A stretch of DNA of 64,000 nt. Source: Tridacna crocea. Taxonomy: Eukaryota > Mollusca > Bivalvia > Cardiida > Cardiidae. Position numbers and translations under genes: made by a program. Position 1 is the stretch's first letter; each line of letters starts with the position of its first letter. Positions 1 to 64,000 of the stretch are shown here, in pieces. Below the pieces are notes generated by a model that was not told the origin of the DNA, ran no database searches, and was given only the letters and a program-made list of their open reading frames with translations. The stretch spans positions 4,541,001 through 4,605,000 of the forward strand of contig OX031062.1 of NCBI GenBank assembly GCA_943736015.1, read 5' to 3'.

Positions 1-780
1 AATTGATAATTATTCTTCTATTACATGTATATGATTTGTCTCAACACAGTACAAGTTATCAGTTGTTTAGACCATTACATGCATATCATTGCATGAGTTT
101 TGTTTGGTCCTGCACTAAGCCATGGTTTAATACACACCCAAATACAGATCTTGTCAGATCAAGACTGAATTACAAAGAACAAGATACATGTAAATGAAAG
201 GCAATGAACTCCAAAAAATACAGAAAATCTGTTGCAGCTGCTTCCAACTAAGGTACTGGAGACAATTTCAATTACTAGCAGACTGTTTAATAAGAGTCAG
301 TCTGCAAAAGCAACCAAACACACAACTGAACCACTGAATAAAATATCAAATATCAAAGGCATGCTGCTGGGTCTTGTTATGCAACAGTTTGCAAAGTTGT
401 GCAACACTAAAATAAGTCTGTCAGTGTGACCAAATGTAAGTCTTTTGATCATGTGCATGTGTGTAAGAACTTGAACATAAACACAACATGCTCGGGCCAA
501 TACTTGACTGCAGCTAGCTGTGGAAAATTTTGTCAAAAAAGGAGCATAACAAGGTCCAGTGTACAGTTATCTGCCCCTGTAGTATGCCCGCTTTTGCAAA
601 AGTATAAATTGTCCAAGTTTGAACTATTTTTGTTTATACTTTCAGTATTGGCAGAGATATGAGGAAATGCCTAAGACAAAAACAGGGCTGTTACCACAGG
701 CATTTATTTTATGACAAACTTTGCCACCCATATAATGTAATATATAAGGCAAGCCTGTCTTATATACAGTATAAGTGGCA
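1..780. other. No recognisable feature
   Basis: AT-rich sequence. I see no exon with convincing splice sites and no MITE end. Short open frames here have no recognisable motif. Confidence 0.5.
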
Positions 781-821
781 AGGTTTGTTATTAAACGAAT
801 GCCTATGACTGTGACAATACC

Positions 822-957
822 AGCATTTTCTCCTTTTCCCACAATATTTTCTACCACTTTAAAGACAGACCTAATCTTTCAAACCATATTCAAAATCTCA
901 CCAGAAAAGTCTTTCAAATTTGGACAGGTCAAAGATTTTGTTGTTTGGTAAAGAGTT
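822..957 (+). mobile_element. TTAA-hairpin MITE fragment, right half
   Basis: Begins inside the right palindrome arm and runs to a TTGTTTGGTAAAGAGTTA end. The left half is missing. Confidence 0.7.
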
Positions 958-1084
958 ACTAGTAAATGACAAAGCCAATATTTTGCTTATTTGCCATTAT
1001 AAAGATCTGTGTCACACAACAATAGATTGTGAATATTTGTTGAACAAAAGCATAACCCTTGACATGCTGAAAACAACCAGGTCT

Positions 1085-1150
1085 TCCTACTGACAGTGTA
1101 AATCAAGATCAGATCGTGCAGGACATGCATTCTAATCTATTATGGATCTA
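1085..1150. repeat. Remnant of a GATCAAGATCAGA foldback repeat
   Basis: Contains CAGTGTAAATCAAGATCAGA, a motif also seen near 18565, 24340 and 62900, where it forms inverted repeats. Confidence 0.4.
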
Positions 1151-1479
1151 AACTTTCATATATGTGACCCATCATGCAAAAGTGTCAACCTGTTCAGACT
1201 GCGCAAATTGTACCTAGTTATACACTCAGTTTTGACTTATCACTTCAAACTGACTTGCACTATCATTGATCTGTTTTCATCTAATTACCAGATGGTTCCT
1301 TTTTGAGTGACAGGTCACAATTATATTGTATGTAAATTCTCACCAAAACCATCCAGAATAGAATGTTTTGGAGAATTATATGCAAATTTAATAATTATGC
1401 AAAGCATTAGCATGGGAAAAGTGTAGATCAACATCAGATAGCACAGTGTCCTATGGGTTTCTTAGGCACTTCAACTATA

Positions 1480-1643
1480 AACCATTTATTGAAAAAACAA
1501 TATTCTGGACTGAATCAAATAGAAGGCATTTGCAGATGACAAATTAGATCTAACTGAAATGGCGTTTTCCGTCTTGAATGAGTAAAAAAGTGAAAAGGAG
1601 AAAATGCTGGTTACTAGCATTTTCTCCTTTTCCTTCAATGTTT
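1480..1643 (-). mobile_element. TTAA-hairpin MITE, right end missing
   Basis: Recognisable subterminal block and palindrome (centre GGTTACTAGC). It is cut where the next MITE begins. Confidence 0.6.
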
Positions 1644-1875
1644 TTAACCCATTATCACACAATCCCTACTTTTGACGCCCCTGAGAAAGAAGCCTTTTGA
1701 AAACACTGTGGGAAAAGGAGAAAATGCTGGTAACCAGCATTTTCTTCTTTTCCCACAGAGTTTTCTACCCTTCCCAGAACAAATTTCTATTTTTCAGTCA
1801 CCTTAAATATTTTGTCATCTGCAAATGCTTTCAATTTGGACCAGTTCAGAATTTTCTCGTGTGGTAATGAGTTAA
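1644..1875 (+). mobile_element. TTAA-hairpin MITE, type A
   Basis: Both TTAA ends present, 232 bp. The palindrome is nearly intact; the right arm has TTCTTC against GGAG in the left, so this copy is unpaired at one site. Confidence 0.9.
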
Positions 1876-1887
1876 AGAGCTTAAAGA

Positions 1888-1942
1888 GCTTCTTTCCCAG
1901 GGTTGTTGATACTCAGGATTATGTGGTATAGTAAAGAGTTAA
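1888..1942 (-). mobile_element. TTAA-hairpin MITE end fragment
   Basis: Only the CACACAATCC-side terminus is left, ending in TTAA shared with the next copy. Confidence 0.55.
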
Positions 1943-2085
1943 CCATACAATCCTGACTTTTCACAACCCCAAGAACAAATCAAAGCCTTTAGAAAACATT
2001 TTAGGAAAAAGAAAATTTTCTCCATTTCCCACAATAATTTCTACTTTATCAAAGGCAAATTCTATCATCTGAGCCACATTAAATT
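1939..2085 (+). mobile_element. TTAA-hairpin MITE, truncated, centre deleted
   Basis: TTAACCATACAATCC start. The palindrome centre is lost (AGGAAAAAGAAAATTTTCTCC) and the right terminus is missing. Confidence 0.65.
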
Positions 2086-2093
2086 TCATCTCT

Positions 2094-2313
2094 CTCCCAA
2101 AGAAGCCCTGGTTTTTACAATAAGTCTGGAGTACAAGTCTTTAGAAAACACTGTGGAAAAAAAGAAATTGATCATAACGAGCAATTTCTCCTTTTCCCAC
2201 TGTGTTTTCTAGCCTATCAGAAATCTTTCTGCCATTCTCATCGAATTCAAAATTGTCATCTGCAAACACTGAGTTTGGGACAGTTTAAAATTTGTCATTT
2301 GGGAAAGGGTTAA
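2094..2313 (+). mobile_element. TTAA-hairpin MITE, type C
   Basis: AAGCCCTGGTTTTTAC left end, arms with AACGAGCAATTTCTCC, and a CATTTGGGAAAGGGTTAA right end. Confidence 0.75.
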
Positions 2314-2379
2314 ATTGTCATCTACAATTGCCTTCAATTTAGAAAAGTCTACATTTCTTGTCTTGTAGTACTCAGTTAA
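2314..2379 (+). mobile_element. TTAA-hairpin MITE right-end fragment
   Basis: ATTGTCATCTACAATTGCC through to GTTAA. Right terminus only. Confidence 0.5.
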
Positions 2380-2604
2380 CCCTTTACCAAATGAAAAAAT
2401 TTTAGCCTGTCCAAATCGAAAGCATTTTGCAGATGACAATTTCATACTGCCTGAAATCGTGCAAATTTTCTTTGATAGGATAGAAAAGATTGTGGAAAAA
2501 GGAGAAAACGCTGGTTACCAGCATTTTCTCCTTTCCCCACAATGTTTTCAAAAGGCTTCTTTACCAGGGTCGTTAGAAGTCGGCATTGTGCAGTAATGGG
2601 TTAA
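2376..2604 (-). mobile_element. TTAA-hairpin MITE, type A
   Basis: Both TTAA ends present, palindrome intact apart from single changes. Shares its right TTAA with the next copy, which has the opposite orientation. Confidence 0.9.
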
Positions 2605-2829
2605 CTCATTACCATACAATCCCGACTGTTAACGACCCTGAGAAATAAGCCTTCTGAAAACATTGTGGGAAAAGGAGAAAATGCTGGTAACCAGCATTTT
2701 CTCCTTTTCCCACAGTGTTTTCTACCCTTCCTAAACCAAATTTTAATTTTTCGGTTACCTTTATATTGTCGTCTGCAAATGCTTTCAATTTGGTTCAGTA
2801 AAAAATTTTCTTGTGTGGTAAAGAGTTAA
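2601..2829 (+). mobile_element. TTAA-hairpin MITE, type A
   Basis: Both TTAA ends; palindrome intact. With the preceding copy it forms a 454-bp head-to-head pair sharing one TTAA. Confidence 0.9.
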
Positions 2830-3022
2830 GGGGCTTAAGGTTAACATTTTTCCTGTCAAACTGTGCCATTTTTAAACTGGTCTAAGAGATGGCTTGCACT
2901 GTGAAGGGTTGACCAAATTCCTAGGATGGTATATTGAATAGAACCTGTCCCTGTAAAGTGCCAAGTTATTGACCAATAAATCAGGCTGTTATTGAATTCA
3001 TTATCACCGACATGAAATCTTT

Positions 3023-3253
3023 TTAAGCCCTACCTTTACAATCCCAAGTTTTAATGACCCTGAGGTAATATTCCTTTTGAAAACATTATGGGGAAAGGAG
3101 CAAATTTTGATAACCAGCATTTTCTCCATTTCCCATAATGTTTTCTTCTCTTCCCAAAACAAATTTAAGAGTTTTCAGTGACATTTATTTTGTTGTCTTC
3201 ATATGCTTTCAATTTGGAGTAGTCTAAAATTTTGTAGTTTGGTAAAGAACTAA
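3023..3253 (+). mobile_element. TTAA-hairpin MITE, type A, diverged
   Basis: Left TTAA, degenerate palindrome, right end decayed to CTAA. Confidence 0.8.
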
Positions 3254-3280
3254 GCCTTATTCCCTTACCTTTGCAGTAAA

Positions 3281-3399
3281 TTAATCTTTTAGCAAATAGT
3301 AATCCATATTTTCACTGCCCCTGAAAAAGGAGGCTTTTTAAACATTGCTGGAAATGGAAAAAATACTGGTAACCAGCAGTTTTCTCTTTTTGAACACCT
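3281..3399 (+). mobile_element. TTAA-hairpin MITE, left half
   Basis: Left terminus and palindrome present; the sequence breaks off into an unrelated SINE-like repeat at 3400. Confidence 0.6.
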
Positions 3400-3622
3400 A
3401 TCCATCCTGGCGTCTCTTTTACCAGTACTCCACACAATATTCTTTCCTAGTCACTGGCTGCTTTCCCACATAACCATCATCTAAACAATGGTCAGTGGTG
3501 GGAGTGGAATGAATCCTGTTGCAATAACTATCATCCCTGGCTGAGCCAGGGATCAAACCCACAACCCCCTGTTCTAAAAAAACAATACGCTACCGTTGTG
3601 ACTGATCTACTGTGGCTCTGCT
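3400..3622 (-). mobile_element. SINE-like dispersed repeat
   Basis: Contains CACTGGCTGCTTTCCCACAT and a tRNA-like B-box region (GAGCCAGGGATCAAACCCAC) on the minus strand. Related to 49283-49440, with shorter matches at 17320-17420 and 29655-29760. Confidence 0.45.
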
Positions 3623-3799
3623 TTAACTCTTTACCTCACAATCCCGACTTTTATCGACCCTGAGAAAAATGCCTTTTGAAAATATTGTGGGAAAAGGAGA
3701 AAATGCTGATAACTGGCATTTTCTCCCTTTTCCACAATGTTTTTTTACCCTTCCCAAACCAAATTTTAATATTTGAGCCACATTTATTTTGTCATCTGC
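3623..3799 (+). mobile_element. TTAA-hairpin MITE, right end lost
   Basis: Left TTAA and palindrome present. The element stops at GTCATCTGCA, before the final ~50 bp. Confidence 0.75.
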
Positions 3800-3829
3800 A
3801 TTAAAACTGTGCGACTGTGTGGAAGGAGG

Positions 3830-4059
3830 TTAACTCTTTACCACTCGAGAAAATTTTTAGACTGGTCCAAATTGAAAGCATTTGCAGACGACAAAATAAA
3901 GGTGACTTAAAAATAGAAATTTGTTCTGGGAAGGGTAGAAAACACTGTGGGAAAAGGAGAAAATGCTGGTTACCAGCATTTTCTCCTTTTCCCATAGTGT
4001 TTTCAAAAGGCTTCTTTCTCAGGGGCGTCAAAAGTAGGAATTGTGTGGTAATGGGTTAA
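3830..4059 (-). mobile_element. TTAA-hairpin MITE, type A (GGGGCGTCAAAAG variant)
   Basis: Both TTAA ends. The outer arm pair reads CACTGTG/CATAGTG instead of the usual CATTGTG/CACAATG. Confidence 0.9.
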
Positions 4060-4083
4060 GTCCAGGATTTAACACTATTACTG

Positions 4084-4319
4084 TTAACCCTTTACCACAC
4101 AACAAAATTTTAGCATGGTACTTACTGAAAGCTTCACAGGTGATATTTTAAATGTTCCTCAACAAAGCACATAAAAATTGTTTTTAAAGAGGTAGAAAAA
4201 CTTGTGGATTACAAAAAAAAATCCTGGTTCTCAGCATTTTCTTCTTTTCCCACATTAAGTTTTCAAAGGCCTGCTTCCTCAGGATCATTAAAAGTCTGGA
4301 TTGTGCGGTAAAGGATTAA
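4084..4319 (-). mobile_element. TTAA-hairpin MITE, decayed palindrome
   Basis: Both TTAA ends remain, but the left arm is heavily mutated. Confidence 0.75.
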
Positions 4320-4530
4320 TATGGGATAAGTTTTCTTGTAGAGTATTAAGCTATTGATTATTGAATAGAAAACAATTTGAAATAAATACCTTCTTTGAGA
4401 AAATCACATGCTGACCCTTGTTATTTAGCGTACAACATTCAAAGGCACTTTAGAGCCCTAACCTAGTAATGGTGAAAATACAGACATACATGTATACCGT
4501 AAATATGCGGGCTGTTGTCCTGATATGACT
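4320..4530. other. No recognisable feature
   Basis: Unique-looking sequence. A possible minus-strand exon at 4395-4470 was considered and rejected. Confidence 0.4.
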
Positions 4531-4553
4531 GAGACCAGGGTCTGCATTCACCA

Positions 4554-5228
4554 GGGTTTTCCATGACGCACAAACCCTGCGTCATTAACGCAATTCTATT
4601 TCAAATGACCCCCAAAATAAATGAGAGTCCATCATCGGTGATGCAACTTTCCAAAATCTAAATAATGTACGAAGTTGAATGAAGCTTCATAATTCCAAGT
4701 CTGTTCTTGCTTCAATGTCGGACGAACACAGTTTTTTTTTTAACTACAGGGTTTATTTTAGATAAAAGTGGTTTTCTGGTAATTTAGTTATATAATAAGA
4801 CTGGTTTACGCCTTATTGCCGAAATAGGTTCTCTGTATTTCATAGCATATTTTATACGACTTCTGGTATATAAAAGTACACATTACCGGTCAGTGCAGTT
4901 AGCGGAAAAATAATGTCATGACGAAGAAAACCGTAGCATTCTTCTATCGTCTGCTTCCTACAACTGCCGTTCAAGCCACGTCAAGCAGCGATTCAGACGA
5001 AAATGTTTGGTCTGTCAAAAAGTGACACCGGCCTTTCCGTCAGAAAGGATCAACTGACTTTTCAATCTTGGAAGTTGGTGTTTAAAGGTAAAATGCATTA
5101 TAAATCATGCTTGAAGTTGATGACGAGAAAATCCACATTTTTGACCCCCAAAATTAATGAAATGACCCTCAACTAATGAGGAAGGGGGTCACAATGACCC
5201 CCAATTTTCAAAGCCAAGGGAAAACCTG
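4554..5228. mobile_element. hAT-like non-autonomous element
   Basis: A 675-bp insertion flanked by the 8-bp direct repeat ATTCACCA (4546-4553 and 5229-5236). Ends are GGGTTTTCC and GGAAAACCTG, near-complementary. Inside are several TGACCCCC blocks. A shorter relative is at 50552-50690. No transposase frame is visible. The hAT assignment rests on the 8-bp duplication and end sequence only. Confidence 0.65.
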
Positions 5229-5243
5229 ATTCACCAACCATTC

Positions 5244-5471
5244 TTAACCCTTTCACAAACAACAAAATTTTGGACTGGACCAAATTGAAAGCATTTGCAG
5301 ACGACAAATCAAATAAAATAGAAATTATGATTTTTGTCTATGATAGGGTAGAAAACATTGTAGGAAAAGGAGAAAATGCTGGTTACCAGCATTTTCTCCT
5401 TTTCCTACAGTGTTTTCAAAAGCTTCTTTCTAAGCATCGTTAAAACCAGGGATTGTGTGGGAAAGGCTTAA
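5244..5471 (-). mobile_element. TTAA-hairpin MITE with demonstrable TTAA duplication
   Basis: Inserted in CCATTCTTAAGAACATTC of the foldback element, giving TTAA on each side. The empty site exists in related copies at 51955-51975 and 21958-21980. Palindrome intact. Confidence 0.9.
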
Positions 5472-5475
5472 GAAC

Positions 5476-5620
5476 ATTCTCAGTCTTAATCTCCAAGTTT
5501 ATCTATACTTGAAAGAAACACAACTTCTAATTGGCTAAACAAATTGGTTTAGCCAATCAGAAGTTGTGTTTCTTTCCAAAAGAAAATTACAGAGAACAAG
5601 ACTAAGAATGTTCTTAACCA
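5476..5620. repeat. Foldback hairpin
   Basis: Inverted arms such as AAAGAAACACAACTTCTAAT and TCAGAAGTTGTGTTTCTTT around an AACAAATTGGTT centre, with outer arms GAACATTCTCAGTCTTA and AGACTAAGAATGTTC. Confidence 0.8.
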
Positions 5621-5818
5621 TTTACATGTACCACACATCAAAATTTCGTACCCATTGAAGCACAATTTTAAGAAAAAAACACATTTTTGATCATAAAGCA
5701 CAATTTTAAGAATAAATATTCTTATCAAATCAATTTAACTTTATGACTGTACAAAAAGAATCATTTTAAAACCATGGGGTTTTTGTCCACTTTTCAGTTA
5801 AGGGCATGGGGGTTTTGT

Positions 5819-5880
5819 CAGCATTTTCTCTATTTCCCACAATGTTTTCTACCATTTCAAAGACAGTTTCAACCATTTAA
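5819..5880 (+). mobile_element. TTAA-hairpin MITE right-arm fragment
   Basis: CAGCATTTTCTCTATTTCCC to AACCATTTAA, joined to the next copy. Confidence 0.55.
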
Positions 5881-6105
5881 CCCATTACCACACAATCCCT
5901 ACTTTTGACGCCCCTGTGAAAGAAGCCTTTAGAAAACATTGTGGGAAAAGGAGAAAATGCTGGTAACCAGCATTTTCTCCTTTTCCTGCAATGTTTTCTA
6001 CTCTTCACAAAACAAATTTCAAATTTTCGGTCACTTTTAATTTGTCGTCTGCAAATGCTTTCAATTTGGACAAGCCTAAAATATTGTCGTTTGGTAATGA
6101 GTTAA
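5877..6105 (+). mobile_element. TTAA-hairpin MITE, type A
   Basis: Both TTAA ends, intact palindrome except one change in the right arm (CCTGCAATG). Confidence 0.9.
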
Positions 6106-6116
6106 TCCATATTCAA

Positions 6117-6178
6117 TTTGTTGTCTGCTAGTGCTTTGAATCTGGACAAGTCCTGAGTTTTCTTTTTTGTTTGGTTAA
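6117..6178 (+). mobile_element. TTAA-hairpin MITE right-end fragment
   Basis: TTTGTTGTCTGCTAGTGC to TTTGGTTAAG. Confidence 0.45.
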
Positions 6179-6302
6179 GATTTTAATTGTAGTCTTGTAC
6201 AGGTATTATAACAAAATGTTTACACTACACTTGATGATTTATGGTTCTTTTGTCATAAAAGATAGCACCAATTAAATACAAAAAAAAGGTTTCAGAAAAT
6301 GG

Positions 6303-7434
6303 TTAACTCATTACCACATGACAAAATTTCAGGCTTGTCCAAATCTAAAGCATTCGCAGATGACAAAATAAAGTAAAAGTGTATGAAAATTTGAAATTTG
6401 TTTTGTGAAGGGTAGAAAACATTGTGAGACAAGAGCTTCGCAAAGCGGCGCATATACGCCCGAAGGGGCTTGTCAGTGAAATGAGTTGAAATGACGCAGA
6501 GTTATGGTTCATGTGCACTGCACTTCTCCATAATGTGTTCTATCGGTGTATGAAGTTGCAAGTTATTAGCTTTTATAATTTGGAAGTTATGGCCTGGACA
6601 AAAATTCAAACTGAAAATTAACAAAGGGCAATAAGTAAAAAAATAAAGGTCGCAGAGTTATGGTTCATGTGCAATGCACTTCTCCATAAAGTGTTCTTTC
6701 ACTATATGAGGTTGCAAGTTATTAGCTTTTATAGTTTGGAAGTTATGGCCTGGACAAAAATTCAAACTGAAAATTAACAAAGGGCAATAACTCAAAAAAT
6801 AGAAGTCACAGAGTTATGGTTCATGTGCGATGCACTTCTCCACAATGTTATCTATCAGTGTATGAAGTTCAAAGTTAATAGCTTTTATAGTTTAGAAGTT
6901 ATGGCCTGGACAAAAATTCAAACTGAAAATTAACAAAGGGCTGTAACTCAAAAAATAAAAGTGGCAGAGTTATGGTTCTTGTGCACTGCACTTCTCCATA
7001 ATGTGTTCTATCAGTGTATGTAGTTTCAATTTAATACCTTTTATGGTATGGAAGTTATGGCCTGAACAAAAATTCGAAGTGAAAAGTTGGTTATTTCAGA
7101 AATCAAGGGCAGATAATTTTGGAACGGAAACAGCGATAAAAATTCTAAGACCCAGGTGCACAACTAGACATCATGGAGATTCATTGTGGCAAGTTTCAAA
7201 TAATTCCGATGAAAACTGTAGGAGGAGTTGCGCACACAAGAAATTGCTAACGGACGGACGGACGGACGGACGGACGGACGGACGGACGACCGGGGGTATA
7301 ACATAATACGACCCTTCGGGCGTATAAAAAGGAGAAAATGCTGGTTACCAGCATTTTCTCCTTTTCCCTCAATATTTTCTAAAGGCTTCTTTCTCAGGGT
7401 TGTCAAAAGTAAGGATTCTGTGGTAAAGGGTTAA
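6303..7434 (-). mobile_element. TTAA-hairpin MITE interrupted by a HINE
   Basis: Both TTAA ends. The left palindrome arm is split after CATTGTG; the rest of the MITE resumes at ~7330 with AAGGAGAAAATGCTGG. The MITE is therefore older than the inserted element. Confidence 0.9.
6430..7329 (+). mobile_element. Pearl-like rolling-circle (HINE) element
   Basis: Starts ACAAGAGC, has a subterminal ATACGCCCGAAGGG whose complement recurs at the 3' end, then four ~155-bp core units (starting near 6496, 6652, 6808, 6965), an (ACGG)n block at 7251-7289, and a 3' hairpin (ATACG-CCC-TTC-GGGCGTAT). This layout matches described bivalve pearl elements, considered non-autonomous Helentron relatives. No Rep/Helicase frame. 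Confidence 0.8.
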
Positions 7435-7579
7435 CTCTTTATAAGAAGACAAAATTTCATGTGTCCAAATTGAAAGCATTAAATTTTGCAGATAAAAAAT
7501 GAAATCTGGCTCAAAAAATTGATTTTGTCTATGGATGAGTGAAAAAAACATCATGGGAAAAAGATAGAAGGCTGGTTAA
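7431..7579 (-). mobile_element. TTAA-hairpin MITE, left half
   Basis: Left terminus to the palindrome centre, where the next copy begins at TTAA. A related half recurs at 7817-7877. Confidence 0.65.
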
Positions 7580-7803
7580 CCCTTTACCATACAATCCTGA
7601 CTTTTAACACCCCTGTGAAAGAAAACCCTTTCAAAACATTGTGGGAAAAGGAGAAAATGCTGGTAACCAGCATTTTCTCCTTTTCTCACAATGTTTTCCA
7701 CCCTTCCCAAATCAAATTTGGATTTTTCAATCACATTTATTTTGTAGTCTGCAAATTCTTTTAATTTGGACCAGTCTAAAATTTTACTGTTTGGCAGAGA
7801 TTG
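7576..7803 (+). mobile_element. TTAA-hairpin MITE, type A
   Basis: Left TTAA and palindrome intact; right terminus mutated (GTTTGGCAGAGATTGA). Confidence 0.85.
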
Positions 7804-7816
7804 AAAATGTGGGGTT

Positions 7817-7881
7817 AAAAAAATTGATTTTGTCTATGAATGAGTAGAGAAAACATCATGGGAAAAAGAGAAAAGGATGTT
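7817..7881 (-). mobile_element. TTAA-hairpin MITE internal fragment
   Basis: Duplicate of 7511-7570 (AAATTGATTTTGTCTATG and following), suggesting local duplication of a half element plus its neighbour. Confidence 0.55.
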
Positions 7882-8109
7882 TTAAAACATTACCACACAA
7901 TCCCTACTTTTGACAACCCTGAGAAAGAAGCCTTTAGAAAACATTGTGGGAAAAGGAGAAAATGCTGGTAACCAGCATTTTCTCCTTTTCCCACAATGTT
8001 TTCTACCCTTCACAAACAAGTTTCAAATTTTCTATCACTTTTATTTTGTCGTCTGCAAATGCTCTCAATTTGGTCCAGTCTAAAATTTTGTCGTTTGGTA
8101 ATGAGTTAA
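7882..8109 (+). mobile_element. TTAA-hairpin MITE, type A
   Basis: Both TTAA ends and a perfect palindrome. Confidence 0.9.
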
Positions 8110-8267
8110 TTAACACTAGAGCGTTGAATTAAGAATAAGGAAATGGTGAATATAAAGTCAAAACAGTTCAAATGTTGCACATATGGTTTTCATCATTAAA
8201 ACTTTGTTGTAATCAATACCTGTCCAATTATCATACAACTTGGACACAAAGAAACTCTTATTACTCT

Positions 8268-8350
8268 TTACAAAATGGTCCCAAATTTTTATAACCCTGT
8301 GTGCTTTCTGTCAAGGTAGCATGAGAAAATGCTGGTAATACTAGTAACCA
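8268..8350 (+). mobile_element. Decayed TTAA-hairpin MITE left part
   Basis: ACTCTTTACAAAATGGTCCC followed by a rearranged GAGAAAATGCTGGTAATACT. Confidence 0.35.
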
Positions 8351-8418
8351 AAATACTTAAGTTTAACACTGTTTTAGCAGATTAAATTATATGAAGGCGA
8401 CCTATGAAATTACACATT

Positions 8419-8600
8419 TGTTTCCTGGCTTACTAACAGAACTTGCTATCCAAGCCACTTACTACTTTCTCACATGCATCAAAGGTGAGGGCTAAAAAAA
8501 AATTGCCAGAAGCAAGGCTTATCTGAATGCATTATCAAACATGCAAACACCAGTTCACAAGTCATAAACCCTAATCAATGAGCAGCCCGGCTGGTTTAAG
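8419..8600 (-). mobile_element. SINE-like repeat (TTTAACGCC family)
   Basis: CCAAGCCACTTACTACTTTC, TCACATGCATCAAAGGTGAG and a tRNA-like tail (CACAAGTCATAAACCCTAAT) match 29996-30258 and 30611-30777. Confidence 0.5.
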
Positions 8601-8767
8601 GGTAAAAAACATTGTGAAGGGTCAAGCTTATCTTCAAAGACATTAATTATTTACTGATTGCATGCTAGATGAAATAGAATCACACAAGACAATCAACATT
8701 AATGTGAAATCAGTATATGGATCAGAGAAACCAGAGTTGATGAAGAAATCTGGCCAGCTTTTTTTTC

Positions 8768-9000
8768 TTAATCACTTTTATACCATACAATCCTAACTTT
8801 TAACAACCTTGAGAAATAAAGGTTTTGAAAACATTGTAGGAAAAGGAGAAAATGCTGGTAACCAGCATTTTCTCCTTTTCCAAAAATGTTTTCTTTCCTT
8901 CTCAAATCACATTTCAATTTTTGATTCACATCTATTTTGTCCCCTGCAAACACTTTCAATTTGGACTAGTCCAATATTTTGTTGTTTGGTAAAGAGTTAA
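8768..9000 (+). mobile_element. TTAA-hairpin MITE, type A
   Basis: Both TTAA ends; palindrome intact in the inner part; shares its right TTAA with the next copy. Confidence 0.88.
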
Positions 9001-9220
9001 CTCTTTACAAAACAATGAAGTTCTAGACTCGTCGAAACTGAAAGTATCTGCACATAATAAATATCATAAGCTGAAATGATGGTTATTGTCTATGAAACAG
9101 TAGAAACATTGTAGAAAGAAGTGAAAATGCTATTTACCAGCATTTTCTCCTTCTTCCACAATGTCTGCTAGAGGTTTCTCTCTCAGGGTCCTTGAAATTC
9201 AGGATTTTGTGGTAAGGGGC
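8997..9220 (-). mobile_element. TTAA-hairpin MITE, diverged
   Basis: Left TTAA shared with the previous copy; right TTAA lost (GGTAAGGGGCAAA); palindrome partly decayed. Confidence 0.8.
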
Positions 9221-9321
9221 AAAACAAGGTTACAAAGAAACCTTTTGAAATAGATAAGTCTCAGAATTCAGGAGAAGAGTCTGGTAATCATTTATTTTTT
9301 CGCCATTTTGCTATGTTGTTT

Positions 9322-9541
9322 TTAAGCCATTACCACACAATCCCTACTTTTAACAACCCTGAGAAAAGAACCTTTACAAAACATTGTAGGAAAAGGAGAA
9401 AATGCTGGTAACCAGCATTTTCTCCTTTTCCCACAATGTTTTCCATAGTATCAAAGACAAACTCTATCCTTTGAACAATGTTTAAACTGTCATAGATCTG
9501 CAAATGCTTTGAATCTGTCTTTATGTGTGGTAAAGGGTTAA
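9322..9541 (+). mobile_element. TTAA-hairpin MITE, type A
   Basis: Both TTAA ends, good palindrome, right half shortened. Confidence 0.88.
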
Positions 9542-9577
9542 GCCTTTAACTCTATATCAGACAGCACCATTGTCCAA

Positions 9578-9781
9578 ATTTTACCAAACAACAAAAGTTT
9601 AGACTGGTCCAAGTTCAAAGGATTTGCAGACATAAAATTAAACGTTACTGAACAAATTATTTTTGTTTTTGATATGGAACAAAAAAGTGCGGGAAAAGGA
9701 GAAATGCTGGTTTCCACAATGTTGTCAAACGCCTTCTCCTACAGGGTCGTTAAAAATCGGGATTGTGTGGTTATGGATTAA
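9578..9781 (-). mobile_element. TTAA-hairpin MITE with deleted right arm
   Basis: Left arm GGGAAAAGGAGAAATGCTGG is followed directly by TTTCCACAATG, so most of the right arm is missing. Confidence 0.75.
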
Positions 9782-9987
9782 AGCATAATATTTACCTGAA
9801 AACAAACTAACTATAGCCTTAACATCTCTGATTAAAAAAAATCAGGTTTGTTGAACAAGAGACAAAATCATGAGTTACACTGGTCCTCTGACATACAAGC
9901 AATAACTAATAGCTGATGGTTTCGACCAAGGTCAGCCTGCATGGACTATAAAGGCTGACCTGTGTTGATAAATTCATTTTGTAGAGT

Positions 9988-10539
9988 ACATCTTCGCAAG
10001 CCAAGGGTGACAAGCTACTACCCTACTCTACCCTTGGCGGATCGAGCTTGATTTCGACATTCCTGTGATCCACATTTTCATTGGTTGCAGCTAGCTCTAA
10101 CTGCATGAATCAAATCTCATAGCATTTCATCTTTGATAAAAATAGAACAAGGTCATGACCTTTCAAATAAAAATAGGCGGTAAACATGCATACCTCCGTG
10201 GATGTGTGCAGGATCTGTATCAATTTATTATCGAAAAAACATAGACAAACAATATTTTCAGAAAGTTTCAGTGTGACCAATCAATTATCAGAGGTTTTAG
10301 GCTATGTCCCAGCACTGACCATGAATGTCAAAGCATGTTTGTGGTTACTGCTTCATGTGAAATTATTGTATTTGTTAAGTGGTTTGTAAAACAATCTTTT
10401 ATTGGCTGCAAGAAATATTATGTGAAAGGGGATAATAACCTGCATCTGATAGGGGGCGTATAGCGGGAATCTCAAAATTGGGCTCGATCTGCAAAGGTAA
10501 GATCCACATAGCGATCGTAACCTTGGCTTGCGAAGATGC
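9988..10539. mobile_element. hAT-like element with a captured or decayed ORF
   Basis: A 552-bp segment with ~18-bp terminal inverted repeats (CATCTTCGCAAGCCAAGG at the left, its complement at 10521-10538), flanked by GTAGAGT (9981-9987, 10540-10546). The duplication may extend to 8 bp (GTAGAGTA/GTAGAGTG). Subterminal GATCGAGC is also inverted. An open frame lies inside at 10186-10389. Confidence 0.65.
10186..10389 (+). pseudogene. Possible zinc-finger N-terminal exon remnant
   Basis: A 67-codon frame inside the hAT-like element. It has a VCRICINLLSKKHRQTIF segment with a C-x2-C pair and a TNQLSEVLGYVP stretch, resembling the N-terminal Zn-binding segment of a large invertebrate gene family. 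The second Cys pair is not visible in frame, and no continuing exon is seen. It could be a captured exon or a transposase N-terminus. Confidence 0.35.
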
Positions 10540-10633
10540 GTAGAGTGTGGCTAAAATAGGATATTCATTCTCAGATTGATATGTAAAAGGTAGACATTGA
10601 TAGTGAAGAAGTTGTATATTAAAGGGGCCCTAC

Positions 10634-10748
10634 CTTCATCAAAGGAGTTTTGTTCACATGGTCCCCCTTGTTGGGATTCGCGTGCCATTCTAAAAGTTCT
10701 TGTACCACTGTTGCATGACCTTGCACACAAGCCAGATGCAAGGGAGTT
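10634..10748 (-). CDS. ANKRD26-like ankyrin protein, exon 2
   Basis: 115-bp exon: acceptor TTTTTTTTTCAG before 10748, donor AAG|gtaggg after 10634. Joined to exon 1 (phase 2, CG+A = Arg) it encodes one complete ankyrin repeat beginning RTPLHLACVQGHATVV and the start of the next (NKTPLMK). It ends in phase 0. Later exons, expected further left, could not be recognised. Confidence 0.88.
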
Positions 10749-10835
10749 CTGAAAAAAAAAACACTATAAATTTCAAACCAAGTTCTGAAACAAAAAAAGA
10801 AACAGCAAGCAATACAATTTAAGATTTACGTTTTT

Positions 10836-11052
10836 TTGACCAGACAACAAAAGTTTTCACAGGACCAAATTGAGAGCATTTCCAGACAACAATTTAACGA
10901 ATGTAGCTCAAGTGATGATTTCATTCTTTGAAAACAATGTAGAAAAAGGAGAAAAATGCTGGTTACCTGTACTTCCTCCTTTTTGGACGATGTTTACAAA
11001 AGCCATGTTCTTCACAGTTGTTGAAAGTGAGGATTGTGTGGTAAAAGCTTAA
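10836..11052 (-). mobile_element. TTAA-hairpin MITE, diverged
   Basis: CCAGACAACAAAAGTTTTC left end without TTAA; right TTAA shared with the next copy; palindrome half decayed. It sits in intron 1 of the ankyrin gene. Confidence 0.75.
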
Positions 11053-11282
11053 TCCTTCACTAAATAATCCCTAGTTTTGGCAAGCTTGAGAAAAAAGCCT
11101 TTTGAAAGAATTTATCGAAAAAAGAAAAAAATGCTGGTAACCAGCATTTTTTCCTTTTCCCACAATGTTTTCTACTCTTCTGTAGTCAAGTTTCAAGTTT
11201 TGAGTCATGTTAATTTTGCCATCTGCAATATTAATGCTTTCAGTTGGACAAGTCTAAAATTTTGTTGTTTGGAAAAGTTATT
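11049..11282 (+). mobile_element. TTAA-hairpin MITE, diverged
   Basis: Left TTAA; inner palindrome intact with slightly longer A/T runs in both arms; right end mutated to GTTATT. Confidence 0.8.
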
Positions 11283-11370
11283 AACAAAACCATATGGGCC
11301 ATACTTTGTGAATACAAAGTTCAATGCATCTGCAAAAAGTATTGGCTTAGGTAAGCCTGTGCTGGTAAGC

Positions 11371-11505
11371 TCATTTGCTCCTTTTCCCAAAATGTTTTCT
11401 ATCCTTTCAAACTCATAAACAAATATTATTTGAACAATATTCTTTATCTGCAAGTGCTTCCAATTTGGACAAATGTACAATTTTGTTGTCTTATAAAGGG
11501 TTTAA
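11371..11505 (+). mobile_element. TTAA-hairpin MITE right half
   Basis: From the right arm (TTTGCTCCTTTTCCC) to the terminal TTAA shared with the next copy. Confidence 0.65.
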
Positions 11506-11730
11506 CTCTTTACCACACAATCCCTACTTTTAACGACCCTAAGAAATAAGCCTTTTGAAAACATTGTGAGAAAAGGAGAAAATGCTGGTAACCAGCATTT
11601 TCTCCTTTTCCCACAATGTTTTCTACCCTGCTGATAACAAATTTTAATTTTTGAGTTTCGTTTATTTTGTCGTCTACAAATGCTTTCAATTTGGACCACC
11701 CTTACACTTTGTCGTTTGGTAAAGGGTTAA
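11502..11730 (+). mobile_element. TTAA-hairpin MITE, type A
   Basis: Both TTAA ends; palindrome has one unpaired change (GTGAGAAAAG/CTTTTCCCAC). Confidence 0.9.
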
Positions 11731-11895
11731 ACTTTATTCAGTATAAACTGAACACTCCTCTGTATATTATTACAAAAAGTTTGACAAATTTATAAATCAC
11801 ATAATTAAAGATCAATATCTTTGTTGACAGATTCTCTGCTATCTGATACTGTTGATAATGTCATTACCTCCTGCAGACTTTTTTGTTAATCTTGC

Positions 11896-12072
11896 AGCAG
11901 ATGGCTTTTGCAAACATTGTGGAAACAGGATGAATTACTCATCATAAGCAACTTCTGCTTTTGCAACCCTGAATTTATAGTATCCATTTCTGTACCATTC
12001 TAAATTTGCGAAATCTTTTTCAATTTTTGAGACTTTTTTTTTTTCCAATATGTAACTGACACTTTGTATTAA
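11896..12072 (+). mobile_element. Decayed type C MITE
   Basis: ATTGTGGAAACAGGATGAAT, CATCATAAGCAACTTCTGC and a degenerate right half ending TTAA. Confidence 0.45.
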
Positions 12073-12281
12073 CCTTTACCACATGATCATGATTTTTAAA
12101 GACCACCCTAAAAATTACTTCTGAAAACACTGTAGGAAAAGGAGAAAATGCTGGTAACCAGCATTTTCTCCTTTTCCCACAATGTTTTCTACCTTTTCAA
12201 CCATAAACTGTCATTTAAATTGTCGTCTGCAAATGCTATCAATTTGGACGGGTCTAAAATTTTGTCGATTGGTAAAGAGGT
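12069..12281 (+). mobile_element. TTAA-hairpin MITE, type A
   Basis: Left TTAA; palindrome nearly perfect; right TTAA mutated to GGTC. It is the last MITE before the promoter island. Confidence 0.85.
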
Positions 12282-12477
12282 CACAGCTGGATATTGGATA
12301 CTCCTGAGTAATTAGTTCAAGTTTAATCATGTTTAGCTCTGGAATCTACTGTAGAACTCCATGTTTTTCCAGCATTGCCTTATTTCCATTCAGAAATTGC
12401 AAATCAAAATAAAATTAAGCTGGACGTACTTTATTTACCATTGTATGATTTTAGGTCGATCAATAGTATTAGCTTAC

Positions 12478-12683
12478 CGGTTCTCTTTATCGAGCGAGTT
12501 CACATCTTTCTTCGCAAGACTTTTCACTTTATTTAGATCTCCATTCCATGCTGCCTTGTGTAACTTTGGTAAATCCTTTTCTTTCACATCATATCCATTT
12601 TTCTGCACTAAGCCTGTATTTTTAGATGTTGACGGTGAACTTTCGGCGCCTTTACCTTTAAAAAGTCCTTTTATCTTCTTCAT
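12478..12683 (-). CDS. ANKRD26-like ankyrin-repeat protein, exon 1
   Basis: First coding exon. ATG at 12683, donor CG|gtaagc after 12478, 206 bp, phase 2. It encodes a basic N-terminus (MKKIKGLFKGKG), a Ser-rich stretch, then the start of the ankyrin block (LPKLHKAAWNGDLNKVKSLA). The MKKI start, charged linker and DKENRTPLHLA junction resemble the ANKRD26/ANKRD18/POTE group, whose members carry N-terminal ankyrin repeats followed by coiled coil. Only these two exons are seen, so a coiled coil cannot be confirmed. Transcription is divergent from PHYH. Identification as an ankyrin protein is firm; the subfamily is inferred. Confidence 0.85.
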
Positions 12684-13119
12684 TTTTCGTCTCCAACAAC
12701 GCTACAGTTGTCTACTTCCATGGCAAGTTCTATTTTTAAGTTGATTGGCTGCGATCAATAAACGCTTACGAAAACAAGAACAAATTCAAATTACAAAGCT
12801 TCTGTAAGAGCCAGAGCGCAGAAAGAATCTATAGTCTGTTTCAAATACTGACCATTTCATTAGAAAAATATAATACAGGCGGCTTGTAACCAGCTACAAA
12901 TATCTGAATCCTCAATGTTTTTAACAAAAGATAGGAAAACGTATTCGTGCTGAAAGTAACAATCAAACAAGAAAGGTTGTAAACATAACCAATGACGTTC
13001 GAGAAAAAGTTTCATGTATAGGTGATTCTAACGAGCCACCGTTATATTTTTTAAACTTTTGACACCATCTAAATAAATTAAATAATCTTTAATATTTTGT
13101 CAGGCAGCGCGAGAAAATC
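12684..13119. promoter_or_regulatory. Candidate bidirectional promoter, PHYH / ankyrin gene
   Basis: 436 bp between the two divergent start codons, with no MITE. There is an ATTGG (inverted CCAAT) at 12744-12748, and CCAAT at 12989-12993 overlapping a CRE-like TGACGT at 12993-12998. No clear TATA box for either gene. 5' UTR lengths are unknown. Confidence 0.55.
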
Positions 13120-13177
13120 ATGGCTGAAAGATTACAAACGATTTTGGGACATATTGGCAGCAGATCACAACGATCAT
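13120..13177 (+). CDS. PHYH: PHYH exon 1 (PTS2 signal)
   Basis: [19 protein letters not shown], then T in phase 1. The donor T|gtgtat was chosen over the GT two bases later because only it fits exon 2. RLQTILGHI fits the PTS2 pattern used by the vertebrate enzyme. Confidence 0.85.
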
Positions 13178-16100
13178 GTGTATCCTTTAAGTTATTCGTG
13201 ATGCCCTTTTCTTTTACCAGAATTTATGATGATAATCAGACGCCAAGATTTCAGATGCTGCCACTGCTTGTGATGCAGACGAAAAATTAGGTGACTCTTT
13301 AATTTGACGCAATTTGTCATGTAGTAATCATTTGAGGAAAAGAAAATCAGTATTTCACATTTCTAACTACGTTTTTAAACACTCATCAAATTTGATATTG
13401 GGAGAAACCATTTTGAGAAAAGGAGAAAATATTGGTACCAGCATTTTCTCCATTTCCTACTACGTTTTTCAAACACTTCTTGTTCGGGACTGTGTGAGAA
13501 AGAGTTAACTTTTTACTAAACAACAGATTCTTACAGGTGACAAAAGGCATATACTGTTGACAAATTTAGATATTGCTCAAAAGAGGGATTTGGACATGAA
13601 AAAGTAGAAAACATTGTGGACAAAAGGAGAAAATGCTTGTTTTGCTCATTTTGTTCTTTTTTGGAGGATGTTTCTAAAAGGCCTATCTTTCAGGTCTGTT
13701 TAAACTCAGGACTGAGAGATTTGGGTCTTATTTTTTTACCAGTGAATAAAATTTTTAGCCAATTTGATCCATATTGGAAGAACTTAAAAACAAATGAAAT
13801 GGATCAGCTAAAGGACTTTTTAAGTAAAAGGAAAGAAAACATTGTTGCAAGTGAAAAAAAAAAGAACAGCTACCTTTTCACTGGATATTTCCAAAAGCCT
13901 TCTTTCTCAAGCAAATTTTGTTTATGCTTTGCTATTTAATTTTGTAGTCTGAAATTCGATTAATTTGGTAGTTTAACCCTTTCCCAAACAAGCCCTGGTT
14001 TTTACGTGTCTGCAGTAAAAGTCTTTTGAAAACACTGTGGGAAAAGGAGAAATTGCTCGTCATGAGCAATTTTTCCTTTTCCCAGTGTTTTCTACCCTTT
14101 TTGAGAACTTTTTGCCATTTTCTCAAAATCTAAAGTTGTCGTCTGCAAACTCTTTCGGTTTGGAAGAGTCCAAAATTTGTCATTTGGGAAAGGGTGAAAA
14201 AAGCTATTGGGTGTAAGATAAGGAGGCCACAGATTATTTACCATATGACCACATTGTAGACTCTTCCATTGGAAAACTATTTTCAGACAACAAGATTAAT
14301 ATCTCCAACCATAAAATTTGTACTTGAAATGTTAGAAAACAATGTAGGATAGGAGAAAACGTTGGTTACAAGCATTTTCTCCCATTTCCAAAATGTTTTC
14401 CCAGCTACCTGCATTTTCTCCCTTTTCATTAATGTTTGTAAAGGACATCTTCCACAAAACATAAACATGTGGGATGGTTTGCACAGAGTTAGTACAATTG
14501 CATCATTTTAACCCTTTATCATCAATGCAAAGTCCCCCAAGATTAACTCTTTACCATACGAGAAAATTTTAGACTGGCCCAAATTGAAAGCATTTGCAGA
14601 CAAAATAAAGGTTACTCAAAAATAAATAAATATTCTGGTAAGGGTAGAAAACACTGTGGGAAAAGGAGAGAATGCTGGTTACCAGTATTTTCTCCTTTTT
14701 CCACAGAGGTTTCAAAAGGCTTCTTTCTCAGGGGCGTCAAAAGTAGGGATTGTGTGGTAATGGGTTAAGGCTCTTTAGCAACTTTCAACTCTTTACCACA
14801 TGAGAAATTTTAGGCTGGTCCAAATTGAAAGCATTTGCACATGACTAAATACATGAAAAATTGAAATATGCTTTGGGAAGGTTAGAAAATCATGTGGGAA
14901 AAGTAGAAAATGCTGGTTACCAGCATTTTCTCCTTTTCCCACAATGTTTTCAAATGGCTTCGTTTTGAGGGTCATTTAAAGTCGGGATTGTGTGGTAAAG
15001 AGTTGATGATTTTGTTGGAAAAGGAGAAAATACTGGTGACAAGTTTTGTTTTTTTTGCTTTTCTCATAATGTTTTCTACCCTTTTAACTCTGTACTAGAG
15101 GACAAATACTAGATTCTTCCAAATTGGAAGCTTTGGCAGAGAACATTTTCAATAGTAAGACATATAGCCTGAAGGCAGCTTTTTGACATGGTAGAAAATA
15201 TTGTGGACTGGAAGAAGGATAAAATGCTAGTTACTGTTTTTCCCACATCTTTTTTTTTTTTCAAAATTCTTCTGCAACAAGATCAGAAAAAGGAGGGATT
15301 GTGTAGTAATGGGTCAACTGTTTACCACACAATGACAACTTCAAACGACCCTGAGAATAACAGTTTTTGAAAGCATTGTGGGAAAAGGAGAAAATGCTGG
15401 TAACCAGGAAATGCTGGTAACCAGAAAATGCTGGTTACCGGCATTTTCTGCTTTTCTCACATTGTTTTCAGCCCTTCCCATAACAACTGTCAATTTGTTA
15501 ATCATGATCTTTTTAAATTTTGTTGTCTTCAATAGCTTTCAATTTTGACAAGTCTACAATTTTGTTTTACGGGATAAGTTGAAAAAAGTTGAAAAAAAAA
15601 TGTCATAGTTTTGAGGCATCTTTTATTTGTTGTCTGCGCATCGTTTCAATTTATACCGAGGTTTCATAAAATTTTCTGGTCGGGTAGAGACGTAACACAG
15701 TAAAGGTTATGAATTAGTATGATTTGTCACAGGAGATAAAAGTTGTATAATTAGTACAAAATAAACATGACTGTTTGGAGTTTGACTCTTAACCCATTGC
15801 CACACAATCCCTACTTTTGACGCCCCTGAGAAAGAAGCCTTTTGAAAACAGTGTTTTCTTGTATTTTTCCTAGAACACATTTCTATTTTTCAGTTACCTT
15901 TATTTTGTCGCCTGCAAATGCTTTGAATTTGGACCAGTATGAAATTTTCTCGTGTGGTAAAGGGTTAACCAGAAGATCCAAAGGTTTGAAGATCCTTAGA
16001 AAAGGGAAAACTTCCAAAAATTTTACTGGGAAAAAGAGAAAAAAATGCTGGTAACCAGCATTTTCTCCTTTTTCTCCCGTCAAAGACGGGACGTATTATG

Positions 16101-19100
16101 GGATCACCCGTGGCGGGCGGGCGGGCGTCCAGTTCTTTGTCCGGAGCATATCTCCAAAACTATTCTAAAGCTAGGGTTATGGAATTTCATGGGTGGATAG
16201 ATCTCATCAAGGGGGAGTGCAATGCGCAGGAATCATAACTCTTGCTCGCTTAATTTTTGAGTTATTGCCCTTTGTTGTTTTTCATACTTGAATTTTGTCC
16301 GGAGCATATCTCCACAACTATACTAGCTAGGGTTGTGAAATTTCATGGGTGGATAGATCTCATCGTGGGGGAGTGCAGTGCACAAGAATCATAACTCTTG
16401 CTTGCTTAATTTTTGAGTTATTGCCCTTTGTTATTTTTCATACTTGAATTTTGTCCAAATCATATCTCCAAAACTATACTAGCCAGGGTTATGAAATTTC
16501 ATGGGTGGATAGATCTCATCGAGGGGGAGTGCAGTGCACATGAATCATAACTCTTGCTTGCTTAATTTTTGAGTTAGTGCCCTTTGTCCTTTTTCATACT
16601 TGAATTTTGTCCGGTGAATATCTCCAAATTTTACTAGGTAGGGTTATGAAATTTCATGGGTGGATTGATCTCATCAAGGGGGAGTGCAGTGCACAGGAAT
16701 CATAACTCTTGCTTGCTTATTTTTTGAGTTAGTGCCCTTTGTTGTTTTTCATACTTGAATTATGTCCGGAGCATATCTCCAAAACTATACTAGCTAGGGT
16801 TATGAAATTTCATGGGTGGATAGATCTCATCAAGGGGGAGTGCAGTGCACAGGATTGATAACTCTTGCTCACTTAATTTTTGAGTTAGTGCCCTTTGTTG
16901 TTTTTCGTACTTGAATTTTGTCCGGTGCATGCCCCAGCTTTACAACTTGGGGTAAGACGGGCTTATCTTGCGACAATTTGCCGCTCTTGTTCCCACAATG
17001 TTTTCTACCCTATCAAAGAAAAGTTGCACATTTTGAGCCACAATGAAGTAGTCCTCTGCAAATGCTTTCAATTTGGGCAAGGCTAAAAGTTTTGTCCGCT
17101 TGCAAAGGGTTAACTCTTGTCCAGTCCTACAGCATTTGAAAAACAACAGTCATTAACACTCAAATGTTGGTAATCATCAGAGAGCATTGTGGGAAAAGGA
17201 GACATGTTAAAGGTATTTTCTCCTTTTCCCACATTTGTTGCAGGCTCGAGTTCCTACCTTGGTAAACAGTGCAACAAGATGAATTTTTCTCTCACCACAG
17301 ACCATTGTTTTGATGACATTATGCGTGGAAAAGCAGCCAGTGTTAAAGGAAGAATATTGTGAAAAGTACTGGTTGAAAAAACTTAAAGAAAGCGTGGATA
17401 GGTGAACTGTGGGTACCCTTGGTCCATTGGCAATAATTCTTTAACTCTTTACCAAATGACAAAATTTTAGACTGGTCCAAACTGAAAGCATTTGCAGACA
17501 ACAAAATTAATGCGGTCAGAAATTGAAATTGGTCCTAGGAAGGGTGGAAAACATTGTGGGAAAAGGAAAAAATGCTGGTTTACCAGCATTTTCTCCTTTA
17601 CCAACAATGTTTCCAAAAGGCTTCCTCCTCGGGGTCATGAAAACCAGGGATTGTTTGGTCTAAAGGGTTAATTACTCCATATAACAGTGGCTTAATCACT
17701 GTCTGCTTTAGATCTTCAGCAGCTGTTTGTTAACCCTTTACCACACAGCAAAATTTTAAACCGGTCCAAATTGAAAGCATTTGTAGGCAACAAAATTAAT
17801 GTGACTGAAAAATAGATTTTTTTTTTAGAAGGGTAGAAAACATTGTGGGAAAAGGAGAAAATGCTGGTTACCAGCATTTTCTCCTTTACCCACAATGTTT
17901 TCAAAAGGCTCTTCCACAGGGTCGTTAAAAGTCATCATTGTGCAGTAATGATTTTATCATTATTACCTCATTTTTGATGAAGTTACATACGAATGATAGA
18001 AAAGGAAAAAATAAATGGACCGGAACCCAGGCTACATAGTGTGGGCTAGGATATAACTGAAATAGTGTCAAAAAAGGGCATCAAGCATTGTCAAAAAAAA
18101 AAACACCACAGGTTTCCTTAACAAGTAATGAAGCATGCAGTGCCTACAAATGGGCTCTCAGGAAACTACCAGTATACCCTAGATCCATTTAAAAACAGAC
18201 TGACAGAGGAACAAAGGCAGTTTTACGAAGAAAATGGATACCTTGTCATTAAAAACCTGGTCCAAAAAGAGGAGCTGGAAAAGTATAGGTAAGTCTTATT
18301 TCTTTAGCACACAATCCCGACTTTTAACGACCCTGAGATCGAAACCTTCTGAAAACATTGTGGGAAAAGGAGAAAATACCAGTAACCAGTTACCAGCATT
18401 TTCTCCTTTTCCCACAATGTTTTCTACCCTTTCCAAATCAAATTTCAATTTTTCAGTCGCATTTTTTTTGTTGTCTGCAAATGCTTTCAATTGAGACTAG
18501 TCTGCAATTTTGTCATTTGGTAAAGAGTTAACTCTTTCCAGTTTCCAGGACACCAAAAGGTCTTGTTTGCAGTGTAGATCAAGATCAGACTGCATAGAAC
18601 ATGCGCTCTGATCTTTGATCCACACTGTTCACTGCTTTATTGTAGATTTTGAACAAACAGTCTCTTGATCTTGTAGCAGAAATGTATTTATAGCCTTCAA
18701 GAAAATGCTTTCTTTTTATTCTTATTCAGTTATGAGAGTTAACTCTTTACCAAACGACAAAATTATAGACTAGTCTAAATTAAAAGCTTCTGCAGACAAC
18801 AAAATAAAATGTGTGTTAAAAAGTGATGTTTGGTTTAAGAAGGGTAGAAAACATTGTGGGAAAAGGAGAAAATGCTGGTTACCAGCATTTTCTCCTTTCC
18901 TACAATGTTTTCAAAAGGCTCCTTTCTCAGGGTCATCATAAGTTGGCTTGGTGTGGTAAAAGGTTAATTGATGGTTTCTGTCTTTGATAGGATGGAAAAC
19001 ATTGTGGGAAAAGGAAAAAATACTAGTTACCAGCATTCTCTCTTTTTCCCCATAATGATTTCAAAAAGCTTCTCTTTCAGGATTGTTTCTTATCAGTATT

Positions 19101-22100
19101 GTGTAGTGAAGGATTAAATGGATGCTGCCGCTTGATTTTGTAATGTAATTTTGGATTGAGTTTATGTAATATTTCGTCCCTGTACTGGTCACACAATCCC
19201 GAGTTTTGAAAACCACAAAGATGAAAAAGTCTGTTGAACTGCATTCAGTGTGGGAAAAGAAGGAAATGTTGGTGCCCTGCTTTGTATTACAGGGTACGAT
19301 TTGAACAAATCTGTCGCAAAGATGTAGAAGTACCAGGAATTACGATCATGAGGGATGTCGCCATCATCAAGTCAGAGTTTGTTCCTGACCAGAAAGCCAT
19401 TACAAAAATTCAAACCTGGCACACTGACGAAGTATTGTGGGAATACTGCAGTCATCCAGAGGTGTAGTTTTAGACTATGTAACAGTAATTATTTTGCTAA
19501 AAATATCTCTGAGAGCCATGCTCTGGCAAAAGGGGGCTTAACCCTTTACCAAACAATCCCTGGTTTTTTCACGTCCCTGAGAAAGAAGCCTTTCTGAAAA
19601 CATTGTGGGAAAAGAAGAAAATGCTGGTAACCAGCATTTTCTTCTTTTCCCGCAATGTTTTCTACCACTTCCAATACAAATTTCATATTTTCAGTCACTT
19701 TTATTTTGTTGTCTGCAAATGCTTTCAATTTGGACAAGCCTAAAATATTGCCGTTTGGTAATGAGTTAAAGCATCTCCGTGTTCCATGGTTCCAAACAAG
19801 GTATCTCATACTCATTGATCTAAAGTATCCAAGTTTGTTAAACTCTTTCCCAAACGGCAAATTGGACCAGACCAAATTGAAAGCATTTTGCAGATGACAA
19901 ATCAACAATTGCTAAAAAGATGATTTTTCTATATGATAGAGTAGAAAACATTGTGGGAAAAGGAGAAAATGCTGGTCACCAGCATTTTCTCCTTTTCCCA
20001 CAATGTTTTCAAAAGGCTTCTTTTCCTGACCCGTAAAAACCAGGGCTTGTTTGGGAAAGGGTTAACAACCAACTCAATTTTGACTGAGACAGGCCCTTAG
20101 ACATACAGATGAATGGACCAATAGTGAAAAGTATTGTTTTTATGAATGGTGGATGAATATCTTAGAGTAACATTTTGACAAATCAAGTCACAAATCAGTG
20201 CATTCATGTACTGTACTTAACACAAGATACATCGTAACACAATATTAAGAACTGTATTTGACAATGTAGATACAGATTTTTCGTCTGTCATGAGTGTGTT
20301 TTTTCATTTTCATCAGCAACAAATGAGCTATGGTCTGCGCAAAGGGGGCTTAGTGCATCTGCAAAGATTTTCTCCTTTTCCAGCAGTGTTTTCAGAGGCT
20401 GTGGTCCTCTCTGAAATTCAGGTGAGCGATCCAGGGCCATCTTGGCCCTCTTGTTTCATGAGAATGTCTTTGGGCAAGACATTCTATAGTCTCACGTAGG
20501 TCTAATAAAATCTAGGACATGCATCTATATGTGAGCTGTCACAGGGCTCTGATCGAAATGATGTTGAAGCAGTTTAAGAAACATCCAATCAATCAATCAA
20601 TTAATCAGTTTATACTTTCAGATCATTGACTATGTGGAATGTTTCCTTGGACCAGACATTGTGGCTATGCATACCATGCTCATCAACAAACCACCAGATC
20701 CAGGTACCTGTATTATAGCATTAACCCATTACCACATGACAATATTTTAGACTGGTCCAAATTGAAAGCATTTGCAGATGACAAAATAAAAGTGACTGAA
20801 GATTTGAAATTTGTTTTGTGAAGGGTAGAAAACATTGTGGGAAAAGGAGAAAATGCTGGTTATCAGCATTTTCTCCTTTTCCCACAATGTTTTCTTAATG
20901 CTTCTTCTCAGGGGCGTCAAAAGTAGGGATTGTGTGGTAATGGGTTAACTCTATGAACACTCTGAACACATTCTAGGTCAATTGAATATTTTGGAACACT
21001 GTGCCCTAACCTGTTCTTCAGAACATGTTCTGATTGTTCTAATTTAACCCTTTATCCCATAGGGCATTTCTGTGGTATCTCTAATTGACTGTAAATAACA
21101 GCAAGGATAAAGCCATTTTTAATGGGTATATGACACCTTTTGATAGCATAGAAAACATTGTGACAAAAGGTGAAATTGCTCGTCATGAGCAATTTCACCT
21201 TTTGCCACAATGTTTTCCAAAGACTCCTACAAGCAATGCATAGAAATGAATATCTATGGAGTCTTACGAACAAAGTCCGTAACAAAGAAACAAATGAATA
21301 GATGCATGGCAGAAATAAGGTACCGAGCGGGATTCGAACCCCGAACTCCCGGACGCAAGGCCAATACCGTAACCACTGAGCCAAAGAGATATCTCCCTGA
21401 CGCAGTAGCCAGGTATTGTATTTAATCCGGGAGTATGCCTTGCAGGAAGGAGTGGTCTCCCGTAACACACCCCCTCTTAAAGTCATCATTTATTGATGAC
21501 TCAAAGCCTTATTAGGCAGGAAGTCTGATTTTTGGACAACAAATGGGACTAATGGCTCAATGGCCAATCCCGGAAGAGCCCCCATCTTACGAACAAAGTC
21601 TGTAACAAAGAAACAAAGGAATAAATGCATGGCAGAAATAAGGTACCGAGCGGGATTCGAACCCCGAACTCCCGGACGCAAGGTCAATACCATAACCACT
21701 GAGCCAAAGAGATATCTCCCTGACACAGTAGCCAGGTATTGTATTTAAACCGGGAGTATGCCATGCAGGAAGGAGTGGTCTCCCGTAACAGGAGAAAAGG
21801 GTTAATGGAGATGCAATGCACCTGCATTACAAAATTATTTCTAGGATTACCATTTATAACTTAGAGTTGCCTGTATGCTTTTATAAAACCATTTGATTTA
21901 GCTTATCAGAAATTATGTTACATTCAGATTCAAAGAAAATTCTTGAGAATAAGACAAAGAATATTCTTAAGGATGGTTGGTGAATACAGATCACTGTCTT
22001 TTTCACCCTTTAACTCTTTACGAAAGAACAAAATCTTAGACATGTCCAAATTGAAAGCAGATGCAGACCACAAAATAAATGTAACTAAAAAATTGAAATT

Positions 22101-25100
22101 TGTGTCCATCAGGGTAGAAAACACTGTGGGAAAAGGAGAAAATGCTGGTTACCAGCATTTTCTCCTTTTCCCACAATATTTTCTCAAAGCTTCTTTCTTA
22201 GGTTGTCAAAAGTAGGGATTGCGTGGTAATGGGTTAAAATTGGAGAGGACACTTACAGTTTTGTAATGGAAACTTCGAAATATCCTTACCTCTTTACCAC
22301 ATAAGTAGTTTTGTAGACTCAAGAAAGAAAAAAAAGCGATTGAAAACATTGTTGGAAAAAAGGAGAAAATGTTGGTAACCATCATTTTCTCCTTTTCCAA
22401 CAATATTTTCTACCCTATCAAAGATAGAAACCATCGTTTAAGCTACCTTTAAATTGTGGTCTGCAAATACTTACTATTTGGTTGAGTACAAAATATGTAA
22501 TTTGGTAAAGACTATATTCATTTTTGCCTTCTCCACAATCCACACTTTTTCTCATCGACAGGTAAAATGACCTCCAGGCATCCTATGCATCAGGACTTGT
22601 ATTATTTCCCATTTAGACCAGCAGACAGAATTGTCTGTGCATGGACAGCCATGGAGAAAGTCAACAGAGCCAATGGTTGTCTGGTGGTTCTACCTGGCAC
22701 TCATAAAGGGAAGTTACTCCAGCATGACTATCCAGAATGGGAGGTAACCAACTCATCAAAGTAGTTGGAGATTTCTGTTGACTTAACTCATTTTCAGTAT
22801 TTTAACTCATTAACAAATGACAACATTTTGGGCTTGTCCAAATCGAAAGCATTTTCAGATGACAAAATTAAAGTGAGTGAAAATTCTAAATTTATTTTGT
22901 GAACAGTAGAAAACACTGTGGGAAAAGGAGAAAATGCTGGTTACCAGGATTTTCTCCTTTTCCCACAATGTTTTCTAAATGCTTCTTTCTCAGTCGTCAA
23001 AAGTAGGGATTTGTAAAGTAATGTGTTAACTCCCTTTGTCACAGGATATGTATCAGATCTAGCTTTTCTATGTATGATTTTGATAAGACCACCAACATTT
23101 CGATTCACAGGCAGTCAGGAAATATGTTCCAGCGTGCTGGTCTTTTCTCATTTTTGAACTAAATCTTCATCAGATGACGATACTTTAGGCTGGCCCAAAT
23201 TGAAAACCCTTGCAGATCATGATACCTTGAAGGTGGCTTAAATGACAAAATTTATCCTTGATAGAATAGAAAACATTGTGGTTACCAGCATTTTTGTCTC
23301 TTCGCACAAAGTTTTCAAAAGCATTCTTCCTCAGGGTCGTTAAAAATCAAGACTGTAGGAAAAGGAGAATAACGGGTAATGGGTTAACATCTGTTGAGTC
23401 TTTATTGCAGAAGATAGATAAACCATCTTTTTATATATTGAGTAAAGCATATTCAAAATTTGAAGGTCATGCCACAAGTAAGAGACATTTTGAAAAACGG
23501 TCACTGTCTTTATTGAATTGTATGAAAAACAAAGTGGTTAAAGGAGGAATTGTTAGTTAATAGCAGTTCTTCCTTTCCCAAAATTTTATCAAACAACCTT
23601 ACCACAAAAAAAATGAACGTGCTCAGAAGTAATAACATAATTTATACTGACAAAAAAACCAATCTACTTTTTAAACAGGGAGGTGTAAACAAAATGTACC
23701 ATGGTGTTCGAGACTTCAGTCCAGACCTCCCCCGTGTTCACTTGGAGATGGAAGCTGGGGATACTGTGTTCTTTCATCCCTTGCTGATTCATGGATCAGG
23801 GGCCAACAAGACCCAGGGATTCAGGAAGGTGGCAATTCTATTATATCCCAAAGGACAAAATTTTGGACTAGACCAAATTGAAAGTGTTTGTAGTCAACAA
23901 ATCAAATGTAATGTGAATGATGATTTTTGTATTTGAAAGGGTAGAAAACATTGCTGGAGAGGGAGAAAATGCTGGTAACCAGCATTTTCTCCTTTTCTTA
24001 CAGTGTTTTCAAAAGCTTTCTTTCCCAGCATTGTAAAGACCAGGGATTGTCTGAGAAAGGATTAACTCTTTACCACACTATCCCAACTTTTAACGACCCT
24101 GAGAGAGAAGCCTTCTGAAAACATTGTTGAAAAAGGAGAAAATGCTGGTAACCAGCATTTTCTCCTTTTCCCACAATATTTTCTACCCTTTCCAAAACAA
24201 ACTTCCATTTTTCAGTCACATTCATTTTGTTGTCTGCTAATGCTTTAAATTTGGACCAGTCTAGAATTTTGTCGTTTGGTAAAGAGTTAAGCCTCAAAGC
24301 ACTTTTCAATTCTAAAAGTTCTTTTGTGGGCAGTGTGAAACTAAATCAGACTATACGAAACATGTAGACTGATCTTTGATCTACACTGTCCGTTCTGCTC
24401 TGCCATTCTGGCCAAAAGCAGCCATGGAAAAGCTGGTATTTTGCCAAACTGAAAGTGTCAATTTTTGTATGTGAACTCTTTACCAAATGATAAAAATTTT
24501 AGACTGGTCCAATTTGAAAGCATTTGCAGATGACAAATGTTAACCAGAAATTGAAATCAGTTTTAGGAGGATAGAAAACATTATGGGAAAAGGAGAAAAT
24601 GCTGGTTACCAGCATTTTCTCCTTTTCCCAGAATGCTTTCAAAAACCTTCTTTCCCAGAGTTGTTAAAAGTTGGTGTTGTGGGGTAAAGGGTTAATTGTG
24701 GGAATTTTCTTTGAAAGGGTAGAAAACATTGTTGGGAAAGGAGTTAATGCTGTTTACAGATTGTAATTTATCCACATTGGAAGGAATTGTAGGTAATAAT
24801 TTGAGTATGTCTCAAGTAAAGGAATTTGTTTACTCGGTTGTAAGGTCACACAGCTTAGTGAAACTTGTTTCCAAACTTGATGCTCACTTACCTGAGCTTT
24901 AGCTTTGAATGCAAATTTTTTGCATATACAGTAAAGTGAAAGGCAGCAAAGAAATACACAGTTACCATATATATTTACAGGCTATTTCCTGTCACTACTG
25001 TACAGGGAACTCGCATTTTGTCAGCATGAAAGGTACTGTACAGGAAACCATTGAGGATGAGGTGCTTGACATAGCCACGAAAAACACAGGAATCCCCAAA

Positions 25101-26124
25101 GACCAGATTAAATATGAGGTAATGCAGCTTTAGACAAAGGGCTATAGGTGAGAGAAAGAGATATGGAGGGAGGGATGGAGGGAGAGAGGAAGAGAGAGAG
25201 ACACACACACACATACAGAGAGAGAGAGAGAGAGAGAGATATGGGGGTGGCTTGCAGACAGTTAGAGGCAAACACAGAGAGACACGCACACAGAAAGAGA
25301 AACAAACATTCACACTTAAAAAGGTACACACACACACACTTACAGATAGTGATTTTTTCTATAGCTTTCTCAAATAACATTGAGTTGTAGGGAAGACCTA
25401 AATTAGAATGGTGGAGGAAAGGAAAATGTCCTTTTGGAATGGTCATTAACCCTTTCCTGAATATAGCCTTTGTCAATGACCCAGGTAGAAGGCTTTAACC
25501 CTTTACCCCATAAGGCATTTCTATTGTGTCTCTAATTGACCCTAAATTGCAGAAAGGATGAAGCCATTTTTTATGTGTTTATGACACCTTTTGATAGCAT
25601 AGAAAACATTGTGACAAAAGGTGAAATTGCTCGTCGCGAGCAATTTCACCTTTTGCCACAATGTTTTCCAAAGGCTCCTACAAGCAATGCGTTGAAATGA
25701 GTATCTATGGAGTAAAGGGTTAAAAGCCTAGTATTTTGTTGAATTATTGTGTAGAGCTTTTTCAGAGTCAACATATCATTAGAAAGAAAATGCAATCAAG
25801 TAAATGCTAATATACCATGGTGTCCATGGTCAGGAGGTAGAGCATTGGTCGTGCAACTGTAAGGTTCCGAGTTTGAGACAAGGGAGTAGGTGTCATCTAA
25901 GGGGTTCTTCATTGGCCCAAACATTCTGCACAAGTACTGGTGTAGGTCCGAAGAAGCAGAATCGAGAGAGATTAATAAAAGTTGCAAGAATTTTTTTCTC
26001 AATAGTAGTAAAACAAATATGTTTGAATATTCATATGAATGAAGTGCTGGTTTATTCTCAGGACATTTGGAAGTTCCGGTCCAGGCTGGTGAAAGGGAAG
26101 AAGTCTTGGGATAATGACTGGTAA
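13120..26124 (+). CDS. PHYH: Phytanoyl-CoA dioxygenase, peroxisomal (8 exons)
   Basis: Joined exons 13120-13177, 18126-18288, 19293-19461, 20622-20703, 22562-22743, 23679-23828, 24981-25118 and 26062-26124 give 1005 bp: 334 residues and a stop, close to the ~338 of the vertebrate enzyme. Family role: 2-oxoglutarate/Fe(II) dioxygenase that 2-hydroxylates phytanoyl-CoA in peroxisomal alpha-oxidation. Visible residues: PTS2-type R4-L5-x5-H11-I12 near the N-terminus; iron ligands H167-x-D169 and H256; R267 for 2-oxoglutarate. All sit 8 positions before the human H175, D177, H264 and R275. All junctions keep frame and have GT/AG. Introns are packed with MITEs in both orientations, one TRIM-like element and one SINE, yet no exon is broken. 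5' and 3' UTR ends were not determined. Confidence 0.95.
13395..13508 (-). mobile_element. TTAA-hairpin MITE right half
   Basis: TTGAGAAAAGGAGAAAATA palindrome followed by a degenerate right terminus ending GAGTTAA. Confidence 0.6.
13505..13725 (-). mobile_element. TTAA-hairpin MITE, strongly decayed
   Basis: Left TTAACTTTTTACTAAACAAC and GTAGAAAACATTGTGGACAA are recognisable; the right arm is diverged. Confidence 0.6.
13729..13910 (-). mobile_element. TTAA-hairpin MITE, strongly decayed
   Basis: TTTTTTTACCAGTGAATAAA left end, GAAAGAAAACATTGTTGC and CCAAAAGCCTTCTTTCTCAA; the palindrome is broken. Confidence 0.5.
13973..14198 (+). mobile_element. TTAA-hairpin MITE, type C
   Basis: TTAACCCTTTCCCAAACAAG left end, arms GAAATTGCTCGTCATGAGCA, right end TTTGGGAAAGGGTGAA. 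Confidence 0.88.
14234..14488 (-). mobile_element. Decayed TTAA-hairpin MITE with a second right arm
   Basis: The right arm occurs twice (GCATTTTCTCCCATTTCC near 14372 and GCATTTTCTCCCTTTTC near 14411), as in 44218-44478. Confidence 0.55.
14507..14546 (+). mobile_element. TTAA-hairpin MITE left-end fragment
   Basis: TTTTAACCCTTTATCATCAA directly before the next copy. Confidence 0.4.
14543..14768 (-). mobile_element. TTAA-hairpin MITE, type A (GGGGCGTCAAAAG variant)
   Basis: Both TTAA ends; palindrome with minor changes. Confidence 0.9.
14784..15006 (-). mobile_element. TTAA-hairpin MITE, type A, mutated target ends
   Basis: Ends have decayed to TTCA and TTGA; palindrome intact. Confidence 0.85.
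15013..15083 (+). mobile_element. TTAA-hairpin MITE central fragment
   Basis: GGAAAAGGAGAAAATACTGG, then a degenerate right arm and TTTTCTACCC. Confidence 0.5.
15084..15316 (-). mobile_element. TTAA-hairpin MITE, decayed palindrome
   Basis: TTAA left, TCAA right; the right arm is replaced by a T-rich run. Confidence 0.7.
15313..15582 (+). mobile_element. TTAA-hairpin MITE with triplicated loop region
   Basis: TCAA left, TTGA right. The inner arm GAAAATGCTGGTAACCAG is followed by two further GAAATGCTGG-type copies (15392-15440) before the right arm. Confidence 0.85.
15617..15695 (+). mobile_element. TTAA-hairpin MITE right-end fragment
   Basis: TTTGTTGTCTGCGCATCG to GGGTAGAGACGTAA. Confidence 0.45.
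15789..15968 (+). mobile_element. TTAA-hairpin MITE lacking its palindrome
   Basis: Both TTAA ends and both flanking halves are intact, but GAAAACA runs directly into GTGTTTTC: the ~50-bp palindrome is cleanly missing. Confidence 0.9.
16010..17113 (+). mobile_element. TTAA-hairpin MITE interrupted by a HINE
   Basis: The palindrome at 16014-16076 is cut after CTCCTTTTTCTC and resumes at 16990 with TCCCACAATG, running to a right TTAA at 17110-17113. The left terminus is not recognisable. Confidence 0.8.
16077..16989 (-). mobile_element. Pearl-like rolling-circle (HINE) element
   Basis: Read on minus: 5' ACAAGAGCGGCAAATTGTCG, hairpin-forming CCCGTCTTACCCC region, five ~155-bp core units (boundaries near 16920, 16767, 16610, 16453, 16296, 16139), a GCCCGCCCGCCC stretch and the 3' hairpin CCCGTCTTTGACGGG. 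Same family as 31992-32870. Confidence 0.8.
17178..17245. mobile_element. TTAA-hairpin MITE central fragment
   Basis: AGCATTGTGGGAAAAGGAG and TTTTCTCCTTTTCCCACA arms around an unrelated centre. Confidence 0.6.
17441..17671 (-). mobile_element. TTAA-hairpin MITE, type A
   Basis: Both TTAA ends; palindrome centre GGTTTACC has one inserted base. Confidence 0.9.
17730..17955 (-). mobile_element. TTAA-hairpin MITE, type A
   Basis: Left TTAA, nearly perfect palindrome, right TTAA decayed to TTTA. Confidence 0.87.
18126..18288 (+). CDS. PHYH: PHYH exon 2
   Basis: Encodes [19 protein letters not shown] and following, then [16 protein letters not shown], typical of the N-terminal part of the dioxygenase. 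Donor AG|gtaagt, phase 2. The in-frame ATG at 18128 could be an internal start that would lack PTS2. Confidence 0.92.
18303..18531 (+). mobile_element. TTAA-hairpin MITE 15 bp after a splice donor
   Basis: ACACAATCCCGAC left part (TTAA lost) begins ~15 bp downstream of the exon 2 donor; right TTAA present; the palindrome centre holds an extra CAGTTACC. Confidence 0.88.
18545..18660. repeat. GATCAAGATCAGA foldback repeat
   Basis: CAGTGTAGATCAAGATCAGA and CTGATCTTTGATCCACACTG form an inverted pair. Confidence 0.6.
18739..18967 (-). mobile_element. TTAA-hairpin MITE, type A
   Basis: Both TTAA ends; intact inner palindrome. Confidence 0.9.
18964..19117 (-). mobile_element. TTAA-hairpin MITE, left-truncated
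   Basis: From TTTGATAGGATGGAAAACAT through a mutated palindrome to the right TTAA. Confidence 0.7.
19184..19275 (+). mobile_element. TTAA-hairpin MITE left half next to an exon
   Basis: CACACAATCCCGAGTTTTG and GTGTGGGAAAAGAAGGAAAT are recognisable; the remnant ends ~17 bp before the exon 3 acceptor. Confidence 0.6.
19293..19461 (+). CDS. PHYH: PHYH exon 3
   Basis: Acceptor TTACAG; encodes [20 protein letters not shown] and on to WEYCSHPE. Donor GAG|gtgtag, phase 0. Confidence 0.95.
19538..19769 (+). mobile_element. TTAA-hairpin MITE, paired GAAGAAAA/TTTTCTTC arms
   Basis: Both TTAA ends. Both arms carry the same change (AAGAAG / CTTCTT), keeping the stem paired. Confidence 0.9.
19838..20065 (-). 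mobile_element. TTAA-hairpin MITE, type D
   Basis: Both TTAA ends with the TTTCCCAAACGGCAAATTGG subterminal form; palindrome centre GGTCACC. Confidence 0.9.
20331..20455 (-). mobile_element. Repeat mosaic with HINE 5' end
   Basis: A GCAAAGGGGGCTTAGTGCAT remnant, a MITE arm scrap, then 20412-20452, which on minus reads ACAAGAGGGCCAAGATGGCC, the 5' hairpin end of the 56818-59106 family. Confidence 0.6.
20622..20703 (+). CDS. PHYH: PHYH exon 4
   Basis: Encodes [20 protein letters not shown] through NKPPDP, phase 1 donor G|gtacct. Confidence 0.95.
20721..20948 (-). mobile_element. TTAA-hairpin MITE 18 bp after a splice donor
   Basis: Both TTAA ends; palindrome centre GGTTATC. It begins 18 bp after the end of PHYH exon 4. 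Confidence 0.9.
21044..21805 (+). mobile_element. TTAA-hairpin MITE, type B, interrupted by a TRIM-like element
   Basis: TTAACCCTTTATCCCATAGG left end, arms GTGAAATTGCTCGTCATGAG, right end AAAAGGGTTAA after the insertion at 21262-21790. Confidence 0.88.
21262..21790 (-). mobile_element. TRIM-like element with tRNA-like sequence in its LTRs
   Basis: Two 206-bp direct repeats (21262-21467, 21585-21790; by eye ~9 differences) flank 117 bp. On minus the repeats begin TGTTACGGGAGACC and end GTTCGTAAGA. The interior begins TGGGGGCTCTTCCGGGAT, a possible primer-binding site, and ends AAGAGGGGGTG, a possible polypurine tract, directly before the second repeat. GGAG flanks both sides of the insertion in the type B MITE. 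Each repeat contains a B box identical to GGTTCGAATCC (complement at 21330-21340, 21653-21663) and an A-box-like TGGCTCAGTGG (complement at 21373-21383, 21696-21706). No coding capacity. Confidence 0.7.
21926..21990. repeat. Foldback-MITE fragment (empty TTAA site)
   Basis: GAATATTCTTAAGGATGGTT then GGTGAATACAGATC, the complement of the family interrupted at 4531-5620. Confidence 0.6.
22010..22236 (-). mobile_element. TTAA-hairpin MITE, type A
   Basis: Both TTAA ends; palindrome intact in the inner part. Confidence 0.9.
22284..22513 (+). mobile_element. TTAA-hairpin MITE, paired TTGTTGG/CCAACAA arms
   Basis: Terminal TTAAs decayed. Left arm ATTGTTGGAAAA pairs with right arm TTTTCCAACAAT, and GTTGGTAACCATC is also nearly paired. 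Confidence 0.82.
22562..22743 (+). CDS. PHYH: PHYH exon 5 (iron-binding HxD)
   Basis: Encodes [20 protein letters not shown], containing H167-Q-D169, then VVLPGTHKG. Acceptor CGACAG, donor GAG|gtaacc. Confidence 0.97.
22802..23029 (-). mobile_element. TTAA-hairpin MITE, type A
   Basis: Both TTAA ends; arms CACTGTG/CACAATG, one unpaired site at the centre (CCAGGAT). Confidence 0.88.
23152..23386 (-). mobile_element. TTAA-hairpin MITE with left arm deleted
   Basis: ACATTGTG joins directly to GTTACCAGCA; the left arm is missing. Right TTAA present. Confidence 0.75.
23520..23600. mobile_element. Decayed MITE palindrome
   Basis: AGGAGGAATTGTTAGTTAAT and AGCAGTTCTTCCTTTCCC form a weak inverted pair. 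Confidence 0.35.
23679..23828 (+). CDS. PHYH: PHYH exon 6 (third iron ligand, 2OG Arg)
   Basis: Encodes [20 protein letters not shown] then GFRK. H256 completes the facial triad and R267 is the 2-oxoglutarate-binding Arg. Phase 0 on both sides. Confidence 0.97.
23845..24065 (-). mobile_element. TTAA-hairpin MITE close to an exon
   Basis: Begins ~17 bp after PHYH exon 6; left TTAA not recognisable, right TTAA shared with the next copy. Confidence 0.85.
24062..24290 (+). mobile_element. TTAA-hairpin MITE, type A
   Basis: Both TTAA ends; palindrome nearly complete. Confidence 0.9.
24310..24440. repeat. GATCAAGATCAGA foldback repeat
   Basis: CAGTGTGAAACTAAATCAGA and CTGATCTTTGATCTACACTG, the same family as 18545-18660. 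Confidence 0.55.
24472..24695 (-). mobile_element. TTAA-hairpin MITE, type A
   Basis: Left TTAA mutated to GTGA; palindrome intact; right TTAA present. Confidence 0.88.
24692..24760 (-). mobile_element. TTAA-hairpin MITE internal fragment
   Basis: TTGAAAGGGTAGAAAACATT and a short arm; the remainder is gone. Confidence 0.45.
24981..25118 (+). CDS. PHYH: PHYH exon 7
   Basis: Encodes [20 protein letters not shown] and a helical acidic stretch; phase 0, donor GAG|gtaatg. Confidence 0.94.
25141..25346. repeat. GA-rich and CA-rich simple repeats
   Basis: (GAGG/GAGA)n, then (CA)n and (GA)n tracts starting 23 bp after PHYH exon 7. Confidence 0.9.
25446..25494 (+). mobile_element. TTAA-hairpin MITE left-end fragment
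   Basis: TTAACCCTTTCCTGAATATA only. Confidence 0.4.
25495..25723 (+). mobile_element. TTAA-hairpin MITE, type B
   Basis: Both TTAA ends, 229 bp; centre GCTCGTCGCGAGC inside a perfect stem. The cleanest type B copy. Confidence 0.92.
25806..25990 (+). mobile_element. SINE, tRNA-like head
   Basis: GGAGGTAGAGCATTGGTCG head and conserved body ACATTCTGCACAAGTACTGG, GAAGCAGAATCGAGAGAG. A second copy lies inverted at 39047-39238. Confidence 0.65.
26062..26124 (+). CDS. PHYH: PHYH exon 8 (terminal)
   Basis: Encodes [20 protein letters not shown] and TAA. The acceptor TTTATTCTCAG fixes the start; the [12 protein letters not shown] motif matches the family C-terminus. Confidence 0.95.
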   Translation, partial: DIWKFRSRLVKGKKSWDNDW

Positions 26125-26189
26125 ACATGTGACAGAGGTAATGTTGATGTGCGAATTTATTCTTCAGTGACAATTTTTTTTAATCCTAT

Positions 26190-26416
26190 ACAACAAAAAA
26201 CTTTATTTGATAAAAGTCTGTAAAAGAATGTTTTTTAAAATGTGGGAAAAGGGGAAACTGGTGAAAACCAGCATTCTCTCCTTAGCCACAATACTGTTTC
26301 AAGCCTTTTAAAAACAAACCCCACCATTTCAAATTTAGTCACATTTAATTGATTCATCGACAGAAAAGGCTTTTGATTCCGACAAGTACAATTTTTTTTT
26401 CTTCTGTAACAAGTTA
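26190..26416 (+). mobile_element. Decayed TTAA-hairpin MITE
   Basis: GTGGGAAAAGGGGAAACTGG, CCAGCATTCTCTCCTTAGCC and a right end ACAAGTTAA. May lie in or near the PHYH 3' UTR. Confidence 0.6.
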
Positions 26417-27000
26417 AAGCAGTGATAGGTAATCAGCAAAACTGTCATTTATAAAGAGTGTCAAACTCTTGATTTTGTTATGGAATTTTTAAAAAGATGA
26501 TGCACTTGGAATTCTACTAAATTTCACCATTATTTGTTATAAAGCTACAAGAAATATTTGATCTTAGCTAAGTGGTGGCACAAATGTTTTTACACAATAA
26601 CTGTCTCTTTGTGATTGATAAAAAAAAAAAAGATAATGAATTCAGCTAAGTGTTTCTTTATTACGTATGTGTATTAGTCTATTAGTATTATTGATTTTTG
26701 TGTAAAAACTAAGAAAAATTTAGTTCTGTTGAATTCTTATGAATACTTATTTTAATGCCACTGTACATGTAATTTTAAACTATGATTAGGGATTGCATTT
26801 TCATGAAGTAGGATTTTCAATTGTGTGCTTATGATTTATTATTTTCATTATTAAAAAACAAGAATGAAATTAAATCTACATGGTATTAGCTATATGATGT
26901 ACAGGCAGAAATAGATTTGGTATGGGTAAGGGTTGAACCAAGTCAAAAATGCTAGATGTTGTAAACAAATTGATTTTATAATTTTTTTGGTCATTTTCTT
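26417..27000. other. AT-rich region downstream of PHYH
   Basis: No exon or repeat recognised. An ATTAAA near 26873 is a possible polyadenylation signal, but nothing confirms the transcript end. Confidence 0.3.
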
Positions 27001-27003
27001 CTG

Positions 27004-27229
27004 TTAACCCTTTACCACACGGCAAACTTTGGACAAGACCAAATTCAAAGCATTTTGCAGATTTCTAATTACCAGTTGCTAAAAAGATGATTTTTCTATA
27101 TGATAGAGTGAAAACATTGTGGAAAAGGAGAAAATGCTGGTAACCAGCATTTTCTCCTTTTCCCACATTGTTTTCAAAAGGCTTCTTTCCTGACCCGTTA
27201 AAACCAGGGATTGTTTGGGAAAGGGTTAA
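27004..27229 (-). mobile_element. TTAA-hairpin MITE, type D
   Basis: Both TTAA ends; GACCCGTTAAAACCAGGGAT right end; palindrome nearly perfect. Confidence 0.9.
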
Positions 27230-27250
27230 CTGCATTGGTTTTTATAAGAG

Positions 27251-27440
27251 TCAATTCTGTACCACACAATTCCAACCTTTTGAAAACATTGTGAGAAAAG
27301 GAGAAAATGCTGATAACGAGCATTTTCCCCTTTTCTCACAAAGTTTTCAGCTCTGTCGAGGAAAATTGTGTCATTTTTGCCATCTTTGGTGTCTGCAATT
27401 GCTTCCAATTTTGACATGTCCAAAATTTTGTTGTTTAGTT
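27251..27440 (+). mobile_element. TTAA-hairpin MITE, internally deleted, paired GTGAGAA/TTCTCAC
   Basis: TCAA left end; part of the left half missing; both arms carry the GAGAAAAG/CTTTTCTC pair. Confidence 0.75.
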
Positions 27441-27631
27441 TATCAGTTTATGAATTAGAAATCATAGAAAAGTTGTGTAAGACAAGTCAGCATATTAACT
27501 GTGTTACTCATTAGAACTGATGGAAAATTATTTTTGCTCACTTTTACTATTTTTGTTGGAAAAGACAAAAAAAAGTACTTATTTCTAAACCTCATGATTT
27601 ACTTTCACAAGATTTGTCATTGCATTTTACT

Positions 27632-27861
27632 TTAACCCTTTCCCAAATGGCAAATTTTGGACCAGATCAAATTTGAAAACATTTTGCAGATTTCAAATTA
27701 ACAGTTGCTAAAAAGATGATTTTTCTATATGATGGGGTAGAAAACATTGTGGGAAAAGGAGAAAATGCTGGTTACCAGCATTTTCTCCTTTTCCCACAAT
27801 GTTTTCAAAAGGCTTCTATTCCTGACCCGTAAAAACCAGGGATTGTTTGGGAAAGGGTTAA
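27632..27861 (-). mobile_element. TTAA-hairpin MITE, type D
   Basis: Both TTAA ends and a perfect palindrome. Confidence 0.92.
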
Positions 27862-27901
27862 ATGGGTATAATGATTATTTGATGTAGTCATTGTTATTGA
27901 T

Positions 27902-28219
27902 TATTATACCCACCCACAACCTAGTGTAGGGGGTATACTGGAATCGCCATGGCTGTCTGTCTGTCTGTCCATCTGTCTCTAGACACAAATTTGTCGGTAG
28001 CAATACTCCTACAGTTTTTCACGTACTAAACTGAAATTTATACACAGGGTTCCTATATATATATGAAGTTGTGCTTGTGCAATTTTCATGACCTGGCTAC
28101 GGAATTATCTCCCCTTGAACTTTTTTCTTACTTTTGTTCTTAACCATACTGCATTCTGTGATAAGAGACCTGTTTTTGTTGGAAGGAGCTGGTGGGGGGT
28201 ATATTCACGTTTATTGTTG
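27902..28219 (-). mobile_element. HINE-like element (ACTAGAGC family), 5' truncated
   Basis: On minus: AACAGGTCTCTTATCACAGA, GGGGAGATAATTCC, GGAACCCTGTGTATAAATTT, (GACA)n, CCATGGCGATTCCAGTATAC, and a 3' end GGGTATAATAA. Confidence 0.65.
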
Positions 28220-28436
28220 ATTGTTACGGTAATCTTGTATAAATTACTACTATATGTGCTAAATCTCCATTTTTATGGGCTGTTTATGGACGTTTGTGTG
28301 TAGTTTTTGTTAAATTTCCTTATATTTATTTTTAATGTTCAAGTTGTTATCCTACATGTTATAACAAGTCTGATTGGCTTTGATGTTGGCTACAAGTACA
28401 TCAGAGTAAACCAATAAGACAATGTGAATGACACCA

Positions 28437-28668
28437 TTAATCCTTTCTTATAACGAAACAGATTTTTGACTTGTCGAAATTGAAAGCATTTGCAAGTGAC
28501 ATAATTAAATGTAACTCAAAAGGGAAAAACTGTCTGACAAAAGGTAGAAAACATTGCAGGGAAAGGAGAATATGCTGGCTTTCAGCATTTTCTCCTTTTC
28601 CCACAGTGTCTTCAAAAGCTTTCTAGGTGATGGTTACTAAAACTAATGGTTGTGATGACATCAGTTAA
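28437..28668 (-). mobile_element. TTAA-hairpin MITE, diverged
   Basis: Both TTAA ends; palindrome partly mutated at the centre (GGCTTTCAGC). Confidence 0.85.
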
Positions 28669-28892
28669 CTCTTTACCATACAACCCTGACTTTTACCAAC
28701 CTTGGAAAGAAAGCCATCGAAAACATTGTGGGAAAAGAAGAAAATGCTGGTTAGCAGCATTTTCTTCTTTTTCTACAGTATTTTCTATTCTTTCCAAATC
28801 AAATTTCAGTTTTTGATTGACATTTATTTTGTTGTCTGCAAATGCTTTCAATTTGAACCAGTCTAAAAATGTGTTGTTTGGTAGAGATTTAA
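28665..28892 (+). mobile_element. TTAA-hairpin MITE, paired GAAGAAAA/TTTTCTTC arms
   Basis: Shares TTAA with the previous copy; centre GGTTAGC. Confidence 0.87.
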
Positions 28893-29017
28893 GGCATCAA
28901 GCTAGTGATTAGCAGGAAAAAGTGTCAACTTAAATGTACATCCAACTACCCAAAACACTTAAGAACTGTGGATCTGGTATGCATCATGTTTTGCAAAACC
29001 AAAGGTAAACCGAAGCT

Positions 29018-29085
29018 TAAGTAGTCATCTGCAAATGCTTTCAGTTTGGACAAGTTCAAGAGTTTATTATATGGTAAAGAGTTAA
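29018..29085 (+). mobile_element. TTAA-hairpin MITE right-end fragment
   Basis: GTCATCTGCAAATGCTTTCA to GAGTTAA. Confidence 0.55.
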
Positions 29086-29278
29086 AGGAGTAGACAATTG
29101 AAATCATTGAGGGAAAAGGAGAAATGCAAGAGGCTATAATTTCTCCATTTCCCCCCGTCTTTTCATCTGTTCAAAGACAAATTGGATCGAAGGAACCACA
29201 AATACTTATAATTTACTGTCTGTGGCTGCTTCAAATATGGATATATTGAAATTTTCATTTTCTGGTAAACAGTTTTGA
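29082..29278 (+). mobile_element. Decayed TTAA-hairpin MITE
   Basis: TTGAGGGAAAAGGAGAAATG, ATTTCTCCATTTCCCCCC, and a weak right half. Confidence 0.55.
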
Positions 29279-29990
29279 TAAGAAATTAAGGATTCTTGAC
29301 ATGATCTATTTATGACTGTATTCTGACAATCGAGTATGTTTTGAAGCCTTTATGAATATTCCAAAGAATAAGAAATAAAATGTGATATGTTTGAATAAAA
29401 TTGAAAATAATCCACATTCTCCTTTTTATTTTTTTTTATTTATTTATTTAATTTTTTTTTTTTTTTTTTTTTTTTGGGGGGGGGGGGGAAAGGGAACAAA
29501 GTGACATTTACAGAAGTTGGGTCAGTTATTCTAATACCCATCTTTCTTTGTCCTGTTGTAGACAATTTTGGAAAACATTGACGAAAAGGGGGATTTCCTA
29601 CAAGGAGCAGCATTTCCTGTTCAGACAAGTTTTTGTAAAATATCAAAGTTGTTGATAGTAATGTGGGAAAGCAGCCAGTGGCTTGGAAAGATAATTGTTC
29701 ATAGTACCGGTAAATGAAAATTTATGACAGCATGGATAGGTACACAGGGTACAGTGATATAAATGAAATACAGTTTAAAAAACAATCAAATGTCTTCTTG
29801 TCCTCAAGTCTTTAGGCTTGGGACTGCGCAGCAAAGTACATGTACTAACTGGTAAAAATGATGACTAAAACAACACATTCTGTTGGAATTCTTTTTTTGT
29901 GAGTGTAATTGCAAGAGAATAAATAAGTGTATACAGTTATTATTTACAGAAATATTTGAATATAACTTCTCCATCCGCATGTATCCAATT
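29279..29990. other. AT-rich sequence with a poly(T)-poly(G) tract
   Basis: A homopolymeric T then G run at 29451-29488. GTGGGAAAGCAGCCAGTGGC at ~29663 is a remnant of the SINE-like repeat at 3400-3622. Otherwise nothing recognised. Confidence 0.5.
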
Positions 29991-29995
29991 TATTT

Positions 29996-30258
29996 GTTAT
30001 TTATTGGAGTTAAACATCATTTTTAATAGCTTACATGTAGGTCATATCACAGTAGCCAGTGCACCAACACATGTTTTTCCTGGCTTTCTGGCACCAGATC
30101 TGACACAATTTTCTTTCCAAGCCACTAACTGCTATCTCACATGCACCAGAGGTGAGAGGCCAAAAACCTCAAGAAAGAATATTTGTCACAACTGGGTATC
30201 AAACCTCTAACCATCAAGTCACAAGTCAGATACACTAATCACTGAGCTACCCAGCCAG
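29996..30258 (-). mobile_element. SINE-like repeat (TTTAACGCC family)
   Basis: TATTGGAGTTAAACATC, CCAAGCCACTAACTGCTAT, ACATGCACCAGAGGTGAGAG and a tRNA-like tail (AATCACTGAGCTACCCAGCC). Confidence 0.55.
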
Positions 30259-30558
30259 GCAGATCCATCCACACCACACAAATTATTCATAAATACTAGA
30301 CTAGTTCACACAGTCAGTGAGCAAAATTTAAGGTAAAACTAGAGCTGTCACTGAATGTGAGTATACACCCCATCAGCTCCATGTCACATAAACAGGTCTT
30401 TGTCACAGAATGCAGAATGGTTTAGTCCAAAAGTAAGAGTTGAAAAAAGTTCAAGGGGAGATAATTCCATAACATATCGCAGCAGGGTCATGAAAATTGC
30501 ACATGCACAACCTCGTACATATATACGAGCCCTGTGTGTAAATTTGAGTGCAGTACAT

Positions 30559-31693
30559 GAACAAGAGGGTCATGATGGCCCTGTATCTCTCCACTGCCTA
30601 ATAAGTAAAATTTGGTTGTTTTGGGGTTTAACGCCACTTTAACAGCTAAGGTCATATCATGGCGGTCGGTTACGCACATGTGTTACTGGCTTTCTCACAC
30701 CGGTACTATCACAACTTTCTTTCCAAAGCCACCGACTACTTTTCTCACATGCTTCAGCAGAGGTGAGAGGCGAATATCTAATAAGTAAAAACACTATAAG
30801 CCAAACATTACAATATTTGGCCAATTGGTTTCAAACTTGAGGACATACATGTACTAATTGTTTTCAATCTTGACCCCAATGCTATAATTTAGGCCCTCCT
30901 GGTAGAGGCCCACTAGATAAAAATACATGCAAAATTTGGTAGCCCTAGGCCTTATGGCTAGGTACAGGTAGATTTTTAAAAATTTCCCAATATGAGCCCA
31001 TGTGAAACTTGTGACCCCAAGGACAGGGCAAAATGAAATCCCAGGGCTATAACTGGGCACCTTTGGTAGACAACTACTTGATAAAGCTAGATGCAAAAGT
31101 GAGTAGCCCTAGGCCTCATGGCTTAGTATGCAAAGAGTTTTAAAGTTTTCGCTATGTAAGCTCAAAAAGAACTTGTGACCCCCCGAGGCCGGGCCAAATT
31201 TTACCCCTGGGCTATCATTTGGGCACTCTTGGTAGACAATCACTTGATAAAGATACATGCCAAATTTGGTAACCCTAAGCCCTATGGCTAGGTATCAAAA
31301 GGATTTCTGGGGGCAGGGCCAATTTTGACCCCAGGGCTATCATTTGAAGGAACTTGGTAGAGGTCTACTAGATAAAGCTACATGCCAAATTTGGTAGCTC
31401 TAGGCCTTATGGTTTCAGAGAAGAAGATTTTTAAAAATGTTCAATATTTTTCAGTTTTGTTGCCATGGCAACCAGAGTTTTTAAGGAATAAAATTCTTTC
31501 AAGGAATTCCGAAGAAGACCATGGAAGGATAATTTCTGTGAAGTTTTATCAAAGTTGGATGGGTAGTTTCAGAGAAGAAGATGTTTGAAATAAAAGTTAA
31601 CACAGGCATGGACGCACGCACGGTGGGCGGACAGATACAAAACCGACACTGGGCCATGACATAAGCCAGCTGCACTTCGGCCAGTGGAGCTAA
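30559..31693 (+). mobile_element. HINE-like element nested in the ACTAGAGC element
   Basis: 5' AACAAGAGGGTCATGATGGC, ~3.5 diverged core repeats (each with GTAGCCCTAGGCCTTATGGC or similar) at 30790-31610, and a 3' hairpin end CTTCGGCCAGTGGAGC. Confidence 0.7.
30611..30777 (+). mobile_element. SINE-like insertion with 13-bp target duplication
   Basis: Starts TTTGGTTGTTTTGGGGTTTA; flanked by CTAATAAGTAAAA at 30598-30610 and 30778-30790. Third level of nesting. Confidence 0.8.
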
Positions 31694-31887
31694 AAACTGT
31701 TGGAGTACTGCTACGGACAAATTTGTGTCTATGGATAGAGGAACTGACAGACAGACATACAGACAGCCATAGTGATTCCAGTATACCCCCATGCACTACG
31801 TTGTGTGTGTGTGTGGGGGGGGGGAGGGTATAAAAAAATAACCAAACAAGAAAATCTGTGACTTTCCAAAGTCCAAAGCAGAAAAAA

Positions 31888-33252
31888 CTAGAGCTATCAC
31901 TCAACGTGATCATACTCCCCACCAGCTCCTTGCCACCAAACAGGTCTTTGTCACAGAATGCAGAATGGTTGAGTACAAAAGTAAGAGTTGAACATGAGCG
32001 GCAAATTGTAGCAAGATACGCCCGTCTTACCCCTAGTTGTTAAGCTGGGGCATGCACCGGACCAAATTGAAGTATGAAAAATGACAAAGGGCAATAACTC
32101 AAAAATCAAGTGAGCAAGAGTTATGATTCCTGTGCACTGCACTCCCCCTTGATGAGATCTATCCATCCATGAAATTTCATAACCCTAGCTAGTATAGATT
32201 TGGAGATACGCTCCAGACAAAATTCAAGTATGAAAAAAAAACAAAGGGCAATAACTCAAAAATTAAGGGAGCAGGAGTTATGATTCCTATGCACTGCACT
32301 CCCCCTTGATGAGATCTATCCACCCATGAAATTTCATAACTCTAGCTAGTATGGTTTTGGAGATATTCACCGGACCCAATTCAAGTATTAAAAACGACAA
32401 AGGGCAATAACTTAAAAATTAAGGAAGCAGGAGTTATGATTCCTATGCACTGCACTCCCCCTTGATGAGATCTATCCACCCATGAAATTTCATAACCCTA
32501 GCTAGTATAGTTTTGGAGATATTCACCGGACCCAATTCAAGTATTAAAAACGACAAAGGGCAATAACTCAAAAATTAAGCGAGCAGGAGTTATGATTTTT
32601 ATGCACTGCACTCCCGCTTGGTGAGATCTATTCACCCATGAAATTTCATAACCCTAGCTAGTATAGTTTTGGAGATACGCTCCGAACAAAATTCAAGTAT
32701 AAAAAAAAAAACAAAGGGCAATAACTCAAAAATTAAGCTAGCAAGAGTTATGATTCCTGTGCACTGCACTCCCCCTCAATGAGATCTATCCACCCATGAA
32801 ATTTCATAACCCTAGCTAATATAGTTTTGGATATATGCTCCGGACAAAATTCAAGTATGAAAAAGAAATTTGTCCAGAATCATCAAAGGGCCATAACTCC
32901 ATGAAACCTAAATAAACCATAACCAAAATAGGATATGCACATCTCTGCTTTACACTGAGTCTATTTGTGTAGTTTGAACCAAATCTGTCCAATAGCTGAT
33001 GAGAAAAAGAGCGGACAAGAAATTTCATGAAAGGGCCATAACTCAGTGAAAAATCAATGAACCATAACCAACATTTCATATGCACATCTCTGCTTGATAC
33101 TGAGTTTACCTGTGAAGTTTGAATAAAATTCGTCCAGTAGTTTATGAGAAATAGAGCGGACAAAAAGCTACAGACCGACCGACCGACCGACGGACCGACC
33201 GACAAGCTGACTCCTATATACCCCCCAAACAGAGTTTTGGGGGGTATAAAAA
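31888..33252 (+). mobile_element. Chimeric HINE-like element with two core-repeat types
   Basis: ACTAGAGC-family 5' part (31888-31991), then GAGCGGCAAATTGTAGCAAG, five ~155-bp core units (32050-32870; same family as 16077-16989), two units of a different ~145-bp core (32870-33165), a (GACC)n tract at 33173-33204, and a 3' hairpin around CCCCCCAAAC/GTTTTGGGGGG. Confidence 0.75.
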
Positions 33253-33263
33253 TCAAAATTAGT

Positions 33264-33496
33264 TTAACCCTTTACCACACAAACCTAATTTTCTCCGACC
33301 CTGGGAAAGAAACCTTTTGAAAACATTGTGGTAAGGAAGAAAATGCTGGTGACCAGCATTTTCTCCTTTCCCTACAGTGTTTTCTACCCATCCCAAAACA
33401 AACTGAAATATTCCACTTACATTTATATTGTTGTCTGCAAAATTAAATGCTTTCAATTTTGACAAGTCAAAAATTTCATTGTGTGGTAGAGGGATA
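33264..33496 (+). mobile_element. TTAA-hairpin MITE, type A
   Basis: Left TTAA; palindrome centre GGTGACC with some arm decay; right TTAA mutated to ATAA. Confidence 0.85.
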
Positions 33497-33681
33497 AAAG
33501 GTAAGGATTTGTCTCCTACAGGGTAGAAAACATACTTTGTATATAGTATAGATCAAAAGCACAATGCACGGAACATGAAACCTGGTTTTGTACCTGTATC
33601 GGACGCTTTTGACCAAGCCTATAAGATTAAAAATCTTTCTGGGATTGTATTCAACATCTATTCTCAACCATTCTGTGCTTA

Positions 33682-33810
33682 GTCTTATTTTCAAATATTT
33701 CTAAAAATTTGAAAGTAACAGAAAATTCTGATTGGCCAAACCAATTGGTTTAGCCAATCAGAAGTTTTGTTACTTTGGTTTAGCCAATCAGAGGTTGTGT
33801 TGTGATTAAA
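33682..33810. repeat. Foldback-MITE fragment (CCAAT hairpin)
   Basis: TTCTGATTGGCCAAACCAAT and TTGGTTTAGCCAATCAGAAG form a hairpin like that at 5476-5620; the right arm is partly duplicated. Confidence 0.7.
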
Positions 33811-34062
33811 GACCCTGGAGTTTCTGTTTTCAGCCAATCAAATGGCTTGAGTGTACATATCAAGGAGCAAAAAGAATCAATGGTAATCGTTCATCAGAAA
33901 CAAAGTTTTACTCATGTGTTACACACAAAAAAAGAACATTGAAGCTGCATAAATATGCAGAAATGTTTGTGAAATGCAGTTGCTACTTTTCCTACGATAC
34001 TTTTAAAAGCTGCACCTAGAAATGAACACTAGACAATGCCTAATGAGTAAGCAAGCAATTCT

Positions 34063-34268
34063 TAGCCCTTTACCACACAATTGTGTTATAGCAGGCCCTA
34101 GAAAACATTTGGGGGGGAAAAGAGAATATGCCCGTAACCAGTATGTTCTTTTTCTATAATGTTTTCTTCCATTTCAAGAGCCAAGTCCTTCATTTAAATT
34201 ATCCTTCATTTGTTGTCTGCAAATGCTTCAATTAGGACAAGTGAAAAATGTTGTTTTGTGAAGAAAAG
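34063..34268 (+). mobile_element. Decayed TTAA-hairpin MITE
   Basis: CCCTTTACCACACAATTGTG left end, weak palindrome (GCCCGTAACCAGTATG), TTGTTGTCTGCAAATGCTTC right half. Confidence 0.65.
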
Positions 34269-34409
34269 TTGTTTGTGATGAAAGAGCCAATCAATATCAA
34301 AAGGGAAAGGAATACATTTTAGATAATTTCAATAGCCCGAAAGTCTGACCTTGCCAAAAATATCACAAAGGTCAAACAATGACCTTTACCACCCAATCTC
34401 AAGTTACAG

Positions 34410-34614
34410 GTAACCCTTTACCAAACAACAAAATTTGAGAAGGGTCCAATTTTAGAGCATTTGTAGAAGAAAAAAAAAAATGTGAATAAAAAACTGAAAT
34501 ATGTTATAGGAAGGAGAGAAAACCTTGTGGAAAAAGGAGAAAATGCTGGTTACCAGCATTTTCTCCTTTTCCCACAATGTTTTCAAAAGTCAGGATTGTT
34601 TGTTAAAGGGTTAA
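34410..34614 (-). mobile_element. TTAA-hairpin MITE, type A, right half shortened
   Basis: GTAA left, intact palindrome, TTAA right. Confidence 0.85.
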
Positions 34615-34750
34615 AGACCTTGAGAAATACAGCTTCTGAGAACATTTTTGGAAATGGAGAAAAAGCTGGTTATCAGCATTTATGGACAAATTCCATAATT
34701 TGTGCTTCATTTGTCATCTGGAAATGCTTTTAATTTGGACAAGTGTAATA
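34611..34750 (+). mobile_element. Decayed TTAA-hairpin MITE
   Basis: ACCTTGAGAAATACAGCTTC, a shortened palindrome, and TTTGTCATCTGGAAATGC. Confidence 0.55.
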
Positions 34751-35310
34751 TACATGTAGTAACGGTGGCAATTTTAATCATGTGACCAGATTTATAAAAA
34801 CTTATTTATATTTCATAGGTATTAACCTATGAGCATGTATGCTGACCAACCACCCATCCAAGTGATTAACAGAATGGTTCAAGTATGGCCTGCCTCAAAA
34901 AACTAATTTGTTCAATGGGGATACGATAATGAATACATAAATACTTAATATAAAAACAAACAGTACATATATTTGGAATATGATTTCAGAAACATGATAC
35001 AAGAAATGTGATATTTAAAACAATGAAAAAACAACAATAGGGCATGAATAGTTGAGCTGTTCCTGTAATATAAGTGAATACTGTTAATTGGTGTACAACT
35101 AAAAGAATAAGTTTGAACTACAACAGCAAATAAATACACTGTATTCAAAATGTACAAACCAAGAGCTCTGGAAAAGAGGGGGGGGGGGGGCTTTTTTAAA
35201 AACATTGTAGGATTGGGAGAAAATGCTGGTTACCAATTTTTGCCAAGGACTTTAGAACATATATGAACGGATGGATGGGTGGATGGATGAATGGCAGGGA
35301 ATAATAATGG
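34751..35310. other. AT-rich spacer
   Basis: No gene recognised. Contains a G run at 35179-35190, a MITE arm scrap (35195-35240) and a GGATGGATGGGTGGATGGAT tract at 35270-35290. Confidence 0.5.
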
Positions 35311-35311
35311 T

Positions 35312-35491
35312 ATTCAACCTTTACAAAACAATCCGAAGTTTTAACCACGCTTCACAAGAAAGCTTTCTCCTTTACGTACAAAGTTTTCAATCCTTTAAAA
35401 GACATATTCTGTTGCTTTACATATGATGTGACATCTGCAAATGCTTTCAATTTGGACAAGTGTAAAATTTTGTCATTGGGCACAGTGTTAA
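35312..35491 (+). mobile_element. TTAA-hairpin MITE with left arm deleted
   Basis: Left terminus ACCTTTACAAAACAATCCG runs into CTTTCTCCTTTACGTACA; only the outer right arm remains. Confidence 0.7.
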
Positions 35492-35578
35492 CCTTCAAAA
35501 TAAAATTCATGCAAACACAAAGTATAACAGTCATGCATTATACAATAACGTAAACCTCAGGACTACAAATATGGATAA

Positions 35579-35790
35579 TTCAGCCCATTACCAAACAATC
35601 CGGTGATCCTATAAACCTGTAGAAGAAGGCTTTTCAAAACATTGTGGGAAAAGGAGAAAATGCTGGTAACCAGCATTTTCCCCTTTTCCCACAATGTTTT
35701 CTATACTTTCAGAGCAAAATCTCATCACATGAACCATGTTTAATTTGTCATCTGCAAACACTCACTAAAAATTTATTGTGTGGTAATGAC
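35579..35790 (+). mobile_element. TTAA-hairpin MITE, type A, decayed ends
   Basis: CCCATTACCAAACAATCCGG left; palindrome nearly perfect; right end ATTGTGTGGTAATGACC. Confidence 0.82.
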
Positions 35791-35862
35791 CAAACAAGAC
35801 TAGAGTTAAACCATATGCAGAATGTATAAATTACTGAATATTCATAATCTTTATATGTATAA

Positions 35863-36954
35863 TACCGTACAAGCACTTTTTTCTGCGGTGACTTTATTTC
35901 TGCTTTATCTGCGGGACCATGCTGGAGCGCAGATTTAAAAGACGCAAAAATTTAGTCCAAATAAAAAGAAGGATTCTATCGTCGTCATCGTTCTTTTACT
36001 TGTTGTCGTTGTTTTGTGGGGACATGTGTACATTACACGTGTATTATCAAACTCGGCATATTATTATCGTCTTTTTACTGTTTCCTACACTCTATATTTA
36101 ATGGCTTTCACTACCTGTACTGTATTAAAACAATATAATTATCGCAATAAATTTTCTGCCTTCCCACAATGTTTTCAAAATACTAGAACTCTCCTGCATA
36201 CATTTTAAAACGAGTCTTAATGTTAACTGTACAGTTAATTTACAGTTTGGTAGGTGCGATCTATTATTCGTGCTTTACGGTATATGCATGCTGTTATGAC
36301 ATCGCCTATGGGTAGAAAACAAAGGTTATACTATTGTTAATTTCACACATCGAACCATTTATACCCTTTCCCCCAATATTATTTTGAGACAGTTAAAGCT
36401 AAGCTGAAATCTTCCTTTGATAATTGATATTCGGAACAGATTGTGGCCCAGATTAAGGAAAACGGGTCCGATGAGGTACCAATTGACCCAGTTCACTTAT
36501 CTTTAACTATTTTGAAAGAGCTTGTCTCAAATTGGCGGGTCAAAATGCACCAAGAAGTGTCGAATTAAAATGGGTTAAACACTAATGGATTCAAATCAGC
36601 ACAGATCTTGGAAGCACTGGAAGAACATGTTCTCTGGATCTGATACAGAAATATATATGGCATTGCAATGAATGAAATAGTTATTAATTTACATTAAAAA
36701 TGTGTGTGTGTTTTAAATACATGAATATCATCCTTTTCATTGAAGACGATAACAACCGAAATACATTTTATGGAGTATACCTGTCCAAAATGGACGCTGG
36801 TACCGGTACTTCATCAAAATAAAGCGCAATAATTTAATCCTTTTTTTTTGTTAGGTTCATTACCACAGAAAAAAGGTACGCAGAATTTTAAACCCCCTGT
36901 TTTTTTGAAAATCCGTAGAATTTGGACCCCGCAGAAAAAAGTACTTATACGGTA
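35863..36954. mobile_element. Tc1/pogo-like DNA transposon remnant
   Basis: 26-bp terminal inverted repeats TACCGTACAAGCACTTTTTT... (35863-35888) and complement (36929-36954), differing at about two positions. Each starts with TA, fitting a TA target. The 1.1-kb body contains a short coding-like remnant at 36438-36567. Confidence 0.65.
36438..36567 (+). pseudogene. Transposase C-terminal remnant (pogo/Tigger-like)
   Basis: A frame reading IVAQIKENGSDEVPIDPVHL and SLTILKELVSNWRVKMHQEV ends at TAA. The IDPxxLSLxxLKxLxxxW pattern resembles the end of pogo/Tigger DDE transposases. No upstream frame is intact. Assignment is tentative and rests partly on the surrounding TA-bounded inverted repeats. 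Confidence 0.45.
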
Positions 36955-37167
36955 ATTAATTAGAAAATTAATACAAAAATTCAGTGCACATAAATGTAAA
37001 GATTTTCTATTCACAAAAAAAAAATGAATATACAAATTTTACATAATTATGCACAATGATATAAGGATTTCATAGGCTTGACCAGTTACCAAACAAAAAG
37101 ATCATAGAGTTCATTGAAAGTACTATGCAGTTGCTGCCGAAAAATTACAAGTGGCACAAAAGATGAC

Positions 37168-37390
37168 TCAACTCCTTACCACACAAGAAAATTTTAGACA
37201 TACTAAAAGTATTTGCAGACAACAAAATAAAGGTGACTGAAACATTAAAATTTGGTTTGGGAAGGGTAGAAAACACTGTGGGAAAAGGAGAAAATGCTGG
37301 TTGCCAGCATTTTCTCCTTTTCCCACAGTGTTTTCTAAAGGCTTCTTTCTCAGGGTTTTCAAAAGTAAGGGTTGTGTGGTAATTGGTTAT
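37168..37390 (-). mobile_element. TTAA-hairpin MITE, paired CACTGTG/CACAGTG arms
   Basis: TCAA left, TTAT right. Both outer arms carry the C/G version, keeping the stem; centre GGTTGCC. Confidence 0.88.
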
Positions 37391-37615
37391 CCCTTTACCA
37401 AACAATCCCTGGTTTTTATGACCCCGAGTTAGAAGCCTTTAGAAAACATTGTGGTATAGGATGAAAATGCTAGTTACCAGCATTTTCTCCTTTTCCAACA
37501 TTGCTTTCTACTCTGCTAGAAACAATTTCATTTTTTTGAGGTAAGTCTCTTTAGTCGTATACAAATGCTTCCAATTTGGACAAGTCTAAAGTTTTATCGT
37601 TTGGCAACGGGTTAA
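37387..37615 (+). mobile_element. TTAA-hairpin MITE, type A, diverged
   Basis: TTAT left shared, TTAA right; left arm partly decayed. Confidence 0.85.
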
Positions 37616-37644
37616 GGTCCTGCATGGCTCACTGGTAAAGAGTA

Positions 37645-37775
37645 GGATTAACTGAAATGGAAGAAAACATTGTGGGAAAAGGAGGAAATGCTGTTTTACA
37701 GAATTCTCTCTATTTCCCACAATATTTTCAATTAATTATTCTCAGAGGATTGTCTAAACATAGGACTGTTTTGTA
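37645..37775 (-). mobile_element. TTAA-hairpin MITE, left-truncated
   Basis: GGAAGAAAACATTGTGGGAA, broken right arm, and a decayed right terminus. Confidence 0.6.
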
Positions 37776-37852
37776 AATATTAGATATGCACCTAACTCGG
37801 CAAAAAAGCATAGCAAAGCTACTGATGCCCAAAACTGTGCTGTTTGGTAGAG

Positions 37853-38081
37853 TTAACTCTTTACCAAACAACAAATATTTAGACTTGTCCAAACTGAAAG
37901 CACTTGCAAACGATGAAATAAATTTGGCTCAGAAATTGAAATTTGTTTTGGGAAGGGTAGAAAACATTGTGGGAAAAAGAGAAAATGCCGGTTACCATCA
38001 TTTTCTCCTTTTCCTACAATGTCTTCAAAAGGTTTCTTTCTCAGGGTCATTAAAAGTCAGGATTGTGTGGCAAAGAGTTAA
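37853..38081 (-). mobile_element. TTAA-hairpin MITE, type A
   Basis: Both TTAA ends; palindrome with three unpaired sites. Confidence 0.9.
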
Positions 38082-38291
38082 CCCATTACCACACAACTGC
38101 AAGTTTTAACAAACCGGAGAAAGACACCTGCAGAAAACTTGTGGGAAAAGGAAGAAAAATGCTGTTAACCAGTGTTTTTTTCCTTTTCCCACCATGATTT
38201 CTAATCCAGTCATTTTAGCTATACATTTTGGACTAGTATAAAAATTGTCTTCTGGTAACCAGTTAAATATTGTTGTTTGGTAACGAGTTAA
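38078..38291 (+). mobile_element. TTAA-hairpin MITE, diverged
   Basis: Both TTAAs shared with neighbours; centre GCTGTTAACCAG; right half shortened. Confidence 0.82.
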
Positions 38292-38521
38292 CCCTTTTCC
38301 ACACAATCCCAAGTTTAACGACCATAAAGAAAAAAGACTTCGAAAACATTGTGGGAAAAGAAGAAAATGCTGGTAACCAGCATTTTCTTCTTTTCCCACA
38401 ATGTTTTCTATTATTCCCAAAACAAATTTAGATTAGATTCTTAAATCAAATTTATTTTGCCATCTGCAAATGCTTTCAAAATGGACTGGTCTTAACATTT
38501 TGTTGTTTGGTGAAGAGTTAA
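38288..38521 (+). mobile_element. TTAA-hairpin MITE, paired GAAGAAAA/TTTTCTTC arms
   Basis: Both TTAA ends; stem perfectly paired with the AAGAAG/CTTCTT change. Third of three consecutive copies joined through shared TTAAs. Confidence 0.92.
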
Positions 38522-38571
38522 GATGCTCATAAGATATGTCATGTAATGGCAATTATTTACATAATTAAATG

Positions 38572-38800
38572 AAACAAGAGCACCACAAGTGGGTGCCGAC
38601 CTCGGCTGCGAGTGCTTGCTTTTCCGGGACATAACTGTGTCAAAAATACCTTGATAAATATCTCCTCCTGATATATGGGTTCCCCATTTAAAAGTCAATA
38701 ACTTTTACAAATTTGAAGTAAATATCTTTAGTAATAAAAGAGATAAAACAATAATATCAAAGATTTTGGATGACATAGATGACACCAATGCGTGGGCTAT
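38572..38800 (+). mobile_element. HINE-like 5' end and core fragment
   Basis: ACAAGAGCACCACAAGTGGG 5' end, then a core-repeat piece similar to 46545-46810 (GGGTTCCCC, GTAAATATCTTTAGTAATAA). Confidence 0.55.
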
Positions 38801-39046
38801 GACAATATCTCGATGTTTTCTTCGAAAACAGCTGAGCTATAAAAACAAAAATACCTGGAATTTTCAGAATTCAATTTGATTTAAACTATAGACATATATT
38901 TTGATAACACTATAGAAATGCAAAGACTTACATGTTCAAAAAATGCAAAAACTGATATGATCAAAATTATGGAAACGTAAACCGGAAATCAATGATAAAC
39001 ATTTAACCTTAGCATAGATTAAACATATTTATTTTACATCAATTGA

Positions 39047-39238
39047 GAAACAAGCTCGTACAACTTATACTAATCTTTCTTGATTCTGCTTCCTGGGAAA
39101 TGCACCAGTACTCATGCCGAATGTGTAGGCCTATGAAAAACCCCAAAGTTGACATCCGCTCCCTGGTATCAAACTCAAGACCTTATGGTTACGAGGCCAA
39201 CACTCTACCCCACAACCACGGACACCATACTATTAATT
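39047..39238 (-). mobile_element. SINE, second copy
   Basis: Complement of the 25806-25990 SINE: TTGATTCTGCTTCCTGGGAA, GTATCAAACTCAAGACCTTA. Confidence 0.65.
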
Positions 39239-39239
39239 A

Positions 39240-39290
39240 TTTAACCTTTTAACCATACAATCCCAAATTTTCAAGACCTGTTGAAGCAAA
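39240..39290 (+). mobile_element. TTAA-hairpin MITE left-end fragment
   Basis: TTAACCTTTTAACCATACAA and AAGACCTGTTG only. Confidence 0.5.
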
Positions 39291-39310
39291 AGCCATATTC
39301 TTCAGTGTTA

Positions 39311-39539
39311 TTAACATATTACCAAACGACAAAATTTTGGATGAGTCCAAATTGAACGCTCTTGCAGACGACAAAATAAATGTGAATCAAAAACTTAAAA
39401 TTGATTTGGATTGGGTAGAAAACATTGTTGGAAAGGGAGAAAATGCTGGTCACCTGCATTTTCTCCTTTTCCCACAATGTTTTCTAAAGGCTTCTTTCTC
39501 AGGGGCGTCAAAAGTAGGGATTGTGTGGTAATGAGTTAA
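39311..39539 (-). mobile_element. TTAA-hairpin MITE, type A
   Basis: Both TTAA ends; centre GGTCACC. Confidence 0.9.
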
Positions 39540-39559
39540 AACTTGGGATTGTGTGGCCA

Positions 39560-39864
39560 AGGATGAATGAAAGGGCGAGTCAATGCAGCAAAAACAGTTA
39601 GAAATTACAGTTCATTTTTTTCTTTCCAATTTTTGTGACAAGACTAAAAAGAGTCATTCTTCAAGCTCTGCAAATTTGATATGAAAACGAGCTATGCTTT
39701 GTAAAAAGAGGGCTTAATGCATAATGCAAAAAGTATTGATCCATGTCCACCTGCACAGACTGCGCAGGCTGAGATGAATCTAAACTTTTTGGTAATTGTA
39801 AATTTTCTTTATGTCATAAAACCGTACTACCTCCTGATCCAGATGCCCATTGGAACAAACTGAT
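39560..39864. other. Repeat remnant region
   Basis: Holds GAGCTATGCTTTGTAAAAAG and CTGCACAGACTGCGCAGGCT, remnants of a dispersed repeat also seen at 19515, 20330, 60170 and 60765. No gene seen. Confidence 0.4.
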
Positions 39865-40096
39865 TTAATCCATTACCATACAATCCCGAATTTTGACGAC
39901 CCTGGAAAAGAAGCCTTTTGAAAACATAGAAGGAAAAGGAGAAAATGCTGGTAACCAGCATTTTCACCTTTTCCAACAATGTTTTCTACCCTTCCAAACA
40001 AAATTAAAATTCATTTTTTAATTCAGATTTATTTTGTCGTCTGCAAATGGTTTCAATTTGGACTGGTCCAACATTTTGTCATTTGGTAAAGAGTTA
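39865..40096 (+). mobile_element. TTAA-hairpin MITE, type A
   Basis: Both TTAA ends; inner palindrome intact, outer left arm mutated (CATAGAAGG). Confidence 0.9.
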
Positions 40097-40322
40097 ACGC
40101 TTTTCTCCATAGATACTCATTTCTATGCACTGCTTGTAGGAGCCTTTGGAAAACAATGTGGCAAAAGGTGAAATTGCTCGTGACGAGCAATTTCACCTTT
40201 TGTCACAATGTTTTCTATGCTATCAAAAGGTGTCTTATACACATAAGAAACGGCTACATCCTTGCTGTTATTTAGGGTCAATTAGAGATACCATAGAAAT
40301 GCCTTATGGGGTAAAGGGTTTA
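40093..40322 (-). mobile_element. TTAA-hairpin MITE, type B
   Basis: Shares TTAA with the previous type A copy; perfect GCTCGTGACGAGC stem; right end TTTA. Confidence 0.9.
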
Positions 40323-40459
40323 TTGATCCATAATCATGTAATGACTCACATGTTACAATGCATCACGAAGGTGCATTCAGCTCCCTTTTGTCAGAGCATG
40401 GATTACACGTAATCTTTGGTTTATCAAGAATGAAACATAGAGGATATTTGTCTTTTATG

Positions 40460-40582
40460 GTGAAAGATCGAAATTTATTTCATCGAGTGAACACCATCGG
40501 TAATATTTTCACCAGTGGCGCAGCCAGGAGTGAAAATATTACTGATGGTGTTCACGAGATGAAATAAATTTCGATCTTTCAC
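40460..40582. repeat. Foldback element, 53-bp arms
   Basis: Left arm 40460-40512 and right arm 40530-40582 are inverted, ~49/53 matching by eye, around a 17-bp spacer. The same arm sequence is expanded into an array at 55843-56150. Confidence 0.85.
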
Positions 40583-40985
40583 CGAAAAAAAAATAAATAT
40601 TCTATTTATTTCATGCTCTTAACCCTTTCTGGGTGGAGCTTTATCAAAATCCAGTACAGTTCTTTTCCGTTATTCCCCATGGCGCACCCCTCCCGCATAG
40701 CAATGCATTACAATATTACATCAAGCACGAGAAATGTAAGGTATATGACGTCATATTTCCCATCTGGTTGCGAGGCACGCGAAATTTACCTAGGCAACAA
40801 GAACAGGAAAATCGGTATTTTCACTGGTGGTACCGGTGTAAGATCGAAAAATATTTTCACTGCTATTTCTCTATATCCTACCGGAAATCATGAAATAAAA
40901 CAAGATACATAAACAAGTAAATACTGAGGTTATTCAGGGACTGATAGTAGTAAAACAGATAAGTACAATTTTACATTTAAAAAAA
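40583..40985. other. Unassigned sequence, probably repeat-derived
   Basis: Follows the foldback; contains GTAAGATCGAAAAATATTTT related to its arms at 40849. Open frames here show no motif. Confidence 0.35.
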
Positions 40986-41016
40986 TTTTTATGCCCTTTC
41001 AACAGTCAGGTTTTTC

Positions 41017-41109
41017 AACCCTTTACTACAAAATCCTGAGTTTTAAAGATCATGAAAAAGGCAATTTTAGAAAACATCATGGGAAAAGGAGAAAATGCTG
41101 GTTACCTAC
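41017..41109 (+). mobile_element. TTAA-hairpin MITE left half
   Basis: TCAACCCTTTACTACAAAAT to GAAAATGCTGGTTACC; then unrelated. Confidence 0.6.
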
Positions 41110-41158
41110 CCTTTCAGTCACAACTACCACTACTTGCACCATATTTACCTTATTGTCT

Positions 41159-41380
41159 TTAACCCTTTACCAAACAATCCCTGGTTTTTATGACCCTGAG
41201 ATAGAAGCCTTTTGAAAACATATTGAGAAAAGGAGAAAATGCTGATATTTTCTCCTTTTCTCACAATGTTTTCTATTCTGCAAGAAACAACTTTCAATTT
41301 TTGAATTACACTTATTTTGTCGTCTGCAAGTGCCTTAAATTAAGGCCAGTCTAAAATTTTGTCCTTTGGTAAAGGGTTAA
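41159..41380 (+). mobile_element. TTAA-hairpin MITE, centre shortened
   Basis: Both TTAA ends; arms GAGAAAAGGAGAAAATGCTG and TATTTTCTCCTTTTCTC meet with the GGTNACC centre lost. Confidence 0.88.
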
Positions 41381-41392
41381 AGGCTTTCAACT

Positions 41393-41618
41393 TTAACCCT
41401 TTCCCAAACAAGCCCTGGTTTTTACATGTCTGTAGTAAAAGTCTTTTGAAAACACTGGGAAAAGGAGAAATTGCTCGTAACGAGCAATTTCTCCTTTTCC
41501 CACAGTGTTTTCTACCTTTTTTGAGAACTTTCTGCCATTTCCTCCAGATCTAAAATTGTCGTCTGCAAACTCTTTCGGTTTGGAAGGGTCCAAAATCTAT
41601 CGTTTGGGAAAGGGTTAA
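41393..41618 (+). mobile_element. TTAA-hairpin MITE, type C
   Basis: Both TTAA ends; centre GCTCGTAACGAGC, stem nearly perfect. Best type C copy. Confidence 0.92.
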
Positions 41619-41756
41619 CTATTCTTGAATTTTGTTATGTGGTAAAGGGTGAAACCAACATGAAGTAGGTAACAAATGATCGAAGAAAGGCGGTAACTCT
41701 TTTTCCCATGTTCCAAAAATAACTGAAAAAAAGTTTTCCTAGTATTCCACCATTTC

Positions 41757-42865
41757 TCTCATGTGTCACTTCAGCTTATTGAACCTCAGTCTAAATAGCT
41801 GGTAAATAGCCAGTTTCTCTTTCCTTTTATATCAGCTAGTTAATGGTGTATCTAAATAGCCCATTTCTCTCTTTTTTATCACTTAACCCATAACCACACA
41901 ATCCCTACTTTTGACAACCCTGAGAAAGAAGCCTGCAGAAAACATTGTGGGAAAAGAAGAAAATGCTGGTAACCAGCATTTTCTTCTTTTCCCACAATGT
42001 TTTCTACTCTTCAAAATACCAATTTCAAATTTTCAGTCACTTTTATTTTGTCATCTGTAAATACTTTTGATTTGAACAAACCTAAACTTTTGTCACGTGG
42101 TAATGAATTAAGATATTTAGTGCTACATCTAAATAGCCTTTTTCTCTTTTAGTCAGGTGCATCCAAGATGCCATTTTCATCTATTGTGTCACTTAAGCTT
42201 ACGGTAATTCTCATATCCTATTTCCTAAATGTGTCACCTGAGCTGGTCAATGGCACATCTAAATATTTCTTTATTGCGTCATACAAGAGGTATATTGTGT
42301 GTCTGGATAGCCTTTTACTTATATGTGTCATTTTAGCTTGTAAATACATCTTTACATATAAATAGCTTATTGATTCATTGTGTCACATACATAGGTCATT
42401 GGTACATCTAAACATTTCTTTACTTTGTCACCTCAGCTGGTCAACGGTGCAGCAATATACCATATTTCTTTATTGAGTGAATGAATGAATTTTGTGAGAT
42501 GTATGTGAGAGATTGTGAGTGTGTCACATGTCATTTACGTTCTTCAGGATTTATCACCTTATATGATGAGAATCTTTGTTTAAGTCTTGTTTGTTTGTTT
42601 GTTTGTTTGTTTGTTTGTTCGTTAGTTAGTTAGTTAGTTCATTCGTTCATTGGTTCGTTCAATCATTCATTCATTCATTTGTTCATTCATATTTCTTTAT
42701 TGTGTCACATGAATTTGTTAATTGTACATCTAAATAACGTTTTTCTCTATTGTGTCACCTCAGCAGGTCAATGGTGTACCTAAACACCTATTTTTTTTAC
42801 TATTTAGCCTTTTTCTTCTTTGTGTCAATGAGATTTTATAATAGTAGGTGTAAATAACCTTTTTG
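41757..42865 (+). repeat. Degenerate ~55-bp minisatellite
   Basis: Repeated TGTGTCACCTCAGCTGGTCA then ATGGTGTATCTAAATAGCC units, heavily diverged, with a MITE inside (41884-42111) and a tetranucleotide tract (TTTG/TTAG/TTCA) at 42585-42690. Confidence 0.75.
41884..42111 (+). mobile_element. TTAA-hairpin MITE, paired GAAGAAAA/TTTTCTTC arms
   Basis: Both TTAA ends; fully paired variant stem. Inserted in the minisatellite. Confidence 0.92.
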
Positions 42866-42871
42866 TGTCAC

Positions 42872-43100
42872 TTTACTCTTTACCAAACAATCCCAACTCT
42901 TAATGACCAGTAGAAAGAAAGCTTTTGAAAACATTGAGTGAAAAGGAGAAAATGCTGGTTAACAGCACTTTCTTCTTTTACCACAATGTTTTCTACCCTT
43001 CTCAAAAGTGACTTTCAATTTTTGATGCAGATTTATTTTGTTGTCTGCAAACCCTTTCAATTTGGACTAGTCCAAATTTTGTTGTTTGATAAAGAGTTAA
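42872..43100 (+). mobile_element. TTAA-hairpin MITE, type A
   Basis: TTTA left, TTAA right; palindrome centre GGTTAACAGC. Confidence 0.87.
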
Positions 43101-43265
43101 ATTATTGCTGTGTCGAAATGAGGCACTCCTTGTTTGGGTCACTCATTTAGGATTGTATGTAGTATATTCAAAAGGCCTGTTTTTAGGACAACTAATGTAA
43201 AATGGATAGAAATCTATGTAAAACAGACAAAACCAAAATAAAAGTGACTAAACCAATGTAAAATA

Positions 43266-43355
43266 CTATCTTTCGAAGTCTGATGAACTTCTCTTTAGAA
43301 CAGACTTCCGCATAAAATCTATCACTTTGTATGGATCTGTGTTGGCATTTGTTGA
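43266..43355 (-). CDS. GalT-like gene, exon 11 (terminal)
   Basis: Acceptor TTTACTTTCAG; encodes STNANTDPYKVIDFMRKSVL and a basic tail ending at TAG (43268-43266). Confidence 0.85.
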   Translation of the reverse strand, partial: STNANTDPYKVIDFMRKSVLKRSSSDFER

Positions 43356-46300
43356 CTGAAAGTAAAGAACAAAATCACAGTTAACTTTTGCCAAACAACA
43401 AAATTTTGGACCCAGCAAAATTGTGAGCATTTGCAGATGACAAATTAACTGCTGCTCAAAAATGATCTCAGTCTAAGGAATGGTTGATTGATTGCATGGT
43501 GTTTAACGTTGGAGATGACAAAGTTATGCTCCGGACGAAGAACTATTCTAAAGAACTTTCTAATTCAAGGGCATATAACTCAAGATGTACTGATTCGATT
43601 ACACCCATAATCGAACTCATGCGAGATCTTATGGTCATGTATATTTTTACCAAGTTCGGTGCCGAATGGTTAATAAATGTAAATGCTAGAATGTAAACAA
43701 AGTCAAATATAGCAGTTTTTCTAATTCAAGGGCAAGTAACCCCAGTCCTTCTAATCTGATTAGACCCATAATCAATCTCATCCAAGATCTTATGGTATTT
43801 TAAATCTATTATTTCTCTTCCAAACCCTATGTTGAGGGTACTCATTAGAATCGTCTCAATTAGATGATTCTAATGAATACACATAACATGGGATTAACGT
43901 CTCAGTTAGGCAATTCTAATGAATACCCATAACATAGGATTAAGTGAAGAATTATTAATATTTTCAGTTTTGAAATCAAAATCCCTCCCTCTACCTAGAG
44001 CTCTACATAAGGAACAAATAGATGAAGTACCATCAATTATCTATGCCAATGGGTAGGCCAGAAGAAAAATAAGAAAAGAATAAAACTTACAGAAAATAAT
44101 TCCAATGAGCTGACATCTGATCTCAGATCAGCCACAGCACCACGAGTAACAATACGCACATAAGCAGGTAAGGAGTCTGAACTGGTATCTCCAGACTGTT
44201 AAAAAACAAAAACATTTCATTTACCCCTTACTAAATAATAATACCACAATATAATGTCCCCATAGAAAAAGGCTTTCGAAAACATTGTGGAAAAAGGAGA
44301 AAATGCTGGTTACCAGCATTTTCTCCTTTTTCCACAATGTTTTTTTACAACCAGCATTTTCTCCTTTTTCCACAATGTTTTCTACATTTTCAAAAGACAA
44401 TTTCATCATTCTGGCTACATCTAATTTGTCATCTGTAATTCTTTTTAAACATTGAGCCTTCCAGGAGAAGGTAGAGTTAGCCCTATACCACACAATCTTC
44501 TGTCATAAGAACGCCCAGGTAGAAATCTTTTGAAACATAGGAATAGGAAAAAATGCTTGTTATTTTATTACGTCTTCTTTAACTTTTAAGAGTTAATTCT
44601 TAACCAATCAATTTCTTGCTATCAAAACACTATGGAAGAACAAATGAAATGTGGGCAAAGGAGAAAATGCTGATCATCTCCATTTTCTTTTTTCCCTTTC
44701 ACTTAGAATTCGCATCATTTGTGTCAAGTGCTCACAAAGAATATGGAAGAATATACAATTTTGTCACCTAACAAGTTGCACTCACTAACCATTTTTAGGG
44801 AGATTCTTAGGTTTATGCTAAAATTTTCTGAAGATTTAAAAGTACAATTTCTGATTGGCAAAAATATTGAATTAGGTAGATTATAAGTTGCAATACTTTC
44901 TTTACCAAGAATTAGGCTTAAAATGAATGGTTAGTGAATTCAGACCCTAGCAAAGAGTTAACTCTTTCCCACACAACAACATTTCGGACTTGCCTGATTT
45001 CAAAGTATCTGGAGAATTCATGATAAATATTACTCAAAAATATTGAAATTTGTTACTGAAAGGGTAGAAAATATTTTAGGAAAAGGAGCAAATGCTGGTT
45101 ATTTTCTCCTTTTTCCACAATGTTTTCCAAAGTCTTCTACCCTAGGATAGTCAAGAGCTGGGATTACGTGGTAAGGGTTCTATAGACCAAATATAAGTTG
45201 CTATATTAGAAAACTGAGCAAAGTACAGGTAAAAAAAAAAAAAAAACTACATGAAAGCATAGATAGGTGCACTGGCCAGCATAGTATAACCAACATAATG
45301 TTGAAATAGCTTTTAACACCATACAATCTATCAGTCAAAGTAACATCTACTTACCATACTTGGTAATGCTATCCCTGAACTGAAGCAGTATTTCTTCATA
45401 TCATCTAGAAAACCTGTAACAGGAAGTGACATTTCCTTAACAATCTTGGATATGAATGGTTTAGTACAAAAGTAAGAGCTGGGGGAGATAGTTCTGCAAC
45501 AAATCGCAGCAGGTTCATGAAAATTAAACATGCACAGCTTCATATAGACAGGAACAATGTGTGTAAATTTGAGTTCAGTATCTGAAAAACTGTTGGAGTA
45601 TTGCTCCGGACAAATTTGCATCTACCGAATGACAGACAGACAGACAGACATACAGACGGACAATCAGCCATGGCGATTCCAGTATAACTCCCTCCACTAC
45701 TTTGTGGGGGGGTATAAATATCAGAAACGCCAACAGATTGTTCCCCCATGGGTGACAGATTTGTCGACCCAATTATTGACATAATGACAGACAGTGTGAC
45801 CCCAGTATGGTCCTCCAAAATTCTTTCAGGAACATAACAACACTAAAAAGGATGAATAAGTAAGTATTTGTGTCCAGAAAAATTTATAGGAGTATTTACC
45901 TCTTATAACAAAATACCATAACAAATAAAAATCTGGATCTGCTTTCTCACTGATGACCACTATCTCATTGTCTTTTTTTGGCACCTGAAACATACATGTT
46001 TGTTTGAGTTTAACTATTTACCACATAGTCCCAAGTTTTAATGACCCTGAAAAAGATAGCCTTTAGAAAACATTTTGGGAAAAGGAGAAAATGCTGGTGA
46101 CCAGCATTTTCTCCTTTTTCCAAAATCTTTTCAACCCTTTCTAGAACAATTTTCTCTATTTGAGCCACATTTAAAATTTCGTCTGCAACTGCTTTCAACT
46201 TGGATCAGTCTAACATTGTGTCATTTGGTATAGAGTTAAACCTATACTAAACAATTTCCTTCTATCAATGAGCAATACTGCTTTAAAAAACATTATGAGG

Positions 46301-49300
46301 AAAGGAGAAAAAAATGCACAAAATCAGCAATGTTTACTCAATGTACTTTACTTCTTCAAAAACAAACGCCATCATTTGAGCCACACAGAACTTGTAGTCT
46401 GTAAGTGCTTTCAATTTGGTCATCTATCAAATTTTACCTTTTGGTAAAAATCAAGCTCAAATACTTCGATTGCCCCTTTTTAGAAAATATTCAATGCAAG
46501 CTACAAAAAATATTCTAACAAAGGTATGCACTTATCCAAAAGAGCACTAAGTTACAGTTCCTTTCAAAATTAGTTTGATTTTCAGTGAAACCTTGAAATT
46601 GAAAAAGAGGCATGCATGTGTCAAAAATATTTTGATGGTTACTTGCCCCTATGGAATGGGTTCCCCTGTTCATAGAAAACTAATCTGTCAAGTTTGAAGT
46701 AAATATCTTCAGTAATAACAAAGTTAAATGTGAATGTATGTGAATGTGGATGAAGCAGATGACAATACAGATAACACAGAGAATGCCAAGGCAGTGATAA
46801 TATCTCAATGTTTTTTTTTTTTTTTTTTTTTTTAACCCTTTACTCCATAGATACTCATTTCTACGCACTGCTTGTAGGAGCCTTGGAAAACATTGTGGCA
46901 AAAGGTGAAATTGCTCGTGACGAGCAATTTCACCTTTTGTCACAATGTTTTCTGTGCTATCAAAAGGTGTCATATACACATAAGAAATGGCTTCATCCTT
47001 GCTTTTATTTAGGGTCAATTTGAGATACCCTAGAAATGCCTTATGGGGTAAAGGGTTAAACACAGTCGATCTAGAAAGTTGTCTACAACACATAATGACT
47101 TACACAAAACCCAAAAAACAAAAACAAATACTTACTAAATTAGCAAAGGCTACTGCATTTCCAAATCTAACAGTTAGACCTAAAAGATGATGTATACGAA
47201 CTATGTCAGAGAAGTAACTACGTCCTGGAAAGTCATGGTTATAATGTAAAGCTGCCTTTCTCCATAACTCTGTGGTACCTATAAACAGAGTATCTGTTAG
47301 ACATAGAACTACTATTAACCCATTACCACACAATTCCTACTTTTGACGCCCCTGAGAAAGAAGCCTTTAGAAAACATTGTGGGAAAAGGAGAAAATGCTA
47401 ACATTGTGGGAAAAGGAGAAAATGCTGGTAACCAGCATTTTCTCCTTTTCCCACAATGTTTTCTACCCTTTACAAAACAAATTTCAAATTTTCAGTCACT
47501 TTGATTTTGTCATCCCCAAATACTTTCAATTTGGACCAGTTTAAAATATTGTCGTTTGGTAATGGGTTAATGGTTGTAATGATTCAAATGATAACTAGAG
47601 CTATTGCTAAACATGCTTATACCCCCCCAATAGCTCCTTGTGACAAAAACAGGTCTATGTCACAGAGTGCAGGATGTTTTAGTACAAAAGTAAGAGTTAA
47701 CAAACATTCAAGGGGAGATAATTCCCCAACAAATTGCAGCAGGGTCATAAAAATTACACATGCACAGCTTCATATATGTAGGAACACTGTGTGTAGATTC
47801 GAGTTCAGTGCATGAAAAACTCTTAGGAGTATTCCTACAGACAAATTTTGTCTATGACCGATGAAGGATGGACGGACAGAGAGACAGACAGATGGAATGA
47901 ATTACGGAGAGACATGGCAATTCCAGTACACCCCCCCTCCACTTTGTTGCAGGGGGTTTAAAGGTGGCCCTTCAGATTTTGGGACGAAAATTTAACAAAA
48001 ATGCAAAAAAATCATCCTTATACTCCCAAAGCCTTTTAATTTGCATTCATAAAACCCCAGTAGTCGAAAACTATCCAATAACACGAGAAATTAGAGATTT
48101 ATTAAGGACCAGGTTGACACCAACGGTAGACACATTCTATATTTAGATTATCAATTCTCTCATTTAAATACAGGAAAACACAGACAAAGCTTCAAAGATC
48201 AGTCTGAAGAAGACATTATGGAAAATAGTTATTACATGTTTCTTATGTAATGGAATTTAAGCGTTATTAGTCACGTGCCAGTCACTTGACATTCTCACAA
48301 TGCTTTATTGGTTTTTGGCGCGAAATCTAAAAATAGCTTAAGAGGCTACGTAGCCTTTTAAGGGAATACCATCAAAAAATTTTTTTTTAGAATTTTATGA
48401 TTATTAATTATTGATGATTTGTATTGTTTTTTTCATATAAATTTCAGTGATATATATATTTTTTGATTTGGTGTGATGTGAAAATTCTAAATACCCACCT
48501 TTAATAATGATTTAATGACAATAATAAGAACAAGGCATGGGCATGTCAATGCAGAGCTGCAGTTGCTTTTTGATACTCAGCCAAATTTCTAAATTTCACA
48601 CAGAAACACCTACCCTGATATGTATCCCTGTCTAAAAATCCATGAACATGAGGGTGCACCTGACTGGCCCCTGCTGCTGGCAGGAGATCCCAGATTAAAG
48701 ATGGGTACAGATAGCTTCTGTCATATTGATGTACTTTTTGGAACCTGTAATTAACCAATCATAATATCTTTTTACAACTTTTTACACCAGACAGAGTCAA
48801 CAGATTTCAAAAACACAGTGGGAAAAGGATATCATATTTACTTATAATTGTATGTCCCATAGATTTAACCCATTACCACACAATCCCTACTTTTGACGCC
48901 CCTAAGAAAAGAAGCCTTTTGAAAACACTATGGGAAAAGGAGAAAATGCTGGTAACCAACATTTTCTCCTTTTCCCACAGTGTTTTCTACCCTTCCCAGC
49001 ACAAATTTCTATTTCTTAGTCACCTTTATTTTGTCATCTGCAAATGCTTTCAATTTGGACCAGTCTAAAATTTCGTTGTGTGGTAAATGGTTAAACAAAA
49101 AAAAAAAAAATACTCTTTCCTTTAATCTCCCTCGCCATTAGCATTTTTCTAATCTATTTGGTTTGACTCCTATTTATCTCCTTCTTCAGAAAGTAAAATG
49201 CCACTTGGGGTGTTAAATAAAGAAAAATTGGCATTTTCAAACAATCAAGTAAATGACATCTCCATATAAATATCTATTTCCAGTACATTGCACAATATTC

Positions 49301-52300
49301 TTCCACAGCCACTGGCTACTTTCCAACATGATTGTTGTCAAAAGAATGACAAGCACCAAGAGCTGAATGAATGCTAGCACAATGACAATCATCAACCCTC
49401 AGAAAGAAAACACTGAGCCACAGAATTAGACCAGTGACTTCCTGGTTTTAGGTCCTGTACACTTCCAACTGCACTAAAGAGGTCGCCACACACAGTGAAA
49501 ACAGTGAACCCCCTCATAAACTTTACTGTTGTTAACCCTATCCCAAATGACAAATTTTAGACTCTCCAAACTGACCGCATCACATTCTGCATAGGGTAAA
49601 TTCAAAATTGATACAAAGGAACAAAGTTCTCTGACAGGATTCCAGAAAACAATGTGGGAAAAGGAGAAAATGCTGGTTACCAGCATTTTCTCCTTTTCCC
49701 ACAATGTTTTCAAAAGGCTTCTTCCTCAGGATCATTATAACATTTGGAGAAAGGTTAAGTTATTAATCCATCAACCTCACCACTGGTCTTTCGTGTTCAT
49801 CAAATCCAGGAAATGGTCCTGTGTCCAGTTGACAGGTCCATGCGACTTCATCATAAACAAACCATGCCATCGATCAAGTTTGAAGGTATTTGACGCACTG
49901 TATGAATACTTATTGTCAATTCTACCAAATACATCTTCCGCAGTGTACTGTTTGTACTTGCAGAAATCACATTCTTGTGCTGTACTTTTCACTAAATCAG
50001 ATAAACTGAAAGAAACATTATCATTAATACCAATCATAAACACCATTTTCCTTGTCTTGCATCACACTGCTTTTGAATACATTTTTGCGGAGAGGAGAAA
50101 TGATATGTAACAGAGTTTCTCTCTATTGCCAGATTGTTCTTGTAAGAGTTAATTTATAAGACTTTATTTCATGTTTATTTTTAGACTATGATTCTGTGAG
50201 ATAACTCACAGAAACCCAGCCATCTACTTAGTTTGAAGGTATCTGATGTTTGTTTTGACTTTTTATAATTGCTTTCACAAAATACACGCCCCACTGTGCT
50301 TTTAACCCATTACCACACAATCCCTACTTTTAACACCCCTCAGAATGAAGCCTTTAGAAAACATTGTGGGAAAAAGAGAAAATGCTGGTAACCAGCATTT
50401 TCTCCTTTTCCCACTATGTTTTCTACCCTTCATAAAACAAATTTCAAACTTTCAGTCACTTTTATTTTGTCGTCTGCAAATTCTTTCAATTTGGACCAGT
50501 CTAAAATTTTGTCATTTGGTAATGGGTTAAGTAAGTCTTCCATATAAAACTAGGGTCTTCCCTTGGCTTTCTGATGTGGGGTCATTTGACCCCCTCAAAT
50601 GAATAAAAGAAGACATATATATAAATTTTGGGGGTCATTTGTAAAAATTGTGGTTTCAAATTCAAAGACACAGGGGTCGGGGAAAACCTTGTAAAACTAA
50701 CTGATTGTAGATCTACCTGTTTAGATGATAGATTACCAAAAATAATTCTTATGGCAATGTTGAATGCTTTTTGTCAATCTAAATCACATTACAGAGTAAT
50801 GACCAAACAATAATACAGTCAGATCAGGTTCAAAAGACAAAATCTTTATGGACAGTAAACTAGGTTTGGATCTACAGACATGTTCCTCATTGTGAAATTT
50901 ATCTTTGAATGACCAAGTGTTATCTTTGAATGACCAAGTGTTATCTTTGAATGACCAAGTGTTATCTTTGAATGACCAAGTGTTATCTTCCCTAGACATG
51001 TACTTTACCCTTTCCAAAACAGTATCATGTTTTGCCAGCCCTTAACTCATTACCAAACAACAAAATTTTAGGTTTGTCCAAATCAAAAGCATTTGCAGAC
51101 AACAAAATAAAAGTGATTGAAAATTTGAAATTTGTTTTTTGAAGGGTAGAAAACATTGTCGGAAAAGGAGAAAATGCTGGTTACCAGCATTTTCTCCTTT
51201 TCCCATAATGTTTTCCAAAGCTTTCTTTCTCTGGGTCATTAAAAGGCGGGATTCTCTGGTAAAGAGTTAAACGAATTCTTTTGAAAACATTGTGGCAAAA
51301 GATGAATGTGCTGGCATTTTCTACTTTTCCAACAATTCTTTCAATCCATTCCAATACAAAAAAGTTTTTAAGCTACAGGTAAATTGCTGTCTGCCTATGT
51401 TTCAATATAGACAAGTCTATAATTATTTTGTCAACTGGTAGAGAATTATGTAACTCACGATTTTTCCTCTGGGATTTCAGGTACTTTCATGGGACGTTTA
51501 CTTCTTATTGGATTATATGTGTTTTGTTCACCCGTGTACTCGTTGGATATCATTATCACTTTCTGTAAACGAACATATAGACAATAATATGACAATCGCA
51601 CACTCCTTTTGATAGTTAACGATTTGTCTATGTGGAAATAAATATCTTCCAAAATGACAGAGATATTATGAAATATACTATTCAAAATTTGCTAGGGGGT
51701 CACCATGTTTCCCTCAATCCCCATCAAAAGAATTAGTCGATATAATTTAATACCCTATGATTCGGATACTTGAATAATTCATTGTAACACTGACAAAACT
51801 GACTGCCTGTGGAAAAGCAATTTTTTTTTCTAATGTGGAACTGAAATTTTTTTCAAAAAATCGAAATTAGCCCTATCAAAGTGTAACCAAATGGTTTAGC
51901 CAATCAGAAGTTGTGTTACTTACAAATGTAGAAAATTCTGGAGAATAAGACAAAGAACATTCTTAAGAATGGTTGGTGAATATGGACCCAGACTGCATTT
52001 TCTTTGCAGTATGATCTTGATCTACACTGTACACAAAAGCAATAAAGTTTTGCAGAGAGCTCTTTGGGGAGAAAAAAAACAATACCCGAGTAACTTTGAC
52101 AATCAGAACTTACCTGCTTATAAGCTTCCTTCAAAAGTTTATCATCGTTATTGAGCCAACCTTTCACTTTAGAAATGAACTGTGATGGAAGGACAACCTC
52201 GGCACTCTGATGGGTAACTTTATAAATCTTGATAAATGTAATATACAGTTGTCTAAAAATGTAAAACAAGAAATACTTTTGAGACACAGACTGAGTAAGA

Positions 52301-55300
52301 GGAACTGGAAAATGAATATTAAACTCTTCTCTTTTTTTTTGTGGCTTAACTCTTTACCAAACGACAAAATTTCATACCGGTTCAAACTGAAAGCACTTGC
52401 AGACGACAAAATATATGTAACTCAAAAATTGAAATTTGTTTCCAGCAGACAAAATGGACTCATTACCAAACGACAAAATTTTAGACTGGTCCAAATTGAA
52501 AGCATTTGCAGACGACAACAAAGTGACTGAAAATTCGAAATTGTTCTGTAAAGGGTAGAAAACATTGTGGGAAAAGAAGAAAATGCTGGTAACCAGCATT
52601 TTCTCCTTTTCCCACAATGTTTTCTAAAGGCTTCTTTCTTAGGGGCATCAAAAGTAGGGATTGTGTGGTAATGGGTTAATGACAATAATAAGAACATGGC
52701 ATGGGCATGTCAATGCAGAGCTGCAGTTGCTTTTTGATTCTCAGCCAAATTTCTAATTCAAGTCCAAATAGAGGCATAACTGTGTCAAATCTATTTGGGT
52801 ACTGATTATATACCCCCCCCACCAGCTCCTTGTCACAAAAACAGGTCTTTGTCACAGAATGCAGGATGTTTTAGTACATCCCGGTTATCAGCATTTTCTC
52901 CTTTTTTCTCAATGTTTTCAAAAGGCTTCTGTCTCAGGGTCGTTAAAACCAGGGATTGTTTGGTAAAGGGTTAATATGAAGAAAAAAGAATAGTAAAACA
53001 ATAGCCTTGAAAGCAAATGCCCCAGTTTTCCTCAATGTCGTTCATTATGTTGAAAAGTGGAATTTTTTATCAGATGTATGCCAGTATTTCATATTTAAAA
53101 CGATGTAATTCATCTTTGAAAAAGTAAAAAATGTTAAACACTGCATGTATAATTTATGTATATTAACAGTTTAGTAACCAATCCAAGCACTACCATTAGT
53201 GCTCTTCACTTAACCCTTTACCAAAAAATCCCTGGTTTTTATGACCCTGAGAGAGAAGCCTTTTGAAAACATTGTGGGAAAAGGAGAAAATGCTGGTAAC
53301 GAGCATTTTCTCCTTTTCCCACAATGTTTTCTATCTTGCTCTAAACTAATTTCAGTTTTTAAGTAACATTTATATAGTCGTCTGGAAGTGCTTTCAATTT
53401 GGACGAGTTTTAACTCTTTACCAAACAACATATTTTGGTCTCGTCCAAACTAGAAGCATTTCCAGACAACAAAATAAATGTATCTCAAATGATGTTTTTT
53501 GTCTTTGTGATAGGGTAGAAAACATTGTGGGGAAAGGATAAAACCCTGGTTACCAGCATTTTCTCCTTTTCCCACAATGTTTTCAAGAGGTGTGTTAAAA
53601 ATCTGGATTGTGTGGTAAAGGGTTAACTTCGTCAGAGAGCAGTTCATCCATCATACTGTAGACTCTTAACCAAACGACAAAATTTTGGACTAGTCCAAAT
53701 TGAAAGCATTTGTAGACAACAAAATAAACATGAATCAGAAATTAAAATTGGATTTGTGAAGGGTTAAAAAGCGTTGTGGGAAAAGGAGAAAATGCTGGTT
53801 ACCAGCATTTTATTCTTTTCCCACAATGTTTTCAAAACGCTTCTTTCACAGGGGTGTTAAAAGCCAGGATTGTGTGGTAAAGGGTTAGTAGGGTTTACGT
53901 TTGCTTTACTGTCTGAGTTAATAGGTTTTACAAAATGTCACCCTGAGGGAAAACACTACATACTTAGGTAAAAAAATTTGGGAAAGAGAAGAAATGTTGT
54001 TAACTGGTATCTTCTCATTTTCCAACAATTTTTTTCTGCCCAATCGAGGACAAATCATGTCATTTGAGCCAGATTTAATTTTACCCATTACCACATAATC
54101 CCTACTTTTGACTCCCCAGAGAAAGAAGCTTTCAGAAAACATTGTGGGAAAAGGAGAAAATGCTGGTACCCAGCATTTTCTCCTTTTCCCACATTGTTTT
54201 CTACCTTTCACAAAACAAATTTCAAATTTTGGGTCACTTCTATTTTGTCGTCTGCAAATGCTTTCGATTTGGACAAACCTAAAATTTTGTTGTTTGGTAA
54301 TGAGTTAATTTGTTGTCTGCAATTGCTTTTAACTCTTTACTTCATAAGCCCAACTTTTAACAACCTTGAGAAGGAAAGCTTTTGAAAACATTGAGGGAAA
54401 AGGAGAAAATGCTGGTCACCAGCATTTTCTCCTTTTCCCACAATGTTTTCTACCCTTCCAAAATAAAAATTCAATGTCTGAGTCACAGTTATTTTGTCAT
54501 CTGCAAGTGCTTTCAATTTGGACTGGCCCAAAATTTTGTCTTTTGGTAAAGAGTTACTTTGGACAAGTCAAAAGTTTTGTCTTCTACGAGAGATAGTTTT
54601 ACCCCATTACCACACAATCCTACTTTTGACGCCCCTAAGAAAGAAGCCTTTTGAAAACACTGTGGGAAAAGGAGAAAATGCTGGTAACCAGCATTTTCTC
54701 CTTTTCCCACAGTGTTTTCTACACTTCCCAGAACAAATTTCAATTTTTGAGTGACCTTTATTTTGTCGTCTGCAAATGCTTTCAATTTGGACCAGTCTAA
54801 CATTTTCTCATGTGGTAAAGAGTTACCACATGTTATAAATTCAAATTTTTTTCAACAATGTTTCCAAAAATCTTTTCCTCCTACCAATCTGTAAAACACT
54901 GGGATTTTTGTAGCAAAAGGTTAATTTTTTACCAAATGGCAAAAATTACAAATGTATAACCTTATCCAAATTGAAAGCATATGCAGACGACATATTACAC
55001 TTAGCTCAGATGATGGAATTGTCCCTGATTGAGTAGAAAACATTGAAGGAAAAGGAGAAAATGCTGGTTACTCAACAATTTCTCCTTTTCCTACAATGTT
55101 TTCAAAAGACTTCTTTCTCCGAGTTGTAAAAACTAGAGCTATCACTAAATGTGATTATATCCTCCACCAGCTCCTTGTCATAAAAACAGGTCTTTGTCAC
55201 AGAATGCAGAATGGTTTAGGACAAAAGTTAGAGTAGAAAAAAGTTCAAGGGGAGATAAATCTGTGAAAAAATATCGCAGCAGTGTCATGAAAATTGCACA

Positions 55301-56388
55301 TGCACAACTTCATATATATAGGAACCCTGTGTGTGAGTTCAGTACATGAAAAACAGACAGACAGATGTACGTACAGACAGACAGACAGACAGAAAGATTG
55401 ATATACAGACAGACGGCCATGACGATTCCAGTATACCCCCGTCTACTACGTTGTGTGGGGTATAACAATACTAAGGCCAATGTGAGAAATATCTCTACCT
55501 GCACTCAGGATGGCTGGATAATTTCCACAATTCTATTGTACCTGGCATGTCCTCTAAAGCTGGTGTCACACTGCTCTGTAAACATGTATTTTCAAACCAT
55601 TGCTGGAAAATAAGATCAGATCAACTTACTCCTTAAGGTAACAACAGCTTCTAAAAGTAAACAAAGCAGGTGTTAAAACTGCATCTAAATTTAAATCATA
55701 CCATTTAAAAAGTGGATTTGATAAGGTTCCTCCCCAGAAAGGCTTAAAAGCATGAAATAAATAGAACATTTGGCTGCTTTTTCATGGTTTGAGATTGAAA
55801 TTCATTTCATTTCGTGAACACCAATGGTAACAATTTCACAGTTGGCACAGCCACTCGTGAAAATAATACTGAAGATGTTCACTTGATGATGTGTGCCACT
55901 TGTGAAAATAATACTGATGTTCACTTGATGATGTGTGCCACTCGTGAAAATAATACTGATGATGTTCAATGTGTGCCACTCATAAAAATAATACTGATGA
56001 TGTTCACTCAATGTGTGCCACTCATGAAAATAATACTGATGTTCACTCTATGATGTGTGCCACTCATGAAAATAATACTGATGATGTTCACTCTATGATG
56101 TGTACCACTCATGAAAATATACTGATGATGTTCACTTGATGAAATAAAATTTGATCTTTAGCTCACTAAAAACAAATATCCTCTGTGTCTTACCTTTGAC
56201 TGTAAGTTCTTGTTATATTTATATGGCATCCAATGCCCCCCAGCCAGTTTTGTGAGATGTGCTGGCATACTCATGTTGGAAAATAAGATGTACATAATAA
56301 CACATAACGTTAACAGAAGGCCAACAGTGCCAAGTTTTTGAACTGTCAGGTAGTTCTTCCCCGCATCCATCTTCCAGAAAATTCTCAT
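43266..56388 (-). CDS. GalT/HIT-like single-pass membrane protein (11 exons)
   Basis: Joined exons give 1332 bp: 443 residues plus stop. Order: short basic N-terminus, hydrophobic segment ~19-36 (a signal anchor, so probably type II), ~140-residue linker, C177-x2-C180, then FKLDRWHGLFMMKSHGP (GalT-like 'WHGL'), and SQVHPHVHG with H270-P-H272-V-H274, the HPH/HIT-type motif whose middle His is the nucleophile in galactose-1-phosphate uridylyltransferase. I infer a nucleotidyl-transferase or phosphorylase fold, perhaps lumenal, substrate unknown. All ten junctions keep frame with GT/AG. Introns carry MITEs, HINEs and repeats. The first ATG (56388) is 6 codons before a second (56370); an acceptor-like TTTCAG before 56395 suggests an upstream 5' UTR exon. 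Exact family not recognised. Confidence 0.85.
43382..43483 (-). mobile_element. TTAA-hairpin MITE left half
   Basis: TTAACTTTTGCCAAACAACA through TTGCAGATGACAAATTAACT; no palindrome. Confidence 0.6.
43515..43805. repeat. HINE-type core-repeat pair
   Basis: Two diverged ~165-bp units, each with TTCTAATTCAAGGGC, TAGACCCATAATC-like and GAGATCTTATGGT blocks. Confidence 0.5.
43806..44010. repeat. Dispersed repeat with a ~47-bp tandem duplication
   Basis: GATTCTAATGAATACACATA and CAATTCTAATGAATACCCAT are consecutive units. The block is inverted relative to 61650-61800. Confidence 0.55.
44091..44195 (-). CDS. GalT-like gene, exon 10
   Basis: Encodes SGDTSSDSLPAYVRIVTRGA and VADLRSDVSSLELFS; phase 0 on both sides, donor TCT|gtaagt. 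Confidence 0.85.
44218..44478 (+). mobile_element. TTAA-hairpin MITE with duplicated right arm
   Basis: After the normal palindrome the right arm CCAGCATTTTCTCCTTTTTC plus CACAATGTTTT is repeated. Arms are paired as GTGGAAAAAG/CTTTTTCCAC. Confidence 0.85.
44474..44590 (+). mobile_element. Decayed TTAA-hairpin MITE left half
   Basis: TTAGCCCTATACCACACAAT and a broken arm. Confidence 0.5.
44594..44775 (+). mobile_element. Decayed TTAA-hairpin MITE
   Basis: GTGGGCAAAGGAGAAAATGC, CCATTTTCTTTTTTCCC; ends not recognisable. Confidence 0.5.
44958..45182 (-). mobile_element. TTAA-hairpin MITE, centre shortened
   Basis: Left TTAA; GCTGGTTATTTTCTCC has lost CCAGCA of the right arm; right end GGTAAGGGTTCT. 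Confidence 0.82.
45355..45413 (-). CDS. GalT-like gene, exon 9
   Basis: 59 bp encoding FLDDMKKYCFSSGIALPSM after a split Gly; donor ATG|gtaagt. Confidence 0.82.
45455..45720 (+). mobile_element. HINE-like element (ACTAGAGC family), 5' truncated
   Basis: GAATGGTTTAGTACAAAAGT, ACTGTTGGAGTATTGCTCCG, (GACA)n, GCGATTCCAGTATAACTCCC and 3' GGGGGTATAA. In intron 8. Confidence 0.7.
45900..45984 (-). CDS. GalT-like gene, exon 8
   Basis: Encodes VPKKDNEIVVISEKADPDFY then LLWYFVIR; phase 0 in, phase 1 out. Confidence 0.85.
46009..46239 (+). mobile_element. TTAA-hairpin MITE 25 bp from an exon
   Basis: Both TTAA ends; ATTTTGGG/CCAAAAT variant arms are paired; centre GGTGACC. Lies 25 bp upstream of exon 8 in the gene's sense. 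Confidence 0.9.
46236..46448 (+). mobile_element. Decayed TTAA-hairpin MITE
   Basis: TTAAACCTATACTAAACAAT, a broken palindrome, and CTTGTAGTCTGTAAGTGC. Confidence 0.6.
46545..46810 (+). mobile_element. HINE-type core-repeat fragment
   Basis: GGGTTCCCC and GTAAATATCTTCAGTAATAA match 38620-38800. Followed by a T run. Confidence 0.5.
46832..47059 (-). mobile_element. TTAA-hairpin MITE, type B
   Basis: Both TTAA ends; GCTCGTGACGAGC stem perfect. Confidence 0.92.
47136..47278 (-). CDS. GalT-like gene, exon 7
   Basis: Encodes TTELWRKAALHYNHDFPGRS, then IVRIHHLLGLTVRFGNAVAF; phase 1 in, phase 0 out, donor TTA|gtaagt. Confidence 0.88.
47315..47570 (+). mobile_element. TTAA-hairpin MITE with duplicated left arm
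   Basis: Both TTAA ends, 256 bp: ACATTGTGGGAAAAGGAGAA... occurs twice in a row (26-bp unit), explaining the extra length. Confidence 0.92.
47593..47961 (+). mobile_element. HINE-like element (ACTAGAGC family)
   Basis: 5' AACTAGAGCTATTGCTAAAC, CTTGTGACAAAAACAGG, GACAGA tract, CAATTCCAGTACACCCC and 3' GGGGGTTTAAAG. In intron 6. Confidence 0.75.
47962..48513. other. AT-rich intronic sequence
   Basis: No repeat recognised with certainty. GGTGGCCCTTCAGATTTTGG and CACGTG are present; no exon seen. Confidence 0.4.
48514..48596. repeat. Two-copy repeat next to exon 6
   Basis: ~95% identical by eye to 52677-52755 (GGCATGGGCATGTCAATGCA and flanks). Lies 18 bp past the exon 6 donor. Confidence 0.7.
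48614..48744 (-). CDS. GalT-like gene, exon 6 (HPHVH motif)
   Basis: Encodes SLIWDLLPAAGASQVHPHVH then GFLDRDTYQ. Holds H270-P-H272-V-H274. Acceptor AATTACAG, donor G|gtaggt. Confidence 0.92.
48865..49094 (+). mobile_element. TTAA-hairpin MITE, type A
   Basis: Both TTAA ends; arms CACTATG/CACAGTG with one mismatch; centre GGTAACCAAC. Confidence 0.9.
49283..49440 (-). mobile_element. SINE-like dispersed repeat
   Basis: ACAATATTCTTCCACAGCCA and GCACAATGACAATCATCAAC match the 3400-3622 element; tRNA-like tail ACACTGAGCCACAGAATTAG. Confidence 0.45.
49532..49758 (-). mobile_element. TTAA-hairpin MITE 23 bp from an exon
   Basis: Both TTAA ends, perfect palindrome, ends 23 bp before the exon 5 boundary. 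Confidence 0.9.
49781..50005 (-). CDS. GalT-like gene, exon 5 (CxxC)
   Basis: Longest exon. Encodes STAQECDFCKYKQYTAEDVF with C177/C180, then RWHGLFMMKSHGPVNWTQDH. Acceptor TTTCTTTCAG, phase 2 in and out. Confidence 0.93.
50302..50530 (+). mobile_element. TTAA-hairpin MITE, type A
   Basis: Both TTAA ends; palindrome with two unpaired sites. Confidence 0.9.
50552..50690. mobile_element. hAT-like element fragment
   Basis: GTCTTCCCTTGGCTTTCTGA, GGGGTCATTTGACCCCC and GGGGTCGGGGAAAACC match the ends and TGACCCCC blocks of 4554-5228. Confidence 0.55.
50901..50984. repeat. 21-bp tandem repeat, 4 copies
   Basis: ATCTTTGAATGACCAAGTGTT four times without visible change, implying recent expansion. 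Confidence 0.95.
51042..51270 (-). mobile_element. TTAA-hairpin MITE, type A
   Basis: Both TTAA ends; palindrome nearly intact. Confidence 0.9.
51267..51448 (+). mobile_element. TTAA-hairpin MITE, left-truncated, decayed
   Basis: Joined to the previous copy by TTAA; shortened palindrome GTGCTGGCATTTTC; ends 11 bp before exon 4. Confidence 0.6.
51459..51562 (-). CDS. GalT-like gene, exon 4
   Basis: Encodes KVIMISNEYTGEQNTYNPIR then a Lys/Pro/Glu-rich linker; donor TC|gtgagt. Confidence 0.85.
51890..51985. repeat. Foldback-MITE fragment (empty TTAA site)
   Basis: TTTAGCCAATCAGAAGTTGT and AGAACATTCTTAAGAATGGT: the uninterrupted version of the site filled at 5244-5471. Confidence 0.75.
52114..52204 (-). 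CDS. GalT-like gene, exon 3
   Basis: Encodes AEVVLPSQFISKVKGWLNND then a Lys-rich helix. The acceptor AG ending at 52205 was chosen because the one 2 bp upstream gives a stop in frame. Confidence 0.82.
52346..52457 (-). mobile_element. TTAA-hairpin MITE left half
   Basis: TTAACTCTTTACCAAACGAC to AAATTTGTTTCC, then replaced by the next copy. Confidence 0.7.
52458..52679 (-). mobile_element. TTAA-hairpin MITE, type A
   Basis: CTCATTACCAAACGACAAAA left without TTAA; left arm GAAG, right arm CTCC (unpaired); right TTAA. Confidence 0.88.
52677..52755. repeat. Two-copy repeat
   Basis: Second copy of 48514-48596. Confidence 0.7.
52795..52880 (+). mobile_element. HINE-like 5' fragment (ACTAGAGC family)
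   Basis: CCACCAGCTCCTTGTCACAA to GCAGGATGTTTTAGTACA; cut by a MITE half. Confidence 0.6.
52883..52974 (-). mobile_element. TTAA-hairpin MITE right half
   Basis: GGTTATCAGCATTTTCTCC to GGTAAAGGGTTAA. Confidence 0.75.
53210..53412 (+). mobile_element. TTAA-hairpin MITE, type A, right end cut
   Basis: Left TTAA; palindrome nearly perfect; stops at GGACGAGTTTTAA where the next copy starts. Confidence 0.87.
53409..53625 (-). mobile_element. TTAA-hairpin MITE, type A
   Basis: Both TTAA ends; some left-arm decay (GGATAAAACCCTGG). Confidence 0.88.
53660..53888 (-). mobile_element. TTAA-hairpin MITE, type A
   Basis: ACTCTTAACCAAACGACAAA left, TTAG right; palindrome nearly complete. Confidence 0.87.
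53935..54084 (+). mobile_element. Decayed TTAA-hairpin MITE
   Basis: TTTGGGAAAGAGAAGAAATG and TATCTTCTCATTTTCC arms; ends poor. Confidence 0.55.
54081..54308 (+). mobile_element. TTAA-hairpin MITE, type A
   Basis: Left TTTA, right TTAA; centre GGTACCC. Confidence 0.9.
54329..54556 (+). mobile_element. TTAA-hairpin MITE, type A
   Basis: TTAA left, TTAC right; centre GGTCACC. Confidence 0.9.
54598..54826 (+). mobile_element. TTAA-hairpin MITE, paired CACTGTG/CACAGTG arms
   Basis: TTTA left, TTAC right; perfect variant stem. Confidence 0.92.
54851..54924 (-). mobile_element. TTAA-hairpin MITE right-end fragment
   Basis: CAACAATGTTTCCAAAAATC to AAAGGTTAA. Confidence 0.5.
54921..55130 (-). mobile_element. 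TTAA-hairpin MITE cut by a HINE
   Basis: Left TTAA and palindrome; right terminus replaced at CCGAGTTGT by the following element. Confidence 0.8.
55131..55466 (+). mobile_element. HINE-like element (ACTAGAGC family)
   Basis: 5' AACTAGAGCTATCACTAAAT, GGGGAGATAA, (ACAG)n, GACGATTCCAGTATACCCCC and 3' GTGTGGGGTATAAC. Ends 33 bp from the exon 2 donor. Confidence 0.8.
55499..55602 (-). CDS. GalT-like gene, exon 2
   Basis: Encodes QWFENTCLQSSVTPALEDMP then GTIELWKLSSHPEC; acceptor TTTTCCAG, donor AG|gtagag. Confidence 0.88.
55805..56155. repeat. Foldback arm expanded into a ~45-bp tandem array
   Basis: TTTCGTGAACACCAATGGTA arm, then ~7-8 units of GTGTGCCACTCRTGAAAATA plus ATACTGATGATGTTCACT, ending GATGAAATAAAATTTGATCT. 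Same arms as 40460-40582. Confidence 0.85.
56194..56388 (-). CDS. GalT-like gene, exon 1 (membrane anchor)
   Basis: Encodes MRIFWKMDAGKNYLTVQKLG, then the hydrophobic VGLLLTLCVIMYILF and AHLTKLAGGHWMPYKYNKN. Donor AAG|gtaaga, phase 0. Confidence 0.85.
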
Positions 56389-56399
56389 GAAAAACCTGA

Positions 56400-56817
56400 A
56401 ACATGTAGAACAAAACACAACTGTAAACTTCATACAAAACCTGAAACTCATGTAGGTAACTGTGAACCCTATTATAAAACTTGGAAATACATGGAAGGTC
56501 AATATAAACCTCATAAAATCCTGAAAAACACTGAGGATAATTGTTTGCAGATTACCTCAGGAATGTGAAATACATGAATATAAAAGATAAAGTTCTGAAA
56601 ACCTCACATAAAACCTGACATGTAGAGAGAGCTTACTATAAACCTAAAAACAAAAACTGAAATATGACAGATAAATGTTTACCTCATACAAAGCCTGAAA
56701 TACATGGAATATACACATAACTGTAAACCTCAAAAAGAAGCCCAAATTACACAGCAGATAACTGCAAACCTCATAAAAGTCATTTAATGCATCGAGGATA
56801 ACTCTAAACTTCACAAC
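56400..56817. repeat. Low-complexity repeats of ACCTCATAAAACCTGAAA type
   Basis: Irregular ~45-55-bp units with AACTGTAAACCTCAT or ACCTGAAATACAT; upstream side of the GalT-like gene. Confidence 0.5.
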
Positions 56818-59106
56818 AAGAGGGCCATGATGGCCCTGAAATCACTCACCTAAGTCTATTGACCAAACATGAACCATCTAGTTTCCCAGTGACCTAGTTT
56901 TTTTATCAGACATTTACCCATCATCAAACACTTTCGAGATAATAAGACAAACAGTCTGACCAAGTTTCATGAGTATTGGACTGAAAATGTGGCCTGTACA
57001 GCATACAAAAGGTTTTTCTAAGATTTCATCAAGTGACCTAGTTTTGGACCCGACAATTACCCATTATCAAACTCTTTTGAGACATCGCCAACACAAACAT
57101 TCTGACCAAGTCTGAAGTCTATCAGGCAGAAAATAGCCTCTAGAGTGTACACAAGGTTTTTCTAATATTTGACCCATTGACCTAGTTTTAGACTCCACAT
57201 GACCCATTTTCAAACTCATTCAAGGTATCACCAGGACAAATATTATGAACAAGTTTTAGGAGTATCAAACTGAAAATGTGTCCTCCAGAGCATACAAAAG
57301 GTGTTTATACATTTGACCCATTGACCCAGTTTTTGACCCAACATGACCCGTTTCAATCTCATCCAAGATATTATAAAGGCAAACATTCTGACTAATTTTC
57401 AAGAGTGTTGGACTTAAAATGTGGCATCCAGAGCATATACAAGGTTTTCCTAAGATTTGACCTGGTGACCTAGTTTTTAACCCCCAATGACCCATTTTCA
57501 AACTCGTCTAATATATCACCAAGGCAAACATTCTGACCAACTTACAAGAGTTTTGGACTGAAAATGTGGCCTCTAGAGCCTACAAAAGGTTTTTCTAATA
57601 TTTGACCTGGTTACCTAGTTTTTGACTCCACATGACCCATTTTCAAACTCATTCAAGATATCATAAAGGCAAATATTCTGACCAACTTTCAAGAGTTTTG
57701 GACAGAAAATGTGGCCTCTAGAGCATACACAAGGTTTTTCTAAGATTTAACCTAGTGACCTAGTTTTTGACCCAACATGACCCATTTTCCAACTTGTCCA
57801 TGATATCATCAAGACAAACATTCTAATCAACTTTCAAGAGTTTTGGACTGGAAATATTGCCTCTAGAGCGTACACAAGGTTTTTTCTACAATTTAACCTA
57901 GTGACCTAGTTTTTGACCCCACATGACCCATTTTCAATCTTGTCAGAGATATCATCTAGGCAAACATCCTGACCAATTTTCATGAGCATTCTACTGAAAA
58001 TGTGGCCTTTACAGCTAACACAAGGTTTTTCTAAGATTTGACCTAGTGACCTAGTTTTTGACCTGGCGTGACCCATTTTCATATTCATCCTAGCTTTCAT
58101 CGAGGCAAACATCCTGATCAACTTTCATGAGTATCGGACTGAAAATGTGGCCTCTAGAACGTACACAAGGTTTTTCTAAGAATTGACCTAGTGACCTAGT
58201 TTTTGACCCGACACAAACCATTTTTGAATTCGTCCTAGATATCATCAAGACAAACATTCTGAGCAATTTACAAGAGTTTTGGACGGAAAATGTGGCCTCT
58301 ACAGCATACACAAGGTTTTTCTAAGATTTGACCTAGTTACCTAGTTTTTGACCGGACATGACCCATTTTCAAACTCATCCAAGATATCACCCAGGAAAAA
58401 ATCCTGACCAACTTTCATGAGTATCAGTCTGAAAATGTGGCCTCTAGAGCGTACACAAGGTTTTTCTAAAATTTGACCTAGTGACCTAGTTTTTGACCTG
58501 ATATGACCCATTTTCAAACCTGTCCGAGATATCATCAAGACAAACATTCTGAAGAACTTCCAAGAGTTTTAGACTGAACATGTGGCCTCTAGAGCGAACA
58601 CAAGGTTTTTCTAAGATTTGACCTAGTGACCTAGTTTTTTACCCAACATGACCCATTTTCGAACAGGTTCGAGATTTTATCCAGGCAAACATCCTGACCA
58701 ACTTTCATGAGTATCTGACTGAAAATGTGGGCTCTAGAGCGTACACAAGGTTTTTCTAAAATTTGACATGGTGACCTAGTTTTTGACCCCACATGACCCA
58801 TTTTCGAACGTGTCCGAGATATCATCCTGAACAACTTTCATGAGTATCCGACTGAAAATGAGGCCTCTTGAGCATACACAAAGTTTTTCTAAGATTTGAC
58901 CTAGTGACCTAGTTTTTGACCCGATATGACCCATTTTCGAACTCGTCTGAGATTTCATCGAGGCAAACAGCCTGACCAACTTTCATGAGTATCGAACCGA
59001 AAATGTGGCCTCTAGAGAGTACACAAGGTAAAAAGTTGATGACAGACGACGGACACAGCACGATCACAATAGCTCACCATGAGCACTTCATGCTCAGGTG
59101 AGCTGA
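56818..59106 (+). mobile_element. Long HINE-like element with ~15 core repeats
   Basis: 5' AACAAGAGGGCCATGATGGC (hairpin GGGCCATGATGGCCC), about fifteen ~144-bp units each with TGACCTAGTTTTTGACC and AAAATGTGGCCTCTAGAG, a short GACGACGGACACAGC tract, and 3' AGCTCACC...GGTGAGCTGAAAA with hairpin GAGCACTTCATGCTC. Confidence 0.85.
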
Positions 59107-59857
59107 AAATAGCCATTTATTGTGAAATAGTACTAATGATGTTCACTCGATGATATTGTGATCTTTCCCCATATCTCTCTTTATTTATCACACTACCATG
59201 ATGCACACTGCACAGATATAGTATGTTATGATTGATACTTTTCTATGCAGATTGATCATTTTAATTCATTCTAAAGTAAAAATACAGATTAATGCTTTGA
59301 TTTCCTAAGACATTCACCTATGTCATGCAGATTGCTACTCTTGCAGGAAACAACTAGCTTTGAATTTATATTGATACTAGCAAAACAGAACAAATCTATA
59401 AATCTATGCAATACTCCAGTTCAAGACTTGGATTTCCAGAGACACTCATATCTGTGTAGCAGATTCTTGTAGGAATGAACTAACTCTAAGCATTAATATA
59501 GACTAATGCAATCAAACAAAATCACTTCACAATTTATGCAAGACCGGGCAAAAAAAGTCCAGTCGTCAACACCTTCTTATTAAAAATTTGGTGAGGGCAA
59601 GTGGGTTATCCTTCTTTGTCTAACCCTCGGACGAGTGCGAAATGACAGGAGGACAAGTTAGAATTCCGAAATTTTTTGGACCCTGCTAAAATGCTGTTCA
59701 AGACTTGGATTTCAAAAGAAAACCATCTCTCTGCAATGCAGATTGTTACACTAGCAGTAAACAACTATTTCTGTATTTAAAGATTGATGCAAGCAAAACA
59801 GAACCACTCCAGGAATATAATTATGATTCCATGAGCTTTGATGTAAATTTCATTTAT
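59107..59857. other. AT-rich spacer
   Basis: Begins with a foldback-arm scrap (TACTAATGATGTTCACTCGA). No exon with credible motif; nothing else recognised. Confidence 0.4.
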
Positions 59858-60064
59858 TTAACCCTTTACCACACAATTCGGAGTTTTAATGACTTTGACA
59901 ACATTTGAAAATATTGTGAGAAAAGCAGAAAAGTGCTCCTTTTCCCACAATGTTTTCTTCCCATCTTAAGGCAAATTTCACTTTTTGAGTCAAGTTTTAG
60001 TAGACGTCAGCAAAGTCTTTCAATTCAGACCAGTCTAAAATTTTGCTGTGTGATAAAATGTTAA
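59858..60064 (+). mobile_element. TTAA-hairpin MITE, centre shortened
   Basis: Both TTAA ends; the arms meet at AAAAGTGCTCC. Confidence 0.82.
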
Positions 60065-60169
60065 TTCATAAGAGGTGAGTTCATCTAAAACTCTGGAATC
60101 ATACCTGTTCATCTTTTTTTTTTTTCACATCCAGTGGTGAAACATATTTTTATAACTTGTATAAGAGCT

Positions 60170-60419
60170 ATGCTCTTGCAAATAGGGGGCTTAATACATT
60201 TAGAAAACATTATGGGAAAAGGAGTAAATGCTGGTAACCCGCATTTTCTCCTTTTCCCACAATGTTTTCTACTCCTCTAAAGTCTCTACTCCTCAAAAGT
60301 TTCTACTCCTCTAAAGTCCTCTAAAGTCAAATTTCAGTTTTTGAGTTACATTTATTTTGCCGTCTGCAAATGCTTTCAATTTGGACCTGTCCAAAATATT
60401 GTCGTTTGGTGATGAGTTG
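60170..60419 (+). mobile_element. TTAA-hairpin MITE fused to a GAGCTATGCTC repeat, with inner tandem
   Basis: The left end is replaced by AGAGCTATGCTCTTGCAAAT; palindrome nearly complete; TCTACTCCTCTAAAG-type units repeat 3-4 times (60269-60330). Right end GATGAGTTGA. Confidence 0.82.
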
Positions 60420-60463
60420 ATACACTTCTGTGATGCATGATACCAAGCAAGTCAACCAATTTG

Positions 60464-60693
60464 TTTAACTCTTTACAAAACAACAATATTTTACGTTTGT
60501 CCAAATCGAAAGCAGTTGCAGATGACAAAATAAAAGTGACAGAAACTAGGAAATTTGTTGTGTGAAGAGTAGAAAACATTGTGGGAAAAGGAGAAAATAT
60601 TGGTTACCAGCACGTTCTCCTTTTCCCACAATGTTTTCTAAAGGCCTCTTTCTCAGGGTCGTCAAAAGTAGGGATTGTGTGGTAATGGGTTAA
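60464..60693 (-). mobile_element. TTAA-hairpin MITE, type A
   Basis: Both TTAA ends; palindrome with two changes. Confidence 0.9.
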
Positions 60694-60762
60694 CAGCTGA
60701 CTGAATCAATAGGTAGAATGGTCCTTTTATATGCAGAAAGTTTTATGATAGCAAAATATTTC

Positions 60763-60806
60763 TGCCTATGTCAGCTTGCGCAGACTGGGCAAGCTGACAT
60801 AGGTCG
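60763..60806. repeat. Short palindrome
   Basis: CCTATGTCAGCTTGCGCAGA and complement TGGGCAAGCTGACATAGG. Confidence 0.7.
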
Positions 60807-60870
60807 ATACTTTTTGTAGCTCCTTTTTCACAGAGCACTGCTCATATAAATAATTGCTTCCCGGCAACCT

Positions 60871-61280
60871 TTATCCCTTTACCACACAATCCAAACTGTT
60901 AACAACCTTAACCAGAAAGGCTTTCTAAAACATTGTGAGGAAAGGAAAAATTGCTGGTGACCAGACCTTTCTCCTTTTCTCTGCTCTTATAATTGCTTCC
61001 AGAAAACCTTAAACCTTTACTACAAAATCCTGACTGTTAATAATCTTGAGTAGACAGGCTTTTGAAAACAATGTGGGAAAAGGAAAAAGTGCTGGTAACC
61101 AGAATTTTCTCCTTTTCTCTTCTCATATATAATTGCTTTCAGAAAACCTTTAATCTTTACTATACAATCCAGACTGTCAATAAAATCTTGAGTAGAAAGG
61201 CTTTCAAAAACATTGTGAGAAAAGGAGAAAAATGATGGTAACCTGCATTTTCTCCATTTCCCATAATGTTTTCTGCCATA
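60871..61280 (+). repeat. Tandem triplication of a MITE left half
   Basis: Three ~140-bp units (near 60871, 61012, 61151), each with CTTTACYAYACAATCC, the left arm and a partial right arm. The first two end TCTTCTCATATATAATTGC-like plus TTCCAGAAAACCTT. Confidence 0.85.
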
Positions 61281-61372
61281 TCATTAGCGTTTTCTCCTTT
61301 TTCCACAATGTTTTCGAATGCTTTCTTTCTTAGAGTTGTTAAAAGTCAATACTGTGTGGTAAAGAGTTAAAT
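61280..61372 (-). mobile_element. TTAA-hairpin MITE right half
   Basis: GCGTTTTCTCCTTTTTCCAC to GGTAAAGAGTTAA. Confidence 0.75.
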
Positions 61373-61391
61373 TCTGTTGTCAGGTAAAAAT

Positions 61392-61585
61392 TCAACCCGT
61401 TTCCACAGATGACAATTTCAAACTGGCTCAAATGGTGCAATTTTGCTTTGATAGGGTAGAAAACTTTGTGGGAAAAGGAGAAAATGCTGGTTACCAGCAT
61501 TTTCTCCTTTTCCCACAATGTTTTCAAAAGGGTTCTTCCTCGGGGGTGTTAAAAGCCATCAAAGGGATTGTGTGGTAATGGGTTA
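61392..61585 (-). mobile_element. TTAA-hairpin MITE, left end shortened
   Basis: CCGTTTCCACAGATGAC left, perfect inner palindrome, right TTAA. Confidence 0.85.
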
Positions 61586-61649
61586 AAGCAAAGATATTAT
61601 CGATAGAATACAAGGTAGGGAATAAGATATTGTATTACCATGCATGCAA

Positions 61650-61800
61650 GAGATCTGTCCTTTTACCAGAGCTCAAAATAAAGGGAGTGATTTTGATTTC
61701 AAAATTGAAAATATTAATTACTGTTCACTAAACCCTTTGTTATGTTATGAATACCCACAACATGGGGTTTGGAAGAGAAATAACAGATTAAGAATACCAT
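61650..61800. repeat. Dispersed repeat, inverted relative to 43806-44010
   Basis: GATTTTGATTTCAAAATTGA and TATGTTATGAATACCCACAA. Confidence 0.5.
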
Positions 61801-61825
61801 CACTCTCTCTTATCTAGTGCTATGC

Positions 61826-62093
61826 TTTTACCAAATGAAACTATTATGCTAACAACCCTCTGAAAGTTTTGGAAACATTGTGAGAAAAGCATAAAAGCTA
61901 GTGACTGTAGTAGTATTTTTTCCAAAACTGCTTTCAACCCTTTCGAAGACAAAACAGCATTTTCTCCTTTCTCCACAATGTTTTCTACCTTTCTGGATAG
62001 AAATTTCAATTTCTGAGCTGTGCTTACTTTGTTGTCTGCAAGTGCTTTTAATTTGGACCAATCTAAAAATTTTGTTGTTTGGTAAAGAGTAAA
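61826..62093 (+). mobile_element. TTAA-hairpin MITE with extra internal segment
   Basis: Left CTTTTACCAAATGAAACT, first arm decayed, ~50 bp extra, then GCATTTTCTCCTTTCTCC and a standard right half. Confidence 0.7.
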
Positions 62094-62213
62094 ACTTAAT
62101 TCAAACAACCAATTAAACAAACAAACAAATGGTAAAAGGACTAGGTAGGAACTAGGAACTTGAAGGCAAAAGATTCAGCATGTATAGCATGGCGAGTAGA
62201 ACAGAAGGTTCAA

Positions 62214-62475
62214 GTCTTTACCAAACAAGAAAATTGTCAGACTTGCTCAAACTGAAAGCAAATGAAATTGCTAACAGCAAATACCAGGCAATAGAATTCA
62301 ATACAATAAAACTCTAATGATGAGAACTGTCTTCCAAACAATAGAAAAACATTATGGTAGAAAAGGTTAAAAAACCTAGTATCCAAATTTTCTACAATTC
62401 CCACTATGCTTTCAAAAGCCTTATCCTTCTTCAGTGTCATGAAATCTCTGTATTGTTCGGTAAAGAGTCTGTCCC
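62214..62475 (-). mobile_element. Decayed TTAA-hairpin MITE
   Basis: TCTTTACCAAACAAGAAAAT left, degenerate palindrome, TTGTTCGGTAAAGAGTC right. Confidence 0.6.
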
Positions 62476-62490
62476 TTACCCCATGGAGCG

Positions 62491-62719
62491 TTAACCCTTT
62501 ACCACACAATCCCAACTTTTAACAACCCTGAGAAAGAAGTGTTTTGAAAACATTGTGGGAAAAGGAGAAAATGCTGGTAACCAGCATTTTCTCCTTTTAC
62601 CACAATGTTTACTACTCTTCCAAAAACAAATTCCACATTTTCAGTTACTTTTATTTTGTCGTCTGCAAATGCTTTGATTTGGGACCAGTCTAAACTTTCG
62701 TCGTTTGGTAAAGAGTTCA
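62491..62719 (+). mobile_element. TTAA-hairpin MITE, type A
   Basis: TTAA left, TTCA right; palindrome nearly perfect. Confidence 0.9.
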
Positions 62720-62804
62720 ATAAACACAACAGACATTTTCAGTTTACAAGTAAGACCCAAATAATTACGACTGTTAAAATGGCTTTCATCTGTACTGTTT
62801 CAGC

Positions 62805-62960
62805 AAAGTGAACAGTGCTGATCAAAGATCAGCAAAGTGGACAGTGCAGATCAAAGATCAGCAAAGTGGACAGTGCAGATCAAAGATCAGCAAAGTGGAT
62901 AGTGCAGGTCAAAGATCAGACTGCATGCTTTGTGCAGTCTGATCTCAATCTACACTGTCC
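62805..62960. repeat. 28-bp tandem repeat within a foldback family
   Basis: About four units of AGTGGACAGTGCAGATCAAA plus GATCAGCA (62813-62925), followed by CAGTCTGATCTCAATCTACA, the inverted partner. Confidence 0.85.
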
Positions 62961-63082
62961 ACAAAAACAACTACATGCGCAGTTGTGAGTGGTGCTTTAA
63001 GGGTTCTCATAAGGTCAAGCTACAAAGATATCAAAACTTGCCAAGCAGGTAAACTGGTAAATATTTATCCAAGTTCTTACCT

Positions 63083-63119
63083 TTTGAGCATCACCAAAGG
63101 TGTACGTTCATTACCACTG
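63083..63119 (-). CDS. Doubtful 37-bp mini-exon
   Basis: CTACAG before 63119 and AAG|gtaaga after 63083 bound 37 bp. One frame reads GNERTPLVMLK, faintly ankyrin-like. It could instead be a 5' UTR exon of the GalT-like gene or chance. No partner exon found. Confidence 0.25.
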
Positions 63120-63255
63120 TAGATGGAATAGCAAGTTAGCAATATTTACTGATAGTCTTACAAACATGAAGGTTCCCAACAAATGCGTAGCTTAACTATA
63201 AATAACACCTTACGACATTGGAACCCATGAAGAAAAGATCCTCTTTTATTGCGTT

Positions 63256-63484
63256 TTAAATCTTTACCACACAATCCCGACCTTTAACACCCCTGAGAAA
63301 GAATTCTTTTGAAAAAACTGTAGGAAAAGGAGAAAATGCTGGTAACCAGCATTTTCTCTGTTTTCCACAATTTTTTCTATCCTTCACAAAAGAAATTTCA
63401 AATTTTCGGTCACTTTTATTTTGTTGTCTGCAAATGCTTTCGATTTGGACAAGCATAAAATATTGTCGTTTGGTAATGAGTTAA
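63256..63484 (+). mobile_element. TTAA-hairpin MITE, type A
   Basis: Both TTAA ends, sharing the right one with the next copy; outer arms decayed. Confidence 0.9.
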
Positions 63485-63709
63485 ATCTTTACCACACAAT
63501 CTCAACTTTTAACACCCCTGAGAAAGAAGCCTTTTGAAAACACTGTGGGAAAAGGAGAAAATGCTGGCAACCAGCATTTTCTTCTTTTCCTGCACTGTTT
63601 TCTACCCTTTCCGCACCAAATTTCCATTTTTCAGTCACTTTTATTTTGTTGTCTGCAAATGCTTTGATTTTGGACCAGTCTAAAATTTTGTTGTGTGGTA
63701 AAGAGTTAG
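63481..63709 (+). mobile_element. TTAA-hairpin MITE, type A
   Basis: TTAA left, TTAG right; palindrome with several unpaired sites. Confidence 0.9.
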
Positions 63710-63816
63710 AAAACCAACACCATAACCATTGAGCTGAAGGGAATCCTCCATACACAGTTGTAAGGTATTAAAATTTTCTTGTGTGGTAAAGAGTTAAAAA
63801 ACCAACACCATAACCT
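63689..63816. repeat. ~89-bp direct duplication across a MITE end
   Basis: TTGTGTGGTAAAGAGTTAGA plus AAACCAACACCATAACC occurs at 63689 and again at 63778; the copied part includes a MITE terminus and a tRNA-like scrap. Confidence 0.75.
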
Positions 63817-64000
63817 TACCTTACAACACAATATTAATTGAAAATCCATATGTACATGTATATATATATATGATTTGTGATTTAATTTCTTTCCTAAATA
63901 CCATGATGGCCATTGGGGATGACATCATTGGCATTTTTCATTTACTTCAGTTTCTTCTCTAAATGTAATGATGTGAATGACGCCATTAATATTTTTTTCT

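Follow-up and report, generated by a model that had tools for sequence, protein, structure and literature searches.

The window, a 64-kb stretch of Tridacna crocea DNA, holds 109 palindromic copies of one repeat family, not limited to positions 19538-54826 (Table 1). The palindrome is 67 nt long and comprises two 33-nt arms and a 1-nt centre; stem pairs are numbered from 0 (outermost) to 32 (beside the loop). To judge from the TTAA and CCC...GGG ends, it is the core hairpin of a ~229-bp non-autonomous piggyBac-type MITE. The 229-bp consensus has the small, uniform size and lack of coding capacity of such elements, being too short for any transposase-length reading frame. In the main clades, the consensus is bounded by short terminal inverted repeats starting CC(C/T)T (TTAA-CCCTTTACCA.../...TTTGGTAAAGAG-TTAA), and the GGG-TTAA end is present in clades A3, B and C. 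CCCATT variants of the end also occur. The TTAA target-site duplication is found at both ends in 109 of 257 near-full-length copies, at one end in 103 and at neither in 45. A clean empty site is also available: the joined flanks of copy L018:6013-6241 match window positions 48259-48459 at 90%, with a single TTAA.

Table 1. Coordinates of MITE copies and related features discussed in the text.
Feature	Coordinates	Strand	Remarks
MITE copy	5877..6105	+	nested at TTAA within another family copy; joined flanks align gap-free across the junction
MITE copy	19538..19769	+	pair 19 G.C -> A.T; one single-arm change
Type C MITE copy	21044..21267	-	paired changes 13, 20, 25, 30; mismatch at pair 12
MITE copy	22286..22516	+	pair 11 G.C -> T.A; mismatches at pairs 5, 28
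Type C MITE copy	25495..25723	-	
MITE copy	27251..27450	+	pair 12 G.C -> A.T; four mismatches
MITE copy	28665..28892	+	pair 19 G.C -> A.T; five mismatches
MITE copy	37168..37390	-	pair 7 T.A -> C.G; one mismatch
MITE copy	38288..38521	+	pair 19 G.C -> A.T; stem perfectly paired
Type C MITE copy	40094..40322	+	two mismatches
Type B MITE copy	41393..41618	+	paired changes 25, 30; left arm without 2 nt
MITE copy	41883..42111	+	pair 19 G.C -> A.T; stem perfectly paired
MITE copy	44220..44466	+	pair 13 G.C -> A.T; stem perfectly paired
Type C MITE copy	46832..47059	+	one mismatch
MITE copy	54599..54826	+	pair 7 T.A -> C.G; stem perfectly paired
Central palindrome of copy 54599-54826	54653..54719	.	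67 nt

The family is abundant. It covers 15.7% of the sequence in 20 evenly spaced 10-kb samples of the genome, exact matches to its 35-nt inner core number 173,858 across the genome, and the copy number is estimated at 4-7 x 10^5. The signal for a motif resembling the terminal repeats inside the arms is weak: three left-end versions gave P values of 0.014, 0.075 and 0.058 in the same orientation, and the right-end motif gave 0.31 in the same orientation and 0.011 reversed.

The preliminary description held that the two arms covary between copies, and the variants that it named are all present where it placed them. These are the changes at pair 19 (GAAGAAAA/TTTTCTTC), pair 7 (CACTGTG/CACAGTG) and pairs 11, 12 and 13, together with the alternative inner arm GCTCGT/ACGAGC of all the type B and C copies in Table 1. 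Its contrast between a kept stem and diverging flanks also stands, as divergence from the consensus is ~10% in the stem and 23% in the flanks. Full pairing does not: among the 57 palindromic copies of 19538-54826, seven are perfectly paired, and 18 of the 22 copies bearing a paired change have single-arm or non-pairing changes as well. The four type C copies have G.T at pair 12, the type B copy has 2 nt missing from one arm, and mismatches persist in the copy at 28665. Changed cells in the 57 copies number 176 single, 37 paired and 10 double non-pairing. The covariation observation is thus partly confirmed, and the interpretation placed on it partly supported.

Covariation is above chance in a wider sample. 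Watson-Crick double changes number 175 in a set of 281 aligned copies, for which column frequencies predict 49.5. Many-gap copies (56 of 281) were removed, and the type-A counts leave out 22 type B/C copies. Young type-A copies, defined by at most 3 single-arm changes (109 of 203; pair 7, all TA>CG and 19AT omitted), have 11 Watson-Crick doubles against 1.4 expected, with a maximum of 6 across 300 simulations; non-pairing doubles are also above expectation in these copies (7 vs 1.8). Little or no paired excess is found in type-A copies with 4-7 single changes (9 vs 7.4 expected) or with 8 or more (24 vs 25.0 expected). Terminal branches of the whole tree carry 27 paired changes and 776 single breaks. 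The few terminal-branch doubles and the lack of excess in old copies indicate that any templating is a weak process, or one that does not continue steadily once a copy has inserted.

Multi-base mirrored tracts were found in two copies, L061 (pairs 14-15) and L190 (pairs 9-10), and no site genome-wide has pairs 23 and 24 mirrored together. Indels affect both arms in 39 of 131 indel-bearing copies, among which no clean mirrored pair was seen apart from central deletions. The centre base A has changed to T in 18, G in 14 and C in three of 203 copies, and flank A to T 680 times and to G 759 times; these 203 copies do not clearly show the centre inversion that template switching can leave.

Several paired variants are inherited. 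On the flank tree, 25TA has 3 gains for 22 carriers, 30CG 2 for 20, 7CG 7 for 21, and 20TA and 13CG each 1 for 15; 7CG and types B and C derive from few origins. Relative to type A, type B has three paired changes and type C four, both with no single ones, and the consensus stem is fully paired in four of five subfamilies despite flank differences of up to 39%. Among the matches listed, 24TA is mostly one young clade, with near-identical flanks in 10 of 14 carriers, and 25 of 31 23CG carriers are nearest clade A2, the other six lying outside it. The flanks of L197 and L202, a founder pair at a test position, are identical as shown. Flank distances show clustering of the 19AT variant (n=7, P 0.023), yet its 9 carriers require 7 gains on the tree. 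No such clustering is seen for rarer variants of the sample (11TA, n=2, P 0.77; 11AT, n=4, P 0.98; 9AT, n=3, P 0.93). Mismatched lineages propagate too, as in a clade (n=6) with A.C at pair 11 and in type C with its G.T, and A.C at pair 13 is common to 5 of 21 copies of the L139 group.

Changes at pairs 23, 24 and 29 follow a different pattern genome-wide. With the rest of the 35-nt core required exact, pair 24 is changed in one arm at 2,237 sites and in both arms at 199. A non-partner control covering this pair (left 24 with right 23, and the mirror) gave 19 and 11 doubles, so that ~15 non-partner doubles stand against 199 partner doubles, an excess of mirrored changes as arm homogenisation would predict. 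The terminal repeats, ~190 nt apart, show almost no covariation of this kind. Ten of the 30 non-partner doubles are of Watson-Crick type, compared with 43 of 50 listed partner doubles (T.A 16, C.G 16, G.C 11, non-pairing 7). Pair 23 has 281 doubles and 2,226 single-arm changes, the latter in either arm and on mixed backgrounds in 20 fetched sites. Pair 29, assessed by double counts and carrier backgrounds, has 130 doubles, of which 50 listed comprise 26 C.G, 13 A.T and 11 non-pairing. Listed sites are the first 50 of each kind, all on the first chromosomes, and the fetched carriers are therefore not a random sample; the letter tallies at pairs 23, 24 and 29 and in the control were counted by eye. 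Partner doubles that do not pair are also more frequent at pair 24 (7 of 50 listed, ~28 genome-wide) than the roughly 10 expected; most of them may be paired doubles that have since decayed. Outside the young T.A clade, an estimated ~125 paired changes at pair 24 compare with the 2,237 single-arm ones, or roughly 1 in 20.

Many of these doubles appear to have arisen separately. Among the matches listed, the flank tree gives 12-13 gains for 13 carriers of 24CG, 11 for 11 of 24GC, 9 for 9 of 29CG and 10 for 11 of 29AT; L188 is excluded from the nine 29CG carriers, being aligned as C.A although the search pattern guarantees C.G. Mean flank distance among the listed 24GC carriers is 0.383, against a background of 0.266. 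Privacy was checked in two carriers, for each of which 40 candidate relatives were scored and the nearest 20 fetched. All 20 relatives of L141 (24GC; flank distance 6-10%) and all 20 of L139 (24CG; 5-8%) have A.T at pair 24. Independent origins in single copies are thus found for these variants, and 24TA and 23CG are largely clades. Since origins are about as numerous as carriers for C.G and G.C at 24 and for C.G and A.T at 29, arm templating is favoured as one source of paired change.

The slow evolution of the stem is a separate matter. The stem/flank substitution ratio is 0.42-0.58 across all flank-age bins, paired sites evolving at about half the flank rate, and falls to 0.24 on internal branches of the tree, compared with 0.60 on terminal ones. 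The centre base, which is unpaired, has changed in 35 of 203 copies (17%), a rate like that of flank A (18.4%) and unlike that of stem A (6.1%). Homogenisation was rejected as the cause of the slow stem, doubles being too few on terminal branches. Pairing is retained in source lineages whose flanks have diverged by 20-39%, so selection or biased propagation is needed in addition to templating. Linkage between left and right flanks (r 0.53-0.56) is close to that within the right flank (0.57), which indicates that the core is not a point of exchange between copies; recombination there was rejected. A selected RNA hairpin is unsupported, the single-arm changes giving G.U on the + strand (235) being as many as those giving A.C (242), and Rfam gave no match at the gathering threshold in the window. 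The preliminary description had offered a choice between a selected hairpin and hairpin-templated homogenisation; templating is favoured as one source and selection or biased propagation is required as well, without support for an RNA role.

Taken together, the covariation is probably explained by three things acting jointly: inherited founder variants, recurrent arm copying and loss of unpaired source lineages. Founder copies with paired variants gave rise to subfamilies, as the flank tree shows, and single copies repeatedly gain paired changes, presumably when one arm mutates and the new base is then copied across to its partner arm. The likeliest route may be polymerase template switching or repair copying within an extruded hairpin. 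Such copying would restore the old base about as often as it spreads the new one, and would thus not be what slows the stem. It may be that copies with intact hairpins propagate better, or that mismatched sources are lost; either would keep source lineages paired and make one-step paired changes the kind open to founders. It is possible, if doubtful, that the arms are instead rewritten at transposition via a hairpin intermediate, one arm templating the other, and that a new copy can be born with a paired change. This would explain the paired excess in little-changed but not decayed copies, the private carriers and the kept hairpin, and, if true, would give the central hairpin a role in the multiplication of the MITE.

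Accounts that lack arm copying fare less well. Compensatory selection alone, in which each arm mutates on its own and propagation is confined to hairpins that have re-paired, agrees with the paired, slow stems of source lineages and with the abundance of single-arm intermediates, but it is unlikely: paired copies that multiply should leave siblings, and most fetched carriers are without them. Threefold purging of mismatches (stem A 0.028 vs flank A 0.085) might raise chance doubles ninefold, to ~45, against the ~125 outside the young T.A clade, which is an argument and not a test. Selection alone should not yield private paired changes at such excess, and arm-templated mutation is inferred on that ground. 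Descent from founders alone, each paired variant arising once in a source copy and spreading by transposition while later arm mutations accumulate independently, was the outcome that the preliminary description set against its own reading. It is true of several variants common in the window, including types B, C and 7CG with their few gains, and, among the matches listed, of the young 24TA clade and most 23CG. As a complete account it is rather improbable, since it fails for C.G and G.C at 24 and C.G and A.T at 29 among the matches listed, and the two carriers private against their fetched relatives contradict it at pair 24, barring siblings that escaped detection. Ectopic gene conversion, with cores overwritten by copies already holding a paired variant, would be helped by the great number of near-identical cores and by the listed 23CG carriers outside clade A2. 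It is very unlikely, however, as the fetched copies include no donor clade for 24CG or 24GC and the flanks are linked across the core as strongly as within one side. Palindromes are hard to sequence, but an assembly or sequencing artefact is extremely improbable given that some variants belong to founder clades with members at many sites and that the same copies show few non-partner doubles.

Paired changes in a stem are usually read as proof of structural selection. Here a non-partner control within the same copies, drawn from a single genome with thousands upon thousands of nearly identical hairpins, suggests that a sizeable share of them arises by arm copying. If this is true, the MITE family would be a natural reporter of hairpin-templated mutation in an animal, and a reason for caution in RNA covariation tests. 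Zebrafish Angel and other MITEs of the foldback or hairpin kind are self-complementary, and hairpin intermediates have been proposed for them; the clam MITE resembles Angel in this respect, but is self-complementary at its centre only.

One close likeness is to CMITE, piggyBac-related MITEs of Acropora corals that are about 100 bp long, with a copy number estimated at ~1,600 (PMC2872659). Both have the TTAA duplication, CCC(T/C)T-type ends, tandem arrays and stronger conservation internally than in the terminal repeats. The clam element differs in its 229-bp length, 67-nt central palindrome and estimated 4-7 x 10^5 copies; the available text of PMC2872659 does not mention a palindrome in the CMITE internal region. 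Transposases of piggyBac type bind short palindromes via paired cysteine-rich domains (19 bp in piggyBac, about 14 bp in piggyBat; PMC11707139). Those motifs sit in the element ends and the clam palindrome lies mid-element, where binding would be at most hypothetical. Arm-templated mutation is itself already known as a process. Single template-switch events can make inverted-repeat arms match, giving compensatory-looking changes without selection, and inferences of such homogenisation concern yeast coding DNA and also RNA genes (PMC8604942, PMC8794818). Multi-base mirrored tracts are typical of the systems described there and rare in the clam MITE. What is new is the setting, a dispersed repeat with a non-partner control within its copies.

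The palindrome (GAAAACATTGTGGGAAAAGGAGAAAATGCTGGT-N-ACCAGC..., with 33-nt arms on either side of a single unpaired base) is the centre of a piggyBac-type MITE whose consensus is 229 bp long, counting the TTAA at both ends. Among 257 near-full-length copies, TTAA is found at both ends in 109, at the left end only in 61, at the right only in 42 and at neither in 45. The flanks of one copy, when joined, match an uninterrupted site with a single TTAA at 90%, and a second copy is nested within a family member. Abutting or tandem copies are also observed, at 2376-2604 and 63256-63708 in the window and at 1525-2191 in L008, a locus outside the window, where the neighbouring copies have four bases common to both at their borders.

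The family makes up 38% of the window and 15.7% of the sampled genome (range 0-35% in 20 evenly spaced 10-kb stretches, C1-C7); these stretches contain 135 palindrome-bearing copies, 77 of them near full length. The assembly comprises 1,048,827,098 bases in 31 contigs, 18 of which are 40-77 Mb. The T. crocea genome is given as 1048 MB in a table of PMC11700175, and another assembly of the species is 1.30 Gb (PMC10858879). Rolling-circle repeats account for 22.5% of T. crocea in the published repeat table (PMC11700175), and the TTAA MITE might have been filed under this heading.

Across 281 aligned copies, the stem pairs comprise 7,280 consensus cells, 1,203 single-arm changes, 175 Watson-Crick doubles and 77 other doubles. 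Column frequencies predict 49.5 Watson-Crick doubles, and the covariation of the arms claimed in the preliminary description is thus more than chance. The further claim that the flanks diverge while the stem is kept is also borne out. A looser cut yields five subfamily clades of five or more copies, four of which have a completely paired consensus stem, and a tighter cut yields four, all completely paired; the flanks of these clades lie 1-39% away from the main consensus. One clade (n=6) retains an A.C mismatch in its consensus stem. The rate of change at paired sites is 0.42-0.58 of the flank rate in every flank-age bin, while the unpaired centre base changes at a flank-like level. On a tree built from the flanks, single breaks number 86 on internal and 776 on terminal branches, and paired changes 12 and 27, respectively.

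Genome-wide, copies were counted in which one pair varied and the remainder of the 35-nt inner core was exact, with pairs numbered from 0 (outermost) to 32 (next to the loop). Pair 23 is changed on a single arm in 2,226 copies and on both in 281, where about 7 doubles would be expected under independence. Pair 24 has 2,237 single-arm copies and 199 doubles, compared to 19 and 11 doubles in a non-partner control that takes in any spread in copy age; within the same copies, doubles are thus more than ten times as frequent at partner sites as at adjacent sites that are not partners. Among the matches listed, 43 of 50 pair-24 doubles pair, and all three alternative types are present. Pair 29 is doubly changed in 130 copies.

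Some of these paired variants were inherited from founders. Types B and C, the subfamilies carrying several paired changes, and the C.G variant of pair 7 each trace to a small number of origins when placed on the flank tree, and copies with the latter are alike in flank sequence (P 0.000, 1000 draws). Among the matches listed, 25 of 31 C.G carriers at pair 23 are nearest to one clade. For pair 24, 38 of the 43 pairing doubles among the matches listed were fetched, and 10 of the 14 fetched T.A carriers form one very young clade with near-identical flanks, which suggests recent MITE activity. The C.G and G.C variants of pair 24 are distributed differently, with 12-13 origins for 13 fetched carriers and 11 for 11. 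In both L139 (a C.G carrier) and L141 (a G.C carrier), the 20 best-scoring fetched relatives are all A.T at this pair. Pair 29 has nine origins for nine C.G carriers and ten for 11 A.T carriers among the matches listed, although these lie on divergent backgrounds, where siblings outside the sample are likelier. Descent from a few founders, the outcome that the preliminary description named as contrary to its reading, therefore applies in part: it accounts for types B and C and the pair-7 variant, but probably not for the fetched pair-24 C.G and G.C carriers, with nearly one origin each.

Selection on the hairpin alone could multiply copies with paired stems, but it could not by itself generate private paired copies in the observed number. 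An arm-to-arm copying step is thus the simplest addition: one arm would be copied onto the other within a single MITE copy, yielding a private paired change. Several observations count against such copying. Non-pairing doubles are also in excess, no mirrored two-base change occurs at pairs 23-24 genome-wide, inversion of the centre base is not clear, and old copies have no excess of paired doubles. Copying would also be insufficient on its own. Mirrored changes number roughly one per twenty single-arm changes, too few to preserve pairing in a source lineage whose flanks have diverged by 39%, and loss of mismatched sources is therefore needed as well. In a model combining copying with such loss, sources with mismatched stems would disappear, leaving the paired source lineages.

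The window also contains other repeats and an exon. Satellites with a period of about 160 bp occur in bivalves, and the 156-bp tandem unit is similar to these in period. A motif resembling the inverted repeat with 45-nt arms is also present within a tandem array at 55850-56142.

Other features in the window
Feature	Position	Details
Tandem array	6495-7085	156-bp unit
Tandem array	16136-16930	156-bp unit
Tandem array	32052-32864	156-bp unit
Tandem array	56944-59029	145-bp unit, 14.5 copies
Second palindrome type, copy 1	5511-5576	around CCAATTGGTTTAGCCAATCAGAAGTT
Second palindrome type, copy 2	33722-33767	around CCAATTGGTTTAGCCAATCAGAAGTT
Separate inverted repeat	40476-40566	45-nt arms
Exon, phytanoyl-CoA dioxygenase-like gene	23550-23936	PF05721, E 7.1e-12

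A search of the openly available literature found no description of the 229-bp TTAA MITE family and no comparable count of mirrored arm changes. The components of the model do have precedents: piggyBac MITEs with a conserved interior are known in corals (PMC2872659), and homogenisation of arms through template switching has already been described (PMC8604942, PMC8794818).
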